Shown: positions 1-64,000 of the stretch, piece after piece | Layout: each line of letters opens with the position of its first letter | How positions within the stretch are numbered: the first letter of the stretch is position 1 | DNA from: Larkinella terrae | GTDB lineage: Bacteria; Bacteroidota; Bacteroidia; Cytophagales; Spirosomataceae | Assembly: GCF_009668025.1 (NCBI RefSeq) | Contig: NZ_WJXZ01000002.1 | Span: forward strand, 1 to 64,000 | Reading direction: 5' to 3' | Length of the DNA: 64,000 nucleotides | Position numbers and translations under genes: made by a program | Notes under the pieces: model-generated | Seen by the model: the letters and a program-made list of their open reading frames with translations, nothing else | Database searches by the model: none | Told to the model about the DNA's origin: nothing

Positions 1-38
1 GGTGCCGGGCTTTGGCACAACGATTAAAGCCCGGCACC
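1..38. repeat. 13-bp inverted repeat at window edge
   Basis: Arms GGTGCCGGGCTTT (1-13) and its exact complement (26-38) enclose a 12-nt loop. It directly precedes a half copy of the G-rich palindrome family at 46-105, and may continue upstream of the window. It lies 3' of the minus-strand hydroxylase gene, so it could act in transcription termination, but there is no clear T tail. Confidence 0.6.
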
Positions 39-45
39 GGCCGCC

Positions 46-105
46 CGGCCTTTAGGGGGTTGGGGGCGGAGCTTTACGGTAGAAGATGAGATTTTTAGAC
101 AGTCA
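46..105. repeat. half copy of G-rich palindromic element
   Basis: This stretch aligns with the right arm of the element at 1719-1779. It shares the core CCTTTAGGGGGTTGGGGGC, then diverged TACGGTAGAA and TTTTTAGAC blocks in the same order. The matching left arm is missing or lies in the unrelated 1-38 hairpin. With the full copy at 1645-1779 it brackets the sterol desaturase-like gene. Confidence 0.6.
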
Positions 106-114
106 CTTACTTCT

Positions 115-1350
115 TTAATACGAAACCGGGCCGTAAACCAGCCGCAAATACCGTTTCTGCAAGTGGGAGAAATAAGCCAGTGTGAGTAAAAAACCAATAA
201 ACAAGGCGCTGAACGACAACGGATTATTCAGATACGGAAGTGCCATCAGAACCAGCAGCGAAACCCGGCTGATTTCAAGGTAAAACACCCACTGCCGTTG
301 TTCGAGCAAAGCCCCGCAGTTGACCAGCGTAATCAGAATAAACAGGGAAATCAACACCTGATAATAGAGCGGAACTTGCTTTTCGAACAACAGGAAAACG
401 AACAGAATAGTCAGAATACCAATGAGTTGCCCCAGAACGTAGCCCCGAAACCGGCGGCTGGTGGTGCGCACCGGCGAGCGGGCCAGAAACCGCTTCTCCA
501 ACTGCTCGCGAATCTCCGGGTCGATGTCGTCCGGACGGCCGAACAGTACGTTGATTTTCGCGACAAAACCGGGTGTTCGCCGAACGGTTTCGGCCAATTC
601 CATCATAAAATGGAATTGCTGCCACAAAAAGCTGTGGCTTTCGAGCGGTTTGGTCAGGCCGTAAACCAGTTCTTCGGCGTCTTCCTTTTCTTCGACGAAG
701 GTCCCGAACAATTTATCCCAGATGATCAGCACATCGCCGTAGTTTTTGTCGAGATACTCCGGATTGCTGGCGTGGTGAACACGGTGGTGCGAGGGCGTTA
801 CGAAGATGTATTCCAGCCAGCCCAATTTGCCGATGGTGCGGGTATGAATGAAAAACGGATACAAACCGTGCAGGATCAACATAACCGAGATCATTCCGGC
901 GGGAAAACCGATCAGCGGCAGGATGGTCCAGAAACCCGTTCGGATGAGCGCCTGAAAAACCGTAATCCGGGCGGAAACCGTGTAGTTAAAATCCTCGCTC
1001 TGGTGGTGAACGACGTGGGCGCTCCAGAAAACATTGACTTCGTGGGCCAGCCGATGATACCAGTACCAGACAAAATCGGTAGCCAGAAACAACGCAACCC
1101 AGCCCAGCACGCCGGGTTTGAGATCAAAAATGGCGTAATGCCGGTGAATGTAATCGTAAACGAAGTAAAAAGCGCCAACGGTAAACGTATCGAGCAACCG
1201 CTCGGCGATTCCGACGTTGATGTTGGCGACGGAATTATTGAATCGAAAGTATTTCTTTTTCTGCCTTTTGGAAACGAGGTATTCCAAACCCATGAAAAAC
1301 AGAAAAAATGGAACGGCAACGGCCATCCAGTTCAGTGTTGTAATGCTCAT
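115..1350 (-). CDS. sterol desaturase / fatty acid hydroxylase family membrane protein
   Basis: A 411-residue integral membrane protein of the fatty acid hydroxylase superfamily, which uses a di-iron centre held by clustered histidines to hydroxylate or desaturate lipids in the membrane. The three histidine boxes are visible: HRLAH (99-103), HVVHH (112-116) and HHRVHH (188-193). Hydrophobic segments lie near residues 8-25, 80-97, 135-170 and in the C-terminal third (about 300-400), where there are extra helices beyond the catalytic core. The substrate cannot be told from sequence; in Bacteroidota such proteins may act on sterol-like, carotenoid or ether lipids. The gene stands alone and is bracketed by copies of a G-rich palindrome (46-105 and 1645-1779). 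Confidence 0.88.
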   Translation of the reverse strand: MSITTLNWMAVAVPFFLFFMGLEYLVSKRQKKKYFRFNNSVANINVGIAERLLDTFTVGAFYFVYDYIHRHYAIFDLKPGVLGWVALFLATDFVWYWYHRLAHEVNVFWSAHVVHHQSEDFNYTVSARITVFQALIRTGFWTILPLIGFPAGMISVMLILHGLYPFFIHTRTIGKLGWLEYIFVTPSHHRVHHASNPEYLDKNYGDVLIIWDKLFGTFVEEKEDAEELVYGLTKPLESHSFLWQQFHFMMELAETVRRTPGFVAKINVLFGRPDDIDPEIREQLEKRFLARSPVRTTSRRFRGYVLGQLIGILTILFVFLLFEKQVPLYYQVLISLFILITLVNCGALLEQRQWVFYLEISRVSLLVLMALPYLNNPLSFSALFIGFLLTLAYFSHLQKRYLRLVYGPVSY

Positions 1351-1644
1351 ACACGTTGTCTACGAAAAATTATAAAAAAACGAATTAGAAGAATACCTTT
1401 TAATTGTTTTCATACGTGAGTTATAGCGTATTTCGAAGCAGATGATTTTGTGAATTGTGCTCCAAAAATATCAAATTTTGTCTTCAAGAGGTACATCATT
1501 GAAATACCGTTAGGATAACAGACCGATTTGGTGAAACAGTTCATTAAAGTCGCCATCTTTCTTTAATTACATTTGCAGGCTAAACGGTGAAAACAGTACA
1601 GAATTCATTAAACAGGGGACCGTTGTTTTCGATTTACTGAAAGT
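1351..1644. other. intergenic region, no gene seen
   Basis: About 300 bp of AT-rich sequence upstream of the hydroxylase. I see no convincing coding frame. A perfect TAnnTTTG-type box (TACATTTG, about 1574-1581, plus strand) occurs but faces no plus-strand gene, so its meaning is unclear. Confidence 0.5.
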
Positions 1645-1779
1645 CAGTCTAAATTTTATAATTTCCCCTTTCTACGGTCTGCCCCCAACCCCCTAAAGGG
1701 GGCTTTAATCGGCGTCTCAAAGCCCCCTTTAGGGGGTTGGGGGCAGACCGTAGAAAGGGGAAATCCGAATTTTAGACTG
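1645..1779. repeat. long G/C-rich nested palindrome
   Basis: Left arm 1645-1706 and right arm 1719-1779 pair with a 12-nt loop. The inner 46 bp are perfectly complementary and the outer 15 or so bp are imperfect. Each arm contains a smaller palindrome, CCCCCTAAAGGGGG. The element is intergenic between the hydroxylase and the aminotransferase. It belongs to the same family as 61636-61705 and the half copy at 46-105. Confidence 0.85.
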
Positions 1780-1884
1780 TCTCTGAAAGCCAGCTTTGTT
1801 TTCATTCAGTTTTCCACCATCGCCCAAGTAATTCAAAAGTTTAGGATTCATATCTATAGTTTTAGTGGACAAATATCTAAAATT

Positions 1885-3045
1885 TTATAATCGCTGCAAA
1901 CGCTCACCGGCCTGAAGCAGCACCTCGTCGTCTTTGGCGAAACAGAAACGCAGTATGTTGTAATCGTTTTTCTGGCGATAAAACACCGAAACCGGTATCG
2001 AAGCCACGCCAATTTCCTTGGTCAGCCGGATGGCCAGGTCGTAGTCGGGCTCGTCCGTAATGGCCCGGTACGAAACGGTCTGGAAAAAACTTCCCTCCGT
2101 CGGGGTGAACTGAAACCGGGAACCGCGCAGGATTTCGAGAAACAGATTCCGCTTGCGTTCGTAAAAATCCGGCAGCGTTTCGTAATGAACCGGATTCTTC
2201 AAATAATCCGCCAGCGCATACTGAACCGGCGTTATCGTGCTGAATGTCAGGTATTGATGGATTTTTCGGAACTCTACCGAAAGCTCTTTCGGCGCCAGAC
2301 AGTACCCGATTTTCCAGCCCGTCACGTGAAACGTTTTTCCGAACGATCCGCACACAAAGGTCCGTTCCTGCAAAACCGGGTGCGTCGCCAGCGACAGGTG
2401 AGGCCGACCGTCGAACCGGATGTGTTCGTACACCTCGTCGCTCACAATCCAGATGTCGCGGTCTTTCACCAGGGCGGCCAGTTGGGCTAGATCGTCGGCC
2501 GTCCAGACACGCCCCGTCGGGTTTTGGGGTGTGTTGACAACGATGAGCCGGGTTTTGTCGGTTATTTTACGACCGACTTCGGTCCAGTCGATGGCGTAAG
2601 CAGGCGGTGTCAGCGTGACCAGCACCGGAATGCCGCCGTTCAATTCGATGGCCGGAATGTAACTGTCGTACGCCGGTTCAAAGACGATGGCTTCATCGCC
2701 CGGGCGAATCACCGCCATGATGGCGGCAAACAGCGCTTCCGTGGCGCCGGAGGTAACGGTGACTTCCGTTTCCGGGTGATACGAAACGCCGTACAGTAGC
2801 TCCGTTTTTTGTGCCAGTGCTTCGCGCAATACCGGCACGCCCGTCATGGGCGCATACTGGTTAAATCCAGTTTTCATGTATTTTTCCACCAACGCCACCA
2901 GTTCCGGCGAACAGTCAAAACCAGGAAACCCCTGCGACAGATTAATGGCGCCGGTGTCGCTCGCTAATTTCGACATTACCGTGAAGATGGTTGTTCCAAC
3001 CCACGGTAATTTGGAGGATAAAGCGCCCGCAACGGATAAATTCAT
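1885..3045 (-). CDS. PLP-dependent methionine aminotransferase (YbdL-like)
   Basis: A 386-residue fold-type I aminotransferase of the class I/II family that moves the amino group of methionine and related amino acids to a 2-oxo acid in the cytoplasm. Seen motifs are NTPQNPTG (171-178), SDEVYEH (202-208, binding the pyridine nitrogen) and SFGKTFHVTGWK with the Schiff-base lysine at about 237. The N-terminal half matches methionine aminotransferases such as YbdL (LSQGFPGFD). The frame is open for 30 more codons upstream, but the start at 3045 gives the usual family length and a sensible N-terminus. It is a single gene; the neighbouring genes on both sides are unrelated. Confidence 0.9.
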   Translation of the reverse strand: MNLSVAGALSSKLPWVGTTIFTVMSKLASDTGAINLSQGFPGFDCSPELVALVEKYMKTGFNQYAPMTGVPVLREALAQKTELLYGVSYHPETEVTVTSGATEALFAAIMAVIRPGDEAIVFEPAYDSYIPAIELNGGIPVLVTLTPPAYAIDWTEVGRKITDKTRLIVVNTPQNPTGRVWTADDLAQLAALVKDRDIWIVSDEVYEHIRFDGRPHLSLATHPVLQERTFVCGSFGKTFHVTGWKIGYCLAPKELSVEFRKIHQYLTFSTITPVQYALADYLKNPVHYETLPDFYERKRNLFLEILRGSRFQFTPTEGSFFQTVSYRAITDEPDYDLAIRLTKEIGVASIPVSVFYRQKNDYNILRFCFAKDDEVLLQAGERLQRL

Positions 3046-3274
3046 GGTATAAAAAACGATTCTAATTTGTCTATCGTGCCAATAGAGTCGATTGATTAGT
3101 CCGGATCTAACCCCAATTGACCCCGAAAAGTACAAAAAAAAATAATCACGAATGAAGAAAATACTTTTTCTATGCAGTTTGTAGAATACCGCTAATCGCC
3201 AGCAATCGGTTCAGAATGATGACGAACCTTGTTAGGCAATTAGAACTGCCATTTGGCCGATAAGCCTAACAAAA

Positions 3275-5689
3275 TCAATACGTTACCAAAATCGCCCCGC
3301 GATATTCAGGAATCAGCGGCTGATTGGTTTTGATGCGGTATTCGTAATTGCCCGGTTGGACTTTCTGGTTTTTATACGTGCCATTCCAGGGTTTATCGTA
3401 GCCTTTTGAATAGAAAACGACCTCGCCCCAGCGGTTGTAAATCGTTATTTCACAACCCGGAAACTGTTCGGTATTGCGGATTTCCAGCTCGTCATTAACC
3501 CCATCGTTGTTGGGCGAAAAAACGTCGGCAATGAACATCCGCTTCAGGACATCGACCAATACGGTTTTTTCGGTCCGGCAATCGCCCGGTGCCGAAACAG
3601 TCAGCTTGTACGTTGTCGGAGCCGTGGGACTGGCGTTCGGGTTCAGAATGGCCGGATTGGACAGGTTGTCGGGCGGTTCCCACAAAAAACCGGTCGTTTG
3701 CCCTTTGACACCCGGTTTTAACTGCACCGAATTTCCCATTAAAACTGTCACCCGCTCCGGCAAATCGACTTCGGCGGGCGGTTCAACGCGAATCTGCCGG
3801 GTGATGGCGGCCGGGCAGGCTGAGGTGCCGGCAAACGTATACGTGATCGTATGCAAACCCACACCGGCTTTCATCGCGTCGAAGCGATTACCCGTGACGC
3901 CCGGCCCGGAAAAAGTGCCGCCGGCCGGACTGGCAACCAGCAGCAACGATTCGGCGTGGTTGGCGCAAACGGGAGCCAGGCTGTCGAACTGCATCGCCGG
4001 AAGCGGAATAATTGACAGCGTTAAAGGCGTCGAAAGCGCCTGGCAGCGGTTTCCATCCGTGATCCGAACCTGGTAGGTGCCGCCCTGATTGACCAGTTTT
4101 GTCGAGGCATAACTGGTATTGATCGACGCGTTATTCTGAAACCATTCGTACTGATAATTCGCCCCAACGGCGGCATCCAGCCGAACCTCCCCGTTCTGGC
4201 AAATGGCGGATGCGGAGCTGACCAGCGTTGCCTTGGGATTCGGATTGACGGCCACGGCCAGGCTGTCGCGACTGGTACAACCCAGCGAAGAGTTCGCCCG
4301 GATGCCGTACAAACCGGTTTTGGTGACGGTTAGCGAGGTATTGGTGGCACCCGGCAAAACCGTGCCGTCCGATGTCCACTGGTAGCTAACCGCCGTCTCC
4401 GGTTTCACCGATAGCACCAGCGATTCGCCTTCGCAGATGGGCGGTTCTTTGGCGGGTGTAATTTTCGCGGCAGGCGGAACAACGGCGTAGGCTTTGGTGA
4501 TTTTTGAGGTCGTGTCGTTGCCGCAGGTGGTGGCAAAGCTTTTTACAACTGCATAATCGCCGGTTGCATTGATGGTTAACGTGGCCGACGTGGCCCCCGG
4601 AATGTTGGAACCGTTGCGCTGCCATTGGTACGACCAAAGCGGATTCGACTCGGTCGAAAGCATAACGGTTGCACCTTCGCAAAAAGGCAAATCGAGGGTT
4701 TCGACGTTTTTATAACTGATGACCGGCGCGGGGGGCGTGTTGTTGCCGCAATCGACCACGGGCATCTGAAACTCGCGCCGAACGGCCCCAATTTTGACCC
4801 CGTTACGGTATTCTTCGCATAAAACCGCAAAAATGAACAAACCGGTTTGGGTAGCGGTCATGCTCAACTGGCCGGTTTGTGAATCAATCTTCAGGGGCGG
4901 ATTCCCGGGAATGGAGCGAGCTGCGCTATACCCCGGCAACCAGACGACTTCCGGATAGGTGGCGTGTGATTTCCCGTCGCCCGCGGTATTCTGGGCCGTA
5001 TTATCGGTAAAACCTGCCAGGGGCGTCACCAGCGAATAGCGCAACTGGTCACCGTCGGTATCAGTTGCGTTGAAATTTAGTTTAAACGGCTTGTTGATGC
5101 AGATGTATTCGCCATTGGGAAAACTGAATTCGGGGCTGGAATTCGTAAAGGCCGCACCGTTGCGCACCACCGCCGGAAATTCCATGTAAAACAGCATGCC
5201 TTCGCCCGCCGGATTCTGAATATTGCTGATATCGGCACTGCGGCAACAACGATCCCAAACCACGTAATAACCGCCAGGATCGTTATAAATTGCGGGATTT
5301 AAATAAATATCCTTGGAGTAATACATGGCCAGCACCTTCAGATTTCGCAGGTTGGCGCAGGCCTGATTATCGTAACGTACCTGTTGGGAGGAAGTCTGAT
5401 TGACCGTAATGGCGTCCGTCCGCACGTGGTCACTTTTGCGGAAAACATACAGTTGAATCTCACGCTCGTACGTATCGGCGTTCGAAGTGGCCTGATCGAA
5501 AAACAGCGTCAGCTTTAAGGTATAGTAATTCGTTCGGGCCGTTGCCCGCAGGCCCATTTCGCCCCCGTAAATATGTTTGCCAAAACCGGTTGACAGCGTC
5601 AGCAAACCCAGCAATAAACTACACGCGGCAACCCAAAGCCACCGAAATGCCGGAACACCTGGCGTGAACTGGCCCAACAACACATTCAT
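3275..5689 (-). CDS. secreted Ig-like repeat protein with T9SS type B (gliding-associated) C-terminus
   Basis: An 804-residue cell-surface protein. An N-terminal hydrophobic segment (about 17-37) acts as signal peptide. Residues 40-310 form a region common in large Bacteroidota surface proteins, rich in the DTDGDQLRYSLVTP type of cadherin-like motif. Three or four Ig-like modules of about 85 residues follow (330-640), each with a paired cysteine and a YQW type core. The last 90 residues (from about 715) are the gliding-motility-associated C-terminal domain, with SPNNDGVND, YNRWGEVVF and W.G motifs, which is the signal for T9SS export (type B). It is probably an adhesin or structural surface protein. 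No catalytic domain is visible. It is transcribed alone. Confidence 0.88.
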   Translation of the reverse strand: MNVLLGQFTPGVPAFRWLWVAACSLLLGLLTLSTGFGKHIYGGEMGLRATARTNYYTLKLTLFFDQATSNADTYEREIQLYVFRKSDHVRTDAITVNQTSSQQVRYDNQACANLRNLKVLAMYYSKDIYLNPAIYNDPGGYYVVWDRCCRSADISNIQNPAGEGMLFYMEFPAVVRNGAAFTNSSPEFSFPNGEYICINKPFKLNFNATDTDGDQLRYSLVTPLAGFTDNTAQNTAGDGKSHATYPEVVWLPGYSAARSIPGNPPLKIDSQTGQLSMTATQTGLFIFAVLCEEYRNGVKIGAVRREFQMPVVDCGNNTPPAPVISYKNVETLDLPFCEGATVMLSTESNPLWSYQWQRNGSNIPGATSATLTINATGDYAVVKSFATTCGNDTTSKITKAYAVVPPAAKITPAKEPPICEGESLVLSVKPETAVSYQWTSDGTVLPGATNTSLTVTKTGLYGIRANSSLGCTSRDSLAVAVNPNPKATLVSSASAICQNGEVRLDAAVGANYQYEWFQNNASINTSYASTKLVNQGGTYQVRITDGNRCQALSTPLTLSIIPLPAMQFDSLAPVCANHAESLLLVASPAGGTFSGPGVTGNRFDAMKAGVGLHTITYTFAGTSACPAAITRQIRVEPPAEVDLPERVTVLMGNSVQLKPGVKGQTTGFLWEPPDNLSNPAILNPNASPTAPTTYKLTVSAPGDCRTEKTVLVDVLKRMFIADVFSPNNDGVNDELEIRNTEQFPGCEITIYNRWGEVVFYSKGYDKPWNGTYKNQKVQPGNYEYRIKTNQPLIPEYRGAILVTY

Positions 5690-5819
5690 AAGCGCATCTC
5701 GTAGAAAATGGAAGCATAGGACAGAATCAATATGGATCCGTAATGGACTGAAAATATACGAATTTGGGATTAATATGTCACCAAAATTGACGAAACGGTA
5801 CTATTACCTATGACGAAAA

Positions 5820-5843
5820 AGCCCCGCAAAGCGTTGCGGGGCT
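5820..5843 (-). terminator. intrinsic terminator of the 2-hydroxyacid dehydrogenase gene
   Basis: A strong GC stem (GCCCCGCAA, loop AGCG, TTGCGGGGC) lies about 40 bp past the stop codon at 5880 and is followed on the minus strand by a T run. It separates this transcript from the downstream T9SS type B gene. Confidence 0.85.
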
Positions 5844-5879
5844 GAAGAGGGTTTTGGCGGCTTTTCTACGAAGCGATTT

Positions 5880-6833
5880 TCAATTCACCACATTGCGCGG
5901 CTGGCCGGAAAAAAAGGCGCGGATATTCTCGGCGGTTTCGTGCAATAACCGTTGGCGGGATTCCAGCGTTGCCCAGGCTAAGTGGGGCGTAATGAGGCAG
6001 TTGCGGGCCGAAAACAGCGGATGATTCGGCACAGGCGGTTCTACGGTCAGGACATCCAGTCCGGCTCCGGCGATCCGGCCTTCGTTCAGCGCATCGGCCA
6101 GGTCGGGTTCGTTGATGAGGGCACCCCGGCTGGTATTGATCAGAAAAGCCGTTGGTTTCATCTGGTTCAGCAAGGTCCGGTTGACAAACGCCCGGTTTTC
6201 GTCAGTAACCGGGCAATGGAGCGATATGACGTCACTATCGGCAAACAACGTGGCCTGATCAACGTAGCGAATGCCTTCCGGCGGTTGCTCGTTGGTGTGT
6301 CGGCGGTTGACCAGTATCTTCATTCCGAGGGCCAAACCGATGGCGGCCACGCTCTTCCCAATGTCGCCGTAACCAACCACGCCCAGGGTTTTCCCGGCCA
6401 GTTCAACCAGTGGGGTTTTCCAGTAACAAAAATCCGGATTCCGCGCCCAGTCGCCCGCCCGAACGCTGTCGGCGTGTAAACCCACGTGATTCGTCAGCTC
6501 GAGCAGTAGCGAAATAGTCAACTGCGCCACCGATGCCGAGCCGTATCCTTTCACATTCGTCACAACGATGTCGCGTTCGCGGGCCGCTTTCACGTCGATG
6601 ATGTCATAACCGGTTGCCGTCACGCCGATGTACCGCAGTTTCGGCAGCTGTTCGAGCGTCTGCCGGTTCATTTTTACTTTATTGACCAGGACCATGTCGG
6701 CGTCTTTCAACCGCTCGATCAGTTGGTCGGGCGCTGTGCGGTCATACAGCGTGACGCTGCCGAGTGAGGTGATGGGCGTCCAGTCCAGGTCGCCGGGGTT
6801 GAGGGTGTAAGCGTCAGCGTAAACGAGGTTCAT
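5880..6833 (-). CDS. D-2-hydroxyacid dehydrogenase (glycerate dehydrogenase-like)
   Basis: A 317-residue NAD(P)-dependent oxidoreductase that interconverts a 2-hydroxy acid and its 2-oxo acid, probably glycerate and hydroxypyruvate. The Rossmann motif GYGDIG is at about 154-159. The catalytic residues expected for the family are visible: Arg236 (NTSRGALI), Glu265 (VEPP) and His284 (TPHLAW). The frame extends 42 codons upstream, but those codons read through non-coding sequence that includes a 40-bp palindrome, so the ATG at 6833 is chosen; it also gives the usual family length. The palindrome at 6881-6975 separates it from the upstream hydrolase gene. Confidence 0.9.
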   Translation of the reverse strand: MNLVYADAYTLNPGDLDWTPITSLGSVTLYDRTAPDQLIERLKDADMVLVNKVKMNRQTLEQLPKLRYIGVTATGYDIIDVKAARERDIVVTNVKGYGSASVAQLTISLLLELTNHVGLHADSVRAGDWARNPDFCYWKTPLVELAGKTLGVVGYGDIGKSVAAIGLALGMKILVNRRHTNEQPPEGIRYVDQATLFADSDVISLHCPVTDENRAFVNRTLLNQMKPTAFLINTSRGALINEPDLADALNEGRIAGAGLDVLTVEPPVPNHPLFSARNCLITPHLAWATLESRQRLLHETAENIRAFFSGQPRNVVN

Positions 6834-6880
6834 GGGAAAAGGGAAAATGAGGCCGAAAGATACGGCGATTTCCACGGAAG

Positions 6881-6975
6881 GAATGAAAAATATCAAATGA
6901 TGAATGTTAAATGTAAAAGTATTTTCTAATCCAGCACTTTTACATTTAACATTCATCATTTGATATTTTTCATTC
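6881..6975. repeat. perfect 40-bp inverted repeat with heptad arms
   Basis: Left arm 6881-6920 and right arm 6936-6975 are exact complements around a 15-nt loop. The arms are AT-rich and read as successive 7-bp words beginning AAT (AATGAAA, AATATCA and so on), with one of the two strands carrying the A-rich words. The element occupies the gap between the dehydrogenase and the hydrolase. The long perfect arm is unlike an ordinary terminator and resembles the elements at 35795, 42359 and 18347. Confidence 0.9.
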
Positions 6976-6991
6976 TATTTAAAACCATTTC

Positions 6992-7960
6992 CTAAACCGA
7001 CCTCATTACAAACTCCAGCGCCCGGCGCTCGGCCCACGAAAATTCGTCACCGCGTACGCCAAAGCCAACGTGTCCACCGGTTTTGGGGGTTTCAAGAAAA
7101 ATAGTGGGGTGTTTTTCGGCCAGCCACGCGGGCGAACATTCCGGCGACAACAGCGGATCGTTCTGGGCGTTGATGAGCAAAGCCGGTACAGTAATGCCGG
7201 GCATGTAATTAACCGCTGATGCCTGGGCGTAGAAATCGTCGGCGTCGCGGTAGCCGTTGACCGGAGCCGAAAATAGCTCGTCGAAATCGCGCCAGAGCCG
7301 CACCTGTTCCAGCCTGGTCATGTCCAGGCGGCCCGGAAACCGGTCGGATTTCTGCTGTAATTTTACAATCAGTTTTTTCATGAACCGATTGCGGTAAAAC
7401 CGGTTTTTGGGCAAATCGAGCTGTTTGGCGCTGGCTTCCAGATCCGTTGGCGACGAAATTGCCACGACTTTTTTGATCACATCGGGAGCGGTTTTTCCAT
7501 AAACGCCCGCGTATTTCAGCGTGATGTTGCCGCCCATGCTGAAACCGATCAGGACCACCTCGCGGTAAGGTTTGGTCCGCAACACGTGGTCGATCACTTC
7601 GGCGATGTCGCCAATTTCGCCGTGGTTGTAGAGCCGGAATGCCCGGTTCATTTCGCCACTACACGACCGGCAATTCCAGGCCAGCACGTCCCAGCCCTGC
7701 TGGGCGAAGAGTTTCGCGCTGGCTTTGATGTAGTGCCGGTTGGAGTCGCCTTCCAGCCCGTGCGTCATGAGCGCGATCCGATCACTTTTTCGGTCGATCC
7801 AGTCGAGATCCACGAAGTCGCCGTCGGCCAGCGTCAGGCGTTCCCGCTCATAAGCGACGCCTTCAATCTTGCGAAAAACGCTGGGGACAATCGTTTGGAA
7901 ATGACCATTGATCAAATACCGGGGCGCTCCGGGGTAAGAAGACTGTCGAAGAACCGGCAT
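6992..7960 (-). CDS. alpha/beta hydrolase, YheT family
   Basis: A 322-residue cytoplasmic alpha/beta-fold hydrolase of the YheT/EMB8-like group (predicted esterase or carboxylesterase, physiological substrate unknown). The oxyanion region is LMTHGLEGDSNRHY (65-78). The nucleophile elbow is GFSMGG with Ser141. The acid is likely in NAQNDPLLSPE, and the catalytic His is in TGGHVGFG near the C-terminus. Length and motif order fit the family. It is upstream of the 2-hydroxyacid dehydrogenase on the same strand, but the two are separated by a 95-bp palindromic element, so co-transcription is uncertain. Confidence 0.88.
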   Translation of the reverse strand: MPVLRQSSYPGAPRYLINGHFQTIVPSVFRKIEGVAYERERLTLADGDFVDLDWIDRKSDRIALMTHGLEGDSNRHYIKASAKLFAQQGWDVLAWNCRSCSGEMNRAFRLYNHGEIGDIAEVIDHVLRTKPYREVVLIGFSMGGNITLKYAGVYGKTAPDVIKKVVAISSPTDLEASAKQLDLPKNRFYRNRFMKKLIVKLQQKSDRFPGRLDMTRLEQVRLWRDFDELFSAPVNGYRDADDFYAQASAVNYMPGITVPALLINAQNDPLLSPECSPAWLAEKHPTIFLETPKTGGHVGFGVRGDEFSWAERRALEFVMRSV

Positions 7961-8024
7961 GTCGTAACCATTTAGTCGTTAATGCTGTTATTTTTAACGA
8001 AATTTAGTCTGGTTGGTTCCCGCT

Positions 8025-8489
8025 ATGGCCTTTGCAAAGTATTTTTCGGTTTTAGTAGCCAGTATGTTGAAATTTATCGGCGGCCCCGTAACCGGTATCG
8101 CGCTGGGACTGAACTGGGCAGAAACCTGGCTGTCGACCGTTGCCGGAATGATGGTGAGCGTGGTGCTGGTGACTTACGCAGGGGCCGGTTTACGGACATT
8201 GATGGCCCGGTTTCGCAGTTCGCCCCCGAAGCGATTCAGTTCCCGAACGCGGCTGGCGGTGAAAGTCTGGAAACGGTCCGGAATGGTCGGTATTGCGTTC
8301 CTGACGCCCCTGATTCTGACGCCCATCGGCGGAACCATTCTGGCCATTTCGTTTAAAGTAAACCGCTCCCTGATTTTTAGTTACATGCTGATCAGCGCCC
8401 TGTTATGGGGCATTGTCTTCACGCTGGCGATCTACGAACTGCCGGATTTATTGAACCGGTTTGGCGGAAGCGGTTTTTTGAAGAAGTGA
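8025..8489 (+). CDS. small integral membrane protein, unknown function
   Basis: A 154-residue protein with three or four membrane segments (about residues 10-30, 36-55, 85-105 and 112-135) and a basic loop between the second and third (RFRSSPPKRFSSRTR). I do not recognise its family beyond resemblance to small uncharacterised Bacteroidota membrane proteins. The ATG at 8025 is preferred over a TTG four codons upstream. It diverges from the hydrolase gene (start 7960) and its last 42 bp overlap, tail to tail, the 3' end of the aspartic protease gene on the other strand. Confidence 0.7.
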   Translation: MAFAKYFSVLVASMLKFIGGPVTGIALGLNWAETWLSTVAGMMVSVVLVTYAGAGLRTLMARFRSSPPKRFSSRTRLAVKVWKRSGMVGIAFLTPLILTPIGGTILAISFKVNRSLIFSYMLISALLWGIVFTLAIYELPDLLNRFGGSGFLKK

Positions 8490-9674
8490 GGGAGTTGCCT
8501 CATAAGAATAGTGGTTATTGGGGAAATCAATCCTCAACAATCCCTTACGAAAAGGACGATTACCCATTATTCCGGTGGTTGGTATCGAGAACACATCATC
8601 CTCCCGGGTGCTAATTGGTATATTCTTACAAGAAAGTAAATAACCGTCGTGCGTGAGATTTAAATGCTTCACTCGTTTACCCAATCGTATTGAAATACCT
8701 TTGTTGATTCCCCTTATAACGATAAGTTTTCTGCCAATTGGTAAAGGCTTCAGTTTTGTTATCGCATTTTTATTTAAGTCGAATCCATCTGATCCAGAGT
8801 CATAAAATACGTCAAGTCGTTGGTCGTTTGCTACTTGGATAGCCATCATTGGCATTGATAAACCAAATAAATTCTTGGTTAGTGAGCTGTCAGCAACTGT
8901 TTTTTCTATTGTGAGCCGAGTTTGCGGAAAGTTGACGGTATAAGAAATCTGCCGGAGTACATCCAATCCAATTACGCCATCTATATGTCTCAATGGAAAT
9001 GAGGAATAGCAGTAAACAGGCCAATTTTCGAGTAAAACATTGCCAAATTCAAGGTGTTTAATTGAAGAAATAGCTACCTGAGTTGAACCAGTTGCTGTGC
9101 TGACAGTGCTGTTACTTTCGTAAACTACCAGTCCAAGTTCGTTAGCCAGTAGTCGGCTGATAGCTGTTCTCGAAAAACCTGTATCCAGCACAAACTTCTT
9201 GCGCCGACCTTGAATCAATACTTCCACGACGATCAAACTTTTGTGTCTAAGAACAAAAGGAACAGTATAGCTGACATTTTTGAGGGTAAGTAAGGATTTT
9301 GGGCGGTCGTTAAAAAAGAGAGCGTCAGTATAAAAAGCGGGCTTGCTTTTCGTTTTTTGAGTAAGATCAAGTACGTTTTGAAATTGATTCTGGAAGAAGT
9401 AGAGTAACGCCAGTTGAGATTGAGCCGGTTTTGCAATTGGATTAATGGTATCAATAGCTAGAGGATACAGCATGGCTGCGCTTTGGGTGAACTGATTGAC
9501 CAGGGCCAGTTCCATTGCTTTGAAATAATGGCGGGTTGGCTTATCAAGGCGTGTGGTATCAAACCAAAACGGGTGGTTTGAATGGTTGTACCAGACGGTA
9601 GTAGTTTGGGCTTTTAAATTTGTTGTAATCAGGAATAGAAGGTAAAGGCGAATCTTAAAACTAAAAAGAGACAT
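8448..9674 (-). CDS. secreted retropepsin-like aspartic protease with two half-sites
   Basis: A 408-residue protein with an N-terminal signal sequence (about 1-22, ending KAQ). Residues 30-110 are an alpha-helical, TPR-like segment. A retropepsin-like domain follows, with FVLDTGFSRT (Asp164 catalytic motif DTG) and the later IDGVIGLDVL (231-240) typical of aspartyl protease beta-barrels. A second half-site, VFYDSGSDGFDL (about 290-300), suggests two lobes in one chain rather than the usual homodimer. It may cleave envelope proteins or peptides. The gene is clearly more AT-rich than its neighbours, which hints at horizontal origin. Its 3' end overlaps the convergent membrane-protein gene by 42 bp. 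Confidence 0.78.
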   Translation of the reverse strand: MSLFSFKIRLYLLFLITTNLKAQTTTVWYNHSNHPFWFDTTRLDKPTRHYFKAMELALVNQFTQSAAMLYPLAIDTINPIAKPAQSQLALLYFFQNQFQNVLDLTQKTKSKPAFYTDALFFNDRPKSLLTLKNVSYTVPFVLRHKSLIVVEVLIQGRRKKFVLDTGFSRTAISRLLANELGLVVYESNSTVSTATGSTQVAISSIKHLEFGNVLLENWPVYCYSSFPLRHIDGVIGLDVLRQISYTVNFPQTRLTIEKTVADSSLTKNLFGLSMPMMAIQVANDQRLDVFYDSGSDGFDLNKNAITKLKPLPIGRKLIVIRGINKGISIRLGKRVKHLNLTHDGYLLSCKNIPISTREDDVFSIPTTGIMGNRPFRKGLLRIDFPNNHYSYEATPSLLQKTASAKPVQ

Positions 9675-9794
9675 GTTTATTTATTTTATGTTGTACATGC
9701 ATCACTTGTAATTAAACCTCTTTCAAAATTAGTCAACTGGTTTAGCAGGAACGTTTTTTGAAAAATGAAGAAATACTGCAGTCTAGTTTTGCTC

Positions 9795-11072
9795 TCACAA
9801 AAACACCGAATAATAATTCTTCTTGTTCTGTACAAAGGCCATAAAGATCAGCCGCTCATTGCCAACCCAGCGGGGGGCGTAATCACTGGAGGGGTTCAGG
9901 CCCGGTAAGAGCTTGATTTGCCGGACTTTACCTGTTATCAGGTTCCGGACCCAGAGGGTATACGTCGCACCGAGCTGGTCGGTTCGGGAGCTCAGAAAAG
10001 CCAGTTGGTTGCCATCGGGTGAAAACGACGGTTGCGTATCGATCCAGGACGGTTGCGTTTCAAAAAAGTTCACTTCACCACTTCCGTCGGGTGAATAATA
10101 CGAAACCGTGGCCCGCCATTTGTCGCTGGAATTGTCGTTCCGGGCGCGCGATACGGCAATGAACCGACCGTCGGGCGACCAGTCGAGGCTGCTTTGCCGG
10201 ATGTAATTTGATTCGCGAATGGGCAAAACCGGCGTGAGAGCCGTGGCCGCGCCACCGGAAGTCGGAATTTTCCACAAGCGGGATTCGTCATTAGAAACCG
10301 TACTGTAAGCCAGCCATTTGCCATCCGGCGACCAGGCTATCGACCAGATCCAGGTTGCATCCGCAACGGGCAGCGTCCGGCTCGTCTTGGTTGCCAAATC
10401 ATGGATGATAATTCCATTCTCCGCTCGGGAAATGTAAGCCAGCTGTTTGCCATCCGACGAAAACGTAGCTCCTCCGCCCAGGCGGTTTACGAGTTTGGTG
10501 GTAACAACCTGCTCATTTTGCAGATCGGAAACGTACAGCGGATAGACATACGTACCGGGCGTTTCCTGAACCTGGGTGGAGTAGGTTGATTTTGTGCCAT
10601 CCGAGGTTATATCGCCACCAAAAACGTCCGTCGAAAACTCGCCAAAACCAGGGTAATAAGCCGATTGCGAAACGAACGCCATGCTGGCCATCACCGGATT
10701 GGAATTGACGGGTGGTGCCGTTTTGTTTTTCGAAACGATCCGGGCTACCAGTTGCTCTTCAGCCGAAGCGGCAGGAATGCGGATCGATTTTTCACCGGCG
10801 TCGAGGACGCGGTAGGTACGAAACGCTCCCAACTCGCTGCTGGCCACCTGAACCTCGTATTCCTCGGCTTCCACGTCGGCGACATCGGGGCAGGGCGATG
10901 TGACGCAAACAATTTGAATGGGTTCCCAACTCAGGTCGTAAAAAGCACCCGATACCGAAATCTTCAAACTAACGGGCCGGACTCGTTTGGCCGGATCAAC
11001 GTCCGTTTTTGGTTTGCAGGAACCAGCCAGCGCCAGCAAAACCAGTAGTGGCCAGGAAAGGGAGCGTCTCAT
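9795..11072 (-). CDS. TolB-like WD40/PD40 beta-propeller lipoprotein
   Basis: A 425-residue predicted lipoprotein: the N-terminus has a basic start, a hydrophobic core and the lipobox LAGSC (Cys about 19). Residues 35-115 form a fibronectin/Ig-like domain. The rest is a PD40 (WD40-like) beta-propeller with repeated SPDGKWLAYS, SPDGRFIAVS and SPDGNQLAFLSSR blades. Such propellers bind proteins or peptides in the periplasm or at the surface. No catalytic motif is seen. It is probably a single-gene transcript, closed off upstream by the hairpins at 11146-11249. Confidence 0.82.
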   Translation of the reverse strand: MRRSLSWPLLVLLALAGSCKPKTDVDPAKRVRPVSLKISVSGAFYDLSWEPIQIVCVTSPCPDVADVEAEEYEVQVASSELGAFRTYRVLDAGEKSIRIPAASAEEQLVARIVSKNKTAPPVNSNPVMASMAFVSQSAYYPGFGEFSTDVFGGDITSDGTKSTYSTQVQETPGTYVYPLYVSDLQNEQVVTTKLVNRLGGGATFSSDGKQLAYISRAENGIIIHDLATKTSRTLPVADATWIWSIAWSPDGKWLAYSTVSNDESRLWKIPTSGGAATALTPVLPIRESNYIRQSSLDWSPDGRFIAVSRARNDNSSDKWRATVSYYSPDGSGEVNFFETQPSWIDTQPSFSPDGNQLAFLSSRTDQLGATYTLWVRNLITGKVRQIKLLPGLNPSSDYAPRWVGNERLIFMAFVQNKKNYYSVFL

Positions 11073-11145
11073 CGTAAAACCGTGTATTTTAATTATTTGA
11101 AGACCCGTTTGGGTACGTAAAGGTTGTAAAACGCCACGAAAAGTA

Positions 11146-11180
11146 AAAACCCGATTGACCAGCTGAATCCATCGGGTTTT
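11146..11180. terminator. hairpin downstream of the YiaAB gene
   Basis: AAAACCCGAT (11146-11155) pairs with ATCGGGTTTT (11171-11180) over a 15-nt loop. The A and T runs are part of the stem, a form that can terminate from either side. It lies 90 bp beyond the YiaAB stop, and a second hairpin stands at 11212-11249. Confidence 0.6.
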
Positions 11181-11211
11181 CTACGTAAATCGGCGGGTAA
11201 TCAACTAACGG

Positions 11212-11249
11212 CGTCAGCGGTTTTTTCTACTTTCCCAAAACCGCTGACG
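11212..11249. terminator. second hairpin, 13-bp arms
   Basis: CGTCAGCGGTTTT (11212-11224) and AAAACCGCTGACG (11237-11249) are exact complements with a 12-nt loop. It is 22 bp past the YiaAB stop codon. There is no T tail outside the stem, so it may protect a 3' end or terminate only in combination with the hairpin at 11146. Confidence 0.55.
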
Positions 11250-11270
11250 GAACGATTATACACAAACGGC

Positions 11271-11663
11271 TCAGGATTTCTTCGCAAATTCCTGATTGTC
11301 GCGGGTGTTTTTCTGCACTGCAATGGCGCCGAATAAACCGAGCATAAAAGAAAAGGCATAAAACCCTTTTTCACTGGGCAACAGCGTCGCATTCCAGAGG
11401 CCAATGGTCAGGAGTGTGATGGACAGCAGGGTTGAAAACCAGCTGAGTCCGTAGTAAATATCGGTTACGGGGAAACCTTCGAGCCGGTCTCTGACGCTTT
11501 TCTGCAACGAAACGACCGAAAAAAGGCCGAACATCAGGACGGTAAAATAGAAACCTTTTTCGTTTAAGAGCATTTCGGAACGCCAAAGCCCGATTAAATA
11601 CCCGAACATGCCAATGCCGAGGGCAAACCATGAAGCGCCAACAAAAGCGGCTGATGTTTTCAT
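11271..11663 (-). CDS. YiaA/YiaB family inner membrane protein
   Basis: A 130-residue protein made of two copies of the YiaAB two-helix domain: residues 5-55 and 70-118, each with a first helix ending ...IGLW(R/N), a short loop containing EKGFY, and a second helix starting with FGLFS or LGLFG. Four membrane helices are predicted. The family is of unknown function. Length and the duplicated EKGFY signature fit well. It is transcribed alone on the minus strand and followed by two hairpins. Confidence 0.85.
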   Translation of the reverse strand: MKTSAAFVGASWFALGIGMFGYLIGLWRSEMLLNEKGFYFTVLMFGLFSVVSLQKSVRDRLEGFPVTDIYYGLSWFSTLLSITLLTIGLWNATLLPSEKGFYAFSFMLGLFGAIAVQKNTRDNQEFAKKS

Positions 11664-11908
11664 TTTTGAATTTCCTGTTTACTGTGTGTATAAAATGATC
11701 GTTGCTGGTCCGGATGTCATCGACTCCAGCCGGCAATCGTAGTGTAAATGTAGGGGGATGAATAAACTCCGTTAAACCTGAATTTTTAACGGGTTGCTTT
11801 GAAGGTACAACAGGCGGTTTTCAGTCCTTAACTGGTGGTTGAAATGGTGTAAAAGACAGCTCAGGAATTAGGATGAAAATGAATCATTTGCCGGTTTTTG
11901 CTGGCCAA

Positions 11909-12673
11909 CTACCGACTTACCGGTGCCACCGGTTTGGTGGTTTTTTTCCGGAAATCGCCCCGCGACAGGTATTTTTCGATCAGGCAATACAGCAGAATAA
12001 AGAAGTACCGGCTGCCCATCTCCTTGATTTTCAGCTTCGATTCCCCGTATTTCCGGTTGGTCCAGCTGTTGGGCACCACGGTGTAATTGTAGCCGCGCAC
12101 CATGGCTTTCAGCGGCAATTCCACGGTTAGGTTGAAGTGCGGAGACAAAAACGGTTTTAGACCCTCCATCGTCTCGCGTTTGTACAATTTGAAGGCGTTG
12201 GTGGTGTCGTTGTAGCGGATGCCCATCATGATCCGAACGATGAAATTGGCCGTTCGGTTGATGATTTTTTTCAGTTGCGGATAGTCCACCACTTTGCCGC
12301 CTTTGCTCCAGCGGCTGCCAAAAACACAGTCGTAATCGCCTTCCAGCATTTTGTAGTAAAACTTCACCAGATCCTCCGGATCGTCGGACATATCCGCCAT
12401 AAAAACCGCCACGCAGTCGCCCGTAAACCGTTCCAGGCCGTAGCGGACGGCGTAACCAAAACCGTTCGGGCCGGGATTGGTGTAGTAAACCAGCGTCGGA
12501 ATTTCGTGAGTCAGTTGCTCCAGAACCTGCGCCGTCTGGTCTTTGGAATTATCGTTGGTGACACAGATTTCGTGCGGAATACCGTATTTCGCCAACGTTT
12601 GGTACAACGACCGCAGCGTTTCCGGAATGGATTCCTGTTCATTGTAAGCTGGAATGACTACACTCAGTTTCAT
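11909..12673 (-). CDS. family 2 glycosyltransferase (dolichyl-phosphate-mannose synthase-like)
   Basis: A 254-residue GT-A fold enzyme that transfers a sugar from a nucleotide-activated donor, probably to a lipid carrier on the cytoplasmic membrane face. The N-terminus VVIPAYNEQESIPETL and the acidic metal site VAVFMADMSDDPEDL match the DPM1/Dpm-like subgroup. No C-terminal membrane helices are evident, so it is the short soluble form. It is the last gene of the glycan cluster and starts 22 bp after the preceding glycosyltransferase, which suggests an operon. Confidence 0.88.
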   Translation of the reverse strand: MKLSVVIPAYNEQESIPETLRSLYQTLAKYGIPHEICVTNDNSKDQTAQVLEQLTHEIPTLVYYTNPGPNGFGYAVRYGLERFTGDCVAVFMADMSDDPEDLVKFYYKMLEGDYDCVFGSRWSKGGKVVDYPQLKKIINRTANFIVRIMMGIRYNDTTNAFKLYKRETMEGLKPFLSPHFNLTVELPLKAMVRGYNYTVVPNSWTNRKYGESKLKIKEMGSRYFFILLYCLIEKYLSRGDFRKKTTKPVAPVSR

Positions 12674-12695
12674 GTTCGAACCGCCGACGCGGCAA

Positions 12696-13532
12696 TTATT
12701 TTTGGGTATTGTTTACGGTATTCAATTGGGCTGCATACCGGGCAATGGTCGGCTGCAGGGTGGCATCGTACCGGTAATTGGTCCAGGCATTAACGGCTTC
12801 AAACATCTCTTTCCGGTTGTTGAGAAAAAAGACGTTCTGATTGGAATGCACATTGCTCAAACCGCCCCGGTGTTTGCGGTAAATGCCCATCACCTCGTTA
12901 AGATAATGGATTTTTCCGTGCGCTGCCAACTGGATCACCAAGGCCCAGTCGCCGGAAGCCGCCCGGTGGTGCCAGTCAACGAAGTCATTTTCCCGGAAAA
13001 TATTGCGATACAGCGTGCTGGCGGTGGCAATAAACCACCGATCTTCCAATACATCTTCAATCGAACTCTCTATTTTCTGGTCGGGTAAATTGAACAAATG
13101 CTCGGGCGAACCGTCTTCGTAGATGACCCGCAAATTGTGGTGACAGATGGAATAGTCGGAATGAAAATCCATGAAATCGACCTGTTTCTGCAATTTCAAC
13201 GGATCCGTCCAGTAATCGTCTCCTTCACACAGTGCCACGTATTCGCCCCGGCAGTCTTTCAACAACTGCAGCACATTGTTCCGTCCCGCAAATTCGCGCG
13301 GTTCCTGCGGGCCGAGGTTGTGCGGGTGCAGAAAAGCCCGAATCAGATTGGGATGGCGTTCGGCATACCGGCGAATAATTTCCGGAGCGCCATCCGTCGA
13401 TCCATCGTCGCCAATCACAATTTCGAACGGAAACGTCGTTTGCTGCATCAACGCACCATCAAGCGTCTGGGCAATAAACCGCTCGTGGTTGTAAGTCGGT
13501 ACGCACACACTGACTTTGCAAGGTGTTTCCAT
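12696..13532 (-). CDS. family 2 glycosyltransferase
   Basis: A 278-residue GT-A glycosyltransferase. It carries the nucleotide-binding start KVSVCVPTYNHERFI, FEIVIGDDGSTDGAP and the metal motif CEGDDYWTDPLKLQKQ (DDYW at about 104-107). It is a clear paralogue of the glycosyltransferase at 15451-16425, sharing the FPFEI, YAER.P.LIR, LHP.NLG, GDDYWTDPLKLQKQ blocks in order. Its start lies 1 bp after the aldo/keto reductase stop, so the two are translationally close. It probably adds one sugar to a surface glycan. Confidence 0.88.
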   Translation of the reverse strand: METPCKVSVCVPTYNHERFIAQTLDGALMQQTTFPFEIVIGDDGSTDGAPEIIRRYAERHPNLIRAFLHPHNLGPQEPREFAGRNNVLQLLKDCRGEYVALCEGDDYWTDPLKLQKQVDFMDFHSDYSICHHNLRVIYEDGSPEHLFNLPDQKIESSIEDVLEDRWFIATASTLYRNIFRENDFVDWHHRAASGDWALVIQLAAHGKIHYLNEVMGIYRKHRGGLSNVHSNQNVFFLNNRKEMFEAVNAWTNYRYDATLQPTIARYAAQLNTVNNTQK

Positions 13533-13533
13533 C

Positions 13534-14505
13534 TCAGGCTTTGGGTTTCCAGTGTTCGGGAACGTCCGGAACCGCCGTTTGAATGCGTTCGAGTACCTCC
13601 GGCGACAAAGCCCCCAACGCTTCGGCGGTTTTGTTCGCGGCTACCTGACCGGCATTGCGCATTCCGGGAATGACCACCGAAACAGCCGGATTCGACAGGC
13701 AGAAACGCAGAGCAGAAGTCGAAATACCGCCGGGCAGTTCATTCAGGAAGGCCAGATTCCGGGCGCTTGCCAGCAACCAGTCGCGATCGCGGTCGGGTAA
13801 ATAATGGCGGTATTGATCGTCCGGAAAAACCGGGGTTTCCGTCAGGTAGTCCGGTTTTAAAAAACCGGAAGCCAGCGGTACCCGGACGATGAATTCGTAG
13901 TCGTCGGCCTGCGGCAAGGTCCACAGAACGTCTTCGGCCCGGCGGTCAAGCGCATTGTACAAAATTTCGAGAACACTGCCAAAACCGGCCTCCATCACGC
14001 GTTTCGCGCCATAAACGCTCTTCGAGCTAACACCGTACGCCTTGATTTTACCCGCTTTCACTAAGTTTTCAAACGGTGCCGGGTCATACGACGACCAGTC
14101 GAACGCATCGGGCGGGCTGTGCAGCAGCAGCACGTCAAGCGTATCGCGCTGTAACCGGCGCAGGCTGTTTTCAACGGCTGTCTGAACATAATCGGCCCCA
14201 AAATCCTGACCCGGAATGCCTTGAGCGTCCATCGTATTCCCGAACTTGGTACAAACCACCACATCGGTTGCAGCGTGTGGCCGCAGGGCTTTGCCCAGAA
14301 TGGTTTCGGATTGGCCCTGGCCGTAGCTGTCCGCCGTATCGAAGAAGTTGATGCCCTGCGCCAGAGCGGTTTCGATGGCCCGGAGCGCTTCCTGTTCATC
14401 GACGGCGCCCCAGCCCGTCGGTTTGCCATTTACCCGGTTCGGCCCGCCCAACTGCCAGGTACCAAAACCAATTCGCGAGCTGAGCCGCTGATTGAAACGT
14501 GTCAT
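13534..14505 (-). CDS. aldo/keto reductase
   Basis: A 323-residue NADPH-dependent oxidoreductase with the TIM-barrel fold of the AKR superfamily. Visible motifs are FGTWQLGG at the N-terminus, FFDTADSYG (catalytic Asp and Tyr), VCTKFGN (catalytic Lys), DVLLLHSP (catalytic His) and a C-terminal VIPGMRNAGQV cofactor segment. An upstream in-frame GTG at 14520 overlaps a hairpin, so the ATG at 14505 is chosen. Placed inside the glycan cluster it may reduce a keto-sugar or a C-4/C-6 aldehyde, which is an inference from context only. Confidence 0.85.
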   Translation of the reverse strand: MTRFNQRLSSRIGFGTWQLGGPNRVNGKPTGWGAVDEQEALRAIETALAQGINFFDTADSYGQGQSETILGKALRPHAATDVVVCTKFGNTMDAQGIPGQDFGADYVQTAVENSLRRLQRDTLDVLLLHSPPDAFDWSSYDPAPFENLVKAGKIKAYGVSSKSVYGAKRVMEAGFGSVLEILYNALDRRAEDVLWTLPQADDYEFIVRVPLASGFLKPDYLTETPVFPDDQYRHYLPDRDRDWLLASARNLAFLNELPGGISTSALRFCLSNPAVSVVIPGMRNAGQVAANKTAEALGALSPEVLERIQTAVPDVPEHWKPKA

Positions 14506-14522
14506 ATTGATCGAAAACACGA

Positions 14523-14557
14523 AAGGCTTCTTTGTTCCTATAGAGCAAAGAAGCCTT
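14523..14557 (-). terminator. hairpin between dioxygenase and aldo/keto reductase genes
   Basis: AAGGCTTCTTTG (14523-14534) pairs exactly with its complement at 14546-14557 over an 11-nt loop. On the minus strand the stem is followed by a T-rich stretch. It sits 35 bp after the TauD-like stop and just before the aldo/keto reductase start, so it may terminate or attenuate transcription within the glycan cluster. Confidence 0.75.
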
Positions 14558-14591
14558 CGTTATCTATTAACAATCAGACCATTACTGCCCA

Positions 14592-15386
14592 TTAAGCCGC
14601 AGCAGGTGCCGGATTCAGAATGATTTTTCCTTTGATTAAACTCCGTTGACCCGGATACTCGGCAAAGAAGTTGTTCCGGCCGTGCATGATCCGATCGTCG
14701 TGGAAGAAAACCGCTTCGCCTTTCTGCAACTGCAATCCGTCGATCAGGCCGGAATTGATGATGCGGTTTTCGAGAAACTGGTGAAACCGCTCGCAAAGAT
14801 CGATTACTTCCGGCGTGTTGTCGGTCCGGTCGATGCAGTAGTAGTTCCAGTTGGCCAGATAACCCTCTTCATCTTGGTCCAGGATTTTACGAACCTTTCG
14901 GCTTCCGCCTTTCGAGAAAACCACGTCGGTCGACAGCAAGTCTTCCAGCAGTTTATCTTCGCCATCGAGTTTCAGGCAGTTCACCAGCTGATCCAGCGTA
15001 AAGAAGGTCGTCGCACCACCAGCTTTGGCCCGCGATGCGCAATAGAAGAAGTTAACGGCCTCTTCACCATTCAGTTCCACGTATGAATCGTCGGTGTGCA
15101 GCGGCTGGCGGGTGTTGCTGGAGCGGTAGCGATCCGGAATGTTGGGATCGAACGTGATGTCGATCCAGCGGTTTCCCGTGGCTGAACCCGTAGCGATGTC
15201 TTCGTCGGCTGCGTGAATTTTACCAATGGTTTCCGAAAGCTGGCTGTAAAACTGGTGAACCTGCTCAACCGGCAGACTGGAATCGAAATCGGCGAGATGA
15301 ACATAAATGTTGTTCAAAACCGCTTCTTTCACGTTCTGGATGGTTTCTTCGGGGGTTGTATACGTAACTTTCTTGAAGACGTTCAT
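14592..15386 (-). CDS. TauD/TfdA-family Fe(II)/2-oxoglutarate dioxygenase
   Basis: A 264-residue enzyme of the TauD/TfdA family, which couples 2-oxoglutarate decarboxylation to hydroxylation of a substrate. The iron triad can be seen as H97-x-D99 (LHTDDSYVE) and H235 (DDRIMHGRN), with Arg248 (GQRSLIK) placed to bind 2-oxoglutarate. The substrate is unknown. It sits within the glycan cluster between a glycosyltransferase and the aldo/keto reductase, near a second dioxygenase (16476-17300), which suggests sugar or lipid hydroxylation. A strong hairpin follows its stop codon. Confidence 0.85.
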   Translation of the reverse strand: MNVFKKVTYTTPEETIQNVKEAVLNNIYVHLADFDSSLPVEQVHQFYSQLSETIGKIHAADEDIATGSATGNRWIDITFDPNIPDRYRSSNTRQPLHTDDSYVELNGEEAVNFFYCASRAKAGGATTFFTLDQLVNCLKLDGEDKLLEDLLSTDVVFSKGGSRKVRKILDQDEEGYLANWNYYCIDRTDNTPEVIDLCERFHQFLENRIINSGLIDGLQLQKGEAVFFHDDRIMHGRNNFFAEYPGQRSLIKGKIILNPAPAAA

Positions 15387-15450
15387 GTTGTGGGGTATGG
15401 TTTATTGAGTTAAATACCTCAAAATCACAGCAAAAATATAAAAAGTCAAC

Positions 15451-16425
15451 TTATGGAATAAAACTTTTTCTTATACGGTACAATCCCAATGCCAGCGCAC
15501 TGTAAGCGCGCGACACCGGGGGCGGAATTACGTGTTCAAGAATAATTTCCTTGGTTTCTTCCCAGGGAGGATTGGCCAGTGACAGATACTTCAGCGCGAC
15601 CACATTTTTGGGATAATACGTATCCCGATACTGTCTGCAGTGCAGCATTTTTTCGTAATACTGGGCGATGTTTTTCTTTAAAGCCGCATCGAACTTGTAA
15701 TTCAGCTCCTGGTTGATGCCTTCGTACATTTCAATCCGGTTGCGCAAAAACCGTACATCGTCTTCGTAATCCGTAAAACTGGTGCCGTTGCTATTTTTGC
15801 GGTAAACCGACATCACATCCGGCAGATAGCCAATTTTACCGTATTTCGCCAGCAAAACGTAACGCGGAATATCACCGCTCACCGACTTTTTGAACCACTC
15901 CGGATATTCCTTGATCACATTCCGGAACACCACGCTCGAGGTGGCCATAAACCAGATTTCCTTTTCGCCAATGAGGTCTTCGACGGTACAAATCGGTTTC
16001 TGATCGGGCGGATTCAGGATTTTGGATGGCGAGCCGTCCTCAAACGTAATCAGGGCGTTGTGAAAGCAGGTCGAGAAATCGGGGTGCGCATCCAGAAAGT
16101 CGATTTGCTTCTGAAGTTTCAGCGGATCGGTCCAGTAATCGTCGCCGTCCATGGCCGCGATGTATTCGCCTTTCGCCAGCCGGTACGTTTCAAGCGTATT
16201 GAATAAACCGTTCTGACCCAGGTTCTGCGGGTGCAGCACCGGACGAATCAGATCGGGATACCGTTCGGCGTATTCTGTGATGATCGCCCGGGTGTTATCC
16301 TTCGAAAGATCGTCGCCAATCAGAATTTCAAACGGAAAATCCGTTTTCTGGCTGACTACGCTTTCGATAGCCGCCCGAATGAATTTTTCCTGATTGTAGG
16401 TTATGATGCAGACACTGACTTTCAT
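15451..16425 (-). CDS. family 2 glycosyltransferase
   Basis: A 324-residue GT-A glycosyltransferase with KVSVCIITYNQEKFI, FEILIGDDLSKDNT and the metal-binding AAMDGDDYWTDPLKLQ motif. It is paralogous to the gene at 12696-13532 but has a longer C-terminal extension (about 45 residues). The ATG at 16425 is preferred over one two codons upstream because the conserved beta strand begins directly after it. It follows the PhyH-like dioxygenase by 50 bp in the glycan cluster. Confidence 0.88.
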   Translation of the reverse strand: MKVSVCIITYNQEKFIRAAIESVVSQKTDFPFEILIGDDLSKDNTRAIITEYAERYPDLIRPVLHPQNLGQNGLFNTLETYRLAKGEYIAAMDGDDYWTDPLKLQKQIDFLDAHPDFSTCFHNALITFEDGSPSKILNPPDQKPICTVEDLIGEKEIWFMATSSVVFRNVIKEYPEWFKKSVSGDIPRYVLLAKYGKIGYLPDVMSVYRKNSNGTSFTDYEDDVRFLRNRIEMYEGINQELNYKFDAALKKNIAQYYEKMLHCRQYRDTYYPKNVVALKYLSLANPPWEETKEIILEHVIPPPVSRAYSALALGLYRIRKSFIP

Positions 16426-16475
16426 GATCAAGAGCTTCCAAAAAACCGTTGAACCGGTTTTTCAAAAGAGTAGTC

Positions 16476-17300
16476 TTATGCGTAAACTTCTTTTACCTGT
16501 TCGGCCGAGGGGAAGCCCGGTGTAACCAGTTCTTCCTGAGGCTTGTAGATATACGGCATGGGATAACCCCGTTCAATAAACGTTGGTTCGGCCAGGTTGT
16601 TATAACGAAGTTGTACCGACCAGCGAATATTCGGACTAACATTATTGCCGGAACGGTGGATCAGAAAGGCCGAAAAAATGAGCACATCGCCCACTTCGTA
16701 TTCGGTCTGAATGAAATCTTCGTCCTTCAGATTATCCGTAATGTAACCGGCATAACCGGTGGTGTTGGCTTGCATCAGACCGGCAGTATGGCTGCCCGGA
16801 ATGACCTGCAGCGCGCCGATTTCCTCGCTCGCCGGAACCATTGGAAACCAGATCACGACGCTGTCGAGCGAACCCTGCCCGGTGCGCCAGTCCTGATGCG
16901 CGCCCAGTTTCCAGTGCGTACTGCCGTCTTTCGACAAATACCGGCTGTTGAACTGCATGGCGGGGCGGACGGCAATCGACGGTTTTTCAATTCCAATGCC
17001 TTCAATTAAATCAAGGATGTCGCGGCTGGTGCCCAATTTGTGCAGTTGAATGGTGTGCTGCACGGTTTTCCCGGTACTGACAAAGGCGTCAAAATCCGTA
17101 TTGAAAAACGCGTACATCGCCTTCTCGAACTCGTCGCGGTTTTCCACATCCGGTTTTCGGCCCAGCACTTTTTCGATCTGCAACGCGAAAATTTCACGGG
17201 CTTCGCGGTAAATATCTTCAATGACGGTTTTGTCGAGCGCATTTTTCAGCAACAGAAAACCGTCCTTCTTGAATTGTTCAATTTGTTCAGCAGACAACAT
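16476..17300 (-). CDS. phytanoyl-CoA dioxygenase (PhyH) family protein
   Basis: A 274-residue Fe(II)/2-oxoglutarate-dependent oxygenase of the PhyH family. The iron ligands are visible as H135-x-D137 (LGAHQDWRTG) and H215 (FLIHRSGNN), with Arg226 (PNIRWSVQLRYN) as the 2-oxoglutarate anchor. Start chosen at MLSAEQIEQF, the usual first helix; an ATG eight codons upstream is possible. PhyH proteins in polysaccharide clusters are thought to hydroxylate sugars or lipid precursors, but no substrate can be assigned here. Confidence 0.87.
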   Translation of the reverse strand: MLSAEQIEQFKKDGFLLLKNALDKTVIEDIYREAREIFALQIEKVLGRKPDVENRDEFEKAMYAFFNTDFDAFVSTGKTVQHTIQLHKLGTSRDILDLIEGIGIEKPSIAVRPAMQFNSRYLSKDGSTHWKLGAHQDWRTGQGSLDSVVIWFPMVPASEEIGALQVIPGSHTAGLMQANTTGYAGYITDNLKDEDFIQTEYEVGDVLIFSAFLIHRSGNNVSPNIRWSVQLRYNNLAEPTFIERGYPMPYIYKPQEELVTPGFPSAEQVKEVYA

Positions 17301-17401
17301 GGCTGTACTGTTTAAATAGTTCAAATGGGTGTTGTTTTGCCATCGGAAAACGATAACACCACAAAGAACGTTCTGCGATTAATACCAAACTATGATATTC
17401 G

Positions 17402-18340
17402 TCAGTCTTCCCAAACAGCGTATCCAAATCCGGAAGCTCCGAAACCGTTCCCGTTATATAACAGATATTTCCGGTTTTTGTGTTCGTAATAATGGGCGTA
17501 CCCAATCATCAAATAGTCGAAATCATCTGGATTGTCGGACATTTGAATTCCTACTAAATGGTCTTTCCGCTCCCAGTTGATGCCGTCTGCCGACTCCGCG
17601 TACCCCAGTCGATAGGCCTGATTCCGGTCGGTGCGGTAATCGCGGGTATGGCGGTAGGAATAGTACATTTTATAGATACCATCCTGTTTGAAAACACTCG
17701 GGCGACCCACGGCGTGCAGAAAATCGTCGAAATCCAGCGTCGGAATGTCGTTGATTTCCCAGTGAATACCGTCTTTTGAAAAAGCCGACTGGCAACGGTA
17801 AAACGGTTCGGGATAGTCGTGGATGTATTCGCACTTATGCCCCGAAATGTACCACATTTTCCAGCTACCGTCGTCTTCCCGAATCACCGACGGCTGACCC
17901 GCCCAGATCGGATTCTGAATGCTCCGGTCCATGATCGGTCCGGTAAACATTTTTTTGAACGTCAAACCGCCGTCTTTACTGACCGACAGGCCCATTGACA
18001 GCCGGTACGAATTCCAGGTGCGGTTCCAGCCGGTGTAATACAGCCAGATGTCGCCGTTGGGCTGGTTGACAAACCAGGCGGGCATTGCACCGGTTTCGTC
18101 GTATTCGCCCGGGCCACCTAACTCCAGTACGGGCCGGTCGTGGATGTATAAAATTTTTGTCGGGTCGTCGTAATCTACATCGATGAAAGTCGGCCGCGAC
18201 TGAACATTGTTATCCCGCGACGAAAAATAAATCCGCAGAAAATCATCGTGTTTGTACGCAAACGGAACCTGTGCGTGCGAGCGGCTGTGCGTCAGCGTGC
18301 CATCCGGTTTATAGACGACTCCTTTTTTAATCCAGGGCAT
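17402..18340 (-). CDS. five-bladed beta-propeller glycosidase-like protein
   Basis: A 312-residue protein with the repeated W-x-x-Y-Y/W-Y-x-G blade signature of GH43/GH32/GH130-type five-bladed propellers: DIWLYYTGW (about 100), SWKMWYISGH (about 160), IYKMYYSYRH (about 227) and RKYLLYNGNG (about 293). Acidic residues sit where the catalytic carboxylates of these families lie, but I cannot assign a family or prove activity. There is no signal peptide, so it would act in the cytoplasm, perhaps as a phosphorylase or transferase in glycan building. It is flanked upstream by a palindrome (18347-18448). Confidence 0.72.
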   Translation of the reverse strand: MPWIKKGVVYKPDGTLTHSRSHAQVPFAYKHDDFLRIYFSSRDNNVQSRPTFIDVDYDDPTKILYIHDRPVLELGGPGEYDETGAMPAWFVNQPNGDIWLYYTGWNRTWNSYRLSMGLSVSKDGGLTFKKMFTGPIMDRSIQNPIWAGQPSVIREDDGSWKMWYISGHKCEYIHDYPEPFYRCQSAFSKDGIHWEINDIPTLDFDDFLHAVGRPSVFKQDGIYKMYYSYRHTRDYRTDRNQAYRLGYAESADGINWERKDHLVGIQMSDNPDDFDYLMIGYAHYYEHKNRKYLLYNGNGFGASGFGYAVWED

Positions 18341-18346
18341 TTTTTT

Positions 18347-18448
18347 GGGTTTTGGGTTTACGGTTTACAGTTTTACGGTTGGCTGACGCATCTACATTCG
18401 CGCGTTAACCAACCGTAAACCATAAACCGTAACCGTAAACTATAAAAC
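18347..18448. repeat. inverted repeat with AACCGTA heptad arms
   Basis: Left arm 18347-18382 and right arm 18409-18448 are imperfect complements over a 26-nt loop. Read on the plus strand the right arm is a run of 7-bp words close to AACCGTA (AACCGTA, AACCATA, ...), with one 6-bp slip. It fills the whole gap between the methyltransferase stop (18449) and the propeller gene start (18340) inside an otherwise continuous operon. Confidence 0.8.
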
Positions 18449-19342
18449 CTATTCTGCTTTTTCGCGGTCCGAAGCTTCGGCGCGAACCCGCCAGTTATCG
18501 ACAAAATCTTTGCCGGGCATCGGTAGATCGATCAACACTTCGGGAGCTTTTGCGCCGACTTTGTATTCCATTACGTAGAACGCATTCCCGAAAATCCAGT
18601 GGAGTTTGAAATCCAGCGCGTTGGCCGGAACGTCTTCCAGCGGCACTTCGGCCCGGAACAACGGATTGGCTTTCAGGAGAGTAGCGTAGGTTGGCCGATT
18701 GCGCAACCACGGCGCCACACTCTCATCGCCCACCACAACCTTGCCACCCGGTTTGACGACGCGGGTAATTTCTTCAAACGCCTGTTTTCGTTCAGAAAAC
18801 GTATTGATTCCGCCGAAATGGAAAAGCGCGTCGAAGGTGTCGTCCGCGAAAGGCAGATACGAGCCGTTGGCCAGCAGGAAGTGGATATCAACGGTTTCGG
18901 ATTTCAGTTTTTCCGTCGCCAGCCGCAGCATATTGGGGGAGAGGTCGGACAAAACCGCCGTTCCGCCGGGAGCTACCTGGTCGATAATCAGCGCCGAATC
19001 CTTACCGGTTCCGGCCCCAACCTCCAGCACGGTCATACCCGGTTTCAGTTCCATCAGCCCGATCATGAACTGGCGCGTTGCCGCTTCGTCGGAGTCATTG
19101 AGGGTTTGAAACACCCACGAGACACCCCGGTCGTAGCGCAGATACGCCTGATCGTAGAGGTATTGTTCGCGGGCATCTTCGGCGAGTAAGTCTTTGGGGT
19201 ACAGCCCATTGATAATGCCGCCTTCCAATACGTCATAGGTCGTACCAGCCTGGCTCGACAAGGTTTTCCCGTCGTCGGAAAGCGTAAGTGGCGTCCGGTC
19301 TTTTGGGTCGACGAGCGAACGCAGAAAATCTTGATGTGTCAT
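18449..19342 (-). CDS. class I SAM-dependent methyltransferase
   Basis: A 297-residue methyltransferase. The first 50 residues resemble the Trm112/YcaR-like segment (LVDPKDRTPLTLS...GG..NG.YPK) that often precedes Bacteroidota methyltransferases. The SAM motif I VLEVGAGTGKD is near residue 105, motif II LSDLSPNMLRLA near 137 and an FDALFHFGG acidic loop near 172. Position in the glycan cluster suggests O- or C-methylation of a sugar or lipid, as an inference. It starts 33 bp after the epimerase stop. Confidence 0.87.
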   Translation of the reverse strand: MTHQDFLRSLVDPKDRTPLTLSDDGKTLSSQAGTTYDVLEGGIINGLYPKDLLAEDAREQYLYDQAYLRYDRGVSWVFQTLNDSDEAATRQFMIGLMELKPGMTVLEVGAGTGKDSALIIDQVAPGGTAVLSDLSPNMLRLATEKLKSETVDIHFLLANGSYLPFADDTFDALFHFGGINTFSERKQAFEEITRVVKPGGKVVVGDESVAPWLRNRPTYATLLKANPLFRAEVPLEDVPANALDFKLHWIFGNAFYVMEYKVGAKAPEVLIDLPMPGKDFVDNWRVRAEASDREKAE

Positions 19343-19375
19343 TCCGTGTAAATAGGACGCTGAATCAGCTTAAAA

Positions 19376-20449
19376 TCAGGCGGGTTGGCTCAAACGTTTC
19401 ACCATGCTGTCGTGCATTTGCACGAGGGTTTGCCGCAGGTCATACTCCCAGTTCCAGTCGGGATAATGGCTTTTAAACTTCGATAAATCGGAAACGTACC
19501 AGATGTGATCGCCAATGCGGTTGGTTTCGGAGTAGCTGAAGTTCATTTTGTTGCCCGAAATCTCTTCGCACAACACCCGGGCTTCCAGCATCGAGCAGTT
19601 GGCGTGACGGCCACCGCCCGCATTGTACACTTCGCCCGGACGGGGGTTCTGGTAAAAATGCCAGAACATGTTTACCAGGTCGTGGCTGTGAATGTTATCG
19701 CGCACCTGTTTACCTTTGTAACCAAATATCGTATAATGGTTACCGGTAATGGCACACTTCATCAAATACGACAAAAAACCGTGCAATTGAGCACCCGAAT
19801 GGTTCGGGCCGGTCAGACAGCCACCCCGGAAAACCGCCGTTTTCATGCCAAAATACCGGCCATATTCCTGCACCAGAATGTCGGCGGCTACTTTTGAAGC
19901 GCCGAACAACGAGTGTTTGGTGTGATCGATCGACATGTGTTCGTCGATTCCGTTGGCAAAATAGGGGTGATTTTCGTCAATTTCCCAACGGGTTTCGGTT
20001 TCGATCAGCGGCAGGTAGTTCGGATTGTCGCCGTATACCTTATTGGTTGACGTGAAGATAAAAACCGCATCCGGGCAGTGCAGGCGGTTCATTTCCAACA
20101 TGTTCAGCGTGCCGTTGGCATTGACGCTGAAATCGGTGAACGGCTCGCGGGCGGCCCAGTCGTGGCTGGGTTGAGCTGCGGCATGAACGATCAGCTTGAT
20201 ATCCGTGCCATACTCTTTAAAGATGGGCTCCAGTTCTTCCACACTGCGGATATCGGCTTTGTAATGCCGGTAATTGGTATAAGAGTCCTTCAGGCGGTCG
20301 CGGTTCCAATCGGTTGAGCCGTCGGTACCGAAGAAATATTGTCGTAAGTTGTTATCAACGCCGATAACTAAATCGAATTTTTCTGAGAAAAAGGCAACTG
20401 ATTCGCTGCCGATCAGCCCGGCTGAACCTGTAACTAATGCAATATTCAT
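19376..20449 (-). CDS. NAD-dependent epimerase (CDP-paratose 2-epimerase-like)
   Basis: A 357-residue extended SDR nucleotide-sugar epimerase, cytoplasmic. The NAD motif GSAGLIGS is at 8-15, VDNN follows at 32 and [13 protein letters not shown] marks the active-site strand as in CDP-paratose/tyvelose 2-epimerases. In the place of the usual YxxxK the sequence reads [11 protein letters not shown], so Phe replaces the catalytic Tyr while Lys is kept. It heads the nine-gene glycan cluster (start 20449) and would supply an unusual nucleotide sugar. Confidence 0.85.
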
Positions 20450-20576
20450 ATCGCTTCTTGACTAAATATGGTTGGACACATCAAAAAAGTACTATATACT
20501 TGCTAAAAACCTGGGCGTAAAGTAAATCAAAAAAAGTCTAATTGTCTATACCATAAAATAAACCGGATGGATAGCA

Positions 20577-20617
20577 AACAAAAAGCGATGCAATGACTTC
20601 ATAAAGCCTTACATCGC
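20577..20617 (-). terminator. intrinsic terminator of the small lipoprotein gene
   Basis: GCGATG (20585) and CATCGC (20612) close a 33-nt hairpin, followed on the minus strand by TTTTTG. It lies about 50 bp beyond the stop codon of the lipoprotein gene and ahead of the glycan cluster, making the epimerase the first gene of its own transcript. Confidence 0.65.
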
Positions 20618-20663
20618 CTTTATCATCAAATTTATTTTTTCTGATTTTTGTCGTTCAGTATAC

Positions 20664-20894
20664 TCACTTAGCGAACAGTTTCTGACGAATCTTATTGGTA
20701 CGTTCGGCCAATTCGGGGCGGGAAGCATACTTATAAGTCGTCTGAACCGCGGCTGAATCCCGGCCGGGTCCGTACACATATTTATCGTCGGCCCGAAAAT
20801 CCTTCTGGCGGATGGTATTATACTTCTGATAGTCACAGGATGTCAACGAGCCAACAACCAGCAGGAATACTCCAATATTCAAAAGACTTTTCAT
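20664..20894 (-). CDS. small lipoprotein, unknown function
   Basis: A 76-residue protein with a classic lipoprotein signal: MKSLLNIGVFLLVVGSLTSC, with Cys20 as the lipidated residue. The mature part is short, charged and tyrosine-containing (DYQKYNTIRQKDF) and shows no domain I recognise. It stands alone between the M3 peptidase and the glycan cluster and has its own terminator. Confidence 0.75.
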   Translation of the reverse strand: MKSLLNIGVFLLVVGSLTSCDYQKYNTIRQKDFRADDKYVYGPGRDSAAVQTTYKYASRPELAERTNKIRQKLFAK

Positions 20895-20981
20895 ACAAGC
20901 GGTTTACAAAATTTAGTACAAAACTATAGACTGCCGGTCAATTCGCCAATAATACTTTAAATTTTTATCAACGACCGGTGA

Positions 20982-22769
20982 TCAACTTTTCAAACGCTTG
21001 ATTTCTTCCCAGACAAAGCGAATCAGTCGCCCGATGTGTTCTTCCGAGAAGTCGAACGGCACGTCGGCAGCGCGGTAAATCTCCCGGATCGGCGCGGTAT
21101 AGCCCAACTGCAACGCATTCATATAACTCTGAAGCCCTTTTTGCTTGTCCTGACGGAAATTCATCCAGACGCCGATCGCGCCCAGTTGGGCAATACCGTA
21201 CTCGATATAATAAAAAGGTACCTCGTATAAATGCAACTGTTTTTGCCAGCTATACGCTTCGTATTTTTCCAGGCCTTCCCAATTCGTGACGGTATCGGAA
21301 AAGGCTTCGAAAATACGCACCCAGGCCGTCTGGCGCTCTTCGTCGGGCCGCGTTACGTCCGGATCGGCGGCCGTTTCGTAAATCCAGTGCTGAAATTTAT
21401 CGATCGTGGCCACCCACGGCAGGGTTTCGATGATGGACTCCAGGTGCTGGATTTTGGCCCGTTTCAGATCTTCGGGGTTTTCGAAAAAGACATCCCAGTA
21501 ATCCATTGTCAGCAATTCCATCGACATAGACGCCAGTTCGGCTACTTCCATCGGCGGATTGCGGAACGGTTTCAACGGCAGCGTGCGAGTCAGGAACGAA
21601 TGCACGGCGTGCCCCCCTTCGTGAACCATCGTGACCAGATCGCGCAGGCTCGAGGTGGCATTCATAAAAATGAACGGAACGCCAATTTCCTCCAGCGGAT
21701 AATTATAACCGCCCGGTGCTTTTCCCTTCCGCGATTCCAGATCAAGATGCCCCATCGCTTTCATGATCCGCAGGCAATTGCTGAGGTAGGAATTGCCAAC
21801 GGCGGCATCGAGCCGGTTGAAGCAGGTAATGGTTTTATTCAAAAGCTCATCGCCGGTTTCGAACGGTTTCAGGGCCGAAAAACCGTCAGGGTCCACCTTC
21901 GCGTCCCAGGGGCGCAATGTATCGAAAGACGGATCGACCCGCGCCAGCTTCTGCTGCCGTTCGCGGGCGAGGTCGTCCAGCAACGGCACGACGGCTTTCG
22001 AAACGGACCGATGAAAATCAAAGCAATCCTGCGGTGTGTAATCAAACCGGCCCATCGCGGCAAAAATATAATCGCGGAAATTGGCAAAACCGGCGTTGAT
22101 GGCCACCTGATGGCGCAGATCGACCAGGCGGGTATACAATTCGTTGAGCGCGTCTTTGTCCTCAAACCGCCTTTCCTGGACTTTTCGCCAGACTTCCTCG
22201 CGGATGGCGCGGTCGGGCGACTGCAGCAACGTGCTGGCCTGCGGCAGGGTGATTTCTTCCGGAACGCCGTCGGCATTCGGCATTTCAATGGTCATCGCCC
22301 CGACCAGCGCCCCGTATTTGCGTTGTTCGGACTGGATGTCGGTTTGCAGCGGTATATTTTCGTCCCGAAAAATTTCAATTGCTTTTTTCATCCCGCGCAG
22401 GGCAATGTCGAAGCCTTTCTCCTGCAATTCGGCCAGGTAAGGACTTTCGACCGCCATTTTATCCAGCGTATTCTCGTACGCAGACAATTGCGGCTGAATC
22501 TCGGTAATGAAAAAATTAAACTGATTGATCAGTTCGGGGTCGGATGTATCGCAGGTCATTCGGATATACCGCCAGGCGAAGTTTTCGGAAAGATAGGACT
22601 CCAACTCGCTGCGGTCGGCAAACCACTGACGCAATTCGGCGGCATTTTTGATAGGCCGGTCAACGAGGTTGTCGTAGAGCGGTTTTACGTCCTCCCACGT
22701 TTTCAATACAAATTCTTCGCCAATAAAAGGCCGGGCCGGGCGAGCCGGAATTTCTAAAACAGTTTCCAT
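20982..22769 (-). CDS. M3 family oligoendopeptidase
   Basis: A 595-residue cytoplasmic zinc metallopeptidase of family M3 (PepF/oligoendopeptidase F type) that trims short peptides. The zinc site HEGGHAVHSF (H383, E384, H387) is followed about 25 residues later by ELASMSMELL, containing the third, Glu, ligand (E411). Length and motif spacing match the family. Its ATG overlaps the stop codon of the upstream reductase gene (TAATG), so translation of the two is coupled. Confidence 0.92.
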   Translation of the reverse strand: METVLEIPARPARPFIGEEFVLKTWEDVKPLYDNLVDRPIKNAAELRQWFADRSELESYLSENFAWRYIRMTCDTSDPELINQFNFFITEIQPQLSAYENTLDKMAVESPYLAELQEKGFDIALRGMKKAIEIFRDENIPLQTDIQSEQRKYGALVGAMTIEMPNADGVPEEITLPQASTLLQSPDRAIREEVWRKVQERRFEDKDALNELYTRLVDLRHQVAINAGFANFRDYIFAAMGRFDYTPQDCFDFHRSVSKAVVPLLDDLARERQQKLARVDPSFDTLRPWDAKVDPDGFSALKPFETGDELLNKTITCFNRLDAAVGNSYLSNCLRIMKAMGHLDLESRKGKAPGGYNYPLEEIGVPFIFMNATSSLRDLVTMVHEGGHAVHSFLTRTLPLKPFRNPPMEVAELASMSMELLTMDYWDVFFENPEDLKRAKIQHLESIIETLPWVATIDKFQHWIYETAADPDVTRPDEERQTAWVRIFEAFSDTVTNWEGLEKYEAYSWQKQLHLYEVPFYYIEYGIAQLGAIGVWMNFRQDKQKGLQSYMNALQLGYTAPIREIYRAADVPFDFSEEHIGRLIRFVWEEIKRLKS

Positions 22770-23833
22770 TATTCGATTTCTATTACGACATCATTGGTCA
22801 GGGGGTGAGCCACACACGTCAGAATATAGCCAGCCTGCAACTCGGATTCGGCCAAACCGTCTTCTTCGTCCAGGTGCACTTTGCCTGATAAACACCGGCC
22901 CATGCAGGCTGTACACATGCCCGCCTGGCAGGAATAAGGCAGGTCGATGTCCAATTCCAGGGCTGCTTCCAGAATAGTTTGGTGCGGTTCGACAGTAAAC
23001 TTGTATTCACTGCCTTCGTATAAAACGGTAACTTCCGGGCTTGACATGGTCGTGGGTTCTTCGTCGACAACAACTCCGTGCGCTTCGTGTGGAGACGTTG
23101 CAAAACTTTCTTTGTGAACCTGATCGGTTGGAACATTCAGGAGTTTGAGCGCGCTACGGGCTTCGTCCATCAAACCGTCGGGTCCGCAAATATAAAATTC
23201 GGTCCGGCGCGTATCGTCGATCGGCAATTCTTCCAGCAGTTTAAGAATGGCCGATTGGTTCAGCCGCCCTTCCAAGCCGCTCCAGTCCGCTTCCGGCTGG
23301 CTCAGCATGTGGGTAATCCGAAACCGCCCGCCCGATTGCCGGGCCAGTTCATTCAATTCATTTTCAAACAGGATCGATGAGCGGTTGCGATTGCCATAAA
23401 GCAACCAGAGTTGCGTCTGTGGTTCAACGTGCAGGATGGATTTTATCATTGAAATCAGGGGCGTGATGCCACTGCCAGCCCCGATCAGGATCACCCGACG
23501 CTGGTTTTTGGGGTCCAGTTTCGGCACAAAGGTTCCCAGCGGTTCCAGCGTTTCGTACGTATCGCCGATTTTTGCGGTATCGCAGAGATAGTTGGAAACC
23601 GCCCCGCCCGGCAACCGCTTGACCGTGACGGCCAGCGATACATCGGTATGCGGTGAGCTGGACATCGAATACGAGCGACGCACTTTTTGGCCCTCGAAAG
23701 GCAGAATAAACGTCAGGTATTGGCCCGGTTGATACCGGATAACTTCATTGAGTGGGTGCCAGAAATGAATGGTAACAGCGTCCGGAGTTTGCCGAACGAC
23801 TTCTTTTACTTTCAAAAAATAACGATTTGCCAT
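22769..23833 (-). CDS. ferredoxin reductase with C-terminal 2Fe-2S domain (PaaE/Hcr-like)
   Basis: A 354-residue electron-transfer flavoprotein. Residues 1-105 form the FAD domain (RRSYSMSSSPHTD binds FAD), 110-235 the NAD(P) domain (GAGSGITPLISMIKS; YICGPDGLMDEA) and 268-354 a plant-type ferredoxin with CQAGMCTACMGRC plus a distal Cys. This order is that of PaaE-type reductases that feed oxygenases. No partner oxygenase is next to it, so the acceptor is unknown. Its stop overlaps the start of the M3 peptidase gene. Confidence 0.9.
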   Translation of the reverse strand: MANRYFLKVKEVVRQTPDAVTIHFWHPLNEVIRYQPGQYLTFILPFEGQKVRRSYSMSSSPHTDVSLAVTVKRLPGGAVSNYLCDTAKIGDTYETLEPLGTFVPKLDPKNQRRVILIGAGSGITPLISMIKSILHVEPQTQLWLLYGNRNRSSILFENELNELARQSGGRFRITHMLSQPEADWSGLEGRLNQSAILKLLEELPIDDTRRTEFYICGPDGLMDEARSALKLLNVPTDQVHKESFATSPHEAHGVVVDEEPTTMSSPEVTVLYEGSEYKFTVEPHQTILEAALELDIDLPYSCQAGMCTACMGRCLSGKVHLDEEDGLAESELQAGYILTCVAHPLTNDVVIEIE

Positions 23834-23842
23834 AATTCCAAC

Positions 23843-23856
23843 ATCGCCGGGGCGAT
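23843..23856. promoter_or_regulatory. short dyad just upstream of the reductase start
   Basis: ATCGCC-GG-GGCGAT is a perfect 6-bp dyad beginning 10 bp before the reductase ATG. Its position over the expected leader and start region would suit an operator or a translation-blocking hairpin. Evidence is the symmetry only. Confidence 0.3.
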
Positions 23857-24072
23857 TACTATTCTTGATTTATCGGCGGTACATATCAGTGCAGGAAACC
23901 AGTCAGGAAACCGTTAAGCCAACGAAGCCGCAATATACTATTGAATTGCCAATCGTTCGGGTAACAAATTGTAAAGGGTTCCGGTTTGCCGTTCTTTGGG
24001 TCAAATTTCAAACCGAATGACCGGTTTCTGTTTTTTTAGGCAGATATTAGCGGCTGAAGCACATTTCGATAC

Positions 24073-25182
24073 ATGAAAAAAATACTGTTCTTTACACCAT
24101 ACGGTTCGTTTACCGGTTCGGAAGTTGTTTTGTGGACGTATCTTCAGAATTTCGACCGGCAACAGATCCAGGCGGCTTTGTACAGTGAAGAAAAAGGGCC
24201 GCTGACGGCGCAGTTGCCCGCCGATATTCCCTTGTTTACCTCGCCTTTCAAGCGCGGGATGGTTCGGAAAATCGTTTCCAAAGTGACGCACGCGATGGGC
24301 GTGAAAGTCTACGAAAACTACATCCGGATCATTCAGGAACGGTTTAAAGCCGACTATTGGTACCTGAACACCGTGCTGATGTTTCCGCTCTCGTCGCTGG
24401 CCGAACAGATGGGCGTAAAGGTTATTTCGCACATTCACGAACTGCATTCGTCGTTCGAATCGATTTCGTATCAGGAAATGGCGCATTCCATGACCTATTC
24501 GGATCTGGTCATTGGCGTTACGCAGCAGATCTGCGATTTGGCGACGGTGATGGGGGCCAAACGGACCGCCCTGCTGTATCCGATTGTCGATTTAAGCCGG
24601 AAAAACAAATCCGAACAGCGGGTGGAGGAGTTGCGGAAGGAGCTGAACATCGCGCCGGGCGCTTTTGTCTGGACGATGGTGGGGACCCGGATATACCGGA
24701 AAGGGGTCGACATTTTTCCTTTTATCGCCCAGGCGATGGCCGACGTCAATTGTCATTTTATCTGGATGGGAAATTCGAAACCGACCGGTTTGAACTACCT
24801 GGTCGATAGCCAGATCAAAGCGTTGAACCTGCCCAACATGAGCTTCGTGGATGTGCAAACCGCCGATTATTACAACTACCTGCAACTCTCCGATGGCCTG
24901 GTGATGACCTCCCGCGAAGAGCCGTTTGGGAAAATTATGACCGAAGCAGCCTCCCTCGGAAAACCGCTGGTGGCACCCGACGCGGGCGGAGCCCGGGAGT
25001 TTATCGTTCCGGGAATGGGTGAACTGGTCGAATATCCAACTCCCGAAGCGTTTCGAAAAGCCATGTTGGCGGTGATGAACAACCCCAATTCGTACAGATC
25101 CGATTTTTTGATCGAAAAAAGCCAGCAATTTGATGCCAATGTCCAGGTAAAGGAATGGGAGCGGGCCATTTTGCAATTGTAG
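24073..25182 (+). CDS. family 1 (GT-B) glycosyltransferase
   Basis: A 369-residue GT-B glycosyltransferase of the GT4/GT1 group. The N-terminal acceptor half begins KKILFFTPYGSFTGSEVVLW. The donor half carries the E-x7-E region SREEPFGKIMTEAASLGKPL (about 278-297), followed by VAPDAGGAREFI. It probably transfers a hexose in surface polysaccharide or glycolipid synthesis. It is divergent from the reductase gene and stands alone on the plus strand, outside the minus-strand glycan cluster. Confidence 0.88.
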   Translation: MKKILFFTPYGSFTGSEVVLWTYLQNFDRQQIQAALYSEEKGPLTAQLPADIPLFTSPFKRGMVRKIVSKVTHAMGVKVYENYIRIIQERFKADYWYLNTVLMFPLSSLAEQMGVKVISHIHELHSSFESISYQEMAHSMTYSDLVIGVTQQICDLATVMGAKRTALLYPIVDLSRKNKSEQRVEELRKELNIAPGAFVWTMVGTRIYRKGVDIFPFIAQAMADVNCHFIWMGNSKPTGLNYLVDSQIKALNLPNMSFVDVQTADYYNYLQLSDGLVMTSREEPFGKIMTEAASLGKPLVAPDAGGAREFIVPGMGELVEYPTPEAFRKAMLAVMNNPNSYRSDFLIEKSQQFDANVQVKEWERAILQL

Positions 25183-25684
25183 ATGTTACCGTTTAATAAC
25201 ATTTAGAATACATGTAGTTACTTCTTTTGCTACCGCATAATAAATGTTGCGCATCGTTACACAATTTTTGTGAACATTCTTCGCTTCACTGTTGAACGAT
25301 TTGTCACGATCTGACAAAATACCTATTGGTATGCTCGTATGTGTCAATTAGGCCGTTCTCACCTTTTCATCTGTCCACTTTTGCTACTCCTGAAGCTTAG
25401 AACTGATCCGGCTTTTGTCCCAGGGGGCAAAATACATTGGAATGATTTTTGTCTTTCGAAGTTATCAAAATCGAATTACGGCAGACTGCTCATAGTCTGA
25501 CTGTTAATCAAACCTTGCCATTCGGTCAATGCGTACAGAGATTCTTCTCTTTTGAATTCGTCAAACCGAAGCTAGCCTTAGATGAATACCCGGTTTATGG
25601 GTACGTGGATGGGAACATTCTCGTAGTTAAGACTTCGTGTGTCTTCATCAGGCTGATCATTACTAAAATATAGCCCATCGACTG
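25183..25684. other. 500-bp non-coding leader region with dyads
   Basis: No convincing gene is seen; a 74-codon frame starting with TTG lacks family features. The region is AT-rich and holds two small dyads: TTTGTC-N7-GACAAA (25300-25318) and TTTTGTCCC-N2-GGGGCAAAA (25413-25432). Either could be an operator or RNA hairpin in the long leader of the large secreted protein that starts at 25685. Confidence 0.4.
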
Positions 25685-28600
25685 ATGACCAGGATTTTAA
25701 CCGTAATAGGTAGTTTCTTTTTAGTAATTCTTGGAGTTTTCAGCAGCCAGGCACTGGCTTATGGCGGATCAGAACCGACGGCCAACCGGGTTGCGGCTCC
25801 CAAAATCCCGGAACGTCAGCGCTATCTGGCAATTGTGGTTTTCAACTACGAAACCGACCCTCAGATAGACGATGAACGGATTGAAAATGCGGGTCGTTTG
25901 GGCTGTAATGCCGCCGAAATTTCCGTTCACTGGGACCGGATTTATCCAACCCGAAACAGTGCTCCCAACTGGCGCGTAGTCGACTCCCACGTCAGTACGG
26001 CTTTGCGGATGGGAATGAAAGTGGCCCTCCGGATTCAACTGGCGCGGGAACCGAAATACGTCGACGGTTTCTGGACCAACAAGGAATCGATGCAGGGCGG
26101 TGATAATACCGTGATGAACTTTGGCGGAGCGGTTCAGTTTAGTTTTGCGCATCAGCCGACGCTTGAACTCGCCAAGGATTTTGTTCGGCAGGTTACGCAG
26201 CATTTTCAATACCTGCAGCAGCAGGATCAACTTCTCTTTACGTCGGTGACCGCGTCGCCCATTCAGGAAGCCGAATATTCACCCCGGAATGGTCGGGGAG
26301 ACACCTCATACCCAATTCCGTTCGACTACAGCGACCCGATGAAAACCGGCTTTCGGCAGTGGTTGCAGGGGCGGTTTTCGCTGGAAGCCCTGAACAAACG
26401 ATGGGGCAGTGATTTCAGCAACTGGGATGCCGTTGCTCCTCCTCCTTACAATCAGAATGATCCGTATATTTCCTTTAACCGCGGAAGGTGGGGCGAAGAC
26501 TGGTACGTGTTCCGTCACCTGATGCTGAAGCGGTTTCTCGACGAAACCAACCGGACGATTAAGGAAGTAAACGGCGCCATTCAGGTCGTAAACCAACACG
26601 GTTGCGTCTGGGACCGCCAGAGTGGTTTACGCGGAACGTTCGCTTTCAAGAACCTGGCTCAAAACGCGGATGGCGTTAAAATTAACGACGGCCCGGACTA
26701 CAACCACCGGTTTTCGATGGACGTGGTGCGGAGCAACATCAGGGCGGGCGGCTGGGTTTGTAATGAAGTCGACGGGCTGTTCCACAGCAGCGTATCGGTC
26801 GGCCGGTTTTATGACCAGGCAGCCGAAAGTTTTGAACACGGCGCTCGCCTGGTTACTCTGGCTAACTTCGGTGGCTGGGATGCCCGCGAAACCCTGAATC
26901 AACTGATTCAGCAGATTGTTAACCGGGGTTTGCTGAACCAGCCGGTGACGCAGGTCCAGACCGGAAGCAGCACCAATTATCGGCTGTCGTCGATGGTGAA
27001 GGACGATGTTGCCGATCCATCGGGCCGCGCCAGCGATCAGTGGTCGAAAGAATATGTTCAGAATGGCCGTAAACCGGTCAATATCGTCATCAACGAAGAC
27101 TGGCTGGAAGATAACGCCAATCAGGATCCCCGGGTCCGCCAGACCATTCCCAACCAAACCGCCTACGTAGAAAAACCGTTTGAATTCAGTATTCCTCCTT
27201 CCACATTTGAAGATCCGGACGGTTCGATCACCAAAGTTGAAGTGACTTCCGGTTTACCGGCTCTGGGCCTCTCGGCCAATGGCGTATCCATTACCGGAAC
27301 ACCCAACTCCACCGGAACCATTACGGTGACGGTGAGAGCGATCGACAATAAAAATTCGCCGGTAACCACGCAATTCCAGATTAACGTGCTCGGCCAGAAC
27401 GCCAACCAGGCGCCGATCGTGTCGCAACCCATTTCGGATAAAACCGCCGTTGTGGGGCAGGATTACTCGTTTCGGATTCCAGATGAAACATTCAAAGATC
27501 CGGACGGGCGGATTGTCAGTATAAACGTCTCGGATTTGCCGGGCGGTTTATCGTACAAATCCGAAAACCTTACGATCAGCGGTAAACCTACGGCAGAAGG
27601 CGTATCGACCATTGGACTGAAGGCTACCGATGACAAAGGAACCAGTGTTTCGACCAGCTTTAAATTAACCATTACCAGACAGGAAGAAGTCAACAAACCG
27701 CCCGTCGTCAGCAAAGCCATTCCGGCTCAAAACGCAACCGTAGGTCAGAATTTCAGCTATACCATTCCGGGCGAAACCTTTACCGATCCGGATGGGCAGA
27801 TTACCAGTCTGGACGTATCGGGTTTGGCGAACGGCCTGAATTACGATGCTGACAACCGGACCATTAAAGGAACGCCTAACGCGGCCGGAACGATCACGGT
27901 GAAGGTAAAAGCTAATGATAACAAGGGAGCGAGTGTAACAACCGAGTTTCGGCTGACCATTAATAACTCCACGTCACCCGAACAATTTGCGATTCTGGAA
28001 CCAACAGTGGATTGCAACACCGGCGAGATTAAATTTCGCACCAGCGGAGGAGACAATACTAAGATTGAATTCAAAGCCGTCGGTATTGCCGATGACTGGA
28101 CCACTACCAGCACCTTTACCATTGCTCCCTGGCTGCGCAACGGCACAACGTTCGATATTCAGGCCCGACAAAGCGGCAAAGAGATCAAATTTACGTACAC
28201 CACGCCCTGTAAAGGGTACGAGCCTCCGGTGGTTGACAAACCGATGAGCGATTATACGTATCCGACGGGCCAGTTCTTTATCCTGAAAATTCCACCGGAA
28301 ACCTTCCGCGCTTCTACTCCGTTAGCAATGGCCGTCAGTGCCTTACCCGAAGGACTTGCCTTTGACAAGGTTACCTGGGCCATATCGGGATCACCAACCA
28401 AAGCGGGTACGACCTCGATTACCGTGACGGCAACCGACGAACGGGGCGCGAAGGTTGAGGATGTCTTTCTGATGACCATTCGGGAAAGTGGAACGGCCTT
28501 TACCATGCAGGACCCGACCTTCAATTGCCAGACCGGTAAAATTACCCTGCGTACCGATGGTGGCAACGGCAGCCCGATTACCTATTCGATTCAGGGAATT

Positions 28601-31600
28601 GCCGACTGGACCAGTAACCCAACTTTTACGATCAGTGCCGACAAACTAAACGGAGCGCGACTCACGTTGTTAGCGCGTCAGGGCGATCGGGAAGTCAACT
28701 ACGTTTATAACACCAATTGCTCGGCCCCGGGCTCCTCCACCCTGGCCGACCAGACTATTATTGTTGGCGAGTCCTATTCCTACACGCTGCCTGATCTGGG
28801 TGCCGGTTTTTCGTATAACGTTAGCGGTTTGCCGGACGGGTTGTCGTATAATTCCGGGAACCGCGCGATCTCCGGCATCCCGACGCAAATAGGTTCCAAG
28901 ACATTGATTATCAAAGCGAATGATAGCAAAGGGAATTCAGTAGGAGAACTTACTTTTAAACTGACCGTTATTGCTAAACCATCGACCAGCGGCAATTTTG
29001 AAGGCTATCTGGATTTGGTAAGCTGCCTGAATATAGCGGGTTGGGTGTGGGATCGTGATCGGCCCAACGCGCCTTTGACGGTTGAGTTTCTGGTGGGAAA
29101 CACCATTGAAACCGCCCGCGTCGTTGGCGCTTACGAGGCCAGTCTGTTCCGGCAGGATCTGAAAGACAATGGCAAAGGAAACGGCAACCACGGCTACCGC
29201 TGGGATACGGCCGAAGAGTTGAAGAACAACCAGACGTATTCGATCTGGGGCCGGGTGCAGGGAACTACCTTTCTGCTGAAAGGTTCACCCAAAACGTTGA
29301 CCTGTAACGGCAATACGACGGGGAATCCCACGAATCCAACCAACCCGACCAATCCGACGACCAACCAGCCGCCGGTTGCCCCAAGCCTGTCGAGTCTATC
29401 CGCAACGGTTAACGTAACTTATCTGACAGTTTTACCGGCCTTTACCGATCCGGAAAATGGCGCTATAACCTACACGGTGAGCGGTTTGCCCGCCGGATTG
29501 GCTTTCGATCCGGTTAGCCGAGGACTGAGCGGTACGGTTTCGACGGCGGGTAGCTACAAACTGACGTATTCTGCCACCGATAATCAGGGCGCTAAAACCG
29601 GTATTGATATCACCCTGAATGTTTCGACTTCGGGAGGCACCACGCCGACTAATCCAACCAATCCAACGAACCCGACAAGCGGCAGCTACGAAGGTTATCT
29701 GGATTTGGTAAGCTGTCTGAATGTGGCAGGTTGGGTGTGGGACCAAAACCGCCCCAATACGCCGTTGGTGGTTGAGTTTCTGGTAGGAAATACGCTGGAA
29801 ACTGCCCGATTAGTTGGAACGAACGAAGCGAGTCTGTTTCGGCAGGATCTGAAAGACAATGGCAAAGGCAACGGCAGCCACGGCTACCGCTGGGATACAG
29901 CCGAGGAGTTGAAGAATAACCAAACATATTCAATCTGGGGTCGGGTGCAGGGAACTAACTATCTTTTGAAAGGCTCGCCCAAAACCCTGACCTGCAACGG
30001 CAATACGACGGGGAATCCCACAAACCCGACCAACCCAACCAATCCGACAACACCGACGAATCAGCCGCCGGTTGCGCCTACTGTGTCGGCTTTAACGGCG
30101 ACGGTTAATGTGGCCTACCAAACGACCTTGCCGGTTTTCACCGATCCGGAAAATGGGGCATTAACCTACAGCTTGAGCGGTTTACCAAATGGGCTGAGTT
30201 TCGATGCTGCCAGCCGGAACCTGAATGGGACGGTTTCGACGGCGGGTAGCTACAAACTGACATATTCCGCAACGGATAATCAGGGAGCCAAAACCAGCAT
30301 TGACATTGCCCTGACGGTCAATCCGGCAACGACGACACCGACCAATCCAACGAACCCGACAAGTGGCAGCTATGAAGGCTACCTGGATCTGGTCAGTTGC
30401 CTAAATATTTCGGGTTGGGTGTGGGACCAAAACCGCCCCAATACGCCGTTGGTGGTTGAGTTTCTGGTAGGAAATACGCTGGAAACTGCCCGATTAGTTG
30501 GAACGAACGAAGCGAGTCTGTTTCGGCAGGATCTGAAAGACAATGGCAAAGGCAACGGCAGCCACGGCTACCGCTGGGATACAGCCGAGGAGTTGAAGAA
30601 TAACCAAACATATTCAATCTGGGGTCGGGTGCAGGGAACTAACTATCTTTTGAAAGGCTCGCCCAAAACCCTGACCTGCAACGGCAATACGACGGGGAAT
30701 CCCACAAACCCGACCAACCCAACCAATCCGACAACACCGACGAATCAGCCGCCGGTTGCGCCTACTGTGTCGGCTTTAACGGCGACGGTTAATGTGGCCT
30801 ACCAAACGACCTTGCCGGTTTTCACCGATCCGGAAAATGGGGCATTAACCTACAGCTTGAGCGGTTTACCAAATGGGCTGAGTTTCGATGCTGCCAGCCG
30901 GAACCTGAATGGGACGGTTTCGACGGCGGGTAGCTACAAACTGACATATTCCGCAACGGATAATCAGGGAGCCAAAACCAGCATTGACATTGCCCTGACG
31001 GTCAATCCGGCAACGACGACACCGACCAATCCAACGAACCCGACAAGTGGCAGCTATGAAGGCTACCTGGATCTGGTCAGTTGCCTAAATATTTCGGGTT
31101 GGGTGTGGGACCAAAACCGCCCCAATACGCCGTTGGTGGTAGAATTCCTGGTAGGAAATACACTGGAAACCGCCCGCTTAGTTGGAACGAACGAAGCGAG
31201 TCTGTTTCGGCAGGATCTGAAAGACAATGGCAAAGGCAACGGCAGCCACGGTTATCGCTGGGATACAGCCGAGGAGTTGAAGAATAACCAGACGTATTCA
31301 ATCTGGGGCCGGGTGCAGGGAACTAACTATCTTTTGAAAGGCTCGCCCAAAACTCTGACCTGCAACGGCAATACGACGGGTAACCCCACGACGCCGACCA
31401 ACCCAACAACACCGACGAATCAGCCGCCGGTTGCGCCCACTGTGTCGGCTCTAACGGCGACTGCCGACGTGGCCTATCTGGCGGTTTTACCGGCCTTCAC
31501 CGATCCGGAAAATGGCGCCATAATCTACACGGTGAGCGGTTTGCCCGCCGGTTTGTCTTTCGATCCGGTGAGCCGGGGACTGAGCGGGACGGTTTCGACG

Positions 31601-32851
31601 GTGGGTAGCTACAAACTGACGTATTCCGCGACGGATAACCAAGGTGCTAAAACCAGTATCGATATTACCTTGACGGTCAATCCGGGAACAACGACACCGA
31701 CGACGCCCAACACTCCGGTGCTGGTTGTGCTGGCACCCGAGTACGATTGCCAAACCGGTAGAATCACGTTCCGGACCAGCGGAGGGGATAACACCCAGAT
31801 TGAATACCGGGCCGCCGGAGTAACTGACTGGACGACATCGGCATCGCAAACGGTTCCGCTGACCATGCGGAAGGGCAGTACCTTCGATATTGAAGCGCGT
31901 CAAAGCCAGAAAGTGGTGAAATACAGCTACACAACTACCTGCAGCGACGGTAAAAGCCCGATCAGCGATCAGGTCATTACCAAAGGCTTGTTCTACACCT
32001 TCACCCTGCCCGATCCGGGTGCCGGGGTTCAGCTTGAGGTAAGCGGTTTGCCGGATGGTATTAATTACAATGCTTCTAACCGAACATCGAGCGGAAAACC
32101 GCAAAATGCTGGTGAATATACCGTAACGGTGAAAAGCATGGGTGCGGATCAGAAGAGTAGCAGCATTACGTTCAAATTGACGGTTCGGGATCCCCAACTG
32201 ACCGTTCAACTGATGAAAGCGGGCAATGCCGCGTCCCGGCAGGTGATTCAGACACTGAATGATAATGGCTCGGTTGGAATCGCCAATTTGCCCGAAAAAG
32301 TCAACTTCTTCTGTACATCCAATGTGCCGGTGGGCAGTATTTCATTCGAGCTGACCGGTAGCGCATCCAACAACAATGTTGATAGTCAGGCCCCTTACGG
32401 TTTGTTTGGCGACGACGATGGCATTAAACCGCAAACGGGATCGTACGTACTGCGATTGGCGGCTTTTACCGGCGCCAACGGCAGCGGAGAATTAATCGTT
32501 ACCAAAAACATTCTCTTCTCCTTTGTACCGGGTGGCGGCCGGATTGGCGTTAGTGCTGAAAATGCCGAAACGGCGGGCGAATGGAACGTGTATCCTAACC
32601 CGATTCGGGAAGAGATCAACCTGACGATGCCCGACGGCGAATTGAGCCAGCGGGAAAATCCGGCTCCCTACCGGTTTTCACTCTCGTCAGCGACGGGCAA
32701 TCAGTGGGAATTGCAGGATAATTCCGTCGGCACCAATCAACGCAAGGTGACGCTCGACGTCAAAACGTTGCAACTCCCGACGGGCTTGTATTTCCTCCAG
32801 ATTCAGGGTGAAAACGGCGTTAAGAAAGTGATCAAAGTGTTGAAACAGTAA
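25685..32851 (+). CDS. giant secreted multidomain protein: GH42-like N-terminus, Ig-like modules, T9SS type A signal
   Basis: A 2388-residue exported protein. Residues 1-26 are a signal peptide ending around SSQALA. Residues 45-420 look like a TIM-barrel glycosidase of the beta-galactosidase (GH42-like) type, with FRQWLQGRFSLEALNKRWGS and a VCNEVDG segment late in the barrel; activity is not proven. From about 485 come He_PIG/cadherin-like modules, each with a TFxDPDG and a GLxxN.....GTP motif. From about 1103 four copies of a GWVWD module (GYLDLVSCLN...GWVWD) alternate with He_PIG modules and Asn-Pro-Thr linkers; copies 2 and 3 are almost identical in DNA. Residues from about 2300 (VYPNPIREEINL to VIKVLKQ) are a T9SS type A sorting domain. 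A cell-surface or secreted polysaccharide-binding enzyme is the best guess. Confidence 0.85.
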   Translation: MTRILTVIGSFFLVILGVFSSQALAYGGSEPTANRVAAPKIPERQRYLAIVVFNYETDPQIDDERIENAGRLGCNAAEISVHWDRIYPTRNSAPNWRVVDSHVSTALRMGMKVALRIQLAREPKYVDGFWTNKESMQGGDNTVMNFGGAVQFSFAHQPTLELAKDFVRQVTQHFQYLQQQDQLLFTSVTASPIQEAEYSPRNGRGDTSYPIPFDYSDPMKTGFRQWLQGRFSLEALNKRWGSDFSNWDAVAPPPYNQNDPYISFNRGRWGEDWYVFRHLMLKRFLDETNRTIKEVNGAIQVVNQHGCVWDRQSGLRGTFAFKNLAQNADGVKINDGPDYNHRFSMDVVRSNIRAGGWVCNEVDGLFHSSVSVGRFYDQAAESFEHGARLVTLANFGGWDARETLNQLIQQIVNRGLLNQPVTQVQTGSSTNYRLSSMVKDDVADPSGRASDQWSKEYVQNGRKPVNIVINEDWLEDNANQDPRVRQTIPNQTAYVEKPFEFSIPPSTFEDPDGSITKVEVTSGLPALGLSANGVSITGTPNSTGTITVTVRAIDNKNSPVTTQFQINVLGQNANQAPIVSQPISDKTAVVGQDYSFRIPDETFKDPDGRIVSINVSDLPGGLSYKSENLTISGKPTAEGVSTIGLKATDDKGTSVSTSFKLTITRQEEVNKPPVVSKAIPAQNATVGQNFSYTIPGETFTDPDGQITSLDVSGLANGLNYDADNRTIKGTPNAAGTITVKVKANDNKGASVTTEFRLTINNSTSPEQFAILEPTVDCNTGEIKFRTSGGDNTKIEFKAVGIADDWTTTSTFTIAPWLRNGTTFDIQARQSGKEIKFTYTTPCKGYEPPVVDKPMSDYTYPTGQFFILKIPPETFRASTPLAMAVSALPEGLAFDKVTWAISGSPTKAGTTSITVTATDERGAKVEDVFLMTIRESGTAFTMQDPTFNCQTGKITLRTDGGNGSPITYSIQGIADWTSNPTFTISADKLNGARLTLLARQGDREVNYVYNTNCSAPGSSTLADQTIIVGESYSYTLPDLGAGFSYNVSGLPDGLSYNSGNRAISGIPTQIGSKTLIIKANDSKGNSVGELTFKLTVIAKPSTSGNFEGYLDLVSCLNIAGWVWDRDRPNAPLTVEFLVGNTIETARVVGAYEASLFRQDLKDNGKGNGNHGYRWDTAEELKNNQTYSIWGRVQGTTFLLKGSPKTLTCNGNTTGNPTNPTNPTNPTTNQPPVAPSLSSLSATVNVTYLTVLPAFTDPENGAITYTVSGLPAGLAFDPVSRGLSGTVSTAGSYKLTYSATDNQGAKTGIDITLNVSTSGGTTPTNPTNPTNPTSGSYEGYLDLVSCLNVAGWVWDQNRPNTPLVVEFLVGNTLETARLVGTNEASLFRQDLKDNGKGNGSHGYRWDTAEELKNNQTYSIWGRVQGTNYLLKGSPKTLTCNGNTTGNPTNPTNPTNPTTPTNQPPVAPTVSALTATVNVAYQTTLPVFTDPENGALTYSLSGLPNGLSFDAASRNLNGTVSTAGSYKLTYSATDNQGAKTSIDIALTVNPATTTPTNPTNPTSGSYEGYLDLVSCLNISGWVWDQNRPNTPLVVEFLVGNTLETARLVGTNEASLFRQDLKDNGKGNGSHGYRWDTAEELKNNQTYSIWGRVQGTNYLLKGSPKTLTCNGNTTGNPTNPTNPTNPTTPTNQPPVAPTVSALTATVNVAYQTTLPVFTDPENGALTYSLSGLPNGLSFDAASRNLNGTVSTAGSYKLTYSATDNQGAKTSIDIALTVNPATTTPTNPTNPTSGSYEGYLDLVSCLNISGWVWDQNRPNTPLVVEFLVGNTLETARLVGTNEASLFRQDLKDNGKGNGSHGYRWDTAEELKNNQTYSIWGRVQGTNYLLKGSPKTLTCNGNTTGNPTTPTNPTTPTNQPPVAPTVSALTATADVAYLAVLPAFTDPENGAIIYTVSGLPAGLSFDPVSRGLSGTVSTVGSYKLTYSATDNQGAKTSIDITLTVNPGTTTPTTPNTPVLVVLAPEYDCQTGRITFRTSGGDNTQIEYRAAGVTDWTTSASQTVPLTMRKGSTFDIEARQSQKVVKYSYTTTCSDGKSPISDQVITKGLFYTFTLPDPGAGVQLEVSGLPDGINYNASNRTSSGKPQNAGEYTVTVKSMGADQKSSSITFKLTVRDPQLTVQLMKAGNAASRQVIQTLNDNGSVGIANLPEKVNFFCTSNVPVGSISFELTGSASNNNVDSQAPYGLFGDDDGIKPQTGSYVLRLAAFTGANGSGELIVTKNILFSFVPGGGRIGVSAENAETAGEWNVYPNPIREEINLTMPDGELSQRENPAPYRFSLSSATGNQWELQDNSVGTNQRKVTLDVKTLQLPTGLYFLQIQGENGVKKVIKVLKQ
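28991..31722 (+). repeat. four tandem 684-690 bp coding repeats
   Basis: Units start at 28991, 29681, 30365 and 31049 (spacings 690, 684, 684). Each encodes one GWVWD module of about 105 residues, an Asn-Pro-Thr linker and one He_PIG module. A 684-bp shift matches without a difference that I can see from 29729 to 30456 (about 730 bp), and then breaks at 30457/31141. Units 1 and 4 are diverged. The pattern points to a recent in-frame duplication by recombination; copy number may vary between strains or be collapsed in assemblies. Confidence 0.92.
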
Positions 32852-32882
32852 TTTCTCAGGAGATTATAGATAATAGAAGGTA

Positions 32883-32920
32883 AAAAAAGACGCTGCCCAA
32901 AACCTGGCAGCGTCTTTTTT
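32883..32920. terminator. bidirectional terminator
   Basis: GACGCTGCC (32889) and GGCAGCGTC (32906) form a stem flanked by an A run on the left and T run on the right, so it works on both strands. It sits between the convergent giant-protein gene and the kinase gene. Confidence 0.88.
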
Positions 32921-32949
32921 CTATGGAATGATACCACGGTTTCAGGACT

Positions 32950-33816
32950 TTATTTCCCGAACAGCAGCGATTCGGCGTCCTGGTGGTAGAGCGTTAATCC
33001 GGCGATGGGTGTTTCCAGAATCCGGCGGACCGTCAAGCCTTTGTCGTTTGCAATCTGGCGCAAAATATCGCTGTAATAAAACGCCACCGATCCCACAAAG
33101 TGAATCGGGAGCTGGGCCGCATCCGAAAATTTGCGGATGTAAGTATCGAAAAACAGGCTGAAGGCGTCGTGAACAATCTGATAGGCGACGGGGTGGCTGC
33201 GGTTATCGAACAGAAATTTGGAAAACGAAGCAAAATACCGGTTTGGGAAGGGCTGTTTATACGCCTGCTCCATGACCGTTATCCGGTCAACTTTGGGATA
33301 CCGCTTCCGGAATTTTTCCGCCAGTTCAACGGGTAACTGACCGTGCAGAAACCGCACCACCAGCGTCTTGCCCAGATACCCGCCACTGCCTTCGTCGCCC
33401 AGCCAGAAACCCAGCGAGCCGCTCAGTTGCGCAATCTCGCGGCCATCGTACAGACAGGCGTTGGAACCGGTGCCCAGAATGCAGGCAATACCGGCCTCGT
33501 GGTGGCACAAAGCGCGGGCCGCGCCCAGCAGATCGCTGTTGACCTGCACCTTTTGCGCATCCGGAAAAACCGCCCGAATGGCCGTCTCAACCACTCCGCA
33601 CGATTCCGTACTATTGCAACCGGTGCCGTAATAAAAAACGTCGGTGACCGTTTCTTTAACGGTTGGTAGCAACGCGGTCTGTAACTCGGCAGCAATGGCG
33701 GCACTATCCTGGTAATACGGGTTAAAACCGATGGTTCGGGCCTGGTCGACCTGCCCCCGGCTATCGATGGTTCGCCAATCGGTTTTGGTGGAACCGCTGT
33801 CTGCAATCAGTATCAT
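32950..33816 (-). CDS. N-acetylglucosamine kinase-like BadF/BadG ATPase
   Basis: A 288-residue sugar kinase-like protein of the ASKHA (actin/hsp70 fold) superfamily, BadF/BadG/BcrA/BcrD group. The phosphate-1 motif ILIADSGSTKTDW is at 2-14, and GTGCNST and ILGTGSNACLYDG form the adenosine/phosphate-2 region. Similar Bacteroidota proteins are annotated as N-acetylglucosamine kinases in cell-wall sugar recycling. The GH3 plus beta-lactamase fusion further on (48501-51581) would release such sugars, although the genes are not adjacent. Confidence 0.82.
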   Translation of the reverse strand: MILIADSGSTKTDWRTIDSRGQVDQARTIGFNPYYQDSAAIAAELQTALLPTVKETVTDVFYYGTGCNSTESCGVVETAIRAVFPDAQKVQVNSDLLGAARALCHHEAGIACILGTGSNACLYDGREIAQLSGSLGFWLGDEGSGGYLGKTLVVRFLHGQLPVELAEKFRKRYPKVDRITVMEQAYKQPFPNRYFASFSKFLFDNRSHPVAYQIVHDAFSLFFDTYIRKFSDAAQLPIHFVGSVAFYYSDILRQIANDKGLTVRRILETPIAGLTLYHQDAESLLFGK

Positions 33817-33837
33817 TTTCGGATGGTAATTTGCTGG

Positions 33838-34098
33838 TTAATTGATTAGTTTTCCGACGGGTTTGAAGCGTTCAAAGACCCATTCACCGTGGGGCGCATC
33901 GGGCAGCTCGTCGGTCAGGTCCTGACCGGCCCAGTGTTCATAATGTTTGCCGTTGCGCCAGAGTCGGCTCGGCGAAACATCGTAGATAATACCCTGATAG
34001 GCACACCAGATTTCGTCGCGGTCGGAACCGTTGCGAAGCGCCAGTTGCGAACGGGTGTATTCTTTTAGGGTATCGTTTTTACCAATATACATGGACAT
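33838..34098 (-). CDS. cytochrome b5-like haem-binding domain protein
   Basis: An 86-residue protein that is almost entirely a cytochrome b5-like haem/steroid-binding domain: EYTRSQLALRNG, EIWCAYQGIIYDVS and HWAGQDLTDELPDAPHG, with His (HWAGQD) and His (APHGEW) as the likely haem ligands. A small soluble electron carrier or haem binder is likely. Start at 34098; an alternative Met lies two codons later. It begins upstream of the kinase gene with a 21-bp gap, so they may be co-transcribed. Confidence 0.8.
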   Translation of the reverse strand: MSMYIGKNDTLKEYTRSQLALRNGSDRDEIWCAYQGIIYDVSPSRLWRNGKHYEHWAGQDLTDELPDAPHGEWVFERFKPVGKLIN

Positions 34099-34221
34099 TT
34101 AAACAGTTCAGTCAGCAAAAATGCAACTTTACGGATAAGTTTAGATACGGTTTTCGTAAAAACGCTTAACTTTATCCGCTTACTAATGAACACGATTGGG
34201 TCTATAAAATTTTATTTTTTT

Positions 34222-34668
34222 ATGAAAAGAACTACCATGATCGCCTTCGTTGCCGTGTTGGCAATGTTTACGGTTTTAGTCGGTTGCAGTAAAAGCAAGA
34301 CAACCCCGCTCTCGGATCGGATCAAGAAAAACTGGACGGCGCAAAAAGTGGAGGAAAATAACGTTGTTGTTTACACAAAAGGAGGAACCGGTAATGTTAA
34401 ACCCGGCTATTCGCAGTATACGCTGGATTTGAGCAACCCGCCCAGCGTGACCATCAAGCAGGTCGACGGTTTTACCTCGACCGGGCAGTATGAATTACAG
34501 GGCGATACGAAACTCATTCTGAAAAACCTGAGTCCGGTGCCGACCGATGGCCCAACGATTGAATTCACGATCGGTACCGTCACGGATACTTCCCTGGAAA
34601 TCACCCGGACTACGACCGACCGGAAAACCGGTGGCACGAGCAACAAATATACGTTGAGCAATCCGTAA
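34222..34668 (+). CDS. lipocalin-like lipoprotein
   Basis: A 148-residue predicted lipoprotein: MKRTTMIAFVAVLAMFTVLVGC ends in a lipobox with Cys22. The mature part has alternating strands and W/Y pairs (KKNWTAQKVEENNVVVY, YTLDLSNPPSVTIKQVDG) typical of the Bacteroidota lipocalin-like domain family, function unknown. The ATG at 34222 is chosen because the frame upstream adds 12 residues that do not fit a signal peptide. Confidence 0.72.
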   Translation: MKRTTMIAFVAVLAMFTVLVGCSKSKTTPLSDRIKKNWTAQKVEENNVVVYTKGGTGNVKPGYSQYTLDLSNPPSVTIKQVDGFTSTGQYELQGDTKLILKNLSPVPTDGPTIEFTIGTVTDTSLEITRTTTDRKTGGTSNKYTLSNP

Positions 34669-34702
34669 GGGGCCGCCGAACGCCTTTTGCCAGATAAATT
34701 TC

Positions 34703-34733
34703 GCCGTTTTCGAACCGAAAGCGGCTTTTTTGC
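34703..34733 (+). terminator. intrinsic terminator of the lipoprotein gene
   Basis: GCCGTTTTC and GAAAGCGGC form a 9-bp stem (one G-T pair) with loop GAACC, followed by TTTTTTGCTTTT. It lies 35 bp after the lipoprotein stop and just ahead of thiL. Confidence 0.85.
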
Positions 34734-34745
34734 TTTTATATCTCT

Positions 34746-35780
34746 ATGAATACACGTACTGAACTGGATTCGTTGGGTGAAATTGCCCTGATCGATCGCA
34801 TCAACCGCGCTATTGGCGAACCCACATTGCCCGAAACCGTACGCGGCATTGGCGACGATGCCGCCGTTGTCGACACCGGCGGCCCCGATTACTGGCTCAT
34901 TTCGACCGATATGCTACTGGAAGGGGTTCATTTCGATCTGGCGTATGCGCCCCTGAAACACCTTGGTTTTAAGGCCGTTGCGGTCAATGTCTCGGATATT
35001 GCGGCCATGAACGGAAAACCCCTGCAGATTACGGTCAGCGTCGCGCTCAGCAACCGGTTTTCGGTTGAAGCCGTAGAAGAACTGTACGATGGCATTAAAG
35101 CCGCCTGTGAAGCCTACCAGATCGATTTGATTGGGGGCGATACCACTTCGTCGCGCTCGGGTCTGGTTATTTCAGTGACGGTGACGGGACGGGTAGCGAA
35201 AGATAAAATAACGTACCGGAATACTGCCCAGCCCAACGATGTCGTCTGTGTAACGGGCGATTTAGGCGCGGCTTTCTGCGGATTGCAGTTGCTTGAACGC
35301 GAAAAACAGGTTTTCCTGGCCGATCCGACGATGCAGCCGGAAATCAGTGAAGACAAAGCGTATGTGCTGGAACGCCAGCTTCGGCCTTCCGCCCGCACCG
35401 ACATTGTTTATGAACTTCAGGATCTTGGTATTGTGCCAACAGCCATGATCGATGTTTCCGACGGACTGGCGTCGGAACTGCTTCACATCTGTAAACAGTC
35501 CAAAACCGGGGCAGTTATTTTCGACGAAAACCTCCCGATCGACGACGTCACGTACCTGGCGGCCACGGAATTGAATATCAGCCCCATAACGGCGGCTCTG
35601 AACGGCGGGGAAGATTACGAACTGTTGTTTACCGTTCGCCCGCAGGAGTTTGAAAAACTAAAAAACCACGCCCGCATTACGCCCATCGGCTACCTCACCG
35701 ACAAACCGGAATCCATTCTGCTGGCCACCAAAGCCGGGCAATATACCGATATCAAAGCGCAGGGGTGGAAACACTTTTGA
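34746..35780 (+). CDS. thiL: thiamine-monophosphate kinase
   Basis: A 344-residue enzyme of the PurM/ThiL/SelD/HypE family that phosphorylates thiamine monophosphate to the active cofactor. Motifs seen: GIGDDAAVV (phosphate and metal binding), STDMLLEGVHFDL and NVSDIAAMNGKP (both typical of ThiL), IDLIGGDTT, TGDLGAAFCG and MIDVSDGLASEL. Length and order fit ThiL. Only the last thiamine step is encoded here. Confidence 0.93.
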   Translation: MNTRTELDSLGEIALIDRINRAIGEPTLPETVRGIGDDAAVVDTGGPDYWLISTDMLLEGVHFDLAYAPLKHLGFKAVAVNVSDIAAMNGKPLQITVSVALSNRFSVEAVEELYDGIKAACEAYQIDLIGGDTTSSRSGLVISVTVTGRVAKDKITYRNTAQPNDVVCVTGDLGAAFCGLQLLEREKQVFLADPTMQPEISEDKAYVLERQLRPSARTDIVYELQDLGIVPTAMIDVSDGLASELLHICKQSKTGAVIFDENLPIDDVTYLAATELNISPITAALNGGEDYELLFTVRPQEFEKLKNHARITPIGYLTDKPESILLATKAGQYTDIKAQGWKHF

Positions 35781-35794
35781 AAGGAAAAAGAGGT

Positions 35795-35884
35795 AATATC
35801 GAATACTGAATATTGAAGAACGAATATCGAAGTTAACGTTCACTATTTTCGATATTCGTTATTCAATATTCAGTATTCGATATT
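35795..35884. repeat. 37-bp inverted repeat with heptad arms
   Basis: Left arm 35795-35831 and right arm 35848-35884 are complementary except for one pair, with a 16-nt loop. The left arm reads as five 7-bp words close to AATATCG (AATATCG, AATACTG, ...). It lies between the convergent thiL and mannose-1-phosphate guanylyltransferase genes, 8 bp from the stop of the latter. It has no T tail. Confidence 0.9.
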
Positions 35885-35891
35885 TATCGCT

Positions 35892-36965
35892 CTAAACAAA
35901 GTGCGTTCCGTGATGCTTGGCATCGGCGACGAACTCTTTTACTTTTTGTTCTTCATCCTTGGGGCAGATCATCAGCACACCGTCGAATTCGGCAACGATA
36001 AATCCTTCTAATCCGCTGATAACGACCAGCTTGCCTTTGGGGGTTTTGATGATGCTATTGTTCGTGTTGTAAAGAATGTGCGTCCCGTCCGTGACGTTTT
36101 CGTTCTGGTCTTTTTCGGACACTTCATACAACGATTTCCACGTTCCCAGATCCGACCAGCCGAAGTCGCTCAGCACGACGTACACGTTCTGGGCTTTTTC
36201 CATCACCCCGTTGTCGATGGAGATATTTTTGCAGAGCGAATAGGCTTTCCCGATAAACGCGTGTTCTTTTTCGGTGTAATACCATTCGTTACCCTCGGCA
36301 AAGATTTCCGCCGTTTCGGGCATATAGGTTTCAAACGCCTTCCGGATAGCCTGGACATTCCAGACGAAAATCCCGGCATTCCAGACAAATTCACCACTTT
36401 CCAGAAACTGCATGGCCAGTTCCAGATGCGGTTTTTCGGTAAACGTTTTTACTTTTTTGATGACGTCTCCGTTTCCATCCTGAATATACTGGATATAGCC
36501 GTAACCGGTATCCGGGCGGCTGGGCTGAATACCCAGCGTAACCAGAATATCCTGCTGGGCTGTCGCGGCCAGAGCCGTGCGGATGGTATCCCGGAATTCT
36601 TCTTCTTTCAGAATAATGTGATCGGCCGGAGCAACCACGATGTTGGCTTCCGGGTCCTGCTGGGCAATTTTATAGGCTGCGTACGCAATGCAGGGAGCGG
36701 TATTCCGGCGAACGGGTTCGCACAAAATCTGATCGTCGCTGAGATAAGGCAATTGTTCTTTGACCAGCGCCTGATATTCCGAACTGGTTACGATATAGAT
36801 ATGCTCTTTGGGGCAAATACCGTCGAAACGATCGGCCGTTTGTTGCAGCAGCGATTTCCCGGTTCCGAGAACATCGTGAAATTGCTTGGGATTGTTGGTT
36901 CGACTAAACGGCCAGAAGCGGGTTCCAACTCCACCCGCCATGATAACTACATAAGTATGATCCAT
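35892..36965 (-). CDS. manC: mannose-1-phosphate guanylyltransferase
   Basis: A 357-residue nucleotidyltransferase that makes GDP-mannose from mannose 1-phosphate and GTP. The N-terminus carries the signature VIMAGGVGTRFWPFSR and the uridylyl/guanylyl motif NNPKQFHDVLG; the VAPADHIILKEE motif, KTFTEKPHLELA and WNAGIFVWNV are those of ManC. There is no C-terminal isomerase domain, so this is the single-function form. It would feed mannose/fucose glycans. Confidence 0.93.
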   Translation of the reverse strand: MDHTYVVIMAGGVGTRFWPFSRTNNPKQFHDVLGTGKSLLQQTADRFDGICPKEHIYIVTSSEYQALVKEQLPYLSDDQILCEPVRRNTAPCIAYAAYKIAQQDPEANIVVAPADHIILKEEEFRDTIRTALAATAQQDILVTLGIQPSRPDTGYGYIQYIQDGNGDVIKKVKTFTEKPHLELAMQFLESGEFVWNAGIFVWNVQAIRKAFETYMPETAEIFAEGNEWYYTEKEHAFIGKAYSLCKNISIDNGVMEKAQNVYVVLSDFGWSDLGTWKSLYEVSEKDQNENVTDGTHILYNTNNSIIKTPKGKLVVISGLEGFIVAEFDGVLMICPKDEEQKVKEFVADAKHHGTHFV

Positions 36966-37195
36966 ACACCTGGTTTCTACTAGAGGATTAACCCTCTAAA
37001 TTGAGGAAGGGGATTCTAAACTACAAGGAAAGCACCAAAAAGTTAGTTAACACCGGCTTGTAAAATGGATTCCTGACAGTTTATCTACCAAAGTTACTAA
37101 TTCAGGACGGTACCCGGCGGCACAAAAGGTCACGGTTTTGTTAAATTATTGTTTTCTGGAAGGTAAATTTGCCTCCATCAATTACCGGTCTGATT

Positions 37196-37215
37196 ATTGT
37201 ACCCTTTTGTACAAT
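37196..37215. promoter_or_regulatory. 7-bp perfect dyad, candidate operator
   Basis: ATTGTAC-CCTTTT-GTACAAT is a perfect dyad about 75 bp upstream of the receptor promoter-like site. Symmetry and position suit a regulator of the TonB receptor, but the regulator is unknown. Confidence 0.4.
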
Positions 37216-37267
37216 CCCGAATTTTTCGACATTCCAATACATTGACAGGCAAGCAGTTGAAAAATAG

Positions 37268-37297
37268 TTTGTCGATTTAACGGATAAAGTATGTTTA
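37268..37297 (+). promoter_or_regulatory. candidate Bacteroidota promoter of the TonB receptor
   Basis: TTTG (37268) and TATGTTTA (37290) with an 18-bp spacer match the TTTG / TAnnTTTG pattern of Bacteroidota housekeeping promoters with one mismatch in the -7 box. It leaves a leader of about 60 nt before the ATG at 37365. Confidence 0.45.
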
Positions 37298-37364
37298 TTT
37301 TTAGTAAGTATTGTATTTTCCCATAAAAAATAAGCCTCTGGTTGACCGTTAACTCTCCTCAATT

Positions 37365-40300
37365 ATGAATAAGCTATATACGCAGATTATTGGTTCTGTT
37401 ATATTGTTTCTTTTGGTGACATTAGAATGTTTTGCACAAACAAAAATTAGCGGTAACATCACCGAAAGTGGTACTAAAAAGCCCCTGGTTGGAGTTAGTG
37501 TCACGGTGAAAGGCACCGTTGCCGGAACAATTACCGATACCAAAGGCGATTTTGCCTTAACGACCGCCACGCCCGTTCCGCTGACGCTGGTGGTTTCGTC
37601 GGTCGGTTTTCAAACCCGGGAAATCGCGGTCCAAAGCCAGTCGGCCCTGGCCATTGAGCTGGCGGAACAGGTCATGCTGGGGCAGGAAGTGGTGGTCTCG
37701 GCATCGCGCGTGGAAGAAAGCGTGATGAAATCACCGGTTTCGGTCGAAAAAATGGACACACGAGCCATCCAGTCGTCGCCAGCCGCTACTTTTTACGACG
37801 CCCTGCTTAACCTGAAAGGCGTTGATATGAGCACCCAGAGTCTGATGTTTCGGTCGGTGAACGTGCGCGGTTTCAGTGCCAACGGCAATACGCGGGTGGT
37901 GCAGTTGATTGACGGGATGGACAATCAGGCGCCGGGGCTTAACTTTTCGGTGGGTAACATTGCCGGTATTTCAGAACTAGACGTCGAAAGTGTTGAATTA
38001 CTGCCGGGTGCTGCTTCGGCTTTATACGGTCCGAATGCGATCAACGGATTGCTGCTGATGACGAGCAAGAATCCGTTTCAGTACCAGGGGCTGAGTGCTT
38101 ACGCCAAAACCGGTATCATGTCGGCCAGCAACCGGAGTACGGCCACGACGCCGTTCTACGACGCGGGCATCCGCTACGCCAAAGCGTTCGGTAACCGGCT
38201 GGCTTTCAAGGTCAGTGCATCTTACATCAGCGCTGACGACTGGCAGGCGACCGACACCCGCGATCAGAGCTTTGCCAATGGTTTTACGCTCGGAACCGGC
38301 AACCGCCAGAATAACCCGGGTTACGACGGACTCAACGTTTATGGCGACGCCAGCGCCAATCTGAATGCGTTTCAAAGTACGGTAGCGCAGCTTCTGCCGC
38401 TGCCTCCGGCTCAGATCGCCCTGATTTCGCCGGATCTGGCCCGGATCATTGGGGGCGTCAATCAGCTTTCGGCAGCGACAAAAATTCCGGCTACCCAGAT
38501 CATCAACGATGTTTTGTTACCCAACGCAACGGTTTCCCGGACGGGTTATACGGAAAACCAACTGGTTAATTACAAGGTCAGTAGCCTGAAACTGAACGGT
38601 GCATTGCATTACCGCATCAACGACAACCTGGAGGCTATTCTGCAGGCCAACTGGGGAACGGGAACGACGGGGTACACGGGTCAGGACCGGTACTACATCA
38701 AGGGCTTCAGCATTGGCCAGTACAAAGCCGAACTGCGCGGGTCCAACTTTTTTGTAAGAGCCTACACTACCCAGGAACGTTCCGGCGATTCGTTTGCCAT
38801 CGGCCTTTTAGGGCAGGGTATCAACGAAGCCTGGAAACCGAGTCTGGATGCGAACAATCTGGTGGGTTCGTGGTTTCCGCAATACGCTTTTACGTACGCC
38901 GGGGGTGCTTTGCAAACGTTCAGCACGGCCCTGCAGCAGGCGCTGGCAACGAATCCGGCAACTGCCTACCAAACGGCGCTCAATGCCGTCAATGCCGTAT
39001 CCGGCTCCTTACATACTGCGGCCCGTACAACTGCCGATCAGGGGCGGTTTTTGCCGGGAACCCCGCAGTTTGAACAAGCGATGGCTACGGTTTCCGGCCG
39101 CCCATTGCCTGGAACACTGCCGAATCTGGGTGCCAAATTTCTGGACAAAACGAATCTCTACCACGGCGAGTTTATGTACAATTTCAGCAAGCTGATCGAT
39201 CCGAAAACCGTTGAGCTGCTCGTGGGCGGAAATTACCGGCAATACGCCCTAAATTCTGGAGGAACCATTTTTGCGCTGGATGAAACGAATAAGGAATACA
39301 AAATCAATGAATACGGTGGATACGCCCAGGCATCAAAAACAGTCGCCGACGTTCTGAAGCTGACCGGTTCGGTTCGGTACGATAAAAACATGAACTTCAA
39401 AGCGCAGTTCAGCCCGCGTTTGTCGGCGGTTTTGACCTTGGCGAAGGTTCACAATTTCCGGGCGTCGTTTCAGCGCGGTTTCCGGATTCCGACCACGCAG
39501 GCGCAATACATTGACCTGAATACGCCTACTGCGCATTTGATTGGGGGTTTGCCGGAATTCCGGCAGCGATACAACTTTGCGTTCAATCCGGTTTATACGC
39601 TGGAATCGGTACGGGCTTTTGGCGCGGCTTTACAGGGTGGTGCGGCTTTGCCGGTGGCGGCCCAATCGCTGCAGCAATACCAGCCCAAAGAATGGAGTCC
39701 GGAGCGGGTGGAGACATACGAAATTGGTTACAAGGGACTTATCTCAAACAAGTTGTTTATCGATGCCTATTATTACTACAACCGGTTTCTGAATTTTGAA
39801 GGAGCCGAGGTGGTTGTTCAGGGGGCTCAACCCGCCACAGTTGCGAATCCGGTGTCGTTGCAACAGCTCCTCAGCGGAACGACCCGGACGATCTACAGCT
39901 TTTACGTCAATGCGCCCGTTCAGGTCAAAAACCACGGCTGGGCCGTGAGTGCCGATTACCTGCTACCGGGTCATTTTACAATTGGCGGCAACGTGTCATT
40001 CAACGACCTGGCCAACAGTGGCTCGTTGCCAAGCGGTTTTGTTACGTTCTTCAATACGCCCAAATACCGCTACAACCTGTCGTTTGGCAACCGGAATATT
40101 CGCAACAGCGGTTTTGGCTTCAATATACTTTTCCGGCATCAGGATGGTTTTCTGTGGGAGTCGAGTTTTGCAAACACGGAAGCGACCCTGCGCCAGCAAA
40201 CCAGAATACCGGCGTTTGGCTCGCTCGATGCGCAGGTGAGCAAACGCATTCCAGGCATTAAATCCGTTCTGAAAGTGGGCGGTACAAATGTGCTGGGTAA

Positions 40301-40385
40301 ATTGTATACCCAGGCCTGGGGCAATCCGAGTGTGGGAGGGATGTACTACGTCTCGCTGACGTTCGATGAATTGATGAATCGCTAG
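37365..40385 (+). CDS. TonB-dependent outer-membrane receptor with CarboxypepD_reg-like N-terminus
   Basis: A 1006-residue outer-membrane transporter. Residues 1-25 are a signal peptide (ending CFAQ). Residues 26-105 are the CarboxypepD_reg-like domain (VSVTVKGTVAGTITDTKGDFAL). The plug follows (VVVSASRVEESVMKSPVSVE; VRGFS; ALYGPNAINGLLLM), then a long barrel ending in an aromatic beta strand. There is no SusD partner next to it, so it is not a starch-utilisation-type pair; the cargo is unknown. It may depend on ExbB/ExbD energy (62719-63896). Confidence 0.92.
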   Translation: MNKLYTQIIGSVILFLLVTLECFAQTKISGNITESGTKKPLVGVSVTVKGTVAGTITDTKGDFALTTATPVPLTLVVSSVGFQTREIAVQSQSALAIELAEQVMLGQEVVVSASRVEESVMKSPVSVEKMDTRAIQSSPAATFYDALLNLKGVDMSTQSLMFRSVNVRGFSANGNTRVVQLIDGMDNQAPGLNFSVGNIAGISELDVESVELLPGAASALYGPNAINGLLLMTSKNPFQYQGLSAYAKTGIMSASNRSTATTPFYDAGIRYAKAFGNRLAFKVSASYISADDWQATDTRDQSFANGFTLGTGNRQNNPGYDGLNVYGDASANLNAFQSTVAQLLPLPPAQIALISPDLARIIGGVNQLSAATKIPATQIINDVLLPNATVSRTGYTENQLVNYKVSSLKLNGALHYRINDNLEAILQANWGTGTTGYTGQDRYYIKGFSIGQYKAELRGSNFFVRAYTTQERSGDSFAIGLLGQGINEAWKPSLDANNLVGSWFPQYAFTYAGGALQTFSTALQQALATNPATAYQTALNAVNAVSGSLHTAARTTADQGRFLPGTPQFEQAMATVSGRPLPGTLPNLGAKFLDKTNLYHGEFMYNFSKLIDPKTVELLVGGNYRQYALNSGGTIFALDETNKEYKINEYGGYAQASKTVADVLKLTGSVRYDKNMNFKAQFSPRLSAVLTLAKVHNFRASFQRGFRIPTTQAQYIDLNTPTAHLIGGLPEFRQRYNFAFNPVYTLESVRAFGAALQGGAALPVAAQSLQQYQPKEWSPERVETYEIGYKGLISNKLFIDAYYYYNRFLNFEGAEVVVQGAQPATVANPVSLQQLLSGTTRTIYSFYVNAPVQVKNHGWAVSADYLLPGHFTIGGNVSFNDLANSGSLPSGFVTFFNTPKYRYNLSFGNRNIRNSGFGFNILFRHQDGFLWESSFANTEATLRQQTRIPAFGSLDAQVSKRIPGIKSVLKVGGTNVLGKLYTQAWGNPSVGGMYYVSLTFDELMNR

Positions 40386-40407
40386 GCGGTTTTTGAAAAA
40401 CCGCCTA
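40383..40407. terminator. bidirectional terminator containing the receptor stop codon
   Basis: TAGGCGGTTTTT and its complement form a perfect 12-bp stem with a 1-nt loop; the receptor stop TAG is the first triplet of the stem. The gene on the other strand (MerR-type) ends 33 bp further on. Confidence 0.8.
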
Positions 40408-40439
40408 TATGAGCCACACGACACAAAGTTGTGAGCTTT

Positions 40440-41318
40440 TTAGCTGTCTGCAATCCGGATCAGGTCCAGGACACTGTTGATAATCACGGCATTGTCGGGA
40501 GTTCGGATGTCTTGCCCGACGACCTGATAGCCCGTGAACAGCAGTTGGGCTTCCGGAAAACGGCTGGCTAACCGATCCACATAAAGCTGCACTTCGTGAT
40601 TACTCGGCGACGAGGTGATGACGGCAAAAAGATAATCCGGTTTGTGTAGGTCATAAACAAATTCCAGTTCACTCATTGGCAGGCTCTGTCCCAGGTAAAT
40701 AACCTTGTTTTGCCGCGCCCGAATGACGTAGTTGGCGAACAGTAAACCAATTTCATGCAACTCGCCTTCCGGTAGAAACAGCAGGTATTTTTTTCCCGTT
40801 GGACGTTGTTTGTTCATTTGGCCATCGATGGCGACAATGATTTTCTGACGAATCAGATTCGACATAAAATGTTCCTGCGCCGGGCCGATGGAGCCCGTTA
40901 CCCAAAGTGTACCGATCCGGCTGAGAAAAGGATAGATGATGTAAATCATCGTGTTTTCAAAGCCAAACTGGAGGATATTGGTGTTAATGATTTTTTCAAA
41001 GCGCTCTTCGTCCAGATCGATCATCGAAATGGTCAGGGCGTGAATCTGATCGGGATAATTCAGTTTGCGGTCGGAAATGGTGATCACTTCATGCGCCATT
41101 TCGCCCGTTGACATTTTAGAAATCTCGGAAATTTTGAAGCCGTGATCTTTCAGCAGGGAAATATTGAGCACCAGTTTCAGATCAACATCATCATACGTTC
41201 GGATATTGGTGTCGGTTCGTTTGGGCGAGATAATGTTATAGCGCTGTTCCCAGATCCGAAGCGTGTGGGCTTTAATTCCTGAAAGTTGCTCAAGGTCTTT
41301 GATTGAATAGTTACTCAT
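40440..41318 (-). CDS. MerR-type regulator with B12-binding light-sensing domain (CarH-like)
   Basis: A 292-residue DNA-binding regulator. Residues 4-70 are a MerR helix-turn-helix (IKDLEQLSGIKAHTLRIWEQR). Residues 95-290 are a helical and B12-binding module as in CarH: the capping motif W139-x9-E149-H150 (TLWVTGSIGPAQEHF) and the likely lower-axial His188 (EGELHEIG) are all present. By analogy it is a dark repressor released by light through adenosylcobalamin, controlling carotenoid genes. This fits the cruF gene just upstream. B12 dependence is inferred from motifs. Confidence 0.85.
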   Translation of the reverse strand: MSNYSIKDLEQLSGIKAHTLRIWEQRYNIISPKRTDTNIRTYDDVDLKLVLNISLLKDHGFKISEISKMSTGEMAHEVITISDRKLNYPDQIHALTISMIDLDEERFEKIINTNILQFGFENTMIYIIYPFLSRIGTLWVTGSIGPAQEHFMSNLIRQKIIVAIDGQMNKQRPTGKKYLLFLPEGELHEIGLLFANYVIRARQNKVIYLGQSLPMSELEFVYDLHKPDYLFAVITSSPSNHEVQLYVDRLASRFPEAQLLFTGYQVVGQDIRTPDNAVIINSVLDLIRIADS

Positions 41319-41394
41319 GGGAATTGTATAAGTGATAGTTATCCCAAGCCCCGCGTACTAAAAAACAGACTACCGGCAAACGTTTTATATACCC

Positions 41395-41444
41395 AAGATC
41401 GATCAAACTGAGGTACAAGATACCTAAAGATCAGTAATTAAGAT
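41395..41444. promoter_or_regulatory. candidate CarH-type operator region
   Basis: In the gap between cruF and the regulator gene, the word AAGAT occurs at 41395, 41417, 41427 and 41440, spacings of 22, 10 and 13 bp. There is also a 5-bp dyad, AGGTA-CAAGA-TACCT (41411-41425). Known CarH operators are tandem direct repeats of about 11 bp, so this could be a binding region, but the match is weak. Confidence 0.3.
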
Positions 41445-41531
41445 TGCACCCATGCCTAATTTAGAATTGTACTGATTCGACTACCAAAAGGACGGGTTTT
41501 AGCCGCTTATAACTATATTTCGTTTAAATTG

Positions 41532-42179
41532 TTATCGCTGCACCAGGAAAATTATCAAATTGGTCAGGAGAAAAAATAAAAACTGGAGAATAAATAACGG
41601 TTTGGCCAGGCGGTTTTGCTTACGAAACGGCAAACCGTACCAGATCGCCAGCAGAACCAGCGAGACAATCCACCAGCCCAGGTAATTCCGGATCGGGACC
41701 GGCGCTCCGAACCAGCTCCAGAAATCCAGCCGGATGGCGGCCGGTTCGATCAGTAAGTCCAGCATCACCATCAGCGACGCGGCCAGTATCGTTTTTAAAT
41801 AAACCGGTACCCGGAAGGTATCGAAAATGACACCGCAGCAATACGTTAGCATCAGCCAGTTGCAGCCGATAACAACCGGAACATCCCAGAGTTTCCACCC
41901 CAGCGTTTCGCCGTAGGCATAGTTGCCGAACACAAAACCGGTGTGAACACCCAGTACTTCAATCAGGAAACCGAGCACGACGGCCAGGATACTGTAAAAC
42001 AGAAAGGACGGTTTCCAGTCGGGATGAAACAGCAGCAGCAGCAAAAGGGAACCCAACAGGTTGTACGGCACCAGGCTCCGGAAGAGCGGAGCTAACGACG
42101 GTAGCTGCAAGCCAATAACTCCGGCGATGTAGGCCAGAATCAGAATCGTCAGCACGGGGCGGTAAAATCGATCGGGCAT
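41532..42179 (-). CDS. CruF-like carotenoid biosynthesis protein
   Basis: A 215-residue integral membrane protein with about seven helices of the carotenoid biosynthesis (CruF, DUF422) family. Conserved features include PSLAPLFRSLVPYNLL, EVLGVHTGFVFGNYAYGETLG, PVVIGCNWLMLTYCC and LIEPAAIRLDFWSW. CruF proteins hydrate the psi ends of carotenoids. The frame is open upstream through the tRNA gene, but the ATG at 42179 follows non-coding sequence and begins the conserved part. The CarH-like regulator just downstream supports light control. Confidence 0.86.
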   Translation of the reverse strand: MPDRFYRPVLTILILAYIAGVIGLQLPSLAPLFRSLVPYNLLGSLLLLLLFHPDWKPSFLFYSILAVVLGFLIEVLGVHTGFVFGNYAYGETLGWKLWDVPVVIGCNWLMLTYCCGVIFDTFRVPVYLKTILAASLMVMLDLLIEPAAIRLDFWSWFGAPVPIRNYLGWWIVSLVLLAIWYGLPFRKQNRLAKPLFILQFLFFLLTNLIIFLVQR

Positions 42180-42225
42180 GACGAAAAGCCAGGTGAAAAA
42201 GCTGAAATGCGTACAGTAAAGACGT

Positions 42226-42253
42226 AAAAAAGGCCCTGTCAAAAAACAGGGCC
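42226..42253 (-). terminator. intrinsic terminator after tRNA-His
   Basis: GGCCCTG (42232) and CAGGGCC (42247) form a hairpin, followed on the minus strand by a T run (42226-42231). It lies about 10 bp past the tRNA 3' end and separates it from cruF. Confidence 0.85.
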
Positions 42254-42261
42254 GTTGGGAG

Positions 42262-42336
42262 GGAGAAAGACGGGTCTCGAACCCGCGACCTCCAGAACCA
42301 CAATCTGGCGCTCTAACCAACTGAGCTACATCCTCC
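42262..42336 (-). tRNA. tRNA-His (GTG)
   Basis: The minus strand folds as a cloverleaf: D arm with AGCTCAGTTGGTTAGAGC, anticodon arm CCAGA-TTGTGGT-TCTGG giving anticodon GTG, and T arm with GGTTCGAGACC. An extra 5' G (position -1) faces C73, which is the identity feature of tRNA-His. One acceptor-stem pair (6-67) is a T-T mismatch by my count. CCA is not encoded. A TATCTTTG promoter box lies just upstream. Confidence 0.95.
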
Positions 42337-42348
42337 GTATATGGACTG

Positions 42349-42356
42349 CAAAGATA
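42349..42356 (-). promoter_or_regulatory. -7 box of the tRNA-His promoter
   Basis: On the minus strand TATCTTTG, a perfect TAnnTTTG box, lies 13 bp upstream of the tRNA 5' end. The palindromic element that starts at 42359 directly abuts it and takes up the -33 region. Confidence 0.6.
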
Positions 42357-42358
42357 AG

Positions 42359-42436
42359 AAATGAACAATGAATAATGAACAATGAATCTGATTTTTTACG
42401 TCAGAATATTCATTGGTCATTATTCATTGTTCATTT
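42359..42436. repeat. 29-bp inverted repeat with AATGAAC/T heptads
   Basis: Left arm 42359-42387 and right arm 42408-42436 are complementary except for one pair, with a 20-nt loop that also pairs weakly (CTGA/TCAG). The left arm is four heptads of AATGAA(C/T) in tandem, giving a 14-bp repeat too. It fills the gap between the tRNA-His promoter and the superoxide dismutase stop codon. Confidence 0.9.
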
Positions 42437-42443
42437 ATTGTTT

Positions 42444-43052
42444 TTAAACCGCCTGAGAATACCGGCTATCGGCTCCGGCCCAATCTACCAGATTCCACCA
42501 GGCTGCGATGTAATCCGGGCGTTTGTTCTGGTACTTAAGGTAATAAGCATGTTCCCAAACGTCCAGCCCGAGGATCGGTGTACCCTTCACTTCGGCGATG
42601 TCCATCAATGGATTATCCTGGTTGGGAGTTGAAGTGATGGCGAGTTGACCATCCGAACTTACGACCAGCCAGGCCCAGCCGGAACCGAAACGGGTTGTGG
42701 CAGCTTTGGCAAATTCTTCTTTAAAAGTCGCGAATGAACCAAATTTCTGATTGATGGCTTCCGCCAGTTTACCGGTTGGCTCACCACCGCCGTTGGGCGA
42801 CAGGATGCCCCAGAAAAAGGTATGATTCCAATGGCCTCCGCCATTATTCCGAACTGCCACCGGATATTTGCTGATATCAGCCACTAATTCTTCGATCGAT
42901 TTACCTTCCAAATCGGTGCCTTTCACCGCGTTGTTGAGGTTGGTCACGTAGGCAGCATGGTGCTTGTCGTGGTGAATTTCCATCGTCTGCTGATCGATGT
43001 GGGGTTCCAGCGCATTGCTCGGATAAGGCAGGGGAGCTAATTCAAAAGCCAT
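42444..43052 (-). CDS. sodA: manganese superoxide dismutase
   Basis: A 202-residue Fe/Mn superoxide dismutase that removes superoxide in the cytoplasm. Metal ligands by position are His27, His77, Asp164 and His168 ([12 protein letters not shown]). The Gly-rich [11 protein letters not shown] motif and the later Gln145 (NQDNPLM) are the Mn-type arrangement; Fe-type enzymes carry the Gln in the first helix motif instead. It stands alone, close to the carotenoid gene; both protect against photo-oxidative stress. Confidence 0.92.
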
Positions 43053-43065
43053 ATTATGGATCTGT

Positions 43066-43095
43066 TAAAGTTAGACATACGTTTAAGTTGTCAAA
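43066..43095 (-). promoter_or_regulatory. candidate promoter of superoxide dismutase
   Basis: On the minus strand TTTG and TAACTTTA are separated by 18 bp, matching the Bacteroidota pattern with one mismatch. The -7 box is only about 14 bp from the ATG at 43052, so the leader would be very short. Confidence 0.35.
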
Positions 43096-43118
43096 CGCGA
43101 TAACAGCGACTTTTTAAT

Positions 43119-43556
43119 TTATGTTCGTAAGCTCCGAAAAAAAATACTCAGTAAATGCAGACTTTCGTCGGCTAAAACGCCTGTTGTCAGGCGCGTTTTG
43201 GGGTGAAGAATAGACGGTTTTACAGATGAAAAACCCCTTTTCGGATCGGGCGCGCCGATAACGATGTGCCCGATCTGCGCCCAGAACAAGGCTCCGGCAC
43301 ACATCACGCAGGGTTCCAGCGTGACGTACAAGGTGCAGTCGGTCAGGTATTTGGAGCCCAGGAATTGGGCCGCAGCCGTCACCGCCAGCAGTTCGGCGTG
43401 GGCAGTCACGTCGGTCAGCCGCTCCGTCTGGTTATAGCCTTTGGCAATGATGCGGTTTCGGCAGACGACAACCGCGCCAACCGGAATTTCGCCTTCGTCA
43501 AAAGCGTTCCTGGCCTGGTCAAGCGCCATTCCCATGAAGTAATCGTCATCGAACAT
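43119..43556 (-). CDS. tadA: tRNA adenosine deaminase-like nucleoside deaminase
   Basis: A 145-residue zinc deaminase of the CDA/TadA family. The zinc site is H53-A-E55 (TAHAELLA) plus P-C83-x2-C86 (EPCVMCAGAL). Length and sequence suit TadA, which converts A34 to inosine in tRNA-Arg(ACG); a guanine deaminase-type role cannot be excluded. The start at 43556 is chosen because the upstream extension does not resemble the family. Confidence 0.85.
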   Translation of the reverse strand: MFDDDYFMGMALDQARNAFDEGEIPVGAVVVCRNRIIAKGYNQTERLTDVTAHAELLAVTAAAQFLGSKYLTDCTLYVTLEPCVMCAGALFWAQIGHIVIGAPDPKRGFSSVKPSILHPKTRLTTGVLADESLHLLSIFFRSLRT

Positions 43557-43613
43557 TCGGCGGATGGGGTTTTGGTACGACAAAACCGGTTCGTGGAGTT
43601 GTCGTACCAAAAA

Positions 43614-46600
43614 TTACTGTTTCATGATTTTCCGAACCGTCGTCCGGTCGCCAATCTGGATTTGCAGGAAATAATAACCGGCCGCCTGCTGACTCAAATC
43701 CAGCTTGGTTTGCCGCTGGCGCGTCGTCAGTTGTTTCGAAATCCGGCCGCTCTGGTCGGTCAACTGAAGTATTGCCGGATCTTTCTGCAACGGCAAATCG
43801 ATGTCAATCGTCAGGATGTTCTGGGTCGGAACCGGGAAAACCTTCACGGCGGTGATGAGCGGATCGGGTTCCAGACCAAGTACGGGCAGCACCCGAACAA
43901 TGGCCGTTCCCGTGGCCGTTCCGACTCCGCAGGTGTTTGAAACCGTATTGACCTTGTAAGTCGTGGATTTGATTGGGGTTACCGTAATCACATGCGGATT
44001 GGCGCTGGTCGTTACTTTGGTCGTTTTTAAGCTGTCCGAATATTCAAACGTCCAGGGAGCGTCGCCCGTCAATGCAAAAGAGAGCGGTGCACTTTCGTTG
44101 TCGTAAATATCCTTCGTTCCCGTGAGTGTGACGGTTGGCAGCGCGCGGACATTGAGAATCGTCGGGCTGCTGCTACCCGGCACCGGCACCTGTGGATTGG
44201 TCGCCGTCACCCGCACCCGGTAAAGTCCCTGGGTTAACGTCAGCGGCAGCGGGGCCGTAATCGGGCTCTGCGTGGCACCAGCCATGATTTCGGTTTTATT
44301 GACAAACGCCGTATCCGCAACGGGCGCCATTTCGACCCGGAAGGTGTTGCCCTGTGTAAACTCTCCGGCGGCCGTGAAGGGAACCTGGATTTGGGTACCG
44401 ACGCAAATCGTTGTTACTGATAAAGCATTAGTGGTAACGGTTGGGATAACCGCGTTAACCGTAAACGTTCCGACAGGGGTGCCGTTACCGCAGGAATTGG
44501 TGATGTTGGTAACGGTGTAAATCGTTGTTTTCTTGGTCGGTAAAAGATTAATCTCCTTCTGATTCGTGGCCGAAGTGCCGCTGGTTCCGTCCGACAGCGT
44601 GTAACTAAATGGAGGTATGCTGGTAAACGAAATGGTAACCGGAACGGTTTTTCCCAGATTTACGGTAGCGGTTCCTTCAATTTTAGCCGTCGGTGGCGCG
44701 TTGACGATCAGTTTGATTTCGGATTTACGGCTTTCGCAACCATTGCTGGCTTTCTGGGTAACAAAATACGAATCACCTTCCGGTTTGGTTGAAATATTGG
44801 TTGTCGGTGGCGTTGGCGTTGCCGACGATTCGCGGCCGTACGGGTCGATCCATTTCAGATTCTGTCCGGTTGCTTCCAGCGGTTTGGCCGTTGCATTCTG
44901 GCAGTAAATAACCGGGGTTACAACGGTGGGTTTGGGTGTAACATTGACTTTATACGTAATCGTCAATTTGTCACTTTCGCAGCCATCGACGGTTTGGGTG
45001 GTTTTATAGGTATACGTAATGGTCTGATCGACAACCGTAGCGGGCGTTGGTGCGCCCCCGAGTATCTGATCACCGTTATCGAACCATTTGATATTTTGCC
45101 CGACGGCCTGCAAGGTTTCGGTTGGTGCATCCTGACAAACCTCTTTACTGGCAATGGTAGGAGCACCCGGCAGCGGTTTTACCCGGATCGAGGTTTTCGT
45201 TCGCGGCCCTTCGCAGGCTTTCAGCGTTTGGCTGACGTAATAAACAAAGGTGCCGTCTTTATCGGTTGCCTGAACCGGGTTGGCGGGTAAAGCCGTACCG
45301 CCCGTTTCAACATCGTACCACTTGAGCCCTTCACCATCCGCTTTTAATGGAACAGCAGCTTCTTTCTGGCAGACGACTGGCCGGTCGATCGTTACCGCAG
45401 GGGCTTTTGGCGTTGGGTTGACAATGACCGAAATGGTCGTCTGGTCACTTACGCAACCATCCAGCGTCTGAGTAACTGCATAGGTATAGCTTCTGGCGTC
45501 GGCATTCGGAATAACCGGAACCGTCGCTGACGGAGCTCCGCTGGCATTGAACCAGTTCAGCGTGGCACCAGACTCCTGAGTTGCGGTCAATATTGGAGCC
45601 GTTGTATTCTGGCAAAATTCCAGCGCTGGATTGGCTACTGTGGGTTTACCCGGTTTCCGTTTAATAACGACCGTAATGTTTTCTTTCGGACCTTCACAAC
45701 CGACTACGGTCTGGGTGGCCGAGTAAACAAAAGAGCCCGCTGCCGCAGTTGATGGCGTAGGCGTTGGAATAACCGCTCCCTTGTCGTCGTACCATTTAAT
45801 TGAGGTACCGGTAGCCGCTAATTCTACGGAGTTTCCGCCCTGGCAAATCGGAGCAACCGGCGTAATGACCGGTTTCGCTGGTAACGGATTGATCGTAACA
45901 TCGAGTTGAGACCGGTCGCTTTCGCAGCCGTCAACGGTTTGCGAAACAAAATACGAACTGGTTCCGGTGGCACTGACCGGCGGAGTCGGTACGGTTGCCG
46001 AACCGGTGCCGCCCGTTTGGGCTGAATACCATTTCAGGGTACCGTTACCGGCTTTAGTAACGCTCTGATCCAGACTTGCAACCGCCGTTCCGATACAGGC
46101 CAGGACGGTTTTGGTACCCGGTGCAGCGGGCTTATCTTTGATCGTAACCGTAATCTTTACGGAGACACTTTCACAACCGTCTACCCGTTGGCTAACGTTG
46201 TATTCAAACGTTCCCGGGCTTGCAGAACTGGGTTTGGGCGCCGTCGGGGAATTGGAAACACCCGGGCCGTTCCAGACCAGCGTTGCGCCAGCGGCAGCCG
46301 TAGCGGCCAGGTCGGGAACAACGTCCCCTTTGCAATACGATAAGGCGGTTTGGGCAACGGTCGGGGCGGCCGGTAAGGCTTTCACCGTAACCACAACGCC
46401 TGTGCGGGGGCCTTCGCAACCCGTGACGGTTTGACTGACGTAGTAGGTTTTTGAACCAACTGTTTTCGTGTCCGGTGTGATGGAAGCCTCGCCATTCCCA
46501 CCCGTAGCGACATCATACCATTTTAAATTTTGGCCCGTTGCGGCCAAGGCGGCTGAGGGAGCATTCTGACAGTATGCCACAGCGCTGGTCGCCGTTGGTG

Positions 46601-48428
46601 CCGACGGAACGGCGTTGATCGTTACCTGAATAACCGCTTTCGGGCTTTCACAACTCGTTCCCACCACCTGACTGACCGAATAGCTTGTTACTCCGATCGC
46701 ACTCGTTGGCGGGGTTGGCGGGCCAGCTAAGGCCGTTCCATCCGGCGCATACCATTTGAGAGTTCCGCCACTGGCCGCAATGGCCGAAAGCGGGGAAGAG
46801 GGGCCTCCGGCGCAGTAGGCAACGGGCGAAACAGTCGGAACAGGGGCAGTTGGTTTAACTTCAACGGAAATTTCGGCCCGGTCACTTTCACAGTCATTGA
46901 CCGTCTGGCTGACGTAGAATTTGAAGGTGCCTGCGGTGCCGGTATTAGGGACATTGGAAACGATATCTCCACCCGTTGCGGCATTATACCATTTTAAGTT
47001 CTGTCCGGTTGCCGTTAAGGCAACGGCGGTTTGGTTTTGGCAGTAACTTGCATTGGCACCGGGCGTGGGGGCCGCCGGTTTTGCTTTGACCGTTACAACC
47101 AGCGACGCTCTGGGGCCTTCGCATCCATCGATCGTCTGGCTAACGTAGTACGTCGTACTGCCCGCTGTTCCCGTGGGTGGAGATGGGGCCGTTCCCGAAG
47201 GTGTTCCGCCCGTTTGATTGGTTCCGTACCAGTTCAGGCTTCCGCCCCCCGAAGGTGAGGCTGTCAGGGCCGCGGTCGGGGCGTTCTGGCATAAACTAAC
47301 CGGACTCGTGCCGGGAGCGGCTGGGGTGGCTTTGATGGTAACCGTAATAGCAGCCCGATCACTTTCACAGCCACCGGCATTTTTCTGGCTGACGTAATAA
47401 CTGGTCGTTCCGGCCGTCGCGGTTGCTGGCGTTGGGGCAGTGGATGAACCGGTTCCGCCCGTTTGGCTGGTTCCGTACCAAACCAGTGTATTACCCCCGC
47501 CCGCAGTTGCCGATAAGGCTGGTACCGGAGTTCCTAAACAAACTGCAATGGGGGTTGTCACCGTGGGTGGCCCCGGTTTGGCATTAATCGTAACGGTAAT
47601 ACCGACGCGCGGTCCCTCGCAGTCGCCGATGGCCTGACTGACATAGTACGTAAAAGTACCGACGGCATCGGTCGCGGGGGTTGGTGCCGTGCCGGAAGCG
47701 CTTCCGCCGGTTGCACTGGTTCCCCACCACTTCAGGCTGGCGCCACCGGACGCCGTGGCTGTAAGAGGAGCGGCTGGTGCGTTCTGGCAATAAGTCGGCG
47801 CTGCCCCCGGTGTTGGAGCCCCCGGAACGGCACTAACCGTAACCTTAATCTCGGCTCTGGGGCCTTCGCAGGTTCCAATGGCCTGACTGACGTAATAGCT
47901 GGTTACACCCGCAGCCGCAGCGGAAGGCGTGGGAGCGGTTGGAGAAGAACTACCACCAGATTGACTTGTTCCCCACCATTTAAGGGTGGCACCTGAACTG
48001 GCCGTCGCGGTTAGCTGAGCTGGGGTTGCCCCCTGGCAATACGTTACGTCTGCCGTTCCCGGGGCACCGGGGATGGCGTTAATGGTTAGTGCGGTTGAGC
48101 TGTTGCTGCCATTTACGGCCGGATTGGTCGAGACTACGCGCACCCGGTAACCGGTGCCGTTGGCCCCGCCCGGTATGGTGCCGGTAATTGGACTGGTGGC
48201 GCCACTTCCGATGTCGGCAAAAGTTCCGGAGGTTGTGGCGAGTTGTACTTTAAACTGGTTGCCGGTTACAAAGGTACCCGAGGTAGTGAAAGGCACTGAA
48301 ATGGTACCGCCAGCGCAGATCGACGAAACCGGCAATGCGCCCGTTGTAATCGTCTGGGCTGATGCCACGCTGCCACTTGCAATAAACACAATCAGCAAAA
48401 GCCAATACAGACGTATAGATTTATTCAT
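43614..48428 (-). CDS. 1604-residue adhesin-like protein with 14 Ig-like repeats, T9SS type A
   Basis: A very long secreted protein: signal peptide at 1-25 (ending ASAQ). About residues 26-125 resemble an N-terminal domain repeated near the C-terminus (TTxCVGTQIQVPFTAAGEF). Then come 14 Ig-like units of 75-90 residues, each with C at the start, LxATxSxGxxLKWY(G/D) in the middle and SYYVSQxxxxCES/GP(R/K) at the end. The last 75 residues (VFPVPTQNILTIDI to VRKIMKQ) are a T9SS type A sorting domain. It is probably a surface adhesin or matrix protein. DNA copies are diverged, unlike the 684-bp repeats. Confidence 0.88.
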   Translation of the reverse strand: MNKSIRLYWLLLIVFIASGSVASAQTITTGALPVSSICAGGTISVPFTTSGTFVTGNQFKVQLATTSGTFADIGSGATSPITGTIPGGANGTGYRVRVVSTNPAVNGSNSSTALTINAIPGAPGTADVTYCQGATPAQLTATASSGATLKWWGTSQSGGSSSPTAPTPSAAAAGVTSYYVSQAIGTCEGPRAEIKVTVSAVPGAPTPGAAPTYCQNAPAAPLTATASGGASLKWWGTSATGGSASGTAPTPATDAVGTFTYYVSQAIGDCEGPRVGITVTINAKPGPPTVTTPIAVCLGTPVPALSATAGGGNTLVWYGTSQTGGTGSSTAPTPATATAGTTSYYVSQKNAGGCESDRAAITVTIKATPAAPGTSPVSLCQNAPTAALTASPSGGGSLNWYGTNQTGGTPSGTAPSPPTGTAGSTTYYVSQTIDGCEGPRASLVVTVKAKPAAPTPGANASYCQNQTAVALTATGQNLKWYNAATGGDIVSNVPNTGTAGTFKFYVSQTVNDCESDRAEISVEVKPTAPVPTVSPVAYCAGGPSSPLSAIAASGGTLKWYAPDGTALAGPPTPPTSAIGVTSYSVSQVVGTSCESPKAVIQVTINAVPSAPTATSAVAYCQNAPSAALAATGQNLKWYDVATGGNGEASITPDTKTVGSKTYYVSQTVTGCEGPRTGVVVTVKALPAAPTVAQTALSYCKGDVVPDLAATAAAGATLVWNGPGVSNSPTAPKPSSASPGTFEYNVSQRVDGCESVSVKITVTIKDKPAAPGTKTVLACIGTAVASLDQSVTKAGNGTLKWYSAQTGGTGSATVPTPPVSATGTSSYFVSQTVDGCESDRSQLDVTINPLPAKPVITPVAPICQGGNSVELAATGTSIKWYDDKGAVIPTPTPSTAAAGSFVYSATQTVVGCEGPKENITVVIKRKPGKPTVANPALEFCQNTTAPILTATQESGATLNWFNASGAPSATVPVIPNADARSYTYAVTQTLDGCVSDQTTISVIVNPTPKAPAVTIDRPVVCQKEAAVPLKADGEGLKWYDVETGGTALPANPVQATDKDGTFVYYVSQTLKACEGPRTKTSIRVKPLPGAPTIASKEVCQDAPTETLQAVGQNIKWFDNGDQILGGAPTPATVVDQTITYTYKTTQTVDGCESDKLTITYKVNVTPKPTVVTPVIYCQNATAKPLEATGQNLKWIDPYGRESSATPTPPTTNISTKPEGDSYFVTQKASNGCESRKSEIKLIVNAPPTAKIEGTATVNLGKTVPVTISFTSIPPFSYTLSDGTSGTSATNQKEINLLPTKKTTIYTVTNITNSCGNGTPVGTFTVNAVIPTVTTNALSVTTICVGTQIQVPFTAAGEFTQGNTFRVEMAPVADTAFVNKTEIMAGATQSPITAPLPLTLTQGLYRVRVTATNPQVPVPGSSSPTILNVRALPTVTLTGTKDIYDNESAPLSFALTGDAPWTFEYSDSLKTTKVTTSANPHVITVTPIKSTTYKVNTVSNTCGVGTATGTAIVRVLPVLGLEPDPLITAVKVFPVPTQNILTIDIDLPLQKDPAILQLTDQSGRISKQLTTRQRQTKLDLSQQAAGYYFLQIQIGDRTTVRKIMKQ

Positions 48429-48500
48429 ACGGAATCAAATTAGTGAGGAAAGTAGTCGGTTAACTTCGTTTTATTCTGAATAATTACCCAAAAGTACAAA

Positions 48501-51500
48501 TTACATCGACTGATATATAATCTCATGAATTTGCCGACGAATTTTTTGGGTATTGATCAGTGTATTACCCGCGCTGGGGTTGACGCGATTGGATAGAAAA
48601 ATGAAGACAAGATCGTAGTCGGGGTCCACCCAGATTACATTTCCGGTAAAACCGGTATGGCCAAAGGAGCGGGGCGAAACCTGCGTCGCGTGGTAAACGC
48701 TGTTGCCGTCCACTTCGGGTTTATCCCAGCCCAAAACGCGGTGGCTGCGATCGCTCTGAGTGCGGACAAAAAGTGGTACAGTTCCGGGCATCAAAAACCG
48801 CTGACCGCCGTAATTGCCCCGTTGGAGATTCATTTGCAGGATTTTAGCAATGTCATTCGCATCGCCAAACAGACCGGCATGGCCCGAAATACCGCCCTGC
48901 AAAGCCGCCAATTGGTCGTGAACCGTGCCCTGCAGGAGCGAATTGCGGAAGTAGGTATCCTGTTCGGTGGGAGCAACCCGGCAACCCGCGTGGCATTGCA
49001 GCGGATTGAAGCAGAGCGTCGAAATGCCCAGCGATTTATACAGATTTTCGTTCAGGAAAATGTCCAGCGGTTGTTTGGCTACCCGTTCGACGAGCTTTTG
49101 CAGAATCACGAAACTCAGATCGCTGTACACATAATTATATCGGCCGTCTTCATCCGCCCGGCTGGTCAGGGGAGTCCGCACAATCCACTGCCAGATCGAG
49201 TCGCGCAGGGCCGGAGCGGCATACAGATTGGGGCCAACCTGCAACGAATAAGTCGTGTCGCGGACGGAGCGGAAGGCCGACATGCCCGGGGCTTTCGACC
49301 GTTCAATGGCCCGCGACAGACCCGCTGGCAAACCGGTCTGGTGCAGCAGCACATCGCTGACGGTCATATTCCGCTTGCTGTTATTCTGGAATTCGGGCAG
49401 GTAATAGGCCACTTTCTGATTCAGGTCGATGGCTCCGCGCTCGTTCAGCAGCATCACTGCCTGGAGCGTAGCCAGCACCTTCGTGAGGGAAGCCAGATCG
49501 TAAAGAGTTTCGTCCGTTACGCGCTCGGCATTGTTATACGACAGCGTACCAAAACTTTTGTCGAAAACCACTTTTCCTTTTCGGGCTACCAAAACCTGAC
49601 AACCGGGAAAGGCGCGGTCGCGGATGGCTTTTTGAACCACAGTTTCAATGTGTTTCAACTGCCCCGACCGCATTCCGACACTCTCGGGCAGGCTGTAAGC
49701 CAGGCGCTGGTTGGGGGCGGTCAGCAACCCGTTTCCGATTCGCCATTCACCAATGGTAACCGGCATAACGCCTTTGGCGGGAACGGCCCCAAAAATAATC
49801 TGAGGCACCACGCGCTGCATTTCTTCACCGTCTTCGTAGGCGCACAAAACCGCATCGGCTTCCGTTCCGATGAAGGGCCGGAGCGCGTACGCTGGCCCAA
49901 AGGCACAAACGACTACCCGAACTCCGCGCTGTTTCAGGCGGTTAATCAGAGTCAACGACGCATTAGTAACGCCGTAATTCCACTTGGCCGACGGACTCAT
50001 CCGGTGAAAGCTTACCACCACCAGATTGGCATCGCCAACCTGATTCAGCATCTCCTCCACGTTGTGATCGCCCGACGGTTTTTCGCCGTACGTGATCTGG
50101 CGAAATGGTGCATACCGCCCCAGCATTTTCTGGAACGCGTTGCCATAATCCGTTCCGATCGAGACCGAAGCCAGACGCAAAGTGTCCAACGCACTGACGG
50201 GTAATAAGTTATTGGTGTTTTTGACGAGCGTAACCGCTTGCTCACACAGTTCCTGTTTGAGCAGTTGGGCTTCCGACGAATTTAGGTCGCGGTTGAGGTT
50301 TTCGAGCTGGATGGGCTTGTATTTGTTCAAACCTGCCCAGTACTTGGCCCGCAGGATTTTCTTGACCTTTTCGTCAATCAGTTCCTGCGAAATGCGCTTC
50401 TGCTCAATGGCTTCGGCAATCCGGTGCACCGCGTCGGGCACATTTTCCGGGTACAGCAGCACATCGTTTCCGGCCATCAGGGCCCGCAGGTTGACTTCTT
50501 CGGCCGGTAATTTGCCGATTCCGCCCATATTGAGCGCATCCGTAAAGACCAGCCCCCGGAACCCTAATTCCTTCTTTAACAGATCCGTAACAATTTTTTC
50601 GGATAGGGTTGCGGCCAGGCGCGGAGTATTGTCGACCACCGGAACGTGCAAATGGCCGGTGACAACACCCATGAGGCTATCCGCGATCAATTTGCGGAAC
50701 GGATACAGATCGATGTCGTTTAGCTGCGTAACCGAACGGCTGATTGTGGGAAGCGTCAGGTGAGAATCGCTGCTGGCGTCGCCGTGGCCGGGAAAATGCT
50801 TGGCGGTGGCGATGACGTGGGTGTGTTGCAGCCCTTTCATGTAGGCCGACGCTTTCAGCGCTACATTTTCCTTCGATTCGCCAAAGGAGCGGTTTCCGAT
50901 AACCGGGTTGGAAGGGTTGCTGTTGATGTCGGAAACCGGGGCAAAATTGATGTGAATGCCCAGCCGCTGGCACTGGCGGCCAATTTCGGCGCCCATGCGG
51001 TAAATCACGGCGGTGTCGCTGATGGCTCCCAAAGTCATTTGTTTCGGGAAATCCATCGTACTGTCGAGCCGCATGCCGAGTCCCCATTCGCCGTCGATGC
51101 CGATGAGCAGTGGAATATTGGCGGCAGCCTGATATCGGTTCGTCAGGATGGCCTGCCGGTTGGGTCCGCCCTGAAAGAAAATAAGTCCGCCAATGTTATA
51201 ATGGCGAACCAGTGTTTCGATGTATTGGTAATGCGCTTCGTCCCGATTGGAAAACGTGGCAACCATAAAGAACTGCCCAATCTTCTGCGCCTGCGTCAGG
51301 GTGCGGAAAACACTGTCGACCCACCGCTGCTGCTGCGGAGCTGAGCCCCAGACCTCAACCGGATGAGCCGCTATTTTGTGATGCCACACTTCGGCTTTGG
51401 CCACGCGCGTCGGGGTCTCCTTCGAAAAAGGAGCCAACAGGTTCGCTGATAGTAAGGCATTACGCCAGCCTGACCCCCGCCAAACAGGCCGGGCCAATCC

Positions 51501-51581
51501 GGAATGATTCCATCCAAAAGCTGTCAAAAAACCGGCCACTAACAGAGCCAACACTACCCGAGAGACAACTTTAGCACGCAT
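48501..51581 (-). CDS. glycoside hydrolase family 3 (NagZ-like) fused to a class C beta-lactamase-type serine hydrolase
   Basis: A 1026-residue exported two-enzyme protein. An N-terminal signal or membrane segment is followed by a GH3 domain (about 80-420) with the NagZ-type KHFPGHGD (261-268), SDSH and VFTDALNMGG (likely nucleophile Asp). A GH3 C-terminal domain covers about 440-620. A beta-lactamase/penicillin-binding domain (about 640-1020) has S698-L-T-K701 (SxxK), YSD and HTG motifs. The pair would remove beta-linked N-acetylglucosamine and then act on a peptide or ester. The fusion is known in Bacteroidota; the exact substrate is not settled by sequence. Confidence 0.88.
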   Translation of the reverse strand: MRAKVVSRVVLALLVAGFLTAFGWNHSGLARPVWRGSGWRNALLSANLLAPFSKETPTRVAKAEVWHHKIAAHPVEVWGSAPQQQRWVDSVFRTLTQAQKIGQFFMVATFSNRDEAHYQYIETLVRHYNIGGLIFFQGGPNRQAILTNRYQAAANIPLLIGIDGEWGLGMRLDSTMDFPKQMTLGAISDTAVIYRMGAEIGRQCQRLGIHINFAPVSDINSNPSNPVIGNRSFGESKENVALKASAYMKGLQHTHVIATAKHFPGHGDASSDSHLTLPTISRSVTQLNDIDLYPFRKLIADSLMGVVTGHLHVPVVDNTPRLAATLSEKIVTDLLKKELGFRGLVFTDALNMGGIGKLPAEEVNLRALMAGNDVLLYPENVPDAVHRIAEAIEQKRISQELIDEKVKKILRAKYWAGLNKYKPIQLENLNRDLNSSEAQLLKQELCEQAVTLVKNTNNLLPVSALDTLRLASVSIGTDYGNAFQKMLGRYAPFRQITYGEKPSGDHNVEEMLNQVGDANLVVVSFHRMSPSAKWNYGVTNASLTLINRLKQRGVRVVVCAFGPAYALRPFIGTEADAVLCAYEDGEEMQRVVPQIIFGAVPAKGVMPVTIGEWRIGNGLLTAPNQRLAYSLPESVGMRSGQLKHIETVVQKAIRDRAFPGCQVLVARKGKVVFDKSFGTLSYNNAERVTDETLYDLASLTKVLATLQAVMLLNERGAIDLNQKVAYYLPEFQNNSKRNMTVSDVLLHQTGLPAGLSRAIERSKAPGMSAFRSVRDTTYSLQVGPNLYAAPALRDSIWQWIVRTPLTSRADEDGRYNYVYSDLSFVILQKLVERVAKQPLDIFLNENLYKSLGISTLCFNPLQCHAGCRVAPTEQDTYFRNSLLQGTVHDQLAALQGGISGHAGLFGDANDIAKILQMNLQRGNYGGQRFLMPGTVPLFVRTQSDRSHRVLGWDKPEVDGNSVYHATQVSPRSFGHTGFTGNVIWVDPDYDLVFIFLSNRVNPSAGNTLINTQKIRRQIHEIIYQSM

Positions 51582-51878
51582 TTTGGTTAAGAAATACAGT
51601 TACGTCAGGTTGTACAGTTTATTCCAATCAAACGATAAAGTTAACCAAATAACGAAAACATGCCTAATTAAAACACACGATAAACCGCCTATTTATGCAT
51701 AAATTTTCAACGTTTGACCTGTAAAAAATTTTGAAATAAGGGGTTTAAGAGAAAATAAAGGCGATTTGCGCCGTTAACTACCTCACTTAATCCGGCAATT
51801 CCTGTGCCACAAAAAAAAGAGCGGTGCCACAACCGAAGTCGTGGCACCGCCATCCTGAGGAAGGAATTATGGATTATC
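51582..51878. other. intergenic region, no gene seen
   Basis: AT-rich stretch of about 300 bp between the GH3 fusion start and the small secreted protein. Apart from the terminator at 51811-51850 I see no coding frame or RNA structure. Confidence 0.5.
51811..51850 (-). terminator. terminator of the 78-residue secreted protein gene
   Basis: GCGGTGCCAC (51821-51830) and GTGGCACCGC (51841-51850) are perfect 10-bp arms with a 10-nt loop; on the minus strand a T-rich run follows (51811-51820). It lies 28 bp past the stop codon. Confidence 0.9.
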
Positions 51879-52115
51879 TCAGCTCAATTTCTTGCGTAGC
51901 AGAACCCAGGTCTGCAGAACGGAGGGAGCAGCTGCCTTGACACAATTCGTGAGAGCACGTTTGTCAGTAACTGTCGTCGTTTTGCATACCTCCGGCTTGT
52001 ACTGCTTCGCTTTGCGGTGAGCAGCGAACAGATTTTGCGGATGACCCATGGCTGAAGCATTCAGGCTGGCACCAATCAACAGGAAAAAGATTACTAACGT
52101 TTTCATACTCTTCAC
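51879..52115 (-). CDS. small secreted protein, unknown function
   Basis: A 78-residue protein with a signal peptide (MKSMKTLVIFFLLIGASLNASA) and a basic mature part of about 56 residues containing two cysteines (PEVCKTTTV, ALTNCVKAA) that could form a disulfide. I recognise no family. It has its own terminator and a TATCTTTG promoter box, which supports it as a real expressed gene. Confidence 0.7.
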   Translation of the reverse strand: MKSMKTLVIFFLLIGASLNASAMGHPQNLFAAHRKAKQYKPEVCKTTTVTDKRALTNCVKAAAPSVLQTWVLLRKKLS

Positions 52116-52429
52116 GGGCTTGGCCCTTCTTAAGTTCTTTACAAAGATATGGGTTTTCTATTGTACCTTGCAATACATAGTACCTTGTTTTTTCAAAATA
52201 ATTTTTAAACGGTACTATTTATTGATGAACGGTATTGACTTGCCAAACCTGACGCAACCAACTTCCCTTAAGACGTGAATACTTAGATAAGGTAACGTAA
52301 AGGTAGCGGGTCTTTTTCCTATCTTCTTAGTAAAAGTAGCTGAACTGTTCAAAACAACCGACCAACCATCTGAATAAAAGGACGAAATCCATCCGGCGTC
52401 CGACAATCAACCGGTTTCAGGGGATGAAA
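52116..52429. other. intergenic region holding a promoter, no gene seen
   Basis: About 310 bp between two minus-strand genes. The part next to the secreted protein carries the promoter and repeats listed separately. The rest, about 52190-52429, shows no coding frame with family features. Confidence 0.5.
52142..52187 (-). promoter_or_regulatory. promoter box and direct repeats of the small secreted protein gene
   Basis: On the minus strand TATCTTTG, a perfect TAnnTTTG box, lies at 52142-52149. Upstream of it the plus strand carries two direct copies of GTACCTTG (52163-52170 and 52180-52187, 17 bp apart), which could be paired binding sites of a regulator. Confidence 0.45.
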
Positions 52430-53266
52430 TTACGGAATGACAATCCGCTTGACCGCCCCGTCGTCCTTCTGAGTGACGTTAACAAAGAAAACTCCCTTGG
52501 CTTTTTTGTCGATGTCGATCTGTCCGGCGTAACTTCCCGAGAAGTCTTTCACGTCTTTTTTGGCAATCTCTTTTCCGTCAGGTGTCGTTACCCGGATGTG
52601 GATATCTCCTTTGGCCGGGGCCGTAAACCGGACGTTTAACTCGTTGGTTTCCGGGTTGTTGGGATATACCTGGAGGTTGCGGATGGTGGGTGCTTTTTCG
52701 TCATCCATCGACCAGCTCCAGTTGCGGAACGAGTCTTCCATGCGCTGACCGAAGTTTTCGGGCCAATGGAATTCGAGCCGTTTCAGCCGATCGACCAGCG
52801 AGTCGGAATCAAACCGGTAGCGGTTTTGCAGTTTGCCGTCCTTGTAATACCGGAACTCACTCGGGCCGGTCGCGCGGTTGGGCCGACGCGCCGTAATGTC
52901 GCGCTCATTTCGTTTGGCAATCCGGTCGGAGTTGCGGTTTTCGCGGTAATTGAAATTACTGTTGTTGTGCGTATCGTCGATCACGATGGTGATCTGGCCT
53001 TTGGAATTTCCGCGTTTGGTCCGGATCGAATCGACCAGCCGGTTGACCAGCGCATCCCGTTCGTCATCCCTCATTCCATTCAGGCGATAGCTGCGTTCGA
53101 TTTCGCGAACTTCACCGGCGTTGGTGCGCTCAATAATCTTCACGTTGACGTTGTTTTGATCAGCGTCCGTTTTCTTGTCGGATTGGGCCTGCGCTGCGGC
53201 CGACCAGCCGCACACCAGCAGGACTGCCAGCATCGGGCGGTAACAGATAACAGATTGGATACTCAT
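52430..53266 (-). CDS. secreted protein with T9SS type A-like C-terminus
   Basis: A 278-residue protein with a signal peptide (about 1-27, ending AQAQ) and a charged mature region of Asn/Arg/Asp-rich sequence (YRENRNSDRIAKRNERD) with no recognised domain. The last 75 residues (VYPNNPETNELNVRF to AVKRIVIP) resemble a T9SS type A sorting domain. The frame extends upstream over the start of the sensor kinase gene, but the Met at 53266 gives a proper signal peptide. It diverges from the kinase. Confidence 0.75.
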   Translation of the reverse strand: MSIQSVICYRPMLAVLLVCGWSAAAQAQSDKKTDADQNNVNVKIIERTNAGEVREIERSYRLNGMRDDERDALVNRLVDSIRTKRGNSKGQITIVIDDTHNNSNFNYRENRNSDRIAKRNERDITARRPNRATGPSEFRYYKDGKLQNRYRFDSDSLVDRLKRLEFHWPENFGQRMEDSFRNWSWSMDDEKAPTIRNLQVYPNNPETNELNVRFTAPAKGDIHIRVTTPDGKEIAKKDVKDFSGSYAGQIDIDKKAKGVFFVNVTQKDDGAVKRIVIP

Positions 53267-53439
53267 TGCGTTAATCGTTTTTACGGTCAGAAAACACTGC
53301 AAACCTAGGGCAAATCGAATTGTTTCGTTGTTAAAGTTTGTTAAAGGAAGCGGGTATTTTAGCCCGTAGGCCGTGGGTTTTGTAATTTTAGGTGAGGATA
53401 ACCAATCAATAGATGTACGGTTAATCGAAAATGTTGCAC

Positions 53440-53445
53440 AGGAGG
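53440..53445 (+). promoter_or_regulatory. strong Shine-Dalgarno site of the sensor kinase
   Basis: AGGAGG stands 8 bp ahead of the ATG at 53454. Most genes here lack such a site, as is common in Bacteroidota, so it fixes this start. Confidence 0.7.
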
Positions 53446-53453
53446 AATAAAAA

Positions 53454-55358
53454 ATGACAAAACAACGCATCCGCTGGATTGCCGCGTTGATGACGGTGGG
53501 TTTGCTGGGGCTGATTTCGTTGCAGCTCTACTGGATCAACAACGCGCTTTCGTTGCAGAAGGAACAGTTTGATTATAAAGTGACCGACGGTTTGCAGGAA
53601 GTGGTTCGCACGCTGGAACGCCAGGAAATTCTGTATCTGGCGCGGCAACGCATGAACCAGCAGCAGCAGCAACGTCAGCTGATGGCCATTTCCCGACCAG
53701 CCGTTGGCATACAGTCGGTAAATGACCGCGACCAACTGGCCAAAACGGGCAACCGGTTTTCTAAAAAAGCCCGCACTGAAGCCTATCTGGCAAATCGGGC
53801 AAAAGAACCTATTGTGTCGGAACCGGAAAGCAACGCAACGGTTCCGGTCAGCGTCTGGCAGCAAACGCAGGTTTCGCCTTCCGACGCCTTTCATTCGGAT
53901 GTGCAGAAACTGTCGGACGTTCAGCAGAAGCATTTCGAGGATCTGGTGCGGCAACAGGACGCGCTGGGCCCGGATGAACTCTGGGATTTGCAGATGCAGC
54001 AGCAACGGCAGTTTAATAACCTGGTCGATCAGGTTTTTGAGCGGCAATTGCGGCTGCTATACGCCCAGCCGGACAGCACGCTGATCGTGTCAAGTCCGGT
54101 TAAAAAGCAGCAGATTATTCGCAAATTACACCCGAAACCAAAACCGGTGGTACCGGTTTTACCCGTTGATCAGGCACATTCCAAAGCCGGAATGCGGAAG
54201 GTCGAGCAACAGTCGGAAATGGTAAAAGGGGTGGTGCGGGATTTGCTATTTGCCAATCGCCCGATCGAAAGCCGCCTTAACCGTACGGTGCTGGATTCGC
54301 TGCTGAAAGAAGCCATCGCCGAGCGGGGCATCAGCATCCCTTTTGAATACGGCGTTCGGACCAATGTGGGCGTGGGGCTGGCCAAACCGCAGTTGTTGTT
54401 TGCGTCGCATTCGCAGAATCAGCTTTCGGAGAACAAGAAAGTGTACAAAGCCGTGTTGTTTCCGAACAATTTTCTGGAAAAAGGCAATTATGTGTACGTC
54501 TATTTCCCGGATCAGCAGCAGTTCATTCTGCGGAAAATGAGCGCTGTTCTGGCGGGGTCGGCGATTCTCGTGCTGGTGATCATCACCTGTTTTTACGTTG
54601 CCATCAATACCATTATGCGGCAGAAAAAACTGGCTGATATCAAGAATGATTTCATCAACAACATGACGCACGAGTTCAAAACGCCGATTTCGACCATTTC
54701 GCTGGCGGTGGAAATGGCGCAGGAGCAACTTAGCCACGGCCTGGAACCGGCCGAAGAACCGGCGACGCGCCTGACCCGCTACATGGGCATCATCCGCGAC
54801 GAAACCCGCCGACTGGGTACGCACGTCGAAAAAGTGCTCCAGATGGCGCTGCTCGACCGGGCCACGGCGGGCAAGGGCGCGGTTAAACTAAAATTGTCGT
54901 CGGTCAATATTCACGATGCCATTGGCAACGTTCTCAATACGATCGGTTTGCAGATCGAGCAGAAAGAAGGCGAAGTTCACCTGGATTTTGAAGCCGCCGA
55001 CGAAATTGTGGAAGCGGACGAAGTTCACCTGAGCAACATTCTCTATAACCTGCTGGATAATGCCATCAAATATTCGCCCGAAAAACCGGATATTACCATT
55101 CAGACGCGGAACGTTGAGAATGGGATTAGTGTCACCGTTTCCGATCATGGCATTGGCATGACGAAAGATCAGGTGGGCCGGATTTTTGAGAAATTCTACC
55201 GCGTTCCGACGGGCAACCTGCACGATGTCAAAGGCTTCGGGCTGGGATTGAGTTACGTCAAGAAAATGGTCGAAGAGCACCACGGTTCCATTCGGGTCGA
55301 CAGCCAGTTGGGGAAAGGAAGTTCGTTTGAAGTAATTTTGCCATACCAACACACTTAA
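53454..55358 (+). CDS. membrane sensor histidine kinase
   Basis: A 634-residue two-component sensor. A membrane helix at about 8-28 and another at about 362-386 enclose a large extracytoplasmic domain with a Gln-rich segment (NQQQQQRQ) and no recognised sensor fold. The HisKA box NNMTHEFKTPIS contains phospho-acceptor His406. The ATPase region has NLLDNAIKYSPEKP (N box), GIGMTKDQ (G1 box) and FGLGLSYVKKMVEEHHG (G2). The response regulator gene at 55464 follows after a palindromic element and is its likely partner. The signal is unknown. Confidence 0.93.
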   Translation: MTKQRIRWIAALMTVGLLGLISLQLYWINNALSLQKEQFDYKVTDGLQEVVRTLERQEILYLARQRMNQQQQQRQLMAISRPAVGIQSVNDRDQLAKTGNRFSKKARTEAYLANRAKEPIVSEPESNATVPVSVWQQTQVSPSDAFHSDVQKLSDVQQKHFEDLVRQQDALGPDELWDLQMQQQRQFNNLVDQVFERQLRLLYAQPDSTLIVSSPVKKQQIIRKLHPKPKPVVPVLPVDQAHSKAGMRKVEQQSEMVKGVVRDLLFANRPIESRLNRTVLDSLLKEAIAERGISIPFEYGVRTNVGVGLAKPQLLFASHSQNQLSENKKVYKAVLFPNNFLEKGNYVYVYFPDQQQFILRKMSAVLAGSAILVLVIITCFYVAINTIMRQKKLADIKNDFINNMTHEFKTPISTISLAVEMAQEQLSHGLEPAEEPATRLTRYMGIIRDETRRLGTHVEKVLQMALLDRATAGKGAVKLKLSSVNIHDAIGNVLNTIGLQIEQKEGEVHLDFEAADEIVEADEVHLSNILYNLLDNAIKYSPEKPDITIQTRNVENGISVTVSDHGIGMTKDQVGRIFEKFYRVPTGNLHDVKGFGLGLSYVKKMVEEHHGSIRVDSQLGKGSSFEVILPYQHT

Positions 55359-55456
55359 ACCCCTGATAAACCCTGATTTCCTCTGGTAACCTCTGTGTAA
55401 CAATAAAAGCTATTTCACAGGGTTTATCAGAGGTAATCAGGGTTTATCAGAGGAAA
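55357..55456. repeat. 41-bp inverted repeat with 10-bp words
   Basis: Left arm 55357-55397 and right arm 55416-55456 are about 80 percent complementary over an 18-nt loop. The right arm is four 10-bp words close to CAGGGTTTAT, so the period here is 10 rather than 7. It starts inside the kinase stop codon and runs to 7 bp before the response regulator ATG. Confidence 0.8.
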
Positions 55457-55463
55457 ATTCAAG

Positions 55464-56144
55464 ATGCCGAAAATCTTACTGGTTGAAGATGACCCGAATT
55501 TGGGGATGTTGTTGCAGGAATACCTGAACGCCAAAGGATACGATACCGATCTGGCAACCGACGGCAATCAGGGCTGGCAGCGGTTTGTCGATCACGCGTA
55601 CGACCTGTGTCTGTTCGATGTGATGCTGCCGAAAAAAGACGGTTTTTCGCTCGCGAAGGAAGTTCGGATGTCGGGCCGGGATGTGCCGATTATTTTCCTG
55701 ACCGCCAAGTCGATGAAGGAGGATACCATTCAGGGCTTCCGGATCGGGGCCGACGACTACATGACCAAACCGTTCAGCATGGAAGAATTGCTGCTGCGGA
55801 TTCAGGCCATTCTCCGGCGGTACCACAAAACCGATGAAGCCCAGCAGCCCGCGACGTATCAGATTGGTTCTTTTTCCTTCGATTTTGCGCACCAGCTCCT
55901 CACCCGCGACGGAACCGACGTCAAGCTGACCAGCAAAGAAGCGGCTTTGCTGAAGTTGTTCGCCCAGAACAAAAACCAGCCGCTCAGCCGCAGCTTTGCC
56001 CTCAAGCTCATCTGGGGTGACGATTCGTATTTCAACGCCCGCAGCATGGACGTTTACATCACCAAACTCCGCAAGTACCTCAAAGAAGATGAGTCGGTGC
56101 AGATCGTCAACCTGCACGGCGAAGGATTTAAACTGATGGCGTAA
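55464..56144 (+). CDS. OmpR/PhoB-family response regulator
   Basis: A 226-residue transcription factor. The receiver domain (1-120) shows acidic pocket D9/D10, phospho-acceptor D52 (LFDVMLPKKDG), T80 and K102. The winged-helix DNA-binding domain (about 130-226) has LTSKEAALLKLF and DVYITKLRKYL. Together with the kinase just upstream it forms a two-component pair. Targets are not evident. Confidence 0.93.
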   Translation: MPKILLVEDDPNLGMLLQEYLNAKGYDTDLATDGNQGWQRFVDHAYDLCLFDVMLPKKDGFSLAKEVRMSGRDVPIIFLTAKSMKEDTIQGFRIGADDYMTKPFSMEELLLRIQAILRRYHKTDEAQQPATYQIGSFSFDFAHQLLTRDGTDVKLTSKEAALLKLFAQNKNQPLSRSFALKLIWGDDSYFNARSMDVYITKLRKYLKEDESVQIVNLHGEGFKLMA

Positions 56145-56157
56145 CGTTTCGGTATGT

Positions 56158-56165
56158 TATCTTTG
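56158..56165 (+). promoter_or_regulatory. candidate -7 box of the hemB promoter
   Basis: TATCTTTG is a perfect TAnnTTTG box, 107 bp ahead of the hemB ATG at 56273. No clear TTTG -33 element is seen. The repeat at 56175-56266 would then be in the hemB leader RNA. Confidence 0.4.
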
Positions 56166-56174
56166 TTGCTAAAA

Positions 56175-56266
56175 TAGACTTTAGACAAGAGAGATTAGAT
56201 GAAAAAGCAACTCGCTGCCTTTTAACCGTTGGTCACTTGTCTATTCTCTTTCTTCTTTCTCTAAGT
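56175..56266. repeat. imperfect inverted repeat in the hemB leader
   Basis: TAGACAAG (56182-56189) pairs with CTTGTCTA (56236-56243) and flanking purine/pyrimidine runs extend the pairing weakly. The left half reads as 7-bp words TAGACTT, TAGACAA and so on. It shares the word TAGACAAG with the elements at 60440 and 63122. Confidence 0.7.
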
Positions 56267-56272
56267 ATAAAT

Positions 56273-57256
56273 ATGCTACGAAGACCACGCAGAAATAGAA
56301 AATCGCCCGTTATTCGGGAACTGGTGCAGGAAAACTTCCTGTCGTTGTCCGACCTGATTTATCCCATGTTCGTGATGGAAGGTCAGGGCGTTCGCTCCGA
56401 AATCACTTCCATGCCGGGTGTCGCCCGGTTTTCGCTCGACCTGCTGCTGGAAGAAATGCAGGAATGTGTCGATCTGGGACTGAAAACATTTGCTTTGTTT
56501 CCCAACCTGCCCGAAAGCAAAAAAGATAAATACGCGACCGAAAGCCACAATCCCGAAGGTCTGTATCTGCAGGCCGTAAAGGCCATTAAAAACCGGTTTC
56601 CGGACATTGCCCTGATGACCGACGTAGCGATGGACCCGTACAGTTCCGACGGTCACGACGGAATTGTGGAAGAAGGTTCAGGCGGTTTTGAAGTCGTCAA
56701 CGATGAAACGCTGGTGGTGCTGGCTAAAATGGCGGTGGCGCAGGCCCGCGCCGGTGCCGACATCATCGGGCCGTCGGACATGATGGACGGGCGTATCGGT
56801 TATATCCGCGAAGCGCTTGACAAAGAAGGATTTACGAACGTTTCGATCATGGCGTACACCGCCAAATACGCCGGGGCTTTCTACGGCCCGTTCCGCGATG
56901 CGCTCGATTCGGCTCCTCGTTTTGGGGATAAGAAAACCTACCAGATGAATCCGGCCAACAGCCGCGAAGCCCTGATCGAAGCGGAACTGGATTATGCCGA
57001 AGGCGCTGATTTTCTGATGGTAAAACCGGCGATGGCTTATCTGGACATCATCAAACTGCTGAACGACAATTTTGACCTGCCGATTGCCGCGTATAATGTC
57101 AGTGGGGAATACGCGATGGTAAAAGCCGCAGCTGCCAACGGCTGGATCGACGGCGAACGGGCCATGTTGGAAATCCTGACGGCCATGAAACGCGCGGGTG
57201 CCAAAATCATCCTGACCTACTTTGCGAAGGAAGTTGCCCAACTCCGGAAATCCTAG
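56273..57256 (+). CDS. hemB: porphobilinogen synthase (delta-aminolevulinate dehydratase)
   Basis: A 327-residue enzyme that joins two 5-aminolevulinate molecules to porphobilinogen in haem and B12 synthesis. The two active-site lysines lie in AYTAKYAGAFYGPFRDAL and FLMVKPAMAY. The metal loop reads TDVAMDPYSSDGHDGIV, the Asp-rich form, with no C-x-C-x-C zinc triplet, pointing to a Mg-type enzyme. The ATG at 56273 fits the family start; 12 codons upstream are non-coding. A palindrome lies in its leader. Confidence 0.93.
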   Translation: MLRRPRRNRKSPVIRELVQENFLSLSDLIYPMFVMEGQGVRSEITSMPGVARFSLDLLLEEMQECVDLGLKTFALFPNLPESKKDKYATESHNPEGLYLQAVKAIKNRFPDIALMTDVAMDPYSSDGHDGIVEEGSGGFEVVNDETLVVLAKMAVAQARAGADIIGPSDMMDGRIGYIREALDKEGFTNVSIMAYTAKYAGAFYGPFRDALDSAPRFGDKKTYQMNPANSREALIEAELDYAEGADFLMVKPAMAYLDIIKLLNDNFDLPIAAYNVSGEYAMVKAAAANGWIDGERAMLEILTAMKRAGAKIILTYFAKEVAQLRKS

Positions 57257-57298
57257 ACTTCATAAAAACCGGTAGTAGGAGGTTCGTCTTCCCGGTTC

Positions 57299-57306
57299 TA
57301 CCTTTG
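57299..57306 (+). promoter_or_regulatory. candidate -7 box of the dihydroorotase gene
   Basis: TACCTTTG, a perfect TAnnTTTG box, ends only 4 bp before the ATG at 57311. No -33 element is clear. If real, the mRNA would be almost leaderless. Confidence 0.3.
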
Positions 57307-57310
57307 CCGC

Positions 57311-58645
57311 ATGAGCACAATTTTGATCCAGAATGCCCGTCTGATTAACGAGGGAACCATTCGCGAAACGGACGTTTATTGCAAAGACGGTTTTATCGAA
57401 CAGATCGGTTCGGGCCTGAACAAACCGGCGGATACCGTTATCGACGCCAAAGGAAACTATTTGTTACCGGGCGTCATCGACGATCAGGCGCATTTCCGCG
57501 AACCCGGTCTAACCCACAAAGCCACCATCCATTCTGAAGCGCGGGCGGCCGTAGCCGGGGGCGTCACGAGCTTCATGGAAATGCCCAACACGGTTCCGAA
57601 CGCGCTGACGCAGGAATTACTGGCCCAGAAATACGACATTGCCGCCCGGACGTCGCTCGCCAATTATTCGTTTTTCATGGGCGGTTCCAACGACAATCTG
57701 GAAGAAGTCCTGAAAACCGATCCCGAAACCGTCTGCGGTATCAAAATCTTTATGGGGTCGTCGACGGGTAACATGCTGGTTGATAACGAAAAGGTGCTGG
57801 ATGCGGTATTTCGGGAAAGCCCGATGCTGATTGCGACGCACTGCGAAGACGAAGCCACCATTCGGGCGAACACGGCGCGGTATAAGGAAGTGTACGGCGA
57901 TAACGCAAACGCCCGGATTCATCCGCTCGTTCGGAACGAGGAAGCCTGTCTGAAATCGTCGTCGCTGGCGGTCGAACTGGCCCGGAAACACAATACCCGG
58001 CTGCACATTCTGCACATCTCGACGGCTGACGAACTGCCGTTGTTCGACAATACGATTCCGTTGAAGGAAAAACGGATTACGGCCGAGGTTTGCGTCCATC
58101 ACCTCTGGTTCGATGCCGACGATTACGACCGGCTGGGCAATCTGATCAAGTGCAATCCGGCCATTAAAGCCCCGCATCACAAACCGCAGCTCTGGCAGGC
58201 CCTGCTCGACAACCGGCTGGACATCATCGCCACCGACCACGCCCCGCACACCTGGGCCGAAAAGCAGCAGCCCTACTGGCAGGCGCCTTCGGGTTTGCCG
58301 TTGGTCCAGCACCCGCTGCTGCTGATGCTGGAAGCGGTTCAGCAGGGAAAAATCACGCTGGAAAAAGTGGTGGAGAAAATGTGCCACGCGCCCGCCGACT
58401 GTTTTCAGATCGACCGGCGGGGCTACGTTCGGGAAGGCTACTGGGCCGATCTGGTGTTGGTTGATCCCAACCAAAAAACCGCCGTTGCCAAAGAAAATAT
58501 TCAGTACCAGTGTGGCTGGTCGCCCCTGGAAGGAGCGGTTTTCGGTGCAACCGTAACGCACACCATCGTTTCGGGGCATCTGGCTTACGCGGATGGAAAG
58601 TTCAATGAAACCGTGTCTGGCAAACGCCTGCGGTTTACGCGCTAA
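57311..58645 (+). CDS. pyrC: dihydroorotase, class I
   Basis: A 444-residue amidohydrolase that closes N-carbamoyl-aspartate to dihydroorotate in pyrimidine synthesis. The zinc motif DDQAHFREPGLTHK (about 57-70), EMPNT, the THCEDE and HILHIST histidines and TDHAPH (catalytic Asp) are in family order. Length matches class I. Its stop codon leads straight into a terminator stem. Confidence 0.92.
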   Translation: MSTILIQNARLINEGTIRETDVYCKDGFIEQIGSGLNKPADTVIDAKGNYLLPGVIDDQAHFREPGLTHKATIHSEARAAVAGGVTSFMEMPNTVPNALTQELLAQKYDIAARTSLANYSFFMGGSNDNLEEVLKTDPETVCGIKIFMGSSTGNMLVDNEKVLDAVFRESPMLIATHCEDEATIRANTARYKEVYGDNANARIHPLVRNEEACLKSSSLAVELARKHNTRLHILHISTADELPLFDNTIPLKEKRITAEVCVHHLWFDADDYDRLGNLIKCNPAIKAPHHKPQLWQALLDNRLDIIATDHAPHTWAEKQQPYWQAPSGLPLVQHPLLLMLEAVQQGKITLEKVVEKMCHAPADCFQIDRRGYVREGYWADLVLVDPNQKTAVAKENIQYQCGWSPLEGAVFGATVTHTIVSGHLAYADGKFNETVSGKRLRFTR

Positions 58646-58683
58646 CGAAAAAAGGCCGACTGCAAAGTCGGCCTTTTTTCGTT
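58644..58683. terminator. bidirectional terminator after pyrC
   Basis: Perfect 18-bp arms (core GGCCGACT / AGTCGGCC flanked by A and T runs) with loop GCAA begin within the pyrC stop codon. It also serves the convergent 67-residue gene. Confidence 0.9.
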
Positions 58684-58700
58684 ATTTGGTTCAGCCTTGT

Positions 58701-58904
58701 TCAGGCTAGCTTTCGCCTATAGAAACATCGGTTGAGAATAGAGAGATATAAATTACTAAACTTCTCGTAGCACCAGGATTTTAACTGTTTCACTTCCTCG
58801 GGGATGAGGAGACCAATTGCTTTTTTTAATTCCTTCTCAAACAATTTCTTGTCAAAGCTCACTTTCTGAAGGATAGTCTTGATGTACTCCAGCATTGTTG
58901 CCAT
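58701..58904 (-). CDS. small conserved-looking basic protein, unknown function
   Basis: A 67-residue AT-rich gene with no signal peptide. The sequence is helical and charged (MLEYIKTILQKVSFDKKLFEKELKKA...EEVKQLKSWCYEKF), resembling small uncharacterised proteins seen in Cytophagales. It is not a shadow of another gene. It shares the terminator at 58644 and diverges from batD. Confidence 0.65.
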   Translation of the reverse strand: MATMLEYIKTILQKVSFDKKLFEKELKKAIGLLIPEEVKQLKSWCYEKFSNLYLSILNRCFYRRKLA

Positions 58905-59042
58905 ACTACATACTACGTTTTTTTGGTTAGAGTTTTGAGGATCTACTCCACATTAGAAAGATGGTCGGCAGAAAGGAAAACATCCGTCGGCATCTCCAAA
59001 ATTGTAACGCATTCTGGTTATTTTTGTTGCTCAAATTTAGAG

Positions 59043-60440
59043 ATGAAATTTTTAAGATTCCAATTTTTATTTGTATTATTTTTTTGCGGCCCATTGAGTC
59101 TGAAAGTGTTAGCTCAGGAGCCGTCCATTGCTATTGAACTGGGCGAAACTGACATTTCGATCCAACGGCCCTTCACGATTTCGGTCATCATCAAAAACAG
59201 CGATTCCCGGCCGATTATTAACTTTCCCTCCATCAAAGGTTTCATTAAAAAAGGCACGGAAACGAGCGTGTCACCCGTCGAAATTAATGGAAAAACCGTT
59301 GTTTCACAAGTAATTACCCAATCATATGCGGCAATTCGTCCCGGACAATACCGCCTGCCGCCGTTCGAACTGGTGGTCGGCGAAACGACGATTCAGTCCG
59401 AAGAAGTCATAATTACCGTCCAAGCCGACGCAACTACAACCCCCGTTGTGGCTCCGCCGGAAACCATTGCCAAAAACGACGTTTTTCTGTCGCTGAGTAC
59501 GTCAAAAGGCTCTGTTTACACTCGTGAAGGGTTTTCGGTAAAATTGTCTTTTTTTGTGGCCGAATCCTACCCGTTTGAGTTAACGTTTTATGAACTTGAG
59601 CAACAGTTACAACAACTTCTGAAAACACTGCGCCCGGCCAATTGTTGGGAAGAAAACGAAGGAATTACAGACCTTTCCCGCCATGCGGTTTTTTTTAACG
59701 GCAAACAGTACGCAGAATACCGCATTTATCAGGCCACGTTTTTTCCCCTGACCCGGCAATCCATCCAACTGCCCTCGGTTAGTCTGAAGTTGCAGCAGTT
59801 CCGACCGGCTGCCAAACCGGGTGGTGAGCGGAAAAAAGAGATCGTATCGTACGCAACCCGCCCACTGTCCGTAAGTGTAACGCCCCTGCCGCCCCACCCG
59901 CTTCGCGATCAGGTGGCTGTCGGGCAATTCCGGCTGATTGAGACGAGTCTGCGGAAAAATCCGGCCGTCGGGCAGAGCGTTCAATATAATTTCCGGATCA
60001 CCGGCGAAGGAAACATCGCGTCTTTGCCCGCTCCGGTCGTACCTGATTCCACGACGTTTGATATATTTCCGCCGTCTGAAAAAGAGGTCATCAACCGGAG
60101 CGGGGGAGTGGTGTCGGGCTACAAAACATTTTCGTACGCGTTGATCCCCCGGCGGAACGGCACCTTCCCGCTGGCGTCGTATTTTCGCTGGATTTATTTT
60201 AACCTGAAACAGCAACGGTACGATACCCTGCGCTCCGCCATCACGTTACGCGTAGGCGGCACGGCTTTACCCGAAGGCGACACGGTCCGGGTCAGTTTGC
60301 CGGGTTCGATTTATACCGGAATCGAGAAAACCGACAGCTCAGAACAACCGGTCAATATGCAGGAAACGCTGCGATTACTGGTAAATATCCTGCTGATCGG
60401 CATGATTCTGGGAATGATGTATTTATTTTGGAGAAAATGA
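59043..60440 (+). CDS. batD: BatD-like protein
   Basis: A 465-residue protein of the BatD (oxygen tolerance) family: signal peptide at 1-22 (ending LAQ), a BatD-like beta-sandwich with TDISIQRPFTISVIIKNS and QSYAAIRPGQYRLPPFE, a second similar domain, and a C-terminal membrane helix (about 445-463). In aerotolerance operons BatD acts with BatA/B; those genes are not here, so this is a solitary copy. The ATG at 59043 gives the signal peptide; 40 codons upstream do not fit. Confidence 0.85.
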   Translation: MKFLRFQFLFVLFFCGPLSLKVLAQEPSIAIELGETDISIQRPFTISVIIKNSDSRPIINFPSIKGFIKKGTETSVSPVEINGKTVVSQVITQSYAAIRPGQYRLPPFELVVGETTIQSEEVIITVQADATTTPVVAPPETIAKNDVFLSLSTSKGSVYTREGFSVKLSFFVAESYPFELTFYELEQQLQQLLKTLRPANCWEENEGITDLSRHAVFFNGKQYAEYRIYQATFFPLTRQSIQLPSVSLKLQQFRPAAKPGGERKKEIVSYATRPLSVSVTPLPPHPLRDQVAVGQFRLIETSLRKNPAVGQSVQYNFRITGEGNIASLPAPVVPDSTTFDIFPPSEKEVINRSGGVVSGYKTFSYALIPRRNGTFPLASYFRWIYFNLKQQRYDTLRSAITLRVGGTALPEGDTVRVSLPGSIYTGIEKTDSSEQPVNMQETLRLLVNILLIGMILGMMYLFWRK

Positions 60441-60530
60441 GTGTAGACAAGAGAGATGAGACAAGAGAATAAAGAAAGGTCAGCTCCGGTTTTTTAATCT
60501 CACGTCTCTTGTCTATCCTCTCACATCTAG
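60440..60530. repeat. inverted repeat with TAGACAAGAGA words, before aroC
   Basis: Left arm 60443-60462 and right arm 60499-60518 are complementary at about 16 of 20 pairs. The left half is purine-rich with words of period 7 and 14 (TAGACAAGAGA, GAGACAAGAGA). It fills the whole gap between batD and aroC and shares its core word with 56175 and 63122. Confidence 0.75.
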
Positions 60531-60536
60531 AAAAAA

Positions 60537-61625
60537 ATGAGCAGTACATACGGAACGCTTTTTAAAATTTCCACTTTCGGCGAATCGCACGGCGCGGCCA
60601 TTGGCGTAATCATCGACGGTTGCCCGGCCGGTCTGGAGGTAGATACGCAATTTATTCAGTCAGAACTGGATCGGCGGAAACCGGGGCAATCGCGGATTAC
60701 GACGCAACGGCGCGAGAAAGACGAGTTTCAGGTACTTTCGGGCATTTTTGAAGGAAAAACCGAAGGAACGCCCATCAGCCTCGTGATCTGGAACGAAGAT
60801 CAACGCAGCAAAGATTATTCGCACATTTCGCAGCAATTCCGCCCGTCGCACGCCGATTATACCTACCAGCAAAAATACGGCGTGCGCGATTACCGGGGCG
60901 GTGGCCGCAGTTCGGCCCGCGAAACCGCTGCCCGCGTGGCTGCCGGAGCCCTGGCCAAACTGTTGCTGAAACAGCAGGGTGTTCAGATTCAGGCGTATGT
61001 GTCGCAGGTCGGTAAATTGAAGCTCGAAACGCCGTATCAGCAACTGGATATTTCGAAAGCAGAGGAAAACGCGGTGCGTTGTCCTGACCCGGAACTGGCG
61101 CAGCAGATGTTCGACTACATCGACGAAACCCGGAAGCAGGGCGATTCGATTGGTGGCATTGTGTCGTGCGTTGTGACCGGAACGCCGGTGGGTTGGGGCG
61201 AACCGGTTTTTGATAAATTACATGCCGAACTGGGCAAGGCCATGTTGAGCATCAACGCCGTGAAAGGCTTTGAATACGGCAGCGGTTTTGCGGGCGTCGA
61301 ACTCCACGGTTCGGAACACAACGACGAATTTTACATTGAACCGGGCGACGAAACCGGTCGCGTTCGGACGCGGACCAACCATTCGGGCGGGATTCAGGGC
61401 GGTATTTCCAATGGCGAGGATATTTATTTCCGCGTGGCCTTCAAACCCGTTGCAACCATCATGCAGGATCAGGACAGCGTCGATGTCGACGGCAATCCGG
61501 TGGTGGTTTCGGGCAAAGGACGGCACGACCCCTGCGTGGTGCCGCGCGCGGTTCCGATTGTGGAAGCCATGACCGCGCTGGTGCTGGCCGATTTTTACCT
61601 GCGGAACAAAGTCGCGAAAGTGTGA
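60537..61625 (+). CDS. aroC: chorismate synthase
   Basis: A 362-residue FMN-dependent enzyme that makes chorismate from 5-enolpyruvylshikimate 3-phosphate, the last step of the shikimate pathway. It starts [18 protein letters not shown] (the family signature), and has [19 protein letters not shown] and [17 protein letters not shown]. Length and motifs fit well. No other shikimate gene is near. Confidence 0.95.
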
Positions 61626-62677
61626 GCTTCAAACTTGCCCCCCACCCCCTGAAGGGGGCTTTTGTAAGCATTTTTTTTAAAGCCCCCTTCAGGGGGTGGG
61701 GGGCAGTACCGGTTCTAGCCTTTTTTTTCGGGTTATGGGCCGAGAACGCAGCCGCCCAGCCGCTCCGGCGCTACGTCTTCGACCGGGGGCTGTTTGGAAC
61801 CGAGTTTCGCCAGATTTTTTACGCGCCCGACGATAGTACTGCCCAGCACGTTCGTCGGGCGGTGGATACCCGAATGGATTCCCTCAATGTCGTCATGAGC
61901 GATTACCTCGACGGTAGCGAGATCAACCGGTTGTCGGCTACGGCGGGGTCGGGGCGCTGGGTAGCGGTTTCTGCGGACTTATTCGATGTACTCAATCGGG
62001 CGGTTTCCATTGCCCGGGCGTCCGACGGTTTATTCGATCCGACCATTGGGCCGTTGTCGCAACTCTGGCGACGGGCGGTTCGGCGGCAAATTTTCCCGAC
62101 CAAACCGGAGCTCCGAAAAGCGCACCGGCTGGTTGATTACCGGTACATTGAATTTGACGCCGGTCAGCGAAAAATACGGTTGAAAAAACCGGGTATGCGG
62201 CTCGATGTCGGCGGAATCGGGCAGGGATACGCCAACGATGAAGCGATGAACGTTCTTCAACAATTGGGTATAAAATCCGCTTTACTGGACATTGGCGGGG
62301 ATATTCGGCTGAGCGATCCGCCACCGGGCGAACGCGGCTGGCGTATTCTGACCGGTTTTAGGGCCGATACCACCACCTTGTTTTTGAGCCACGTTGGCAT
62401 AACCGCGTCGGGAGCCACGCACCGGTTTCTCGACCACAATGGCAAACGGTATTCCCATTTGATGAATCCACGAACGGGATTAGGACTGCTCCATCATGTA
62501 CAGACGACGATTCTGGCCCCCGACGGCACCCAGGCCGACGCGCTGACAAAAGTCTTCAGCGTGGCTGGAATTCGAAAAAGTAGGCGGCTGGTGAAGCGGT
62601 TTCCGGGTGTAACAGTTTGGATTACGGAAGAACGAAACGGAAAACCGCTCAAGTGGAGTTCAAAAAAAGACCTGTAA
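61622..62677 (+). CDS. apbE: ApbE-family FAD:protein FMN transferase with palindrome-derived N-terminus
   Basis: A 351-residue ApbE-like flavin transferase. The family motifs are intact: [27 protein letters not shown] and [10 protein letters not shown]. It would act outside the cytoplasm, so a signal peptide is expected. The best start is the GTG at 61622, overlapping the aroC stop. Codons 5-28 are the palindromic element at 61636-61705. The hydrophobic part [17 protein letters not shown] comes right after it. No ATG is seen in frame before residue 60, so the element may have replaced the original start, or a non-ATG start is used. Confidence 0.85.
61636..61705. repeat. G/C-rich nested palindrome inside the apbE reading frame
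   Basis: Left arm 61636-61662 and right arm 61679-61705 are perfect 27-bp complements with a 16-nt loop. The core CCCCCTGAAGGGGG is itself palindromic. It is of the same family as the element at 1645-1779 (CCCCCTAAAGGGGG core). Here it is translated as part of apbE. Confidence 0.9.
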
Positions 62678-62702
62678 GGTTTTGAAAACCTTACAGGTCT
62701 TT
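62666..62702. terminator. bidirectional terminator overlapping the apbE stop codon
   Basis: A perfect 18-bp stem (AGACCTGTAAGGTTTT and its complement) with a 1-nt loop; the apbE TAA is within the left arm. It also ends the convergent exbD gene. The CCTTACAGGT core looks like a repeat found at other sites in related genomes, from memory. Confidence 0.85.
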
Positions 62703-62718
62703 GAAACTTCCAGGACTC

Positions 62719-63111
62719 TTATTTCGAGGTCGCCATGACCATTTTGATGTTCAGTTTGGCACCGGTTTGCAATACATCGACCAGATCCTGAACGGCGAGC
62801 GTTTTATCGACCCGCACCACAATCGTTGGTTCGAGAACGTCCTTCAAAACCGACTTCAGCTCCATTTCCAGATTTTCGGGCGAAATTGGAGTTTTATCGA
62901 TAAAATACCGCTTTTCAGCATCGACCGAGAGCGTAATCTGTTTCTTGCTCAACTGCTGCGACGAAGCGGCTTTGGGTAGCAGTAGTTTAATGACGTTAGG
63001 GTTGGCCACCGTCGAGATAATCAGAAAGAACAACAGCAGGAAGAACATGATGTCGTTCAGGGAGGAAGTAGCAACCTCGGCGGCAAACTTGGTTTTTCTT
63101 CGGAATTTCAT
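62719..63111 (-). CDS. exbD: ExbD-type biopolymer transport protein
   Basis: A 130-residue ExbD/TolR protein: a single membrane helix at about 21-42 (NDIMFFLLLFFLIISTVANP) whose conserved Asp (SLNDIMFF) carries protons, then a periplasmic domain with VDAEKRYFI and IVVRVDKTLAVQDLV. It works with ExbB to energise TonB receptors. It follows exbB across a 67-bp palindromic gap. Confidence 0.9.
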   Translation of the reverse strand: MKFRRKTKFAAEVATSSLNDIMFFLLLFFLIISTVANPNVIKLLLPKAASSQQLSKKQITLSVDAEKRYFIDKTPISPENLEMELKSVLKDVLEPTIVVRVDKTLAVQDLVDVLQTGAKLNIKMVMATSK

Positions 63112-63121
63112 TGTCGGAGAT

Positions 63122-63188
63122 TATAGAGAAAAGACAAGAGAAAAAAGACGGTTTTTGGGTTTGTCTTTCGTCTCTTGTCTAACTTCTT
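63122..63188. repeat. inverted repeat with heptad words between exbB and exbD
   Basis: Left 63125-63149 and right 63163-63186 are complementary at about three quarters of positions with a 13-nt loop. The left half is purine-rich words of period 7 (TAGAGAA, AAGACAA). It contains AGACAAGAGA, also found at 60446. It fills the gap between the exbB stop (63189) and the exbD start. Confidence 0.75.
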
Positions 63189-63896
63189 TTATCGTACTCT
63201 GGCGGCTTCGGTTGGTTTCTGCAGCACTTCCATGAACTCGAACGAGTTGATTTCCAGCTTCAGCGTGAATTTTTCGATCAGCATGTTGAGGAGGTGATAA
63301 CCGGTGTAGGCAATGACCCCGACGATCAGACCGGCGCCGGACGTGATCATTTTTTCGTACAGACCACCGGCGATGATTCCAACGCTGATGTTATCGGACA
63401 GCGAAATGTCGTAGAAAATCCGGATAATCCCCGAGATCGTTCCGATAAAACCCAGCATCGGGGCAATACCGGCAATGATTCCCAAATAGCCAAGATTCTT
63501 TTCCAGCCGGGAAAGTTCGATTTGCCCGACGGTTTCCAGCGTTCCTTCGATTTCCCGGATCGGCGAGCCAATGCGCCCGATGGCCTTTTCAAAAATCCGC
63601 CCGATCGAATTCCGCTGGTTTTTACAGAACGATTCAGCCGATTTGATATTTCCCTGCATCACCATATCTTTCACATTGTCGATAAAATTATCGTCGACTT
63701 TGGTATTGTTCCGGATGAACAGCCAGCGTTCGATAATCATGTACAAGGCCAGAAAGAATAGGAGTGAAATTGGAATCATGACCCAACCGCCTTTGGCGAC
63801 CAGATCGAAGAGTTGCATACTTTGGGCCGGGGCTGCGGCTGCTGCCGTGGAATCGACGGCCGGGCCACCAGCCGTTGGAACTTGTAATAGAATCAT
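63189..63896 (-). CDS. exbB: ExbB/TolQ/MotA-family proton channel protein
   Basis: A 235-residue membrane protein of the MotA/TolQ/ExbB family. A first helix lies at about 35-55, followed by a cytoplasmic domain (AESFCKNQRNSIGRIFEKAI). Two more helices, LGYLGIIAGIAPMLGFIGTISGIIRIF and SGAGLIVGVIAYTGYHLLNMLI, form the channel. It pairs with the downstream exbD. TonB itself is not in the window. Confidence 0.9.
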   Translation of the reverse strand: MILLQVPTAGGPAVDSTAAAAAPAQSMQLFDLVAKGGWVMIPISLLFFLALYMIIERWLFIRNNTKVDDNFIDNVKDMVMQGNIKSAESFCKNQRNSIGRIFEKAIGRIGSPIREIEGTLETVGQIELSRLEKNLGYLGIIAGIAPMLGFIGTISGIIRIFYDISLSDNISVGIIAGGLYEKMITSGAGLIVGVIAYTGYHLLNMLIEKFTLKLEINSFEFMEVLQKPTEAARVR

Positions 63897-64000
63897 GTGA
63901 GCTATGAATCAGATAATCAGTTTTATACTAGCCTTTAAGCCGGAGCAGGAGAAAGCATCTTCGTTGTTCAACGCCTTCCCCGCCGGATTTATTGTCTTAA

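Follow-up and report, generated by a model that had tools for sequence, protein, structure and literature searches.

Heptanucleotide repeats are known from cyanobacteria, where they are called STRR. The TAACTGA repeats, described as direct repeats before start codons in several genomes (PMC4679880), and the GGGAATC repeat (PMC4692102) are further heptanucleotide repeats, and all of these share with the elements reported here 7-bp tandem words in intergenic DNA. The elements of Larkinella terrae contain direct tandem heptads of the STRR kind, with palindromic arrangement and other periods in addition; unlike the TAACTGA repeats as these are described, their arrays are arranged as palindromes that follow stop codons. 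The REP and REPIN elements with TnpA-REP (RAYT) are likewise intergenic palindromes dispersed in many copies (PMC3733652, PMC3116915), with GTAG/CGTC stems described as 6–13 bp long and loops as mostly short (PMC3733652), whereas here the arms measure 20–46 bp, the loops are mostly 8–40 nt, tandem words occur and no transposase link was found.

Template switching is described as homogenising the arms of inverted repeats and inverting their spacers (PMC8604942), and as able to create and maintain hairpins (PMC8794818). Quasi-palindrome template-switch mutation (PMC8604942, PMC8794818, PMC7202029) shares with our material arm homogenisation, multi-base paired changes and spacer inversion; as far as described, those events are scattered, each at its own site in a coding gene, an RNA gene or a reporter, whereas a single genus here carries a population of palindromes at gene ends, many of them with arms of tandem words. 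Chloroplast hairpins also show small inversions between palindromic arms (PMC2903610, PMC12371153), in organelle DNA and, in these accounts, without tandem-word arms or dispersed families. Tandem and inverted repeats meet in another Bacteroidota genome, that of Porphyromonas gingivalis, where a minisatellite inside a MITE is described (PMC4596501). Literature searches, whose coverage took in few subscription papers, returned no account of palindromes like these in Spirosomataceae. An old problem is how long stems can go on pairing although their sequence drifts, and one answer that has been put forward is template switching (PMC8794818). Each mechanistic step invoked below is already known; the genome-scale bacterial case is what is new.

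Palindromes of the window and their word families

The window, meaning the whole stretch of 64,000 nucleotides of contig NZ_WJXZ01000002.1 that was analysed, carries the features listed in Table 1. Palindromy was assessed by single-strand DNA folding against 200 dinucleotide shuffles per site.

Table 1. Palindromes and contrast hairpins of the window, with folding z and, in brackets, the number of 200 shuffles that fold as well.
Positions	Description	Arms	Loop	Folding z
1661–1764	GC-rich family (CCCCCAACCCCCTAAAGGGGGC); perfect palindrome	46 bp	12 nt	
6881–6975	perfect palindrome; arm from TGATGAATNTTAAATGTAAAAGT family	40 bp	15 nt	−15.6 (0)
18347–18448	imperfect palindrome; CGGTTTAC-type heptads, GGTTGGCTGACGC inside			−4.9 (0)
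35795–35884	convergent gap; heptads AATATCG-AATACTG-AATATTG-AAGAACG	37 bp, 97 percent		−13.5 (0)
42350–42445 (42359 site)	palindrome of AATGAAC/AATGAAT heptads; flanked by the stop of minus-strand ORF 42444–43052 and tRNA gene 42262–42335			−11.1 (0)
55360–55453 (55357 site)	palindrome with period 10; CTCTGATAAA words here, CTCCGCTTAA in other species			−8.6 (0)
56175–56266	weak inverted arrangement AGACAAG/AGAGA			0.17 (113)
58643–58684	contrast case: ordinary hairpin of terminator-like build, with a short loop and A/T runs			
60440–60530	imperfect palindrome; heptads AGACAAG-GAGAGAT		36 nt	−1.65 (11)
61636–61705	GC-rich family as at 1661; perfect palindrome	27 bp	16 nt	
62666–62702	contrast case: terminator-like short-loop hairpin, convergent gap			
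63122–63188	palindrome of AGACAAG type		13 nt	−4.2 (0)

A preliminary description had named eight gaps with inverted repeats. All eight are inverted-repeat-like and six surpass every shuffle, but 60440 is weak and 56175 lies at chance level; given its z and shuffle count, the latter is no palindrome beyond chance in its own genome. That list was also incomplete, as it had overlooked the GC-rich family of the same build at 1661 and 61636. In a 464-kb sample of the own genome, 47 hairpins scored at least 18, compared with none in one second-order Markov copy. A search of the window with Rfam at gathering score matched only the tRNA; the palindromes match no family.

Many arms of this genome consist of degenerate tandem words, mostly of 7 bp and some of 8, 9 or 10 bp, and loops measured 8–40 nt in 65 of 74 hairpins, 40 nt being the ceiling of the hairpin search. 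Mean arm autocorrelation at period 7 was 0.407 against 0.273 in shuffles (z 12.2, 74 arms), and with one arm per cluster (17 clusters) it was 0.358 against 0.266 (z 4.2, 0 of 500 shuffles as high); 1221 non-hairpin intergenic windows gave 0.274. Periods 10, 14 and 8 were raised too. The period-7 arms of the preliminary description were thus upheld against shuffles, and arm periodicity also agreed with its period of 10 at 55357.

Its further claim, that each site has different words, gave way, for the words belong to dispersed families in the own genome. One 20-mer has 439 near-matches, compared with 20 for its reversal. When ten window arms (the eight sites, 1661 and 61636) were compared by BLAST with 600 kb of the own genome and the rest of the window, nine found matches elsewhere, against two of ten reversed-arm controls; site-specific words are ruled out by these results. 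The arm at 60440 matched five places (reversed control, one) and that at 63122 three, hardly above the two of its control; the 55360 arm was without a match in this search. By eye, the 55360 arm is like the dispersed CTCCGCTTAA / CTCTGATAAA family. The arms at 18347 resemble those at three other loci (L015, L018, L079). Some families count at least a hundred places genome-wide, and several are met repeatedly in the sample.

Could plain heptanucleotide microsatellites of STRR type, facing each other by chance, account for such arms? We regard this as very improbable. Although pure AGACAAG arrays occur in many phyla and heptamers are described as over-represented among bacterial repeats (PMC4692102), one of 80 listed AGACAAG-array loci elsewhere falls in a hairpin, the stronger window hairpins are 85–100 percent complementary over 37–46 bp, and period 7 is just one among several periods. 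Certain other genomes of the family hold many matches to the reversed AGACAAG control itself (G256 has 68), which may reflect a different word there.

Arm changes, mirrored inserts and loops among congeners

The same gaps were compared in orthologous genomes. Arms vary there, and the conserved, unvarying arms that would have told against the preliminary description were not what was found. Word-family hairpins were still present in 45 of 57 sister comparisons. At 35795 all eight congeners have a hairpin, with mostly different heptads; among the congeners possessing the gap at 55357, 60440 or 63122, most keep the word family. The arrangement at 56175 is common to G006 and G005 only, the gap being shorter in G004, G008 and G002, and for 18347 no orthologous gap was found in the congeners.

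The main test of double changes used sister species 91–92 percent identical and hairpins chosen in one species only. It gave 53 Watson–Crick-preserving double changes where about 4.0 were expected, and 69 against 12.0 for double changes of any kind (62 alignments used, two skipped; each pair entered in both directions). Comparison of G004 with its sister trio gave 72 against 8.1 (59 used, six skipped), and pairs at 84 percent identity gave 24 against 2.1 (nine used, one skipped). Single-arm changes exceeded compensated ones in the sister test (143 against 53), and arm homogenisation is therefore incomplete. In the homologous-loop subset (33 pairs at 16 loci) there were 76 double changes against 15.6 expected, with a compensated pair at nine of the 16 loci, and compensated changes came in bursts (29 close pairs: none in 18, one or two in five, five to seven in six, these six being five loci); both of these counts required a called hairpin in both species, which favours paired changes. 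For the same reason the largest set, 125 pairs with 323 double changes against 74 expected (271 Watson–Crick), was kept out of the main evidence; the two preceding counts draw on portions of it.

Our preferred explanation, which we hold to be probable from these comparisons of sequence, is that these are dispersed gene-end palindromes whose arms grew by slippage and are kept alike by template switching, one arm serving as template for synthesis of the other. A change would start in one arm as a substitution, a word slippage or a short insert. The nascent strand would then, as the DNA replicates, switch to the other arm as template and return, copying the change into the partner arm, and a switch that spans the loop would leave the loop inverted. 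Such arm-to-arm copying would let the arms remain complementary while their sequences drift. Families may also spread between gaps and be lost from them.

Inserts and loops bear on this proposal. Identical 16-bp inserts stand in both arms at two loci, one seen between G002 and G005 with an identical loop of 22 nt, the other between G004 and G005 with a similar loop, and G002 has inserts in one arm only at C15:328523 and C15:465737. A scan for mirrored indels of at least 4 bases in both arms found three pairs at three loci, one of them trivial (TTTT, G006/G003); in 14 pairs a single arm carried an indel, even though such cases tend to be missed by the ungapped finder. In G008, the right arm of the 35795 ortholog mirrors its left flank as far as the upstream stop codon, and a 14-mer then appears a second time, which we ourselves read as the trace that switching out and back may leave.

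Loops are clearly inverted at 55360, between G005 C12:426839 and G002 C15:328523, and between G005 C12:41515 and G002 C15:686225. Weaker cases are G000 C12:100156 and 6881, where the loop is probably inverted relative to G002, though it failed the 1 percent threshold (0.60 against 0.64). At this threshold about three of 319 comparisons would appear inverted by chance, and the counts exclude loops shorter than 8 nt (35 of 189 pairs in one comparison, 16 of 95 in another). Of the 27 loci whose loops could be matched, 21 showed no inversion, and two of the six inverted loci (10 and 29) were set aside because their loops consist of arm words. The orientation at 55360 differs between groups of congeners: G000 is opposite to its nearest relative G006, and G002 to G004, so on identity grouping this loop flipped at least twice. 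For the sister pair G005/G002, one comparison gave inversion (0.62 against 0.25) and local alignment favoured no orientation (0.47 against 0.47, 0.54 against 0.54). Since dispersed copies of the period-10 family have similar loops, the inverted states at 55360 could partly be re-insertions. An excess of paired changes that keep complementarity and inversion of the spacer, the marks of template switching, were thus both found. Of the proposal in the preliminary description that a site-autonomous templated or slipped synthesis writes the palindromes, copying between arms is supported by paired changes, mirrored inserts, one-arm states and inverted loops; the premise of a word of its own for each site is not supported, given the dispersed families and the retention of the word family at 55357, 60440 and 63122.

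The same gaps could instead hold mobile palindromes, REPIN- or MITE-like, with gap changes as replacement by family members and inverted loops as re-insertions. Families of a hundred or more places, several recurrent in the sample, accord with this, as do near-empty sister sites (8 of 73 comparisons, G002 C15:629625 against G008 being one), one family in place of another at gap g115/g116 and the bursts of compensated changes. Flanks and several loops, however, stayed unaltered while arms changed, and no carrier enzyme was found; we judge mobility quite unlikely as the explanation. Of the three loci matching Y1 transposases, examined with 1.5-kb flanks, L026 has its own TCGC-GCGA repeats, L027 no hairpin and L028 a weak AGACAAG-like hairpin in its flank; this survey of hairpins in the flanks gave no link to mobilisation by RAYT. 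Several observations count against template switching: loops impossible to align in 13 of 29 G005/G002 pairs, which also fit element replacement; G000-like words in G008 at 35795, unlike its sisters; and GC-rich hairpins often missing from the sister's gap (present in 7 of 16).

Position at gene ends and the level of pairing

Hairpins lie a median of 7 nt from the stop codon (28 hairpins in tandem gaps, 18 of them nearer the stop than the next start), and they occur as 9 in 197 divergent, 139 in 747 tandem and 55 in 156 convergent gaps. Closeness to stop codons and rarity in divergent gaps are what RNA elements (terminators or stabilisers of mRNA 3' ends) would show, the paired changes then being compensatory mutations selected on the transcript, but such a position could equally mark where inserts are tolerated. 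On the sense strand, mismatches in 139 non-GC-rich hairpins were G-T in 116 and A-C in 122 cases (p 0.75), in a test whose power is modest because the short-loop control is itself not significant (36 against 24, p 0.16). The GC-rich family shows a non-significant lean to G-T on the sense strand (17 against 8, p 0.11), which favours RNA and counts against template switching. Neither the short loop nor the U-tract of intrinsic terminators was found, given the loop lengths above and a T fraction in the 10 nt downstream of 0.28, compared with 0.36 for short-loop hairpins. Nor would RNA selection predict mirrored 16-bp inserts or inverted loops, and we consider it a rather unlikely explanation. Pairing at the RNA level was set aside for the word families, which lack strand asymmetry; their mismatch symmetry was counted in favour of template switching.

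Template switching could have a wider reach. We tentatively suggest, with some doubt, that this genus and probably some other genera of its family carry a standing population of gene-end palindromes continually rewritten by arm-to-arm copying: related species would differ in the words, in how many there are, in inserts and in the orientation of the loop, with the palindrome itself retained. If so, a DNA-level property would be kept whatever the sequence, such as a cruciform, or a pause of the fork where genes end, a dedicated factor perhaps taking part. More generally, the paired changes seen here warn that covariation in alignments need not imply functional RNA structure. Because one genus offers many palindromes that can be compared between sister species, together with mirrored inserts, states with one arm changed and loops that flipped, the rates of arm copying and loop flipping could be measured directly there. 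A candidate apex motif, GGCTGACGC, occurs at about twice its expected frequency overall; of its 37 sites, 12 fall inside a hairpin or no more than 40 nt away from one, and hairpins make up 1.9 percent of the sample.

Inverted repeats and the period of their arm words

Inverted-repeat and folding tools found inverted-repeat-like sequence at all eight intergenic sites of the preliminary description. The palindromy stood clear of chance at six of them, where none of 200 dinucleotide shuffles folded as well; folding was weak at 60440 (11 of 200 shuffles as good), and at 56175 it lay within chance (113 of 200). The window also holds two GC-rich palindromes, whose family core, CCCCCTAAAGGGGGC, had 114 exact matches in the genome and none for the reversed control.

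GC-rich palindromes of the window, similar in size class to the eight intergenic sites
Feature	Position	Arms
GC-rich palindrome	1661-1764	perfect, 46 bp
GC-rich palindrome	61636-61705	

In 464 kb of the L. terrae genome (G000), 47 hairpins scored at least 18 and one second-order Markov copy held none; a 664-kb sample, or 8.5 percent of this genome, gave 86 hairpins at score 17. From the latter sample we took 74 hairpins with arms of at least 20 lying outside open reading frames, and period 7 in their arms, as had been proposed, exceeded shuffled controls (z 12.2). Periods 10, 14 and 8 were also seen (z 5.2, 4.2 and 3.7, respectively), and periodicity was individually significant in 32 of the 74. 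Because these copies are non-independent, the test was repeated with one arm from each of 17 sequence clusters, and period 7 again stood out (z 4.2; 0 of 500 shuffles as high). The period-7 value in 1221 hairpin-free intergenic windows was 0.274, near shuffled values. These tests indicate that several word lengths are present, seven being the commonest. Separately, a 2388-aa open reading frame (25685-32851) carries tandem-repeat rows at 29852, 30536 and 31220, spaced 684 bp apart.

The words had been said to differ at each site, which does not hold, as the same words recur in the genome. With up to three mismatches, AATGAACAATTAACAATGAA matched at 439 places (reversed control, 20), and nine of ten window arms had matches elsewhere in the own-genome sample; the 63122 arm, with 3 places versus 2 for its reversed control, was hardly in excess. 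Among 198 genomes sampled from the phylum, congeners left out, 36 contained an AATGAAC 20-mer (up to two mismatches), with 258 matches in L. terrae, 20 in G128 and at most nine in every other genome. Within the family, 21 of the 121 genomes contained the AGACAAG word (up to two mismatches), among them eight of the nine in the genus; in that search the reversed control word had 68 matches in G256, perhaps another heptad family. Pure AGACAAG arrays are spread across many phyla (at least 117 stretches), and one of the 80 among the matches listed lay inside a hairpin. By eye, tandem-word palindromes were seen in 4 of 13 20-kb stretches from other genera of the family (G207, G209, G213, G230) and, outside it, in six stretches as a single weak case in G128, several of the stretches being on contigs picked for a match in an earlier pattern search. 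A motif, GGCTGACGC / GCGTCAGCC, was found near the apex of hairpins from different word families, and of its 37 sites 12 fall within or close to a hairpin; it recurs at 18347-18448, at loci L015, L018 and L079, and in loops at the 35795 ortholog.

Orthologous gaps and a test for pairing at the RNA level

Synteny with the window was present, to varying extent, in eight congeners. The 35795 gap held a heptad-word hairpin in all nine genomes, with words varying by species. There, G005, G004 and G002 share a loop sequence and have apparently four, three and two heptads respectively, both arms differing alike by eye. G008 (C168) has L. terrae-like words, unlike its sisters G005 and G002, whose words differ; elements may have been exchanged, or sorting may be incomplete. 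All eight genomes having the gap at 55360 carried the period-10 hairpin, and at 6881 three of five carried a hairpin (G004 and G006 did not); for 18347 no orthologous gap was found among the congeners searched. Overall, in flank-placed comparisons, the gap opposite a word-family hairpin also held a hairpin in 45 of the 57 between sisters and in 177 of the 244 others; for GC-rich hairpins the figures were 7 of 16 and 8 of 31. In 8 of 73 comparisons the sister species had a near-empty site, which shows gain or loss.

If selection acted on RNA pairing, an excess of G-T over A-C mismatches on the sense strand, set from flanking genes, would be expected. In 139 word-family hairpins of tandem gaps we counted 116 G-T and 122 A-C. 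The counts leaned in the RNA direction, without reaching significance, for the GC-rich family (17 G-T and 8 A-C; p 0.11) and for terminator-like hairpins with short loops (36 and 24; p 0.16), which indicates that the test has modest power. Based on greedy ORF calls, the nine genomes had 139 word-family hairpins among 747 tandem gaps, 55 among 156 convergent gaps and 9 among 197 divergent gaps; in the own-genome sample, the 28 hairpins in tandem gaps lay a median of 7 nt downstream of the stop codon of the preceding gene.

Paired arm changes, mirrored inserts and loop inversion

In the main test of paired change, hairpins were picked in one species and the sister's orthologous gap was taken whatever its content, requiring no called hairpin there. 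Across 62 alignments (2 skipped, both directions counted), 53 double changes remained Watson-Crick versus about 4.0 expected, beside 143 single and 16 other double changes; divergence per site was 0.086 in arms and 0.066 in flanks. Two further counts require a called hairpin in both species and are thus biased toward paired changes: homologous-loop pairs (33 pairs, 16 loci) gave 76 double changes versus 15.6 expected, and a set of 29 close pairs showed bunching of compensated changes, with none in 18 pairs, one or two in five, and five to seven in six, these last from five loci. Some bunched pairs may represent one element replaced by another.

Inserts were also mirrored. At G002 C15:537400, both arms carry a 16-bp insert, as exact complements, around a 22-nt loop whose sequence is the same at G005 C12:188698, and at G004 C11:378959 a different 16-bp insert is in both arms relative to G005 C12:422254. 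One-arm inserts, absent from the partner arm, were found at G002 C15:328523 and C15:465737. Related GC-rich inserts of ~16 bp occupy the same point in GC-rich-family arms at G002 C15:537400, C15:465737 and window positions about 27-66. At the 35795 ortholog of G008, the palindrome reaches the upstream gene's stop codon, the far arm mirrors that flank, and a second copy of CAGTATTCGATATT follows; this one case looks as expected from copying beyond the palindrome end and then switching back.

Loops were compared at a threshold of 99.5 percent of non-orthologous loops: of 154 testable pairs, 25 matched forward and 12 inverted (by locus, 13 had forward matches alone, 2 had both kinds, 1 had inverted matches alone and 21 had neither). 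In a wider scan, hairpins were set against gaps in 319 comparisons; loops matched forward in 45, inverted in 17 and not at all in 257, with a match at 27 of 50 loci and an inverted match at 6, two of which (loci 10 and 29) were set aside. Three inversions are clear: 55360, G005 C12:426839 / G002 C15:328523, and G005 C12:41515 / G002 C15:686225. Those at 6881 (above the first threshold, below that of the wider scan) and L. terrae C12:100156 (between the 99 and 99.9 percent levels of the wider scan) are weaker. Best inverted scores at 55360 were 0.85 (G004 v G002) and 0.83 (L. terrae v G004); local alignment settled orientation there neither for G008 nor for G005 v G002.

Proposed arm copying, and Y1 transposases

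Template switching between the arms of inverted repeats is described as homogenising the arms and inverting spacers (PMC8604942); it can also give rise to stems and preserve them, and its patterns include loop inversion (PMC8794818). For bacterial tandem repeats, PMC4692102 reports over-represented heptamers, with polymerase slippage proposed as a reason. Slippage and small inserts would thus write one arm, which template switching would then copy onto its partner. Arm copying is the best reading and a fairly probable one, made very slightly less so by the G005/G002 flip at 55360, which local alignment did not decide, and by the GC-rich mismatch counts, which lean the other way.

On present evidence, three Y1 transposases do not account for the palindromes. 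One Y1 transposase gene, at locus L026 (G000:C18:72071-75415), has eleven TCGC-GCGA palindromes over its two sides. In this it resembles a RAYT accompanied by a REP family of its own, and its palindromes are distinct from the window families.
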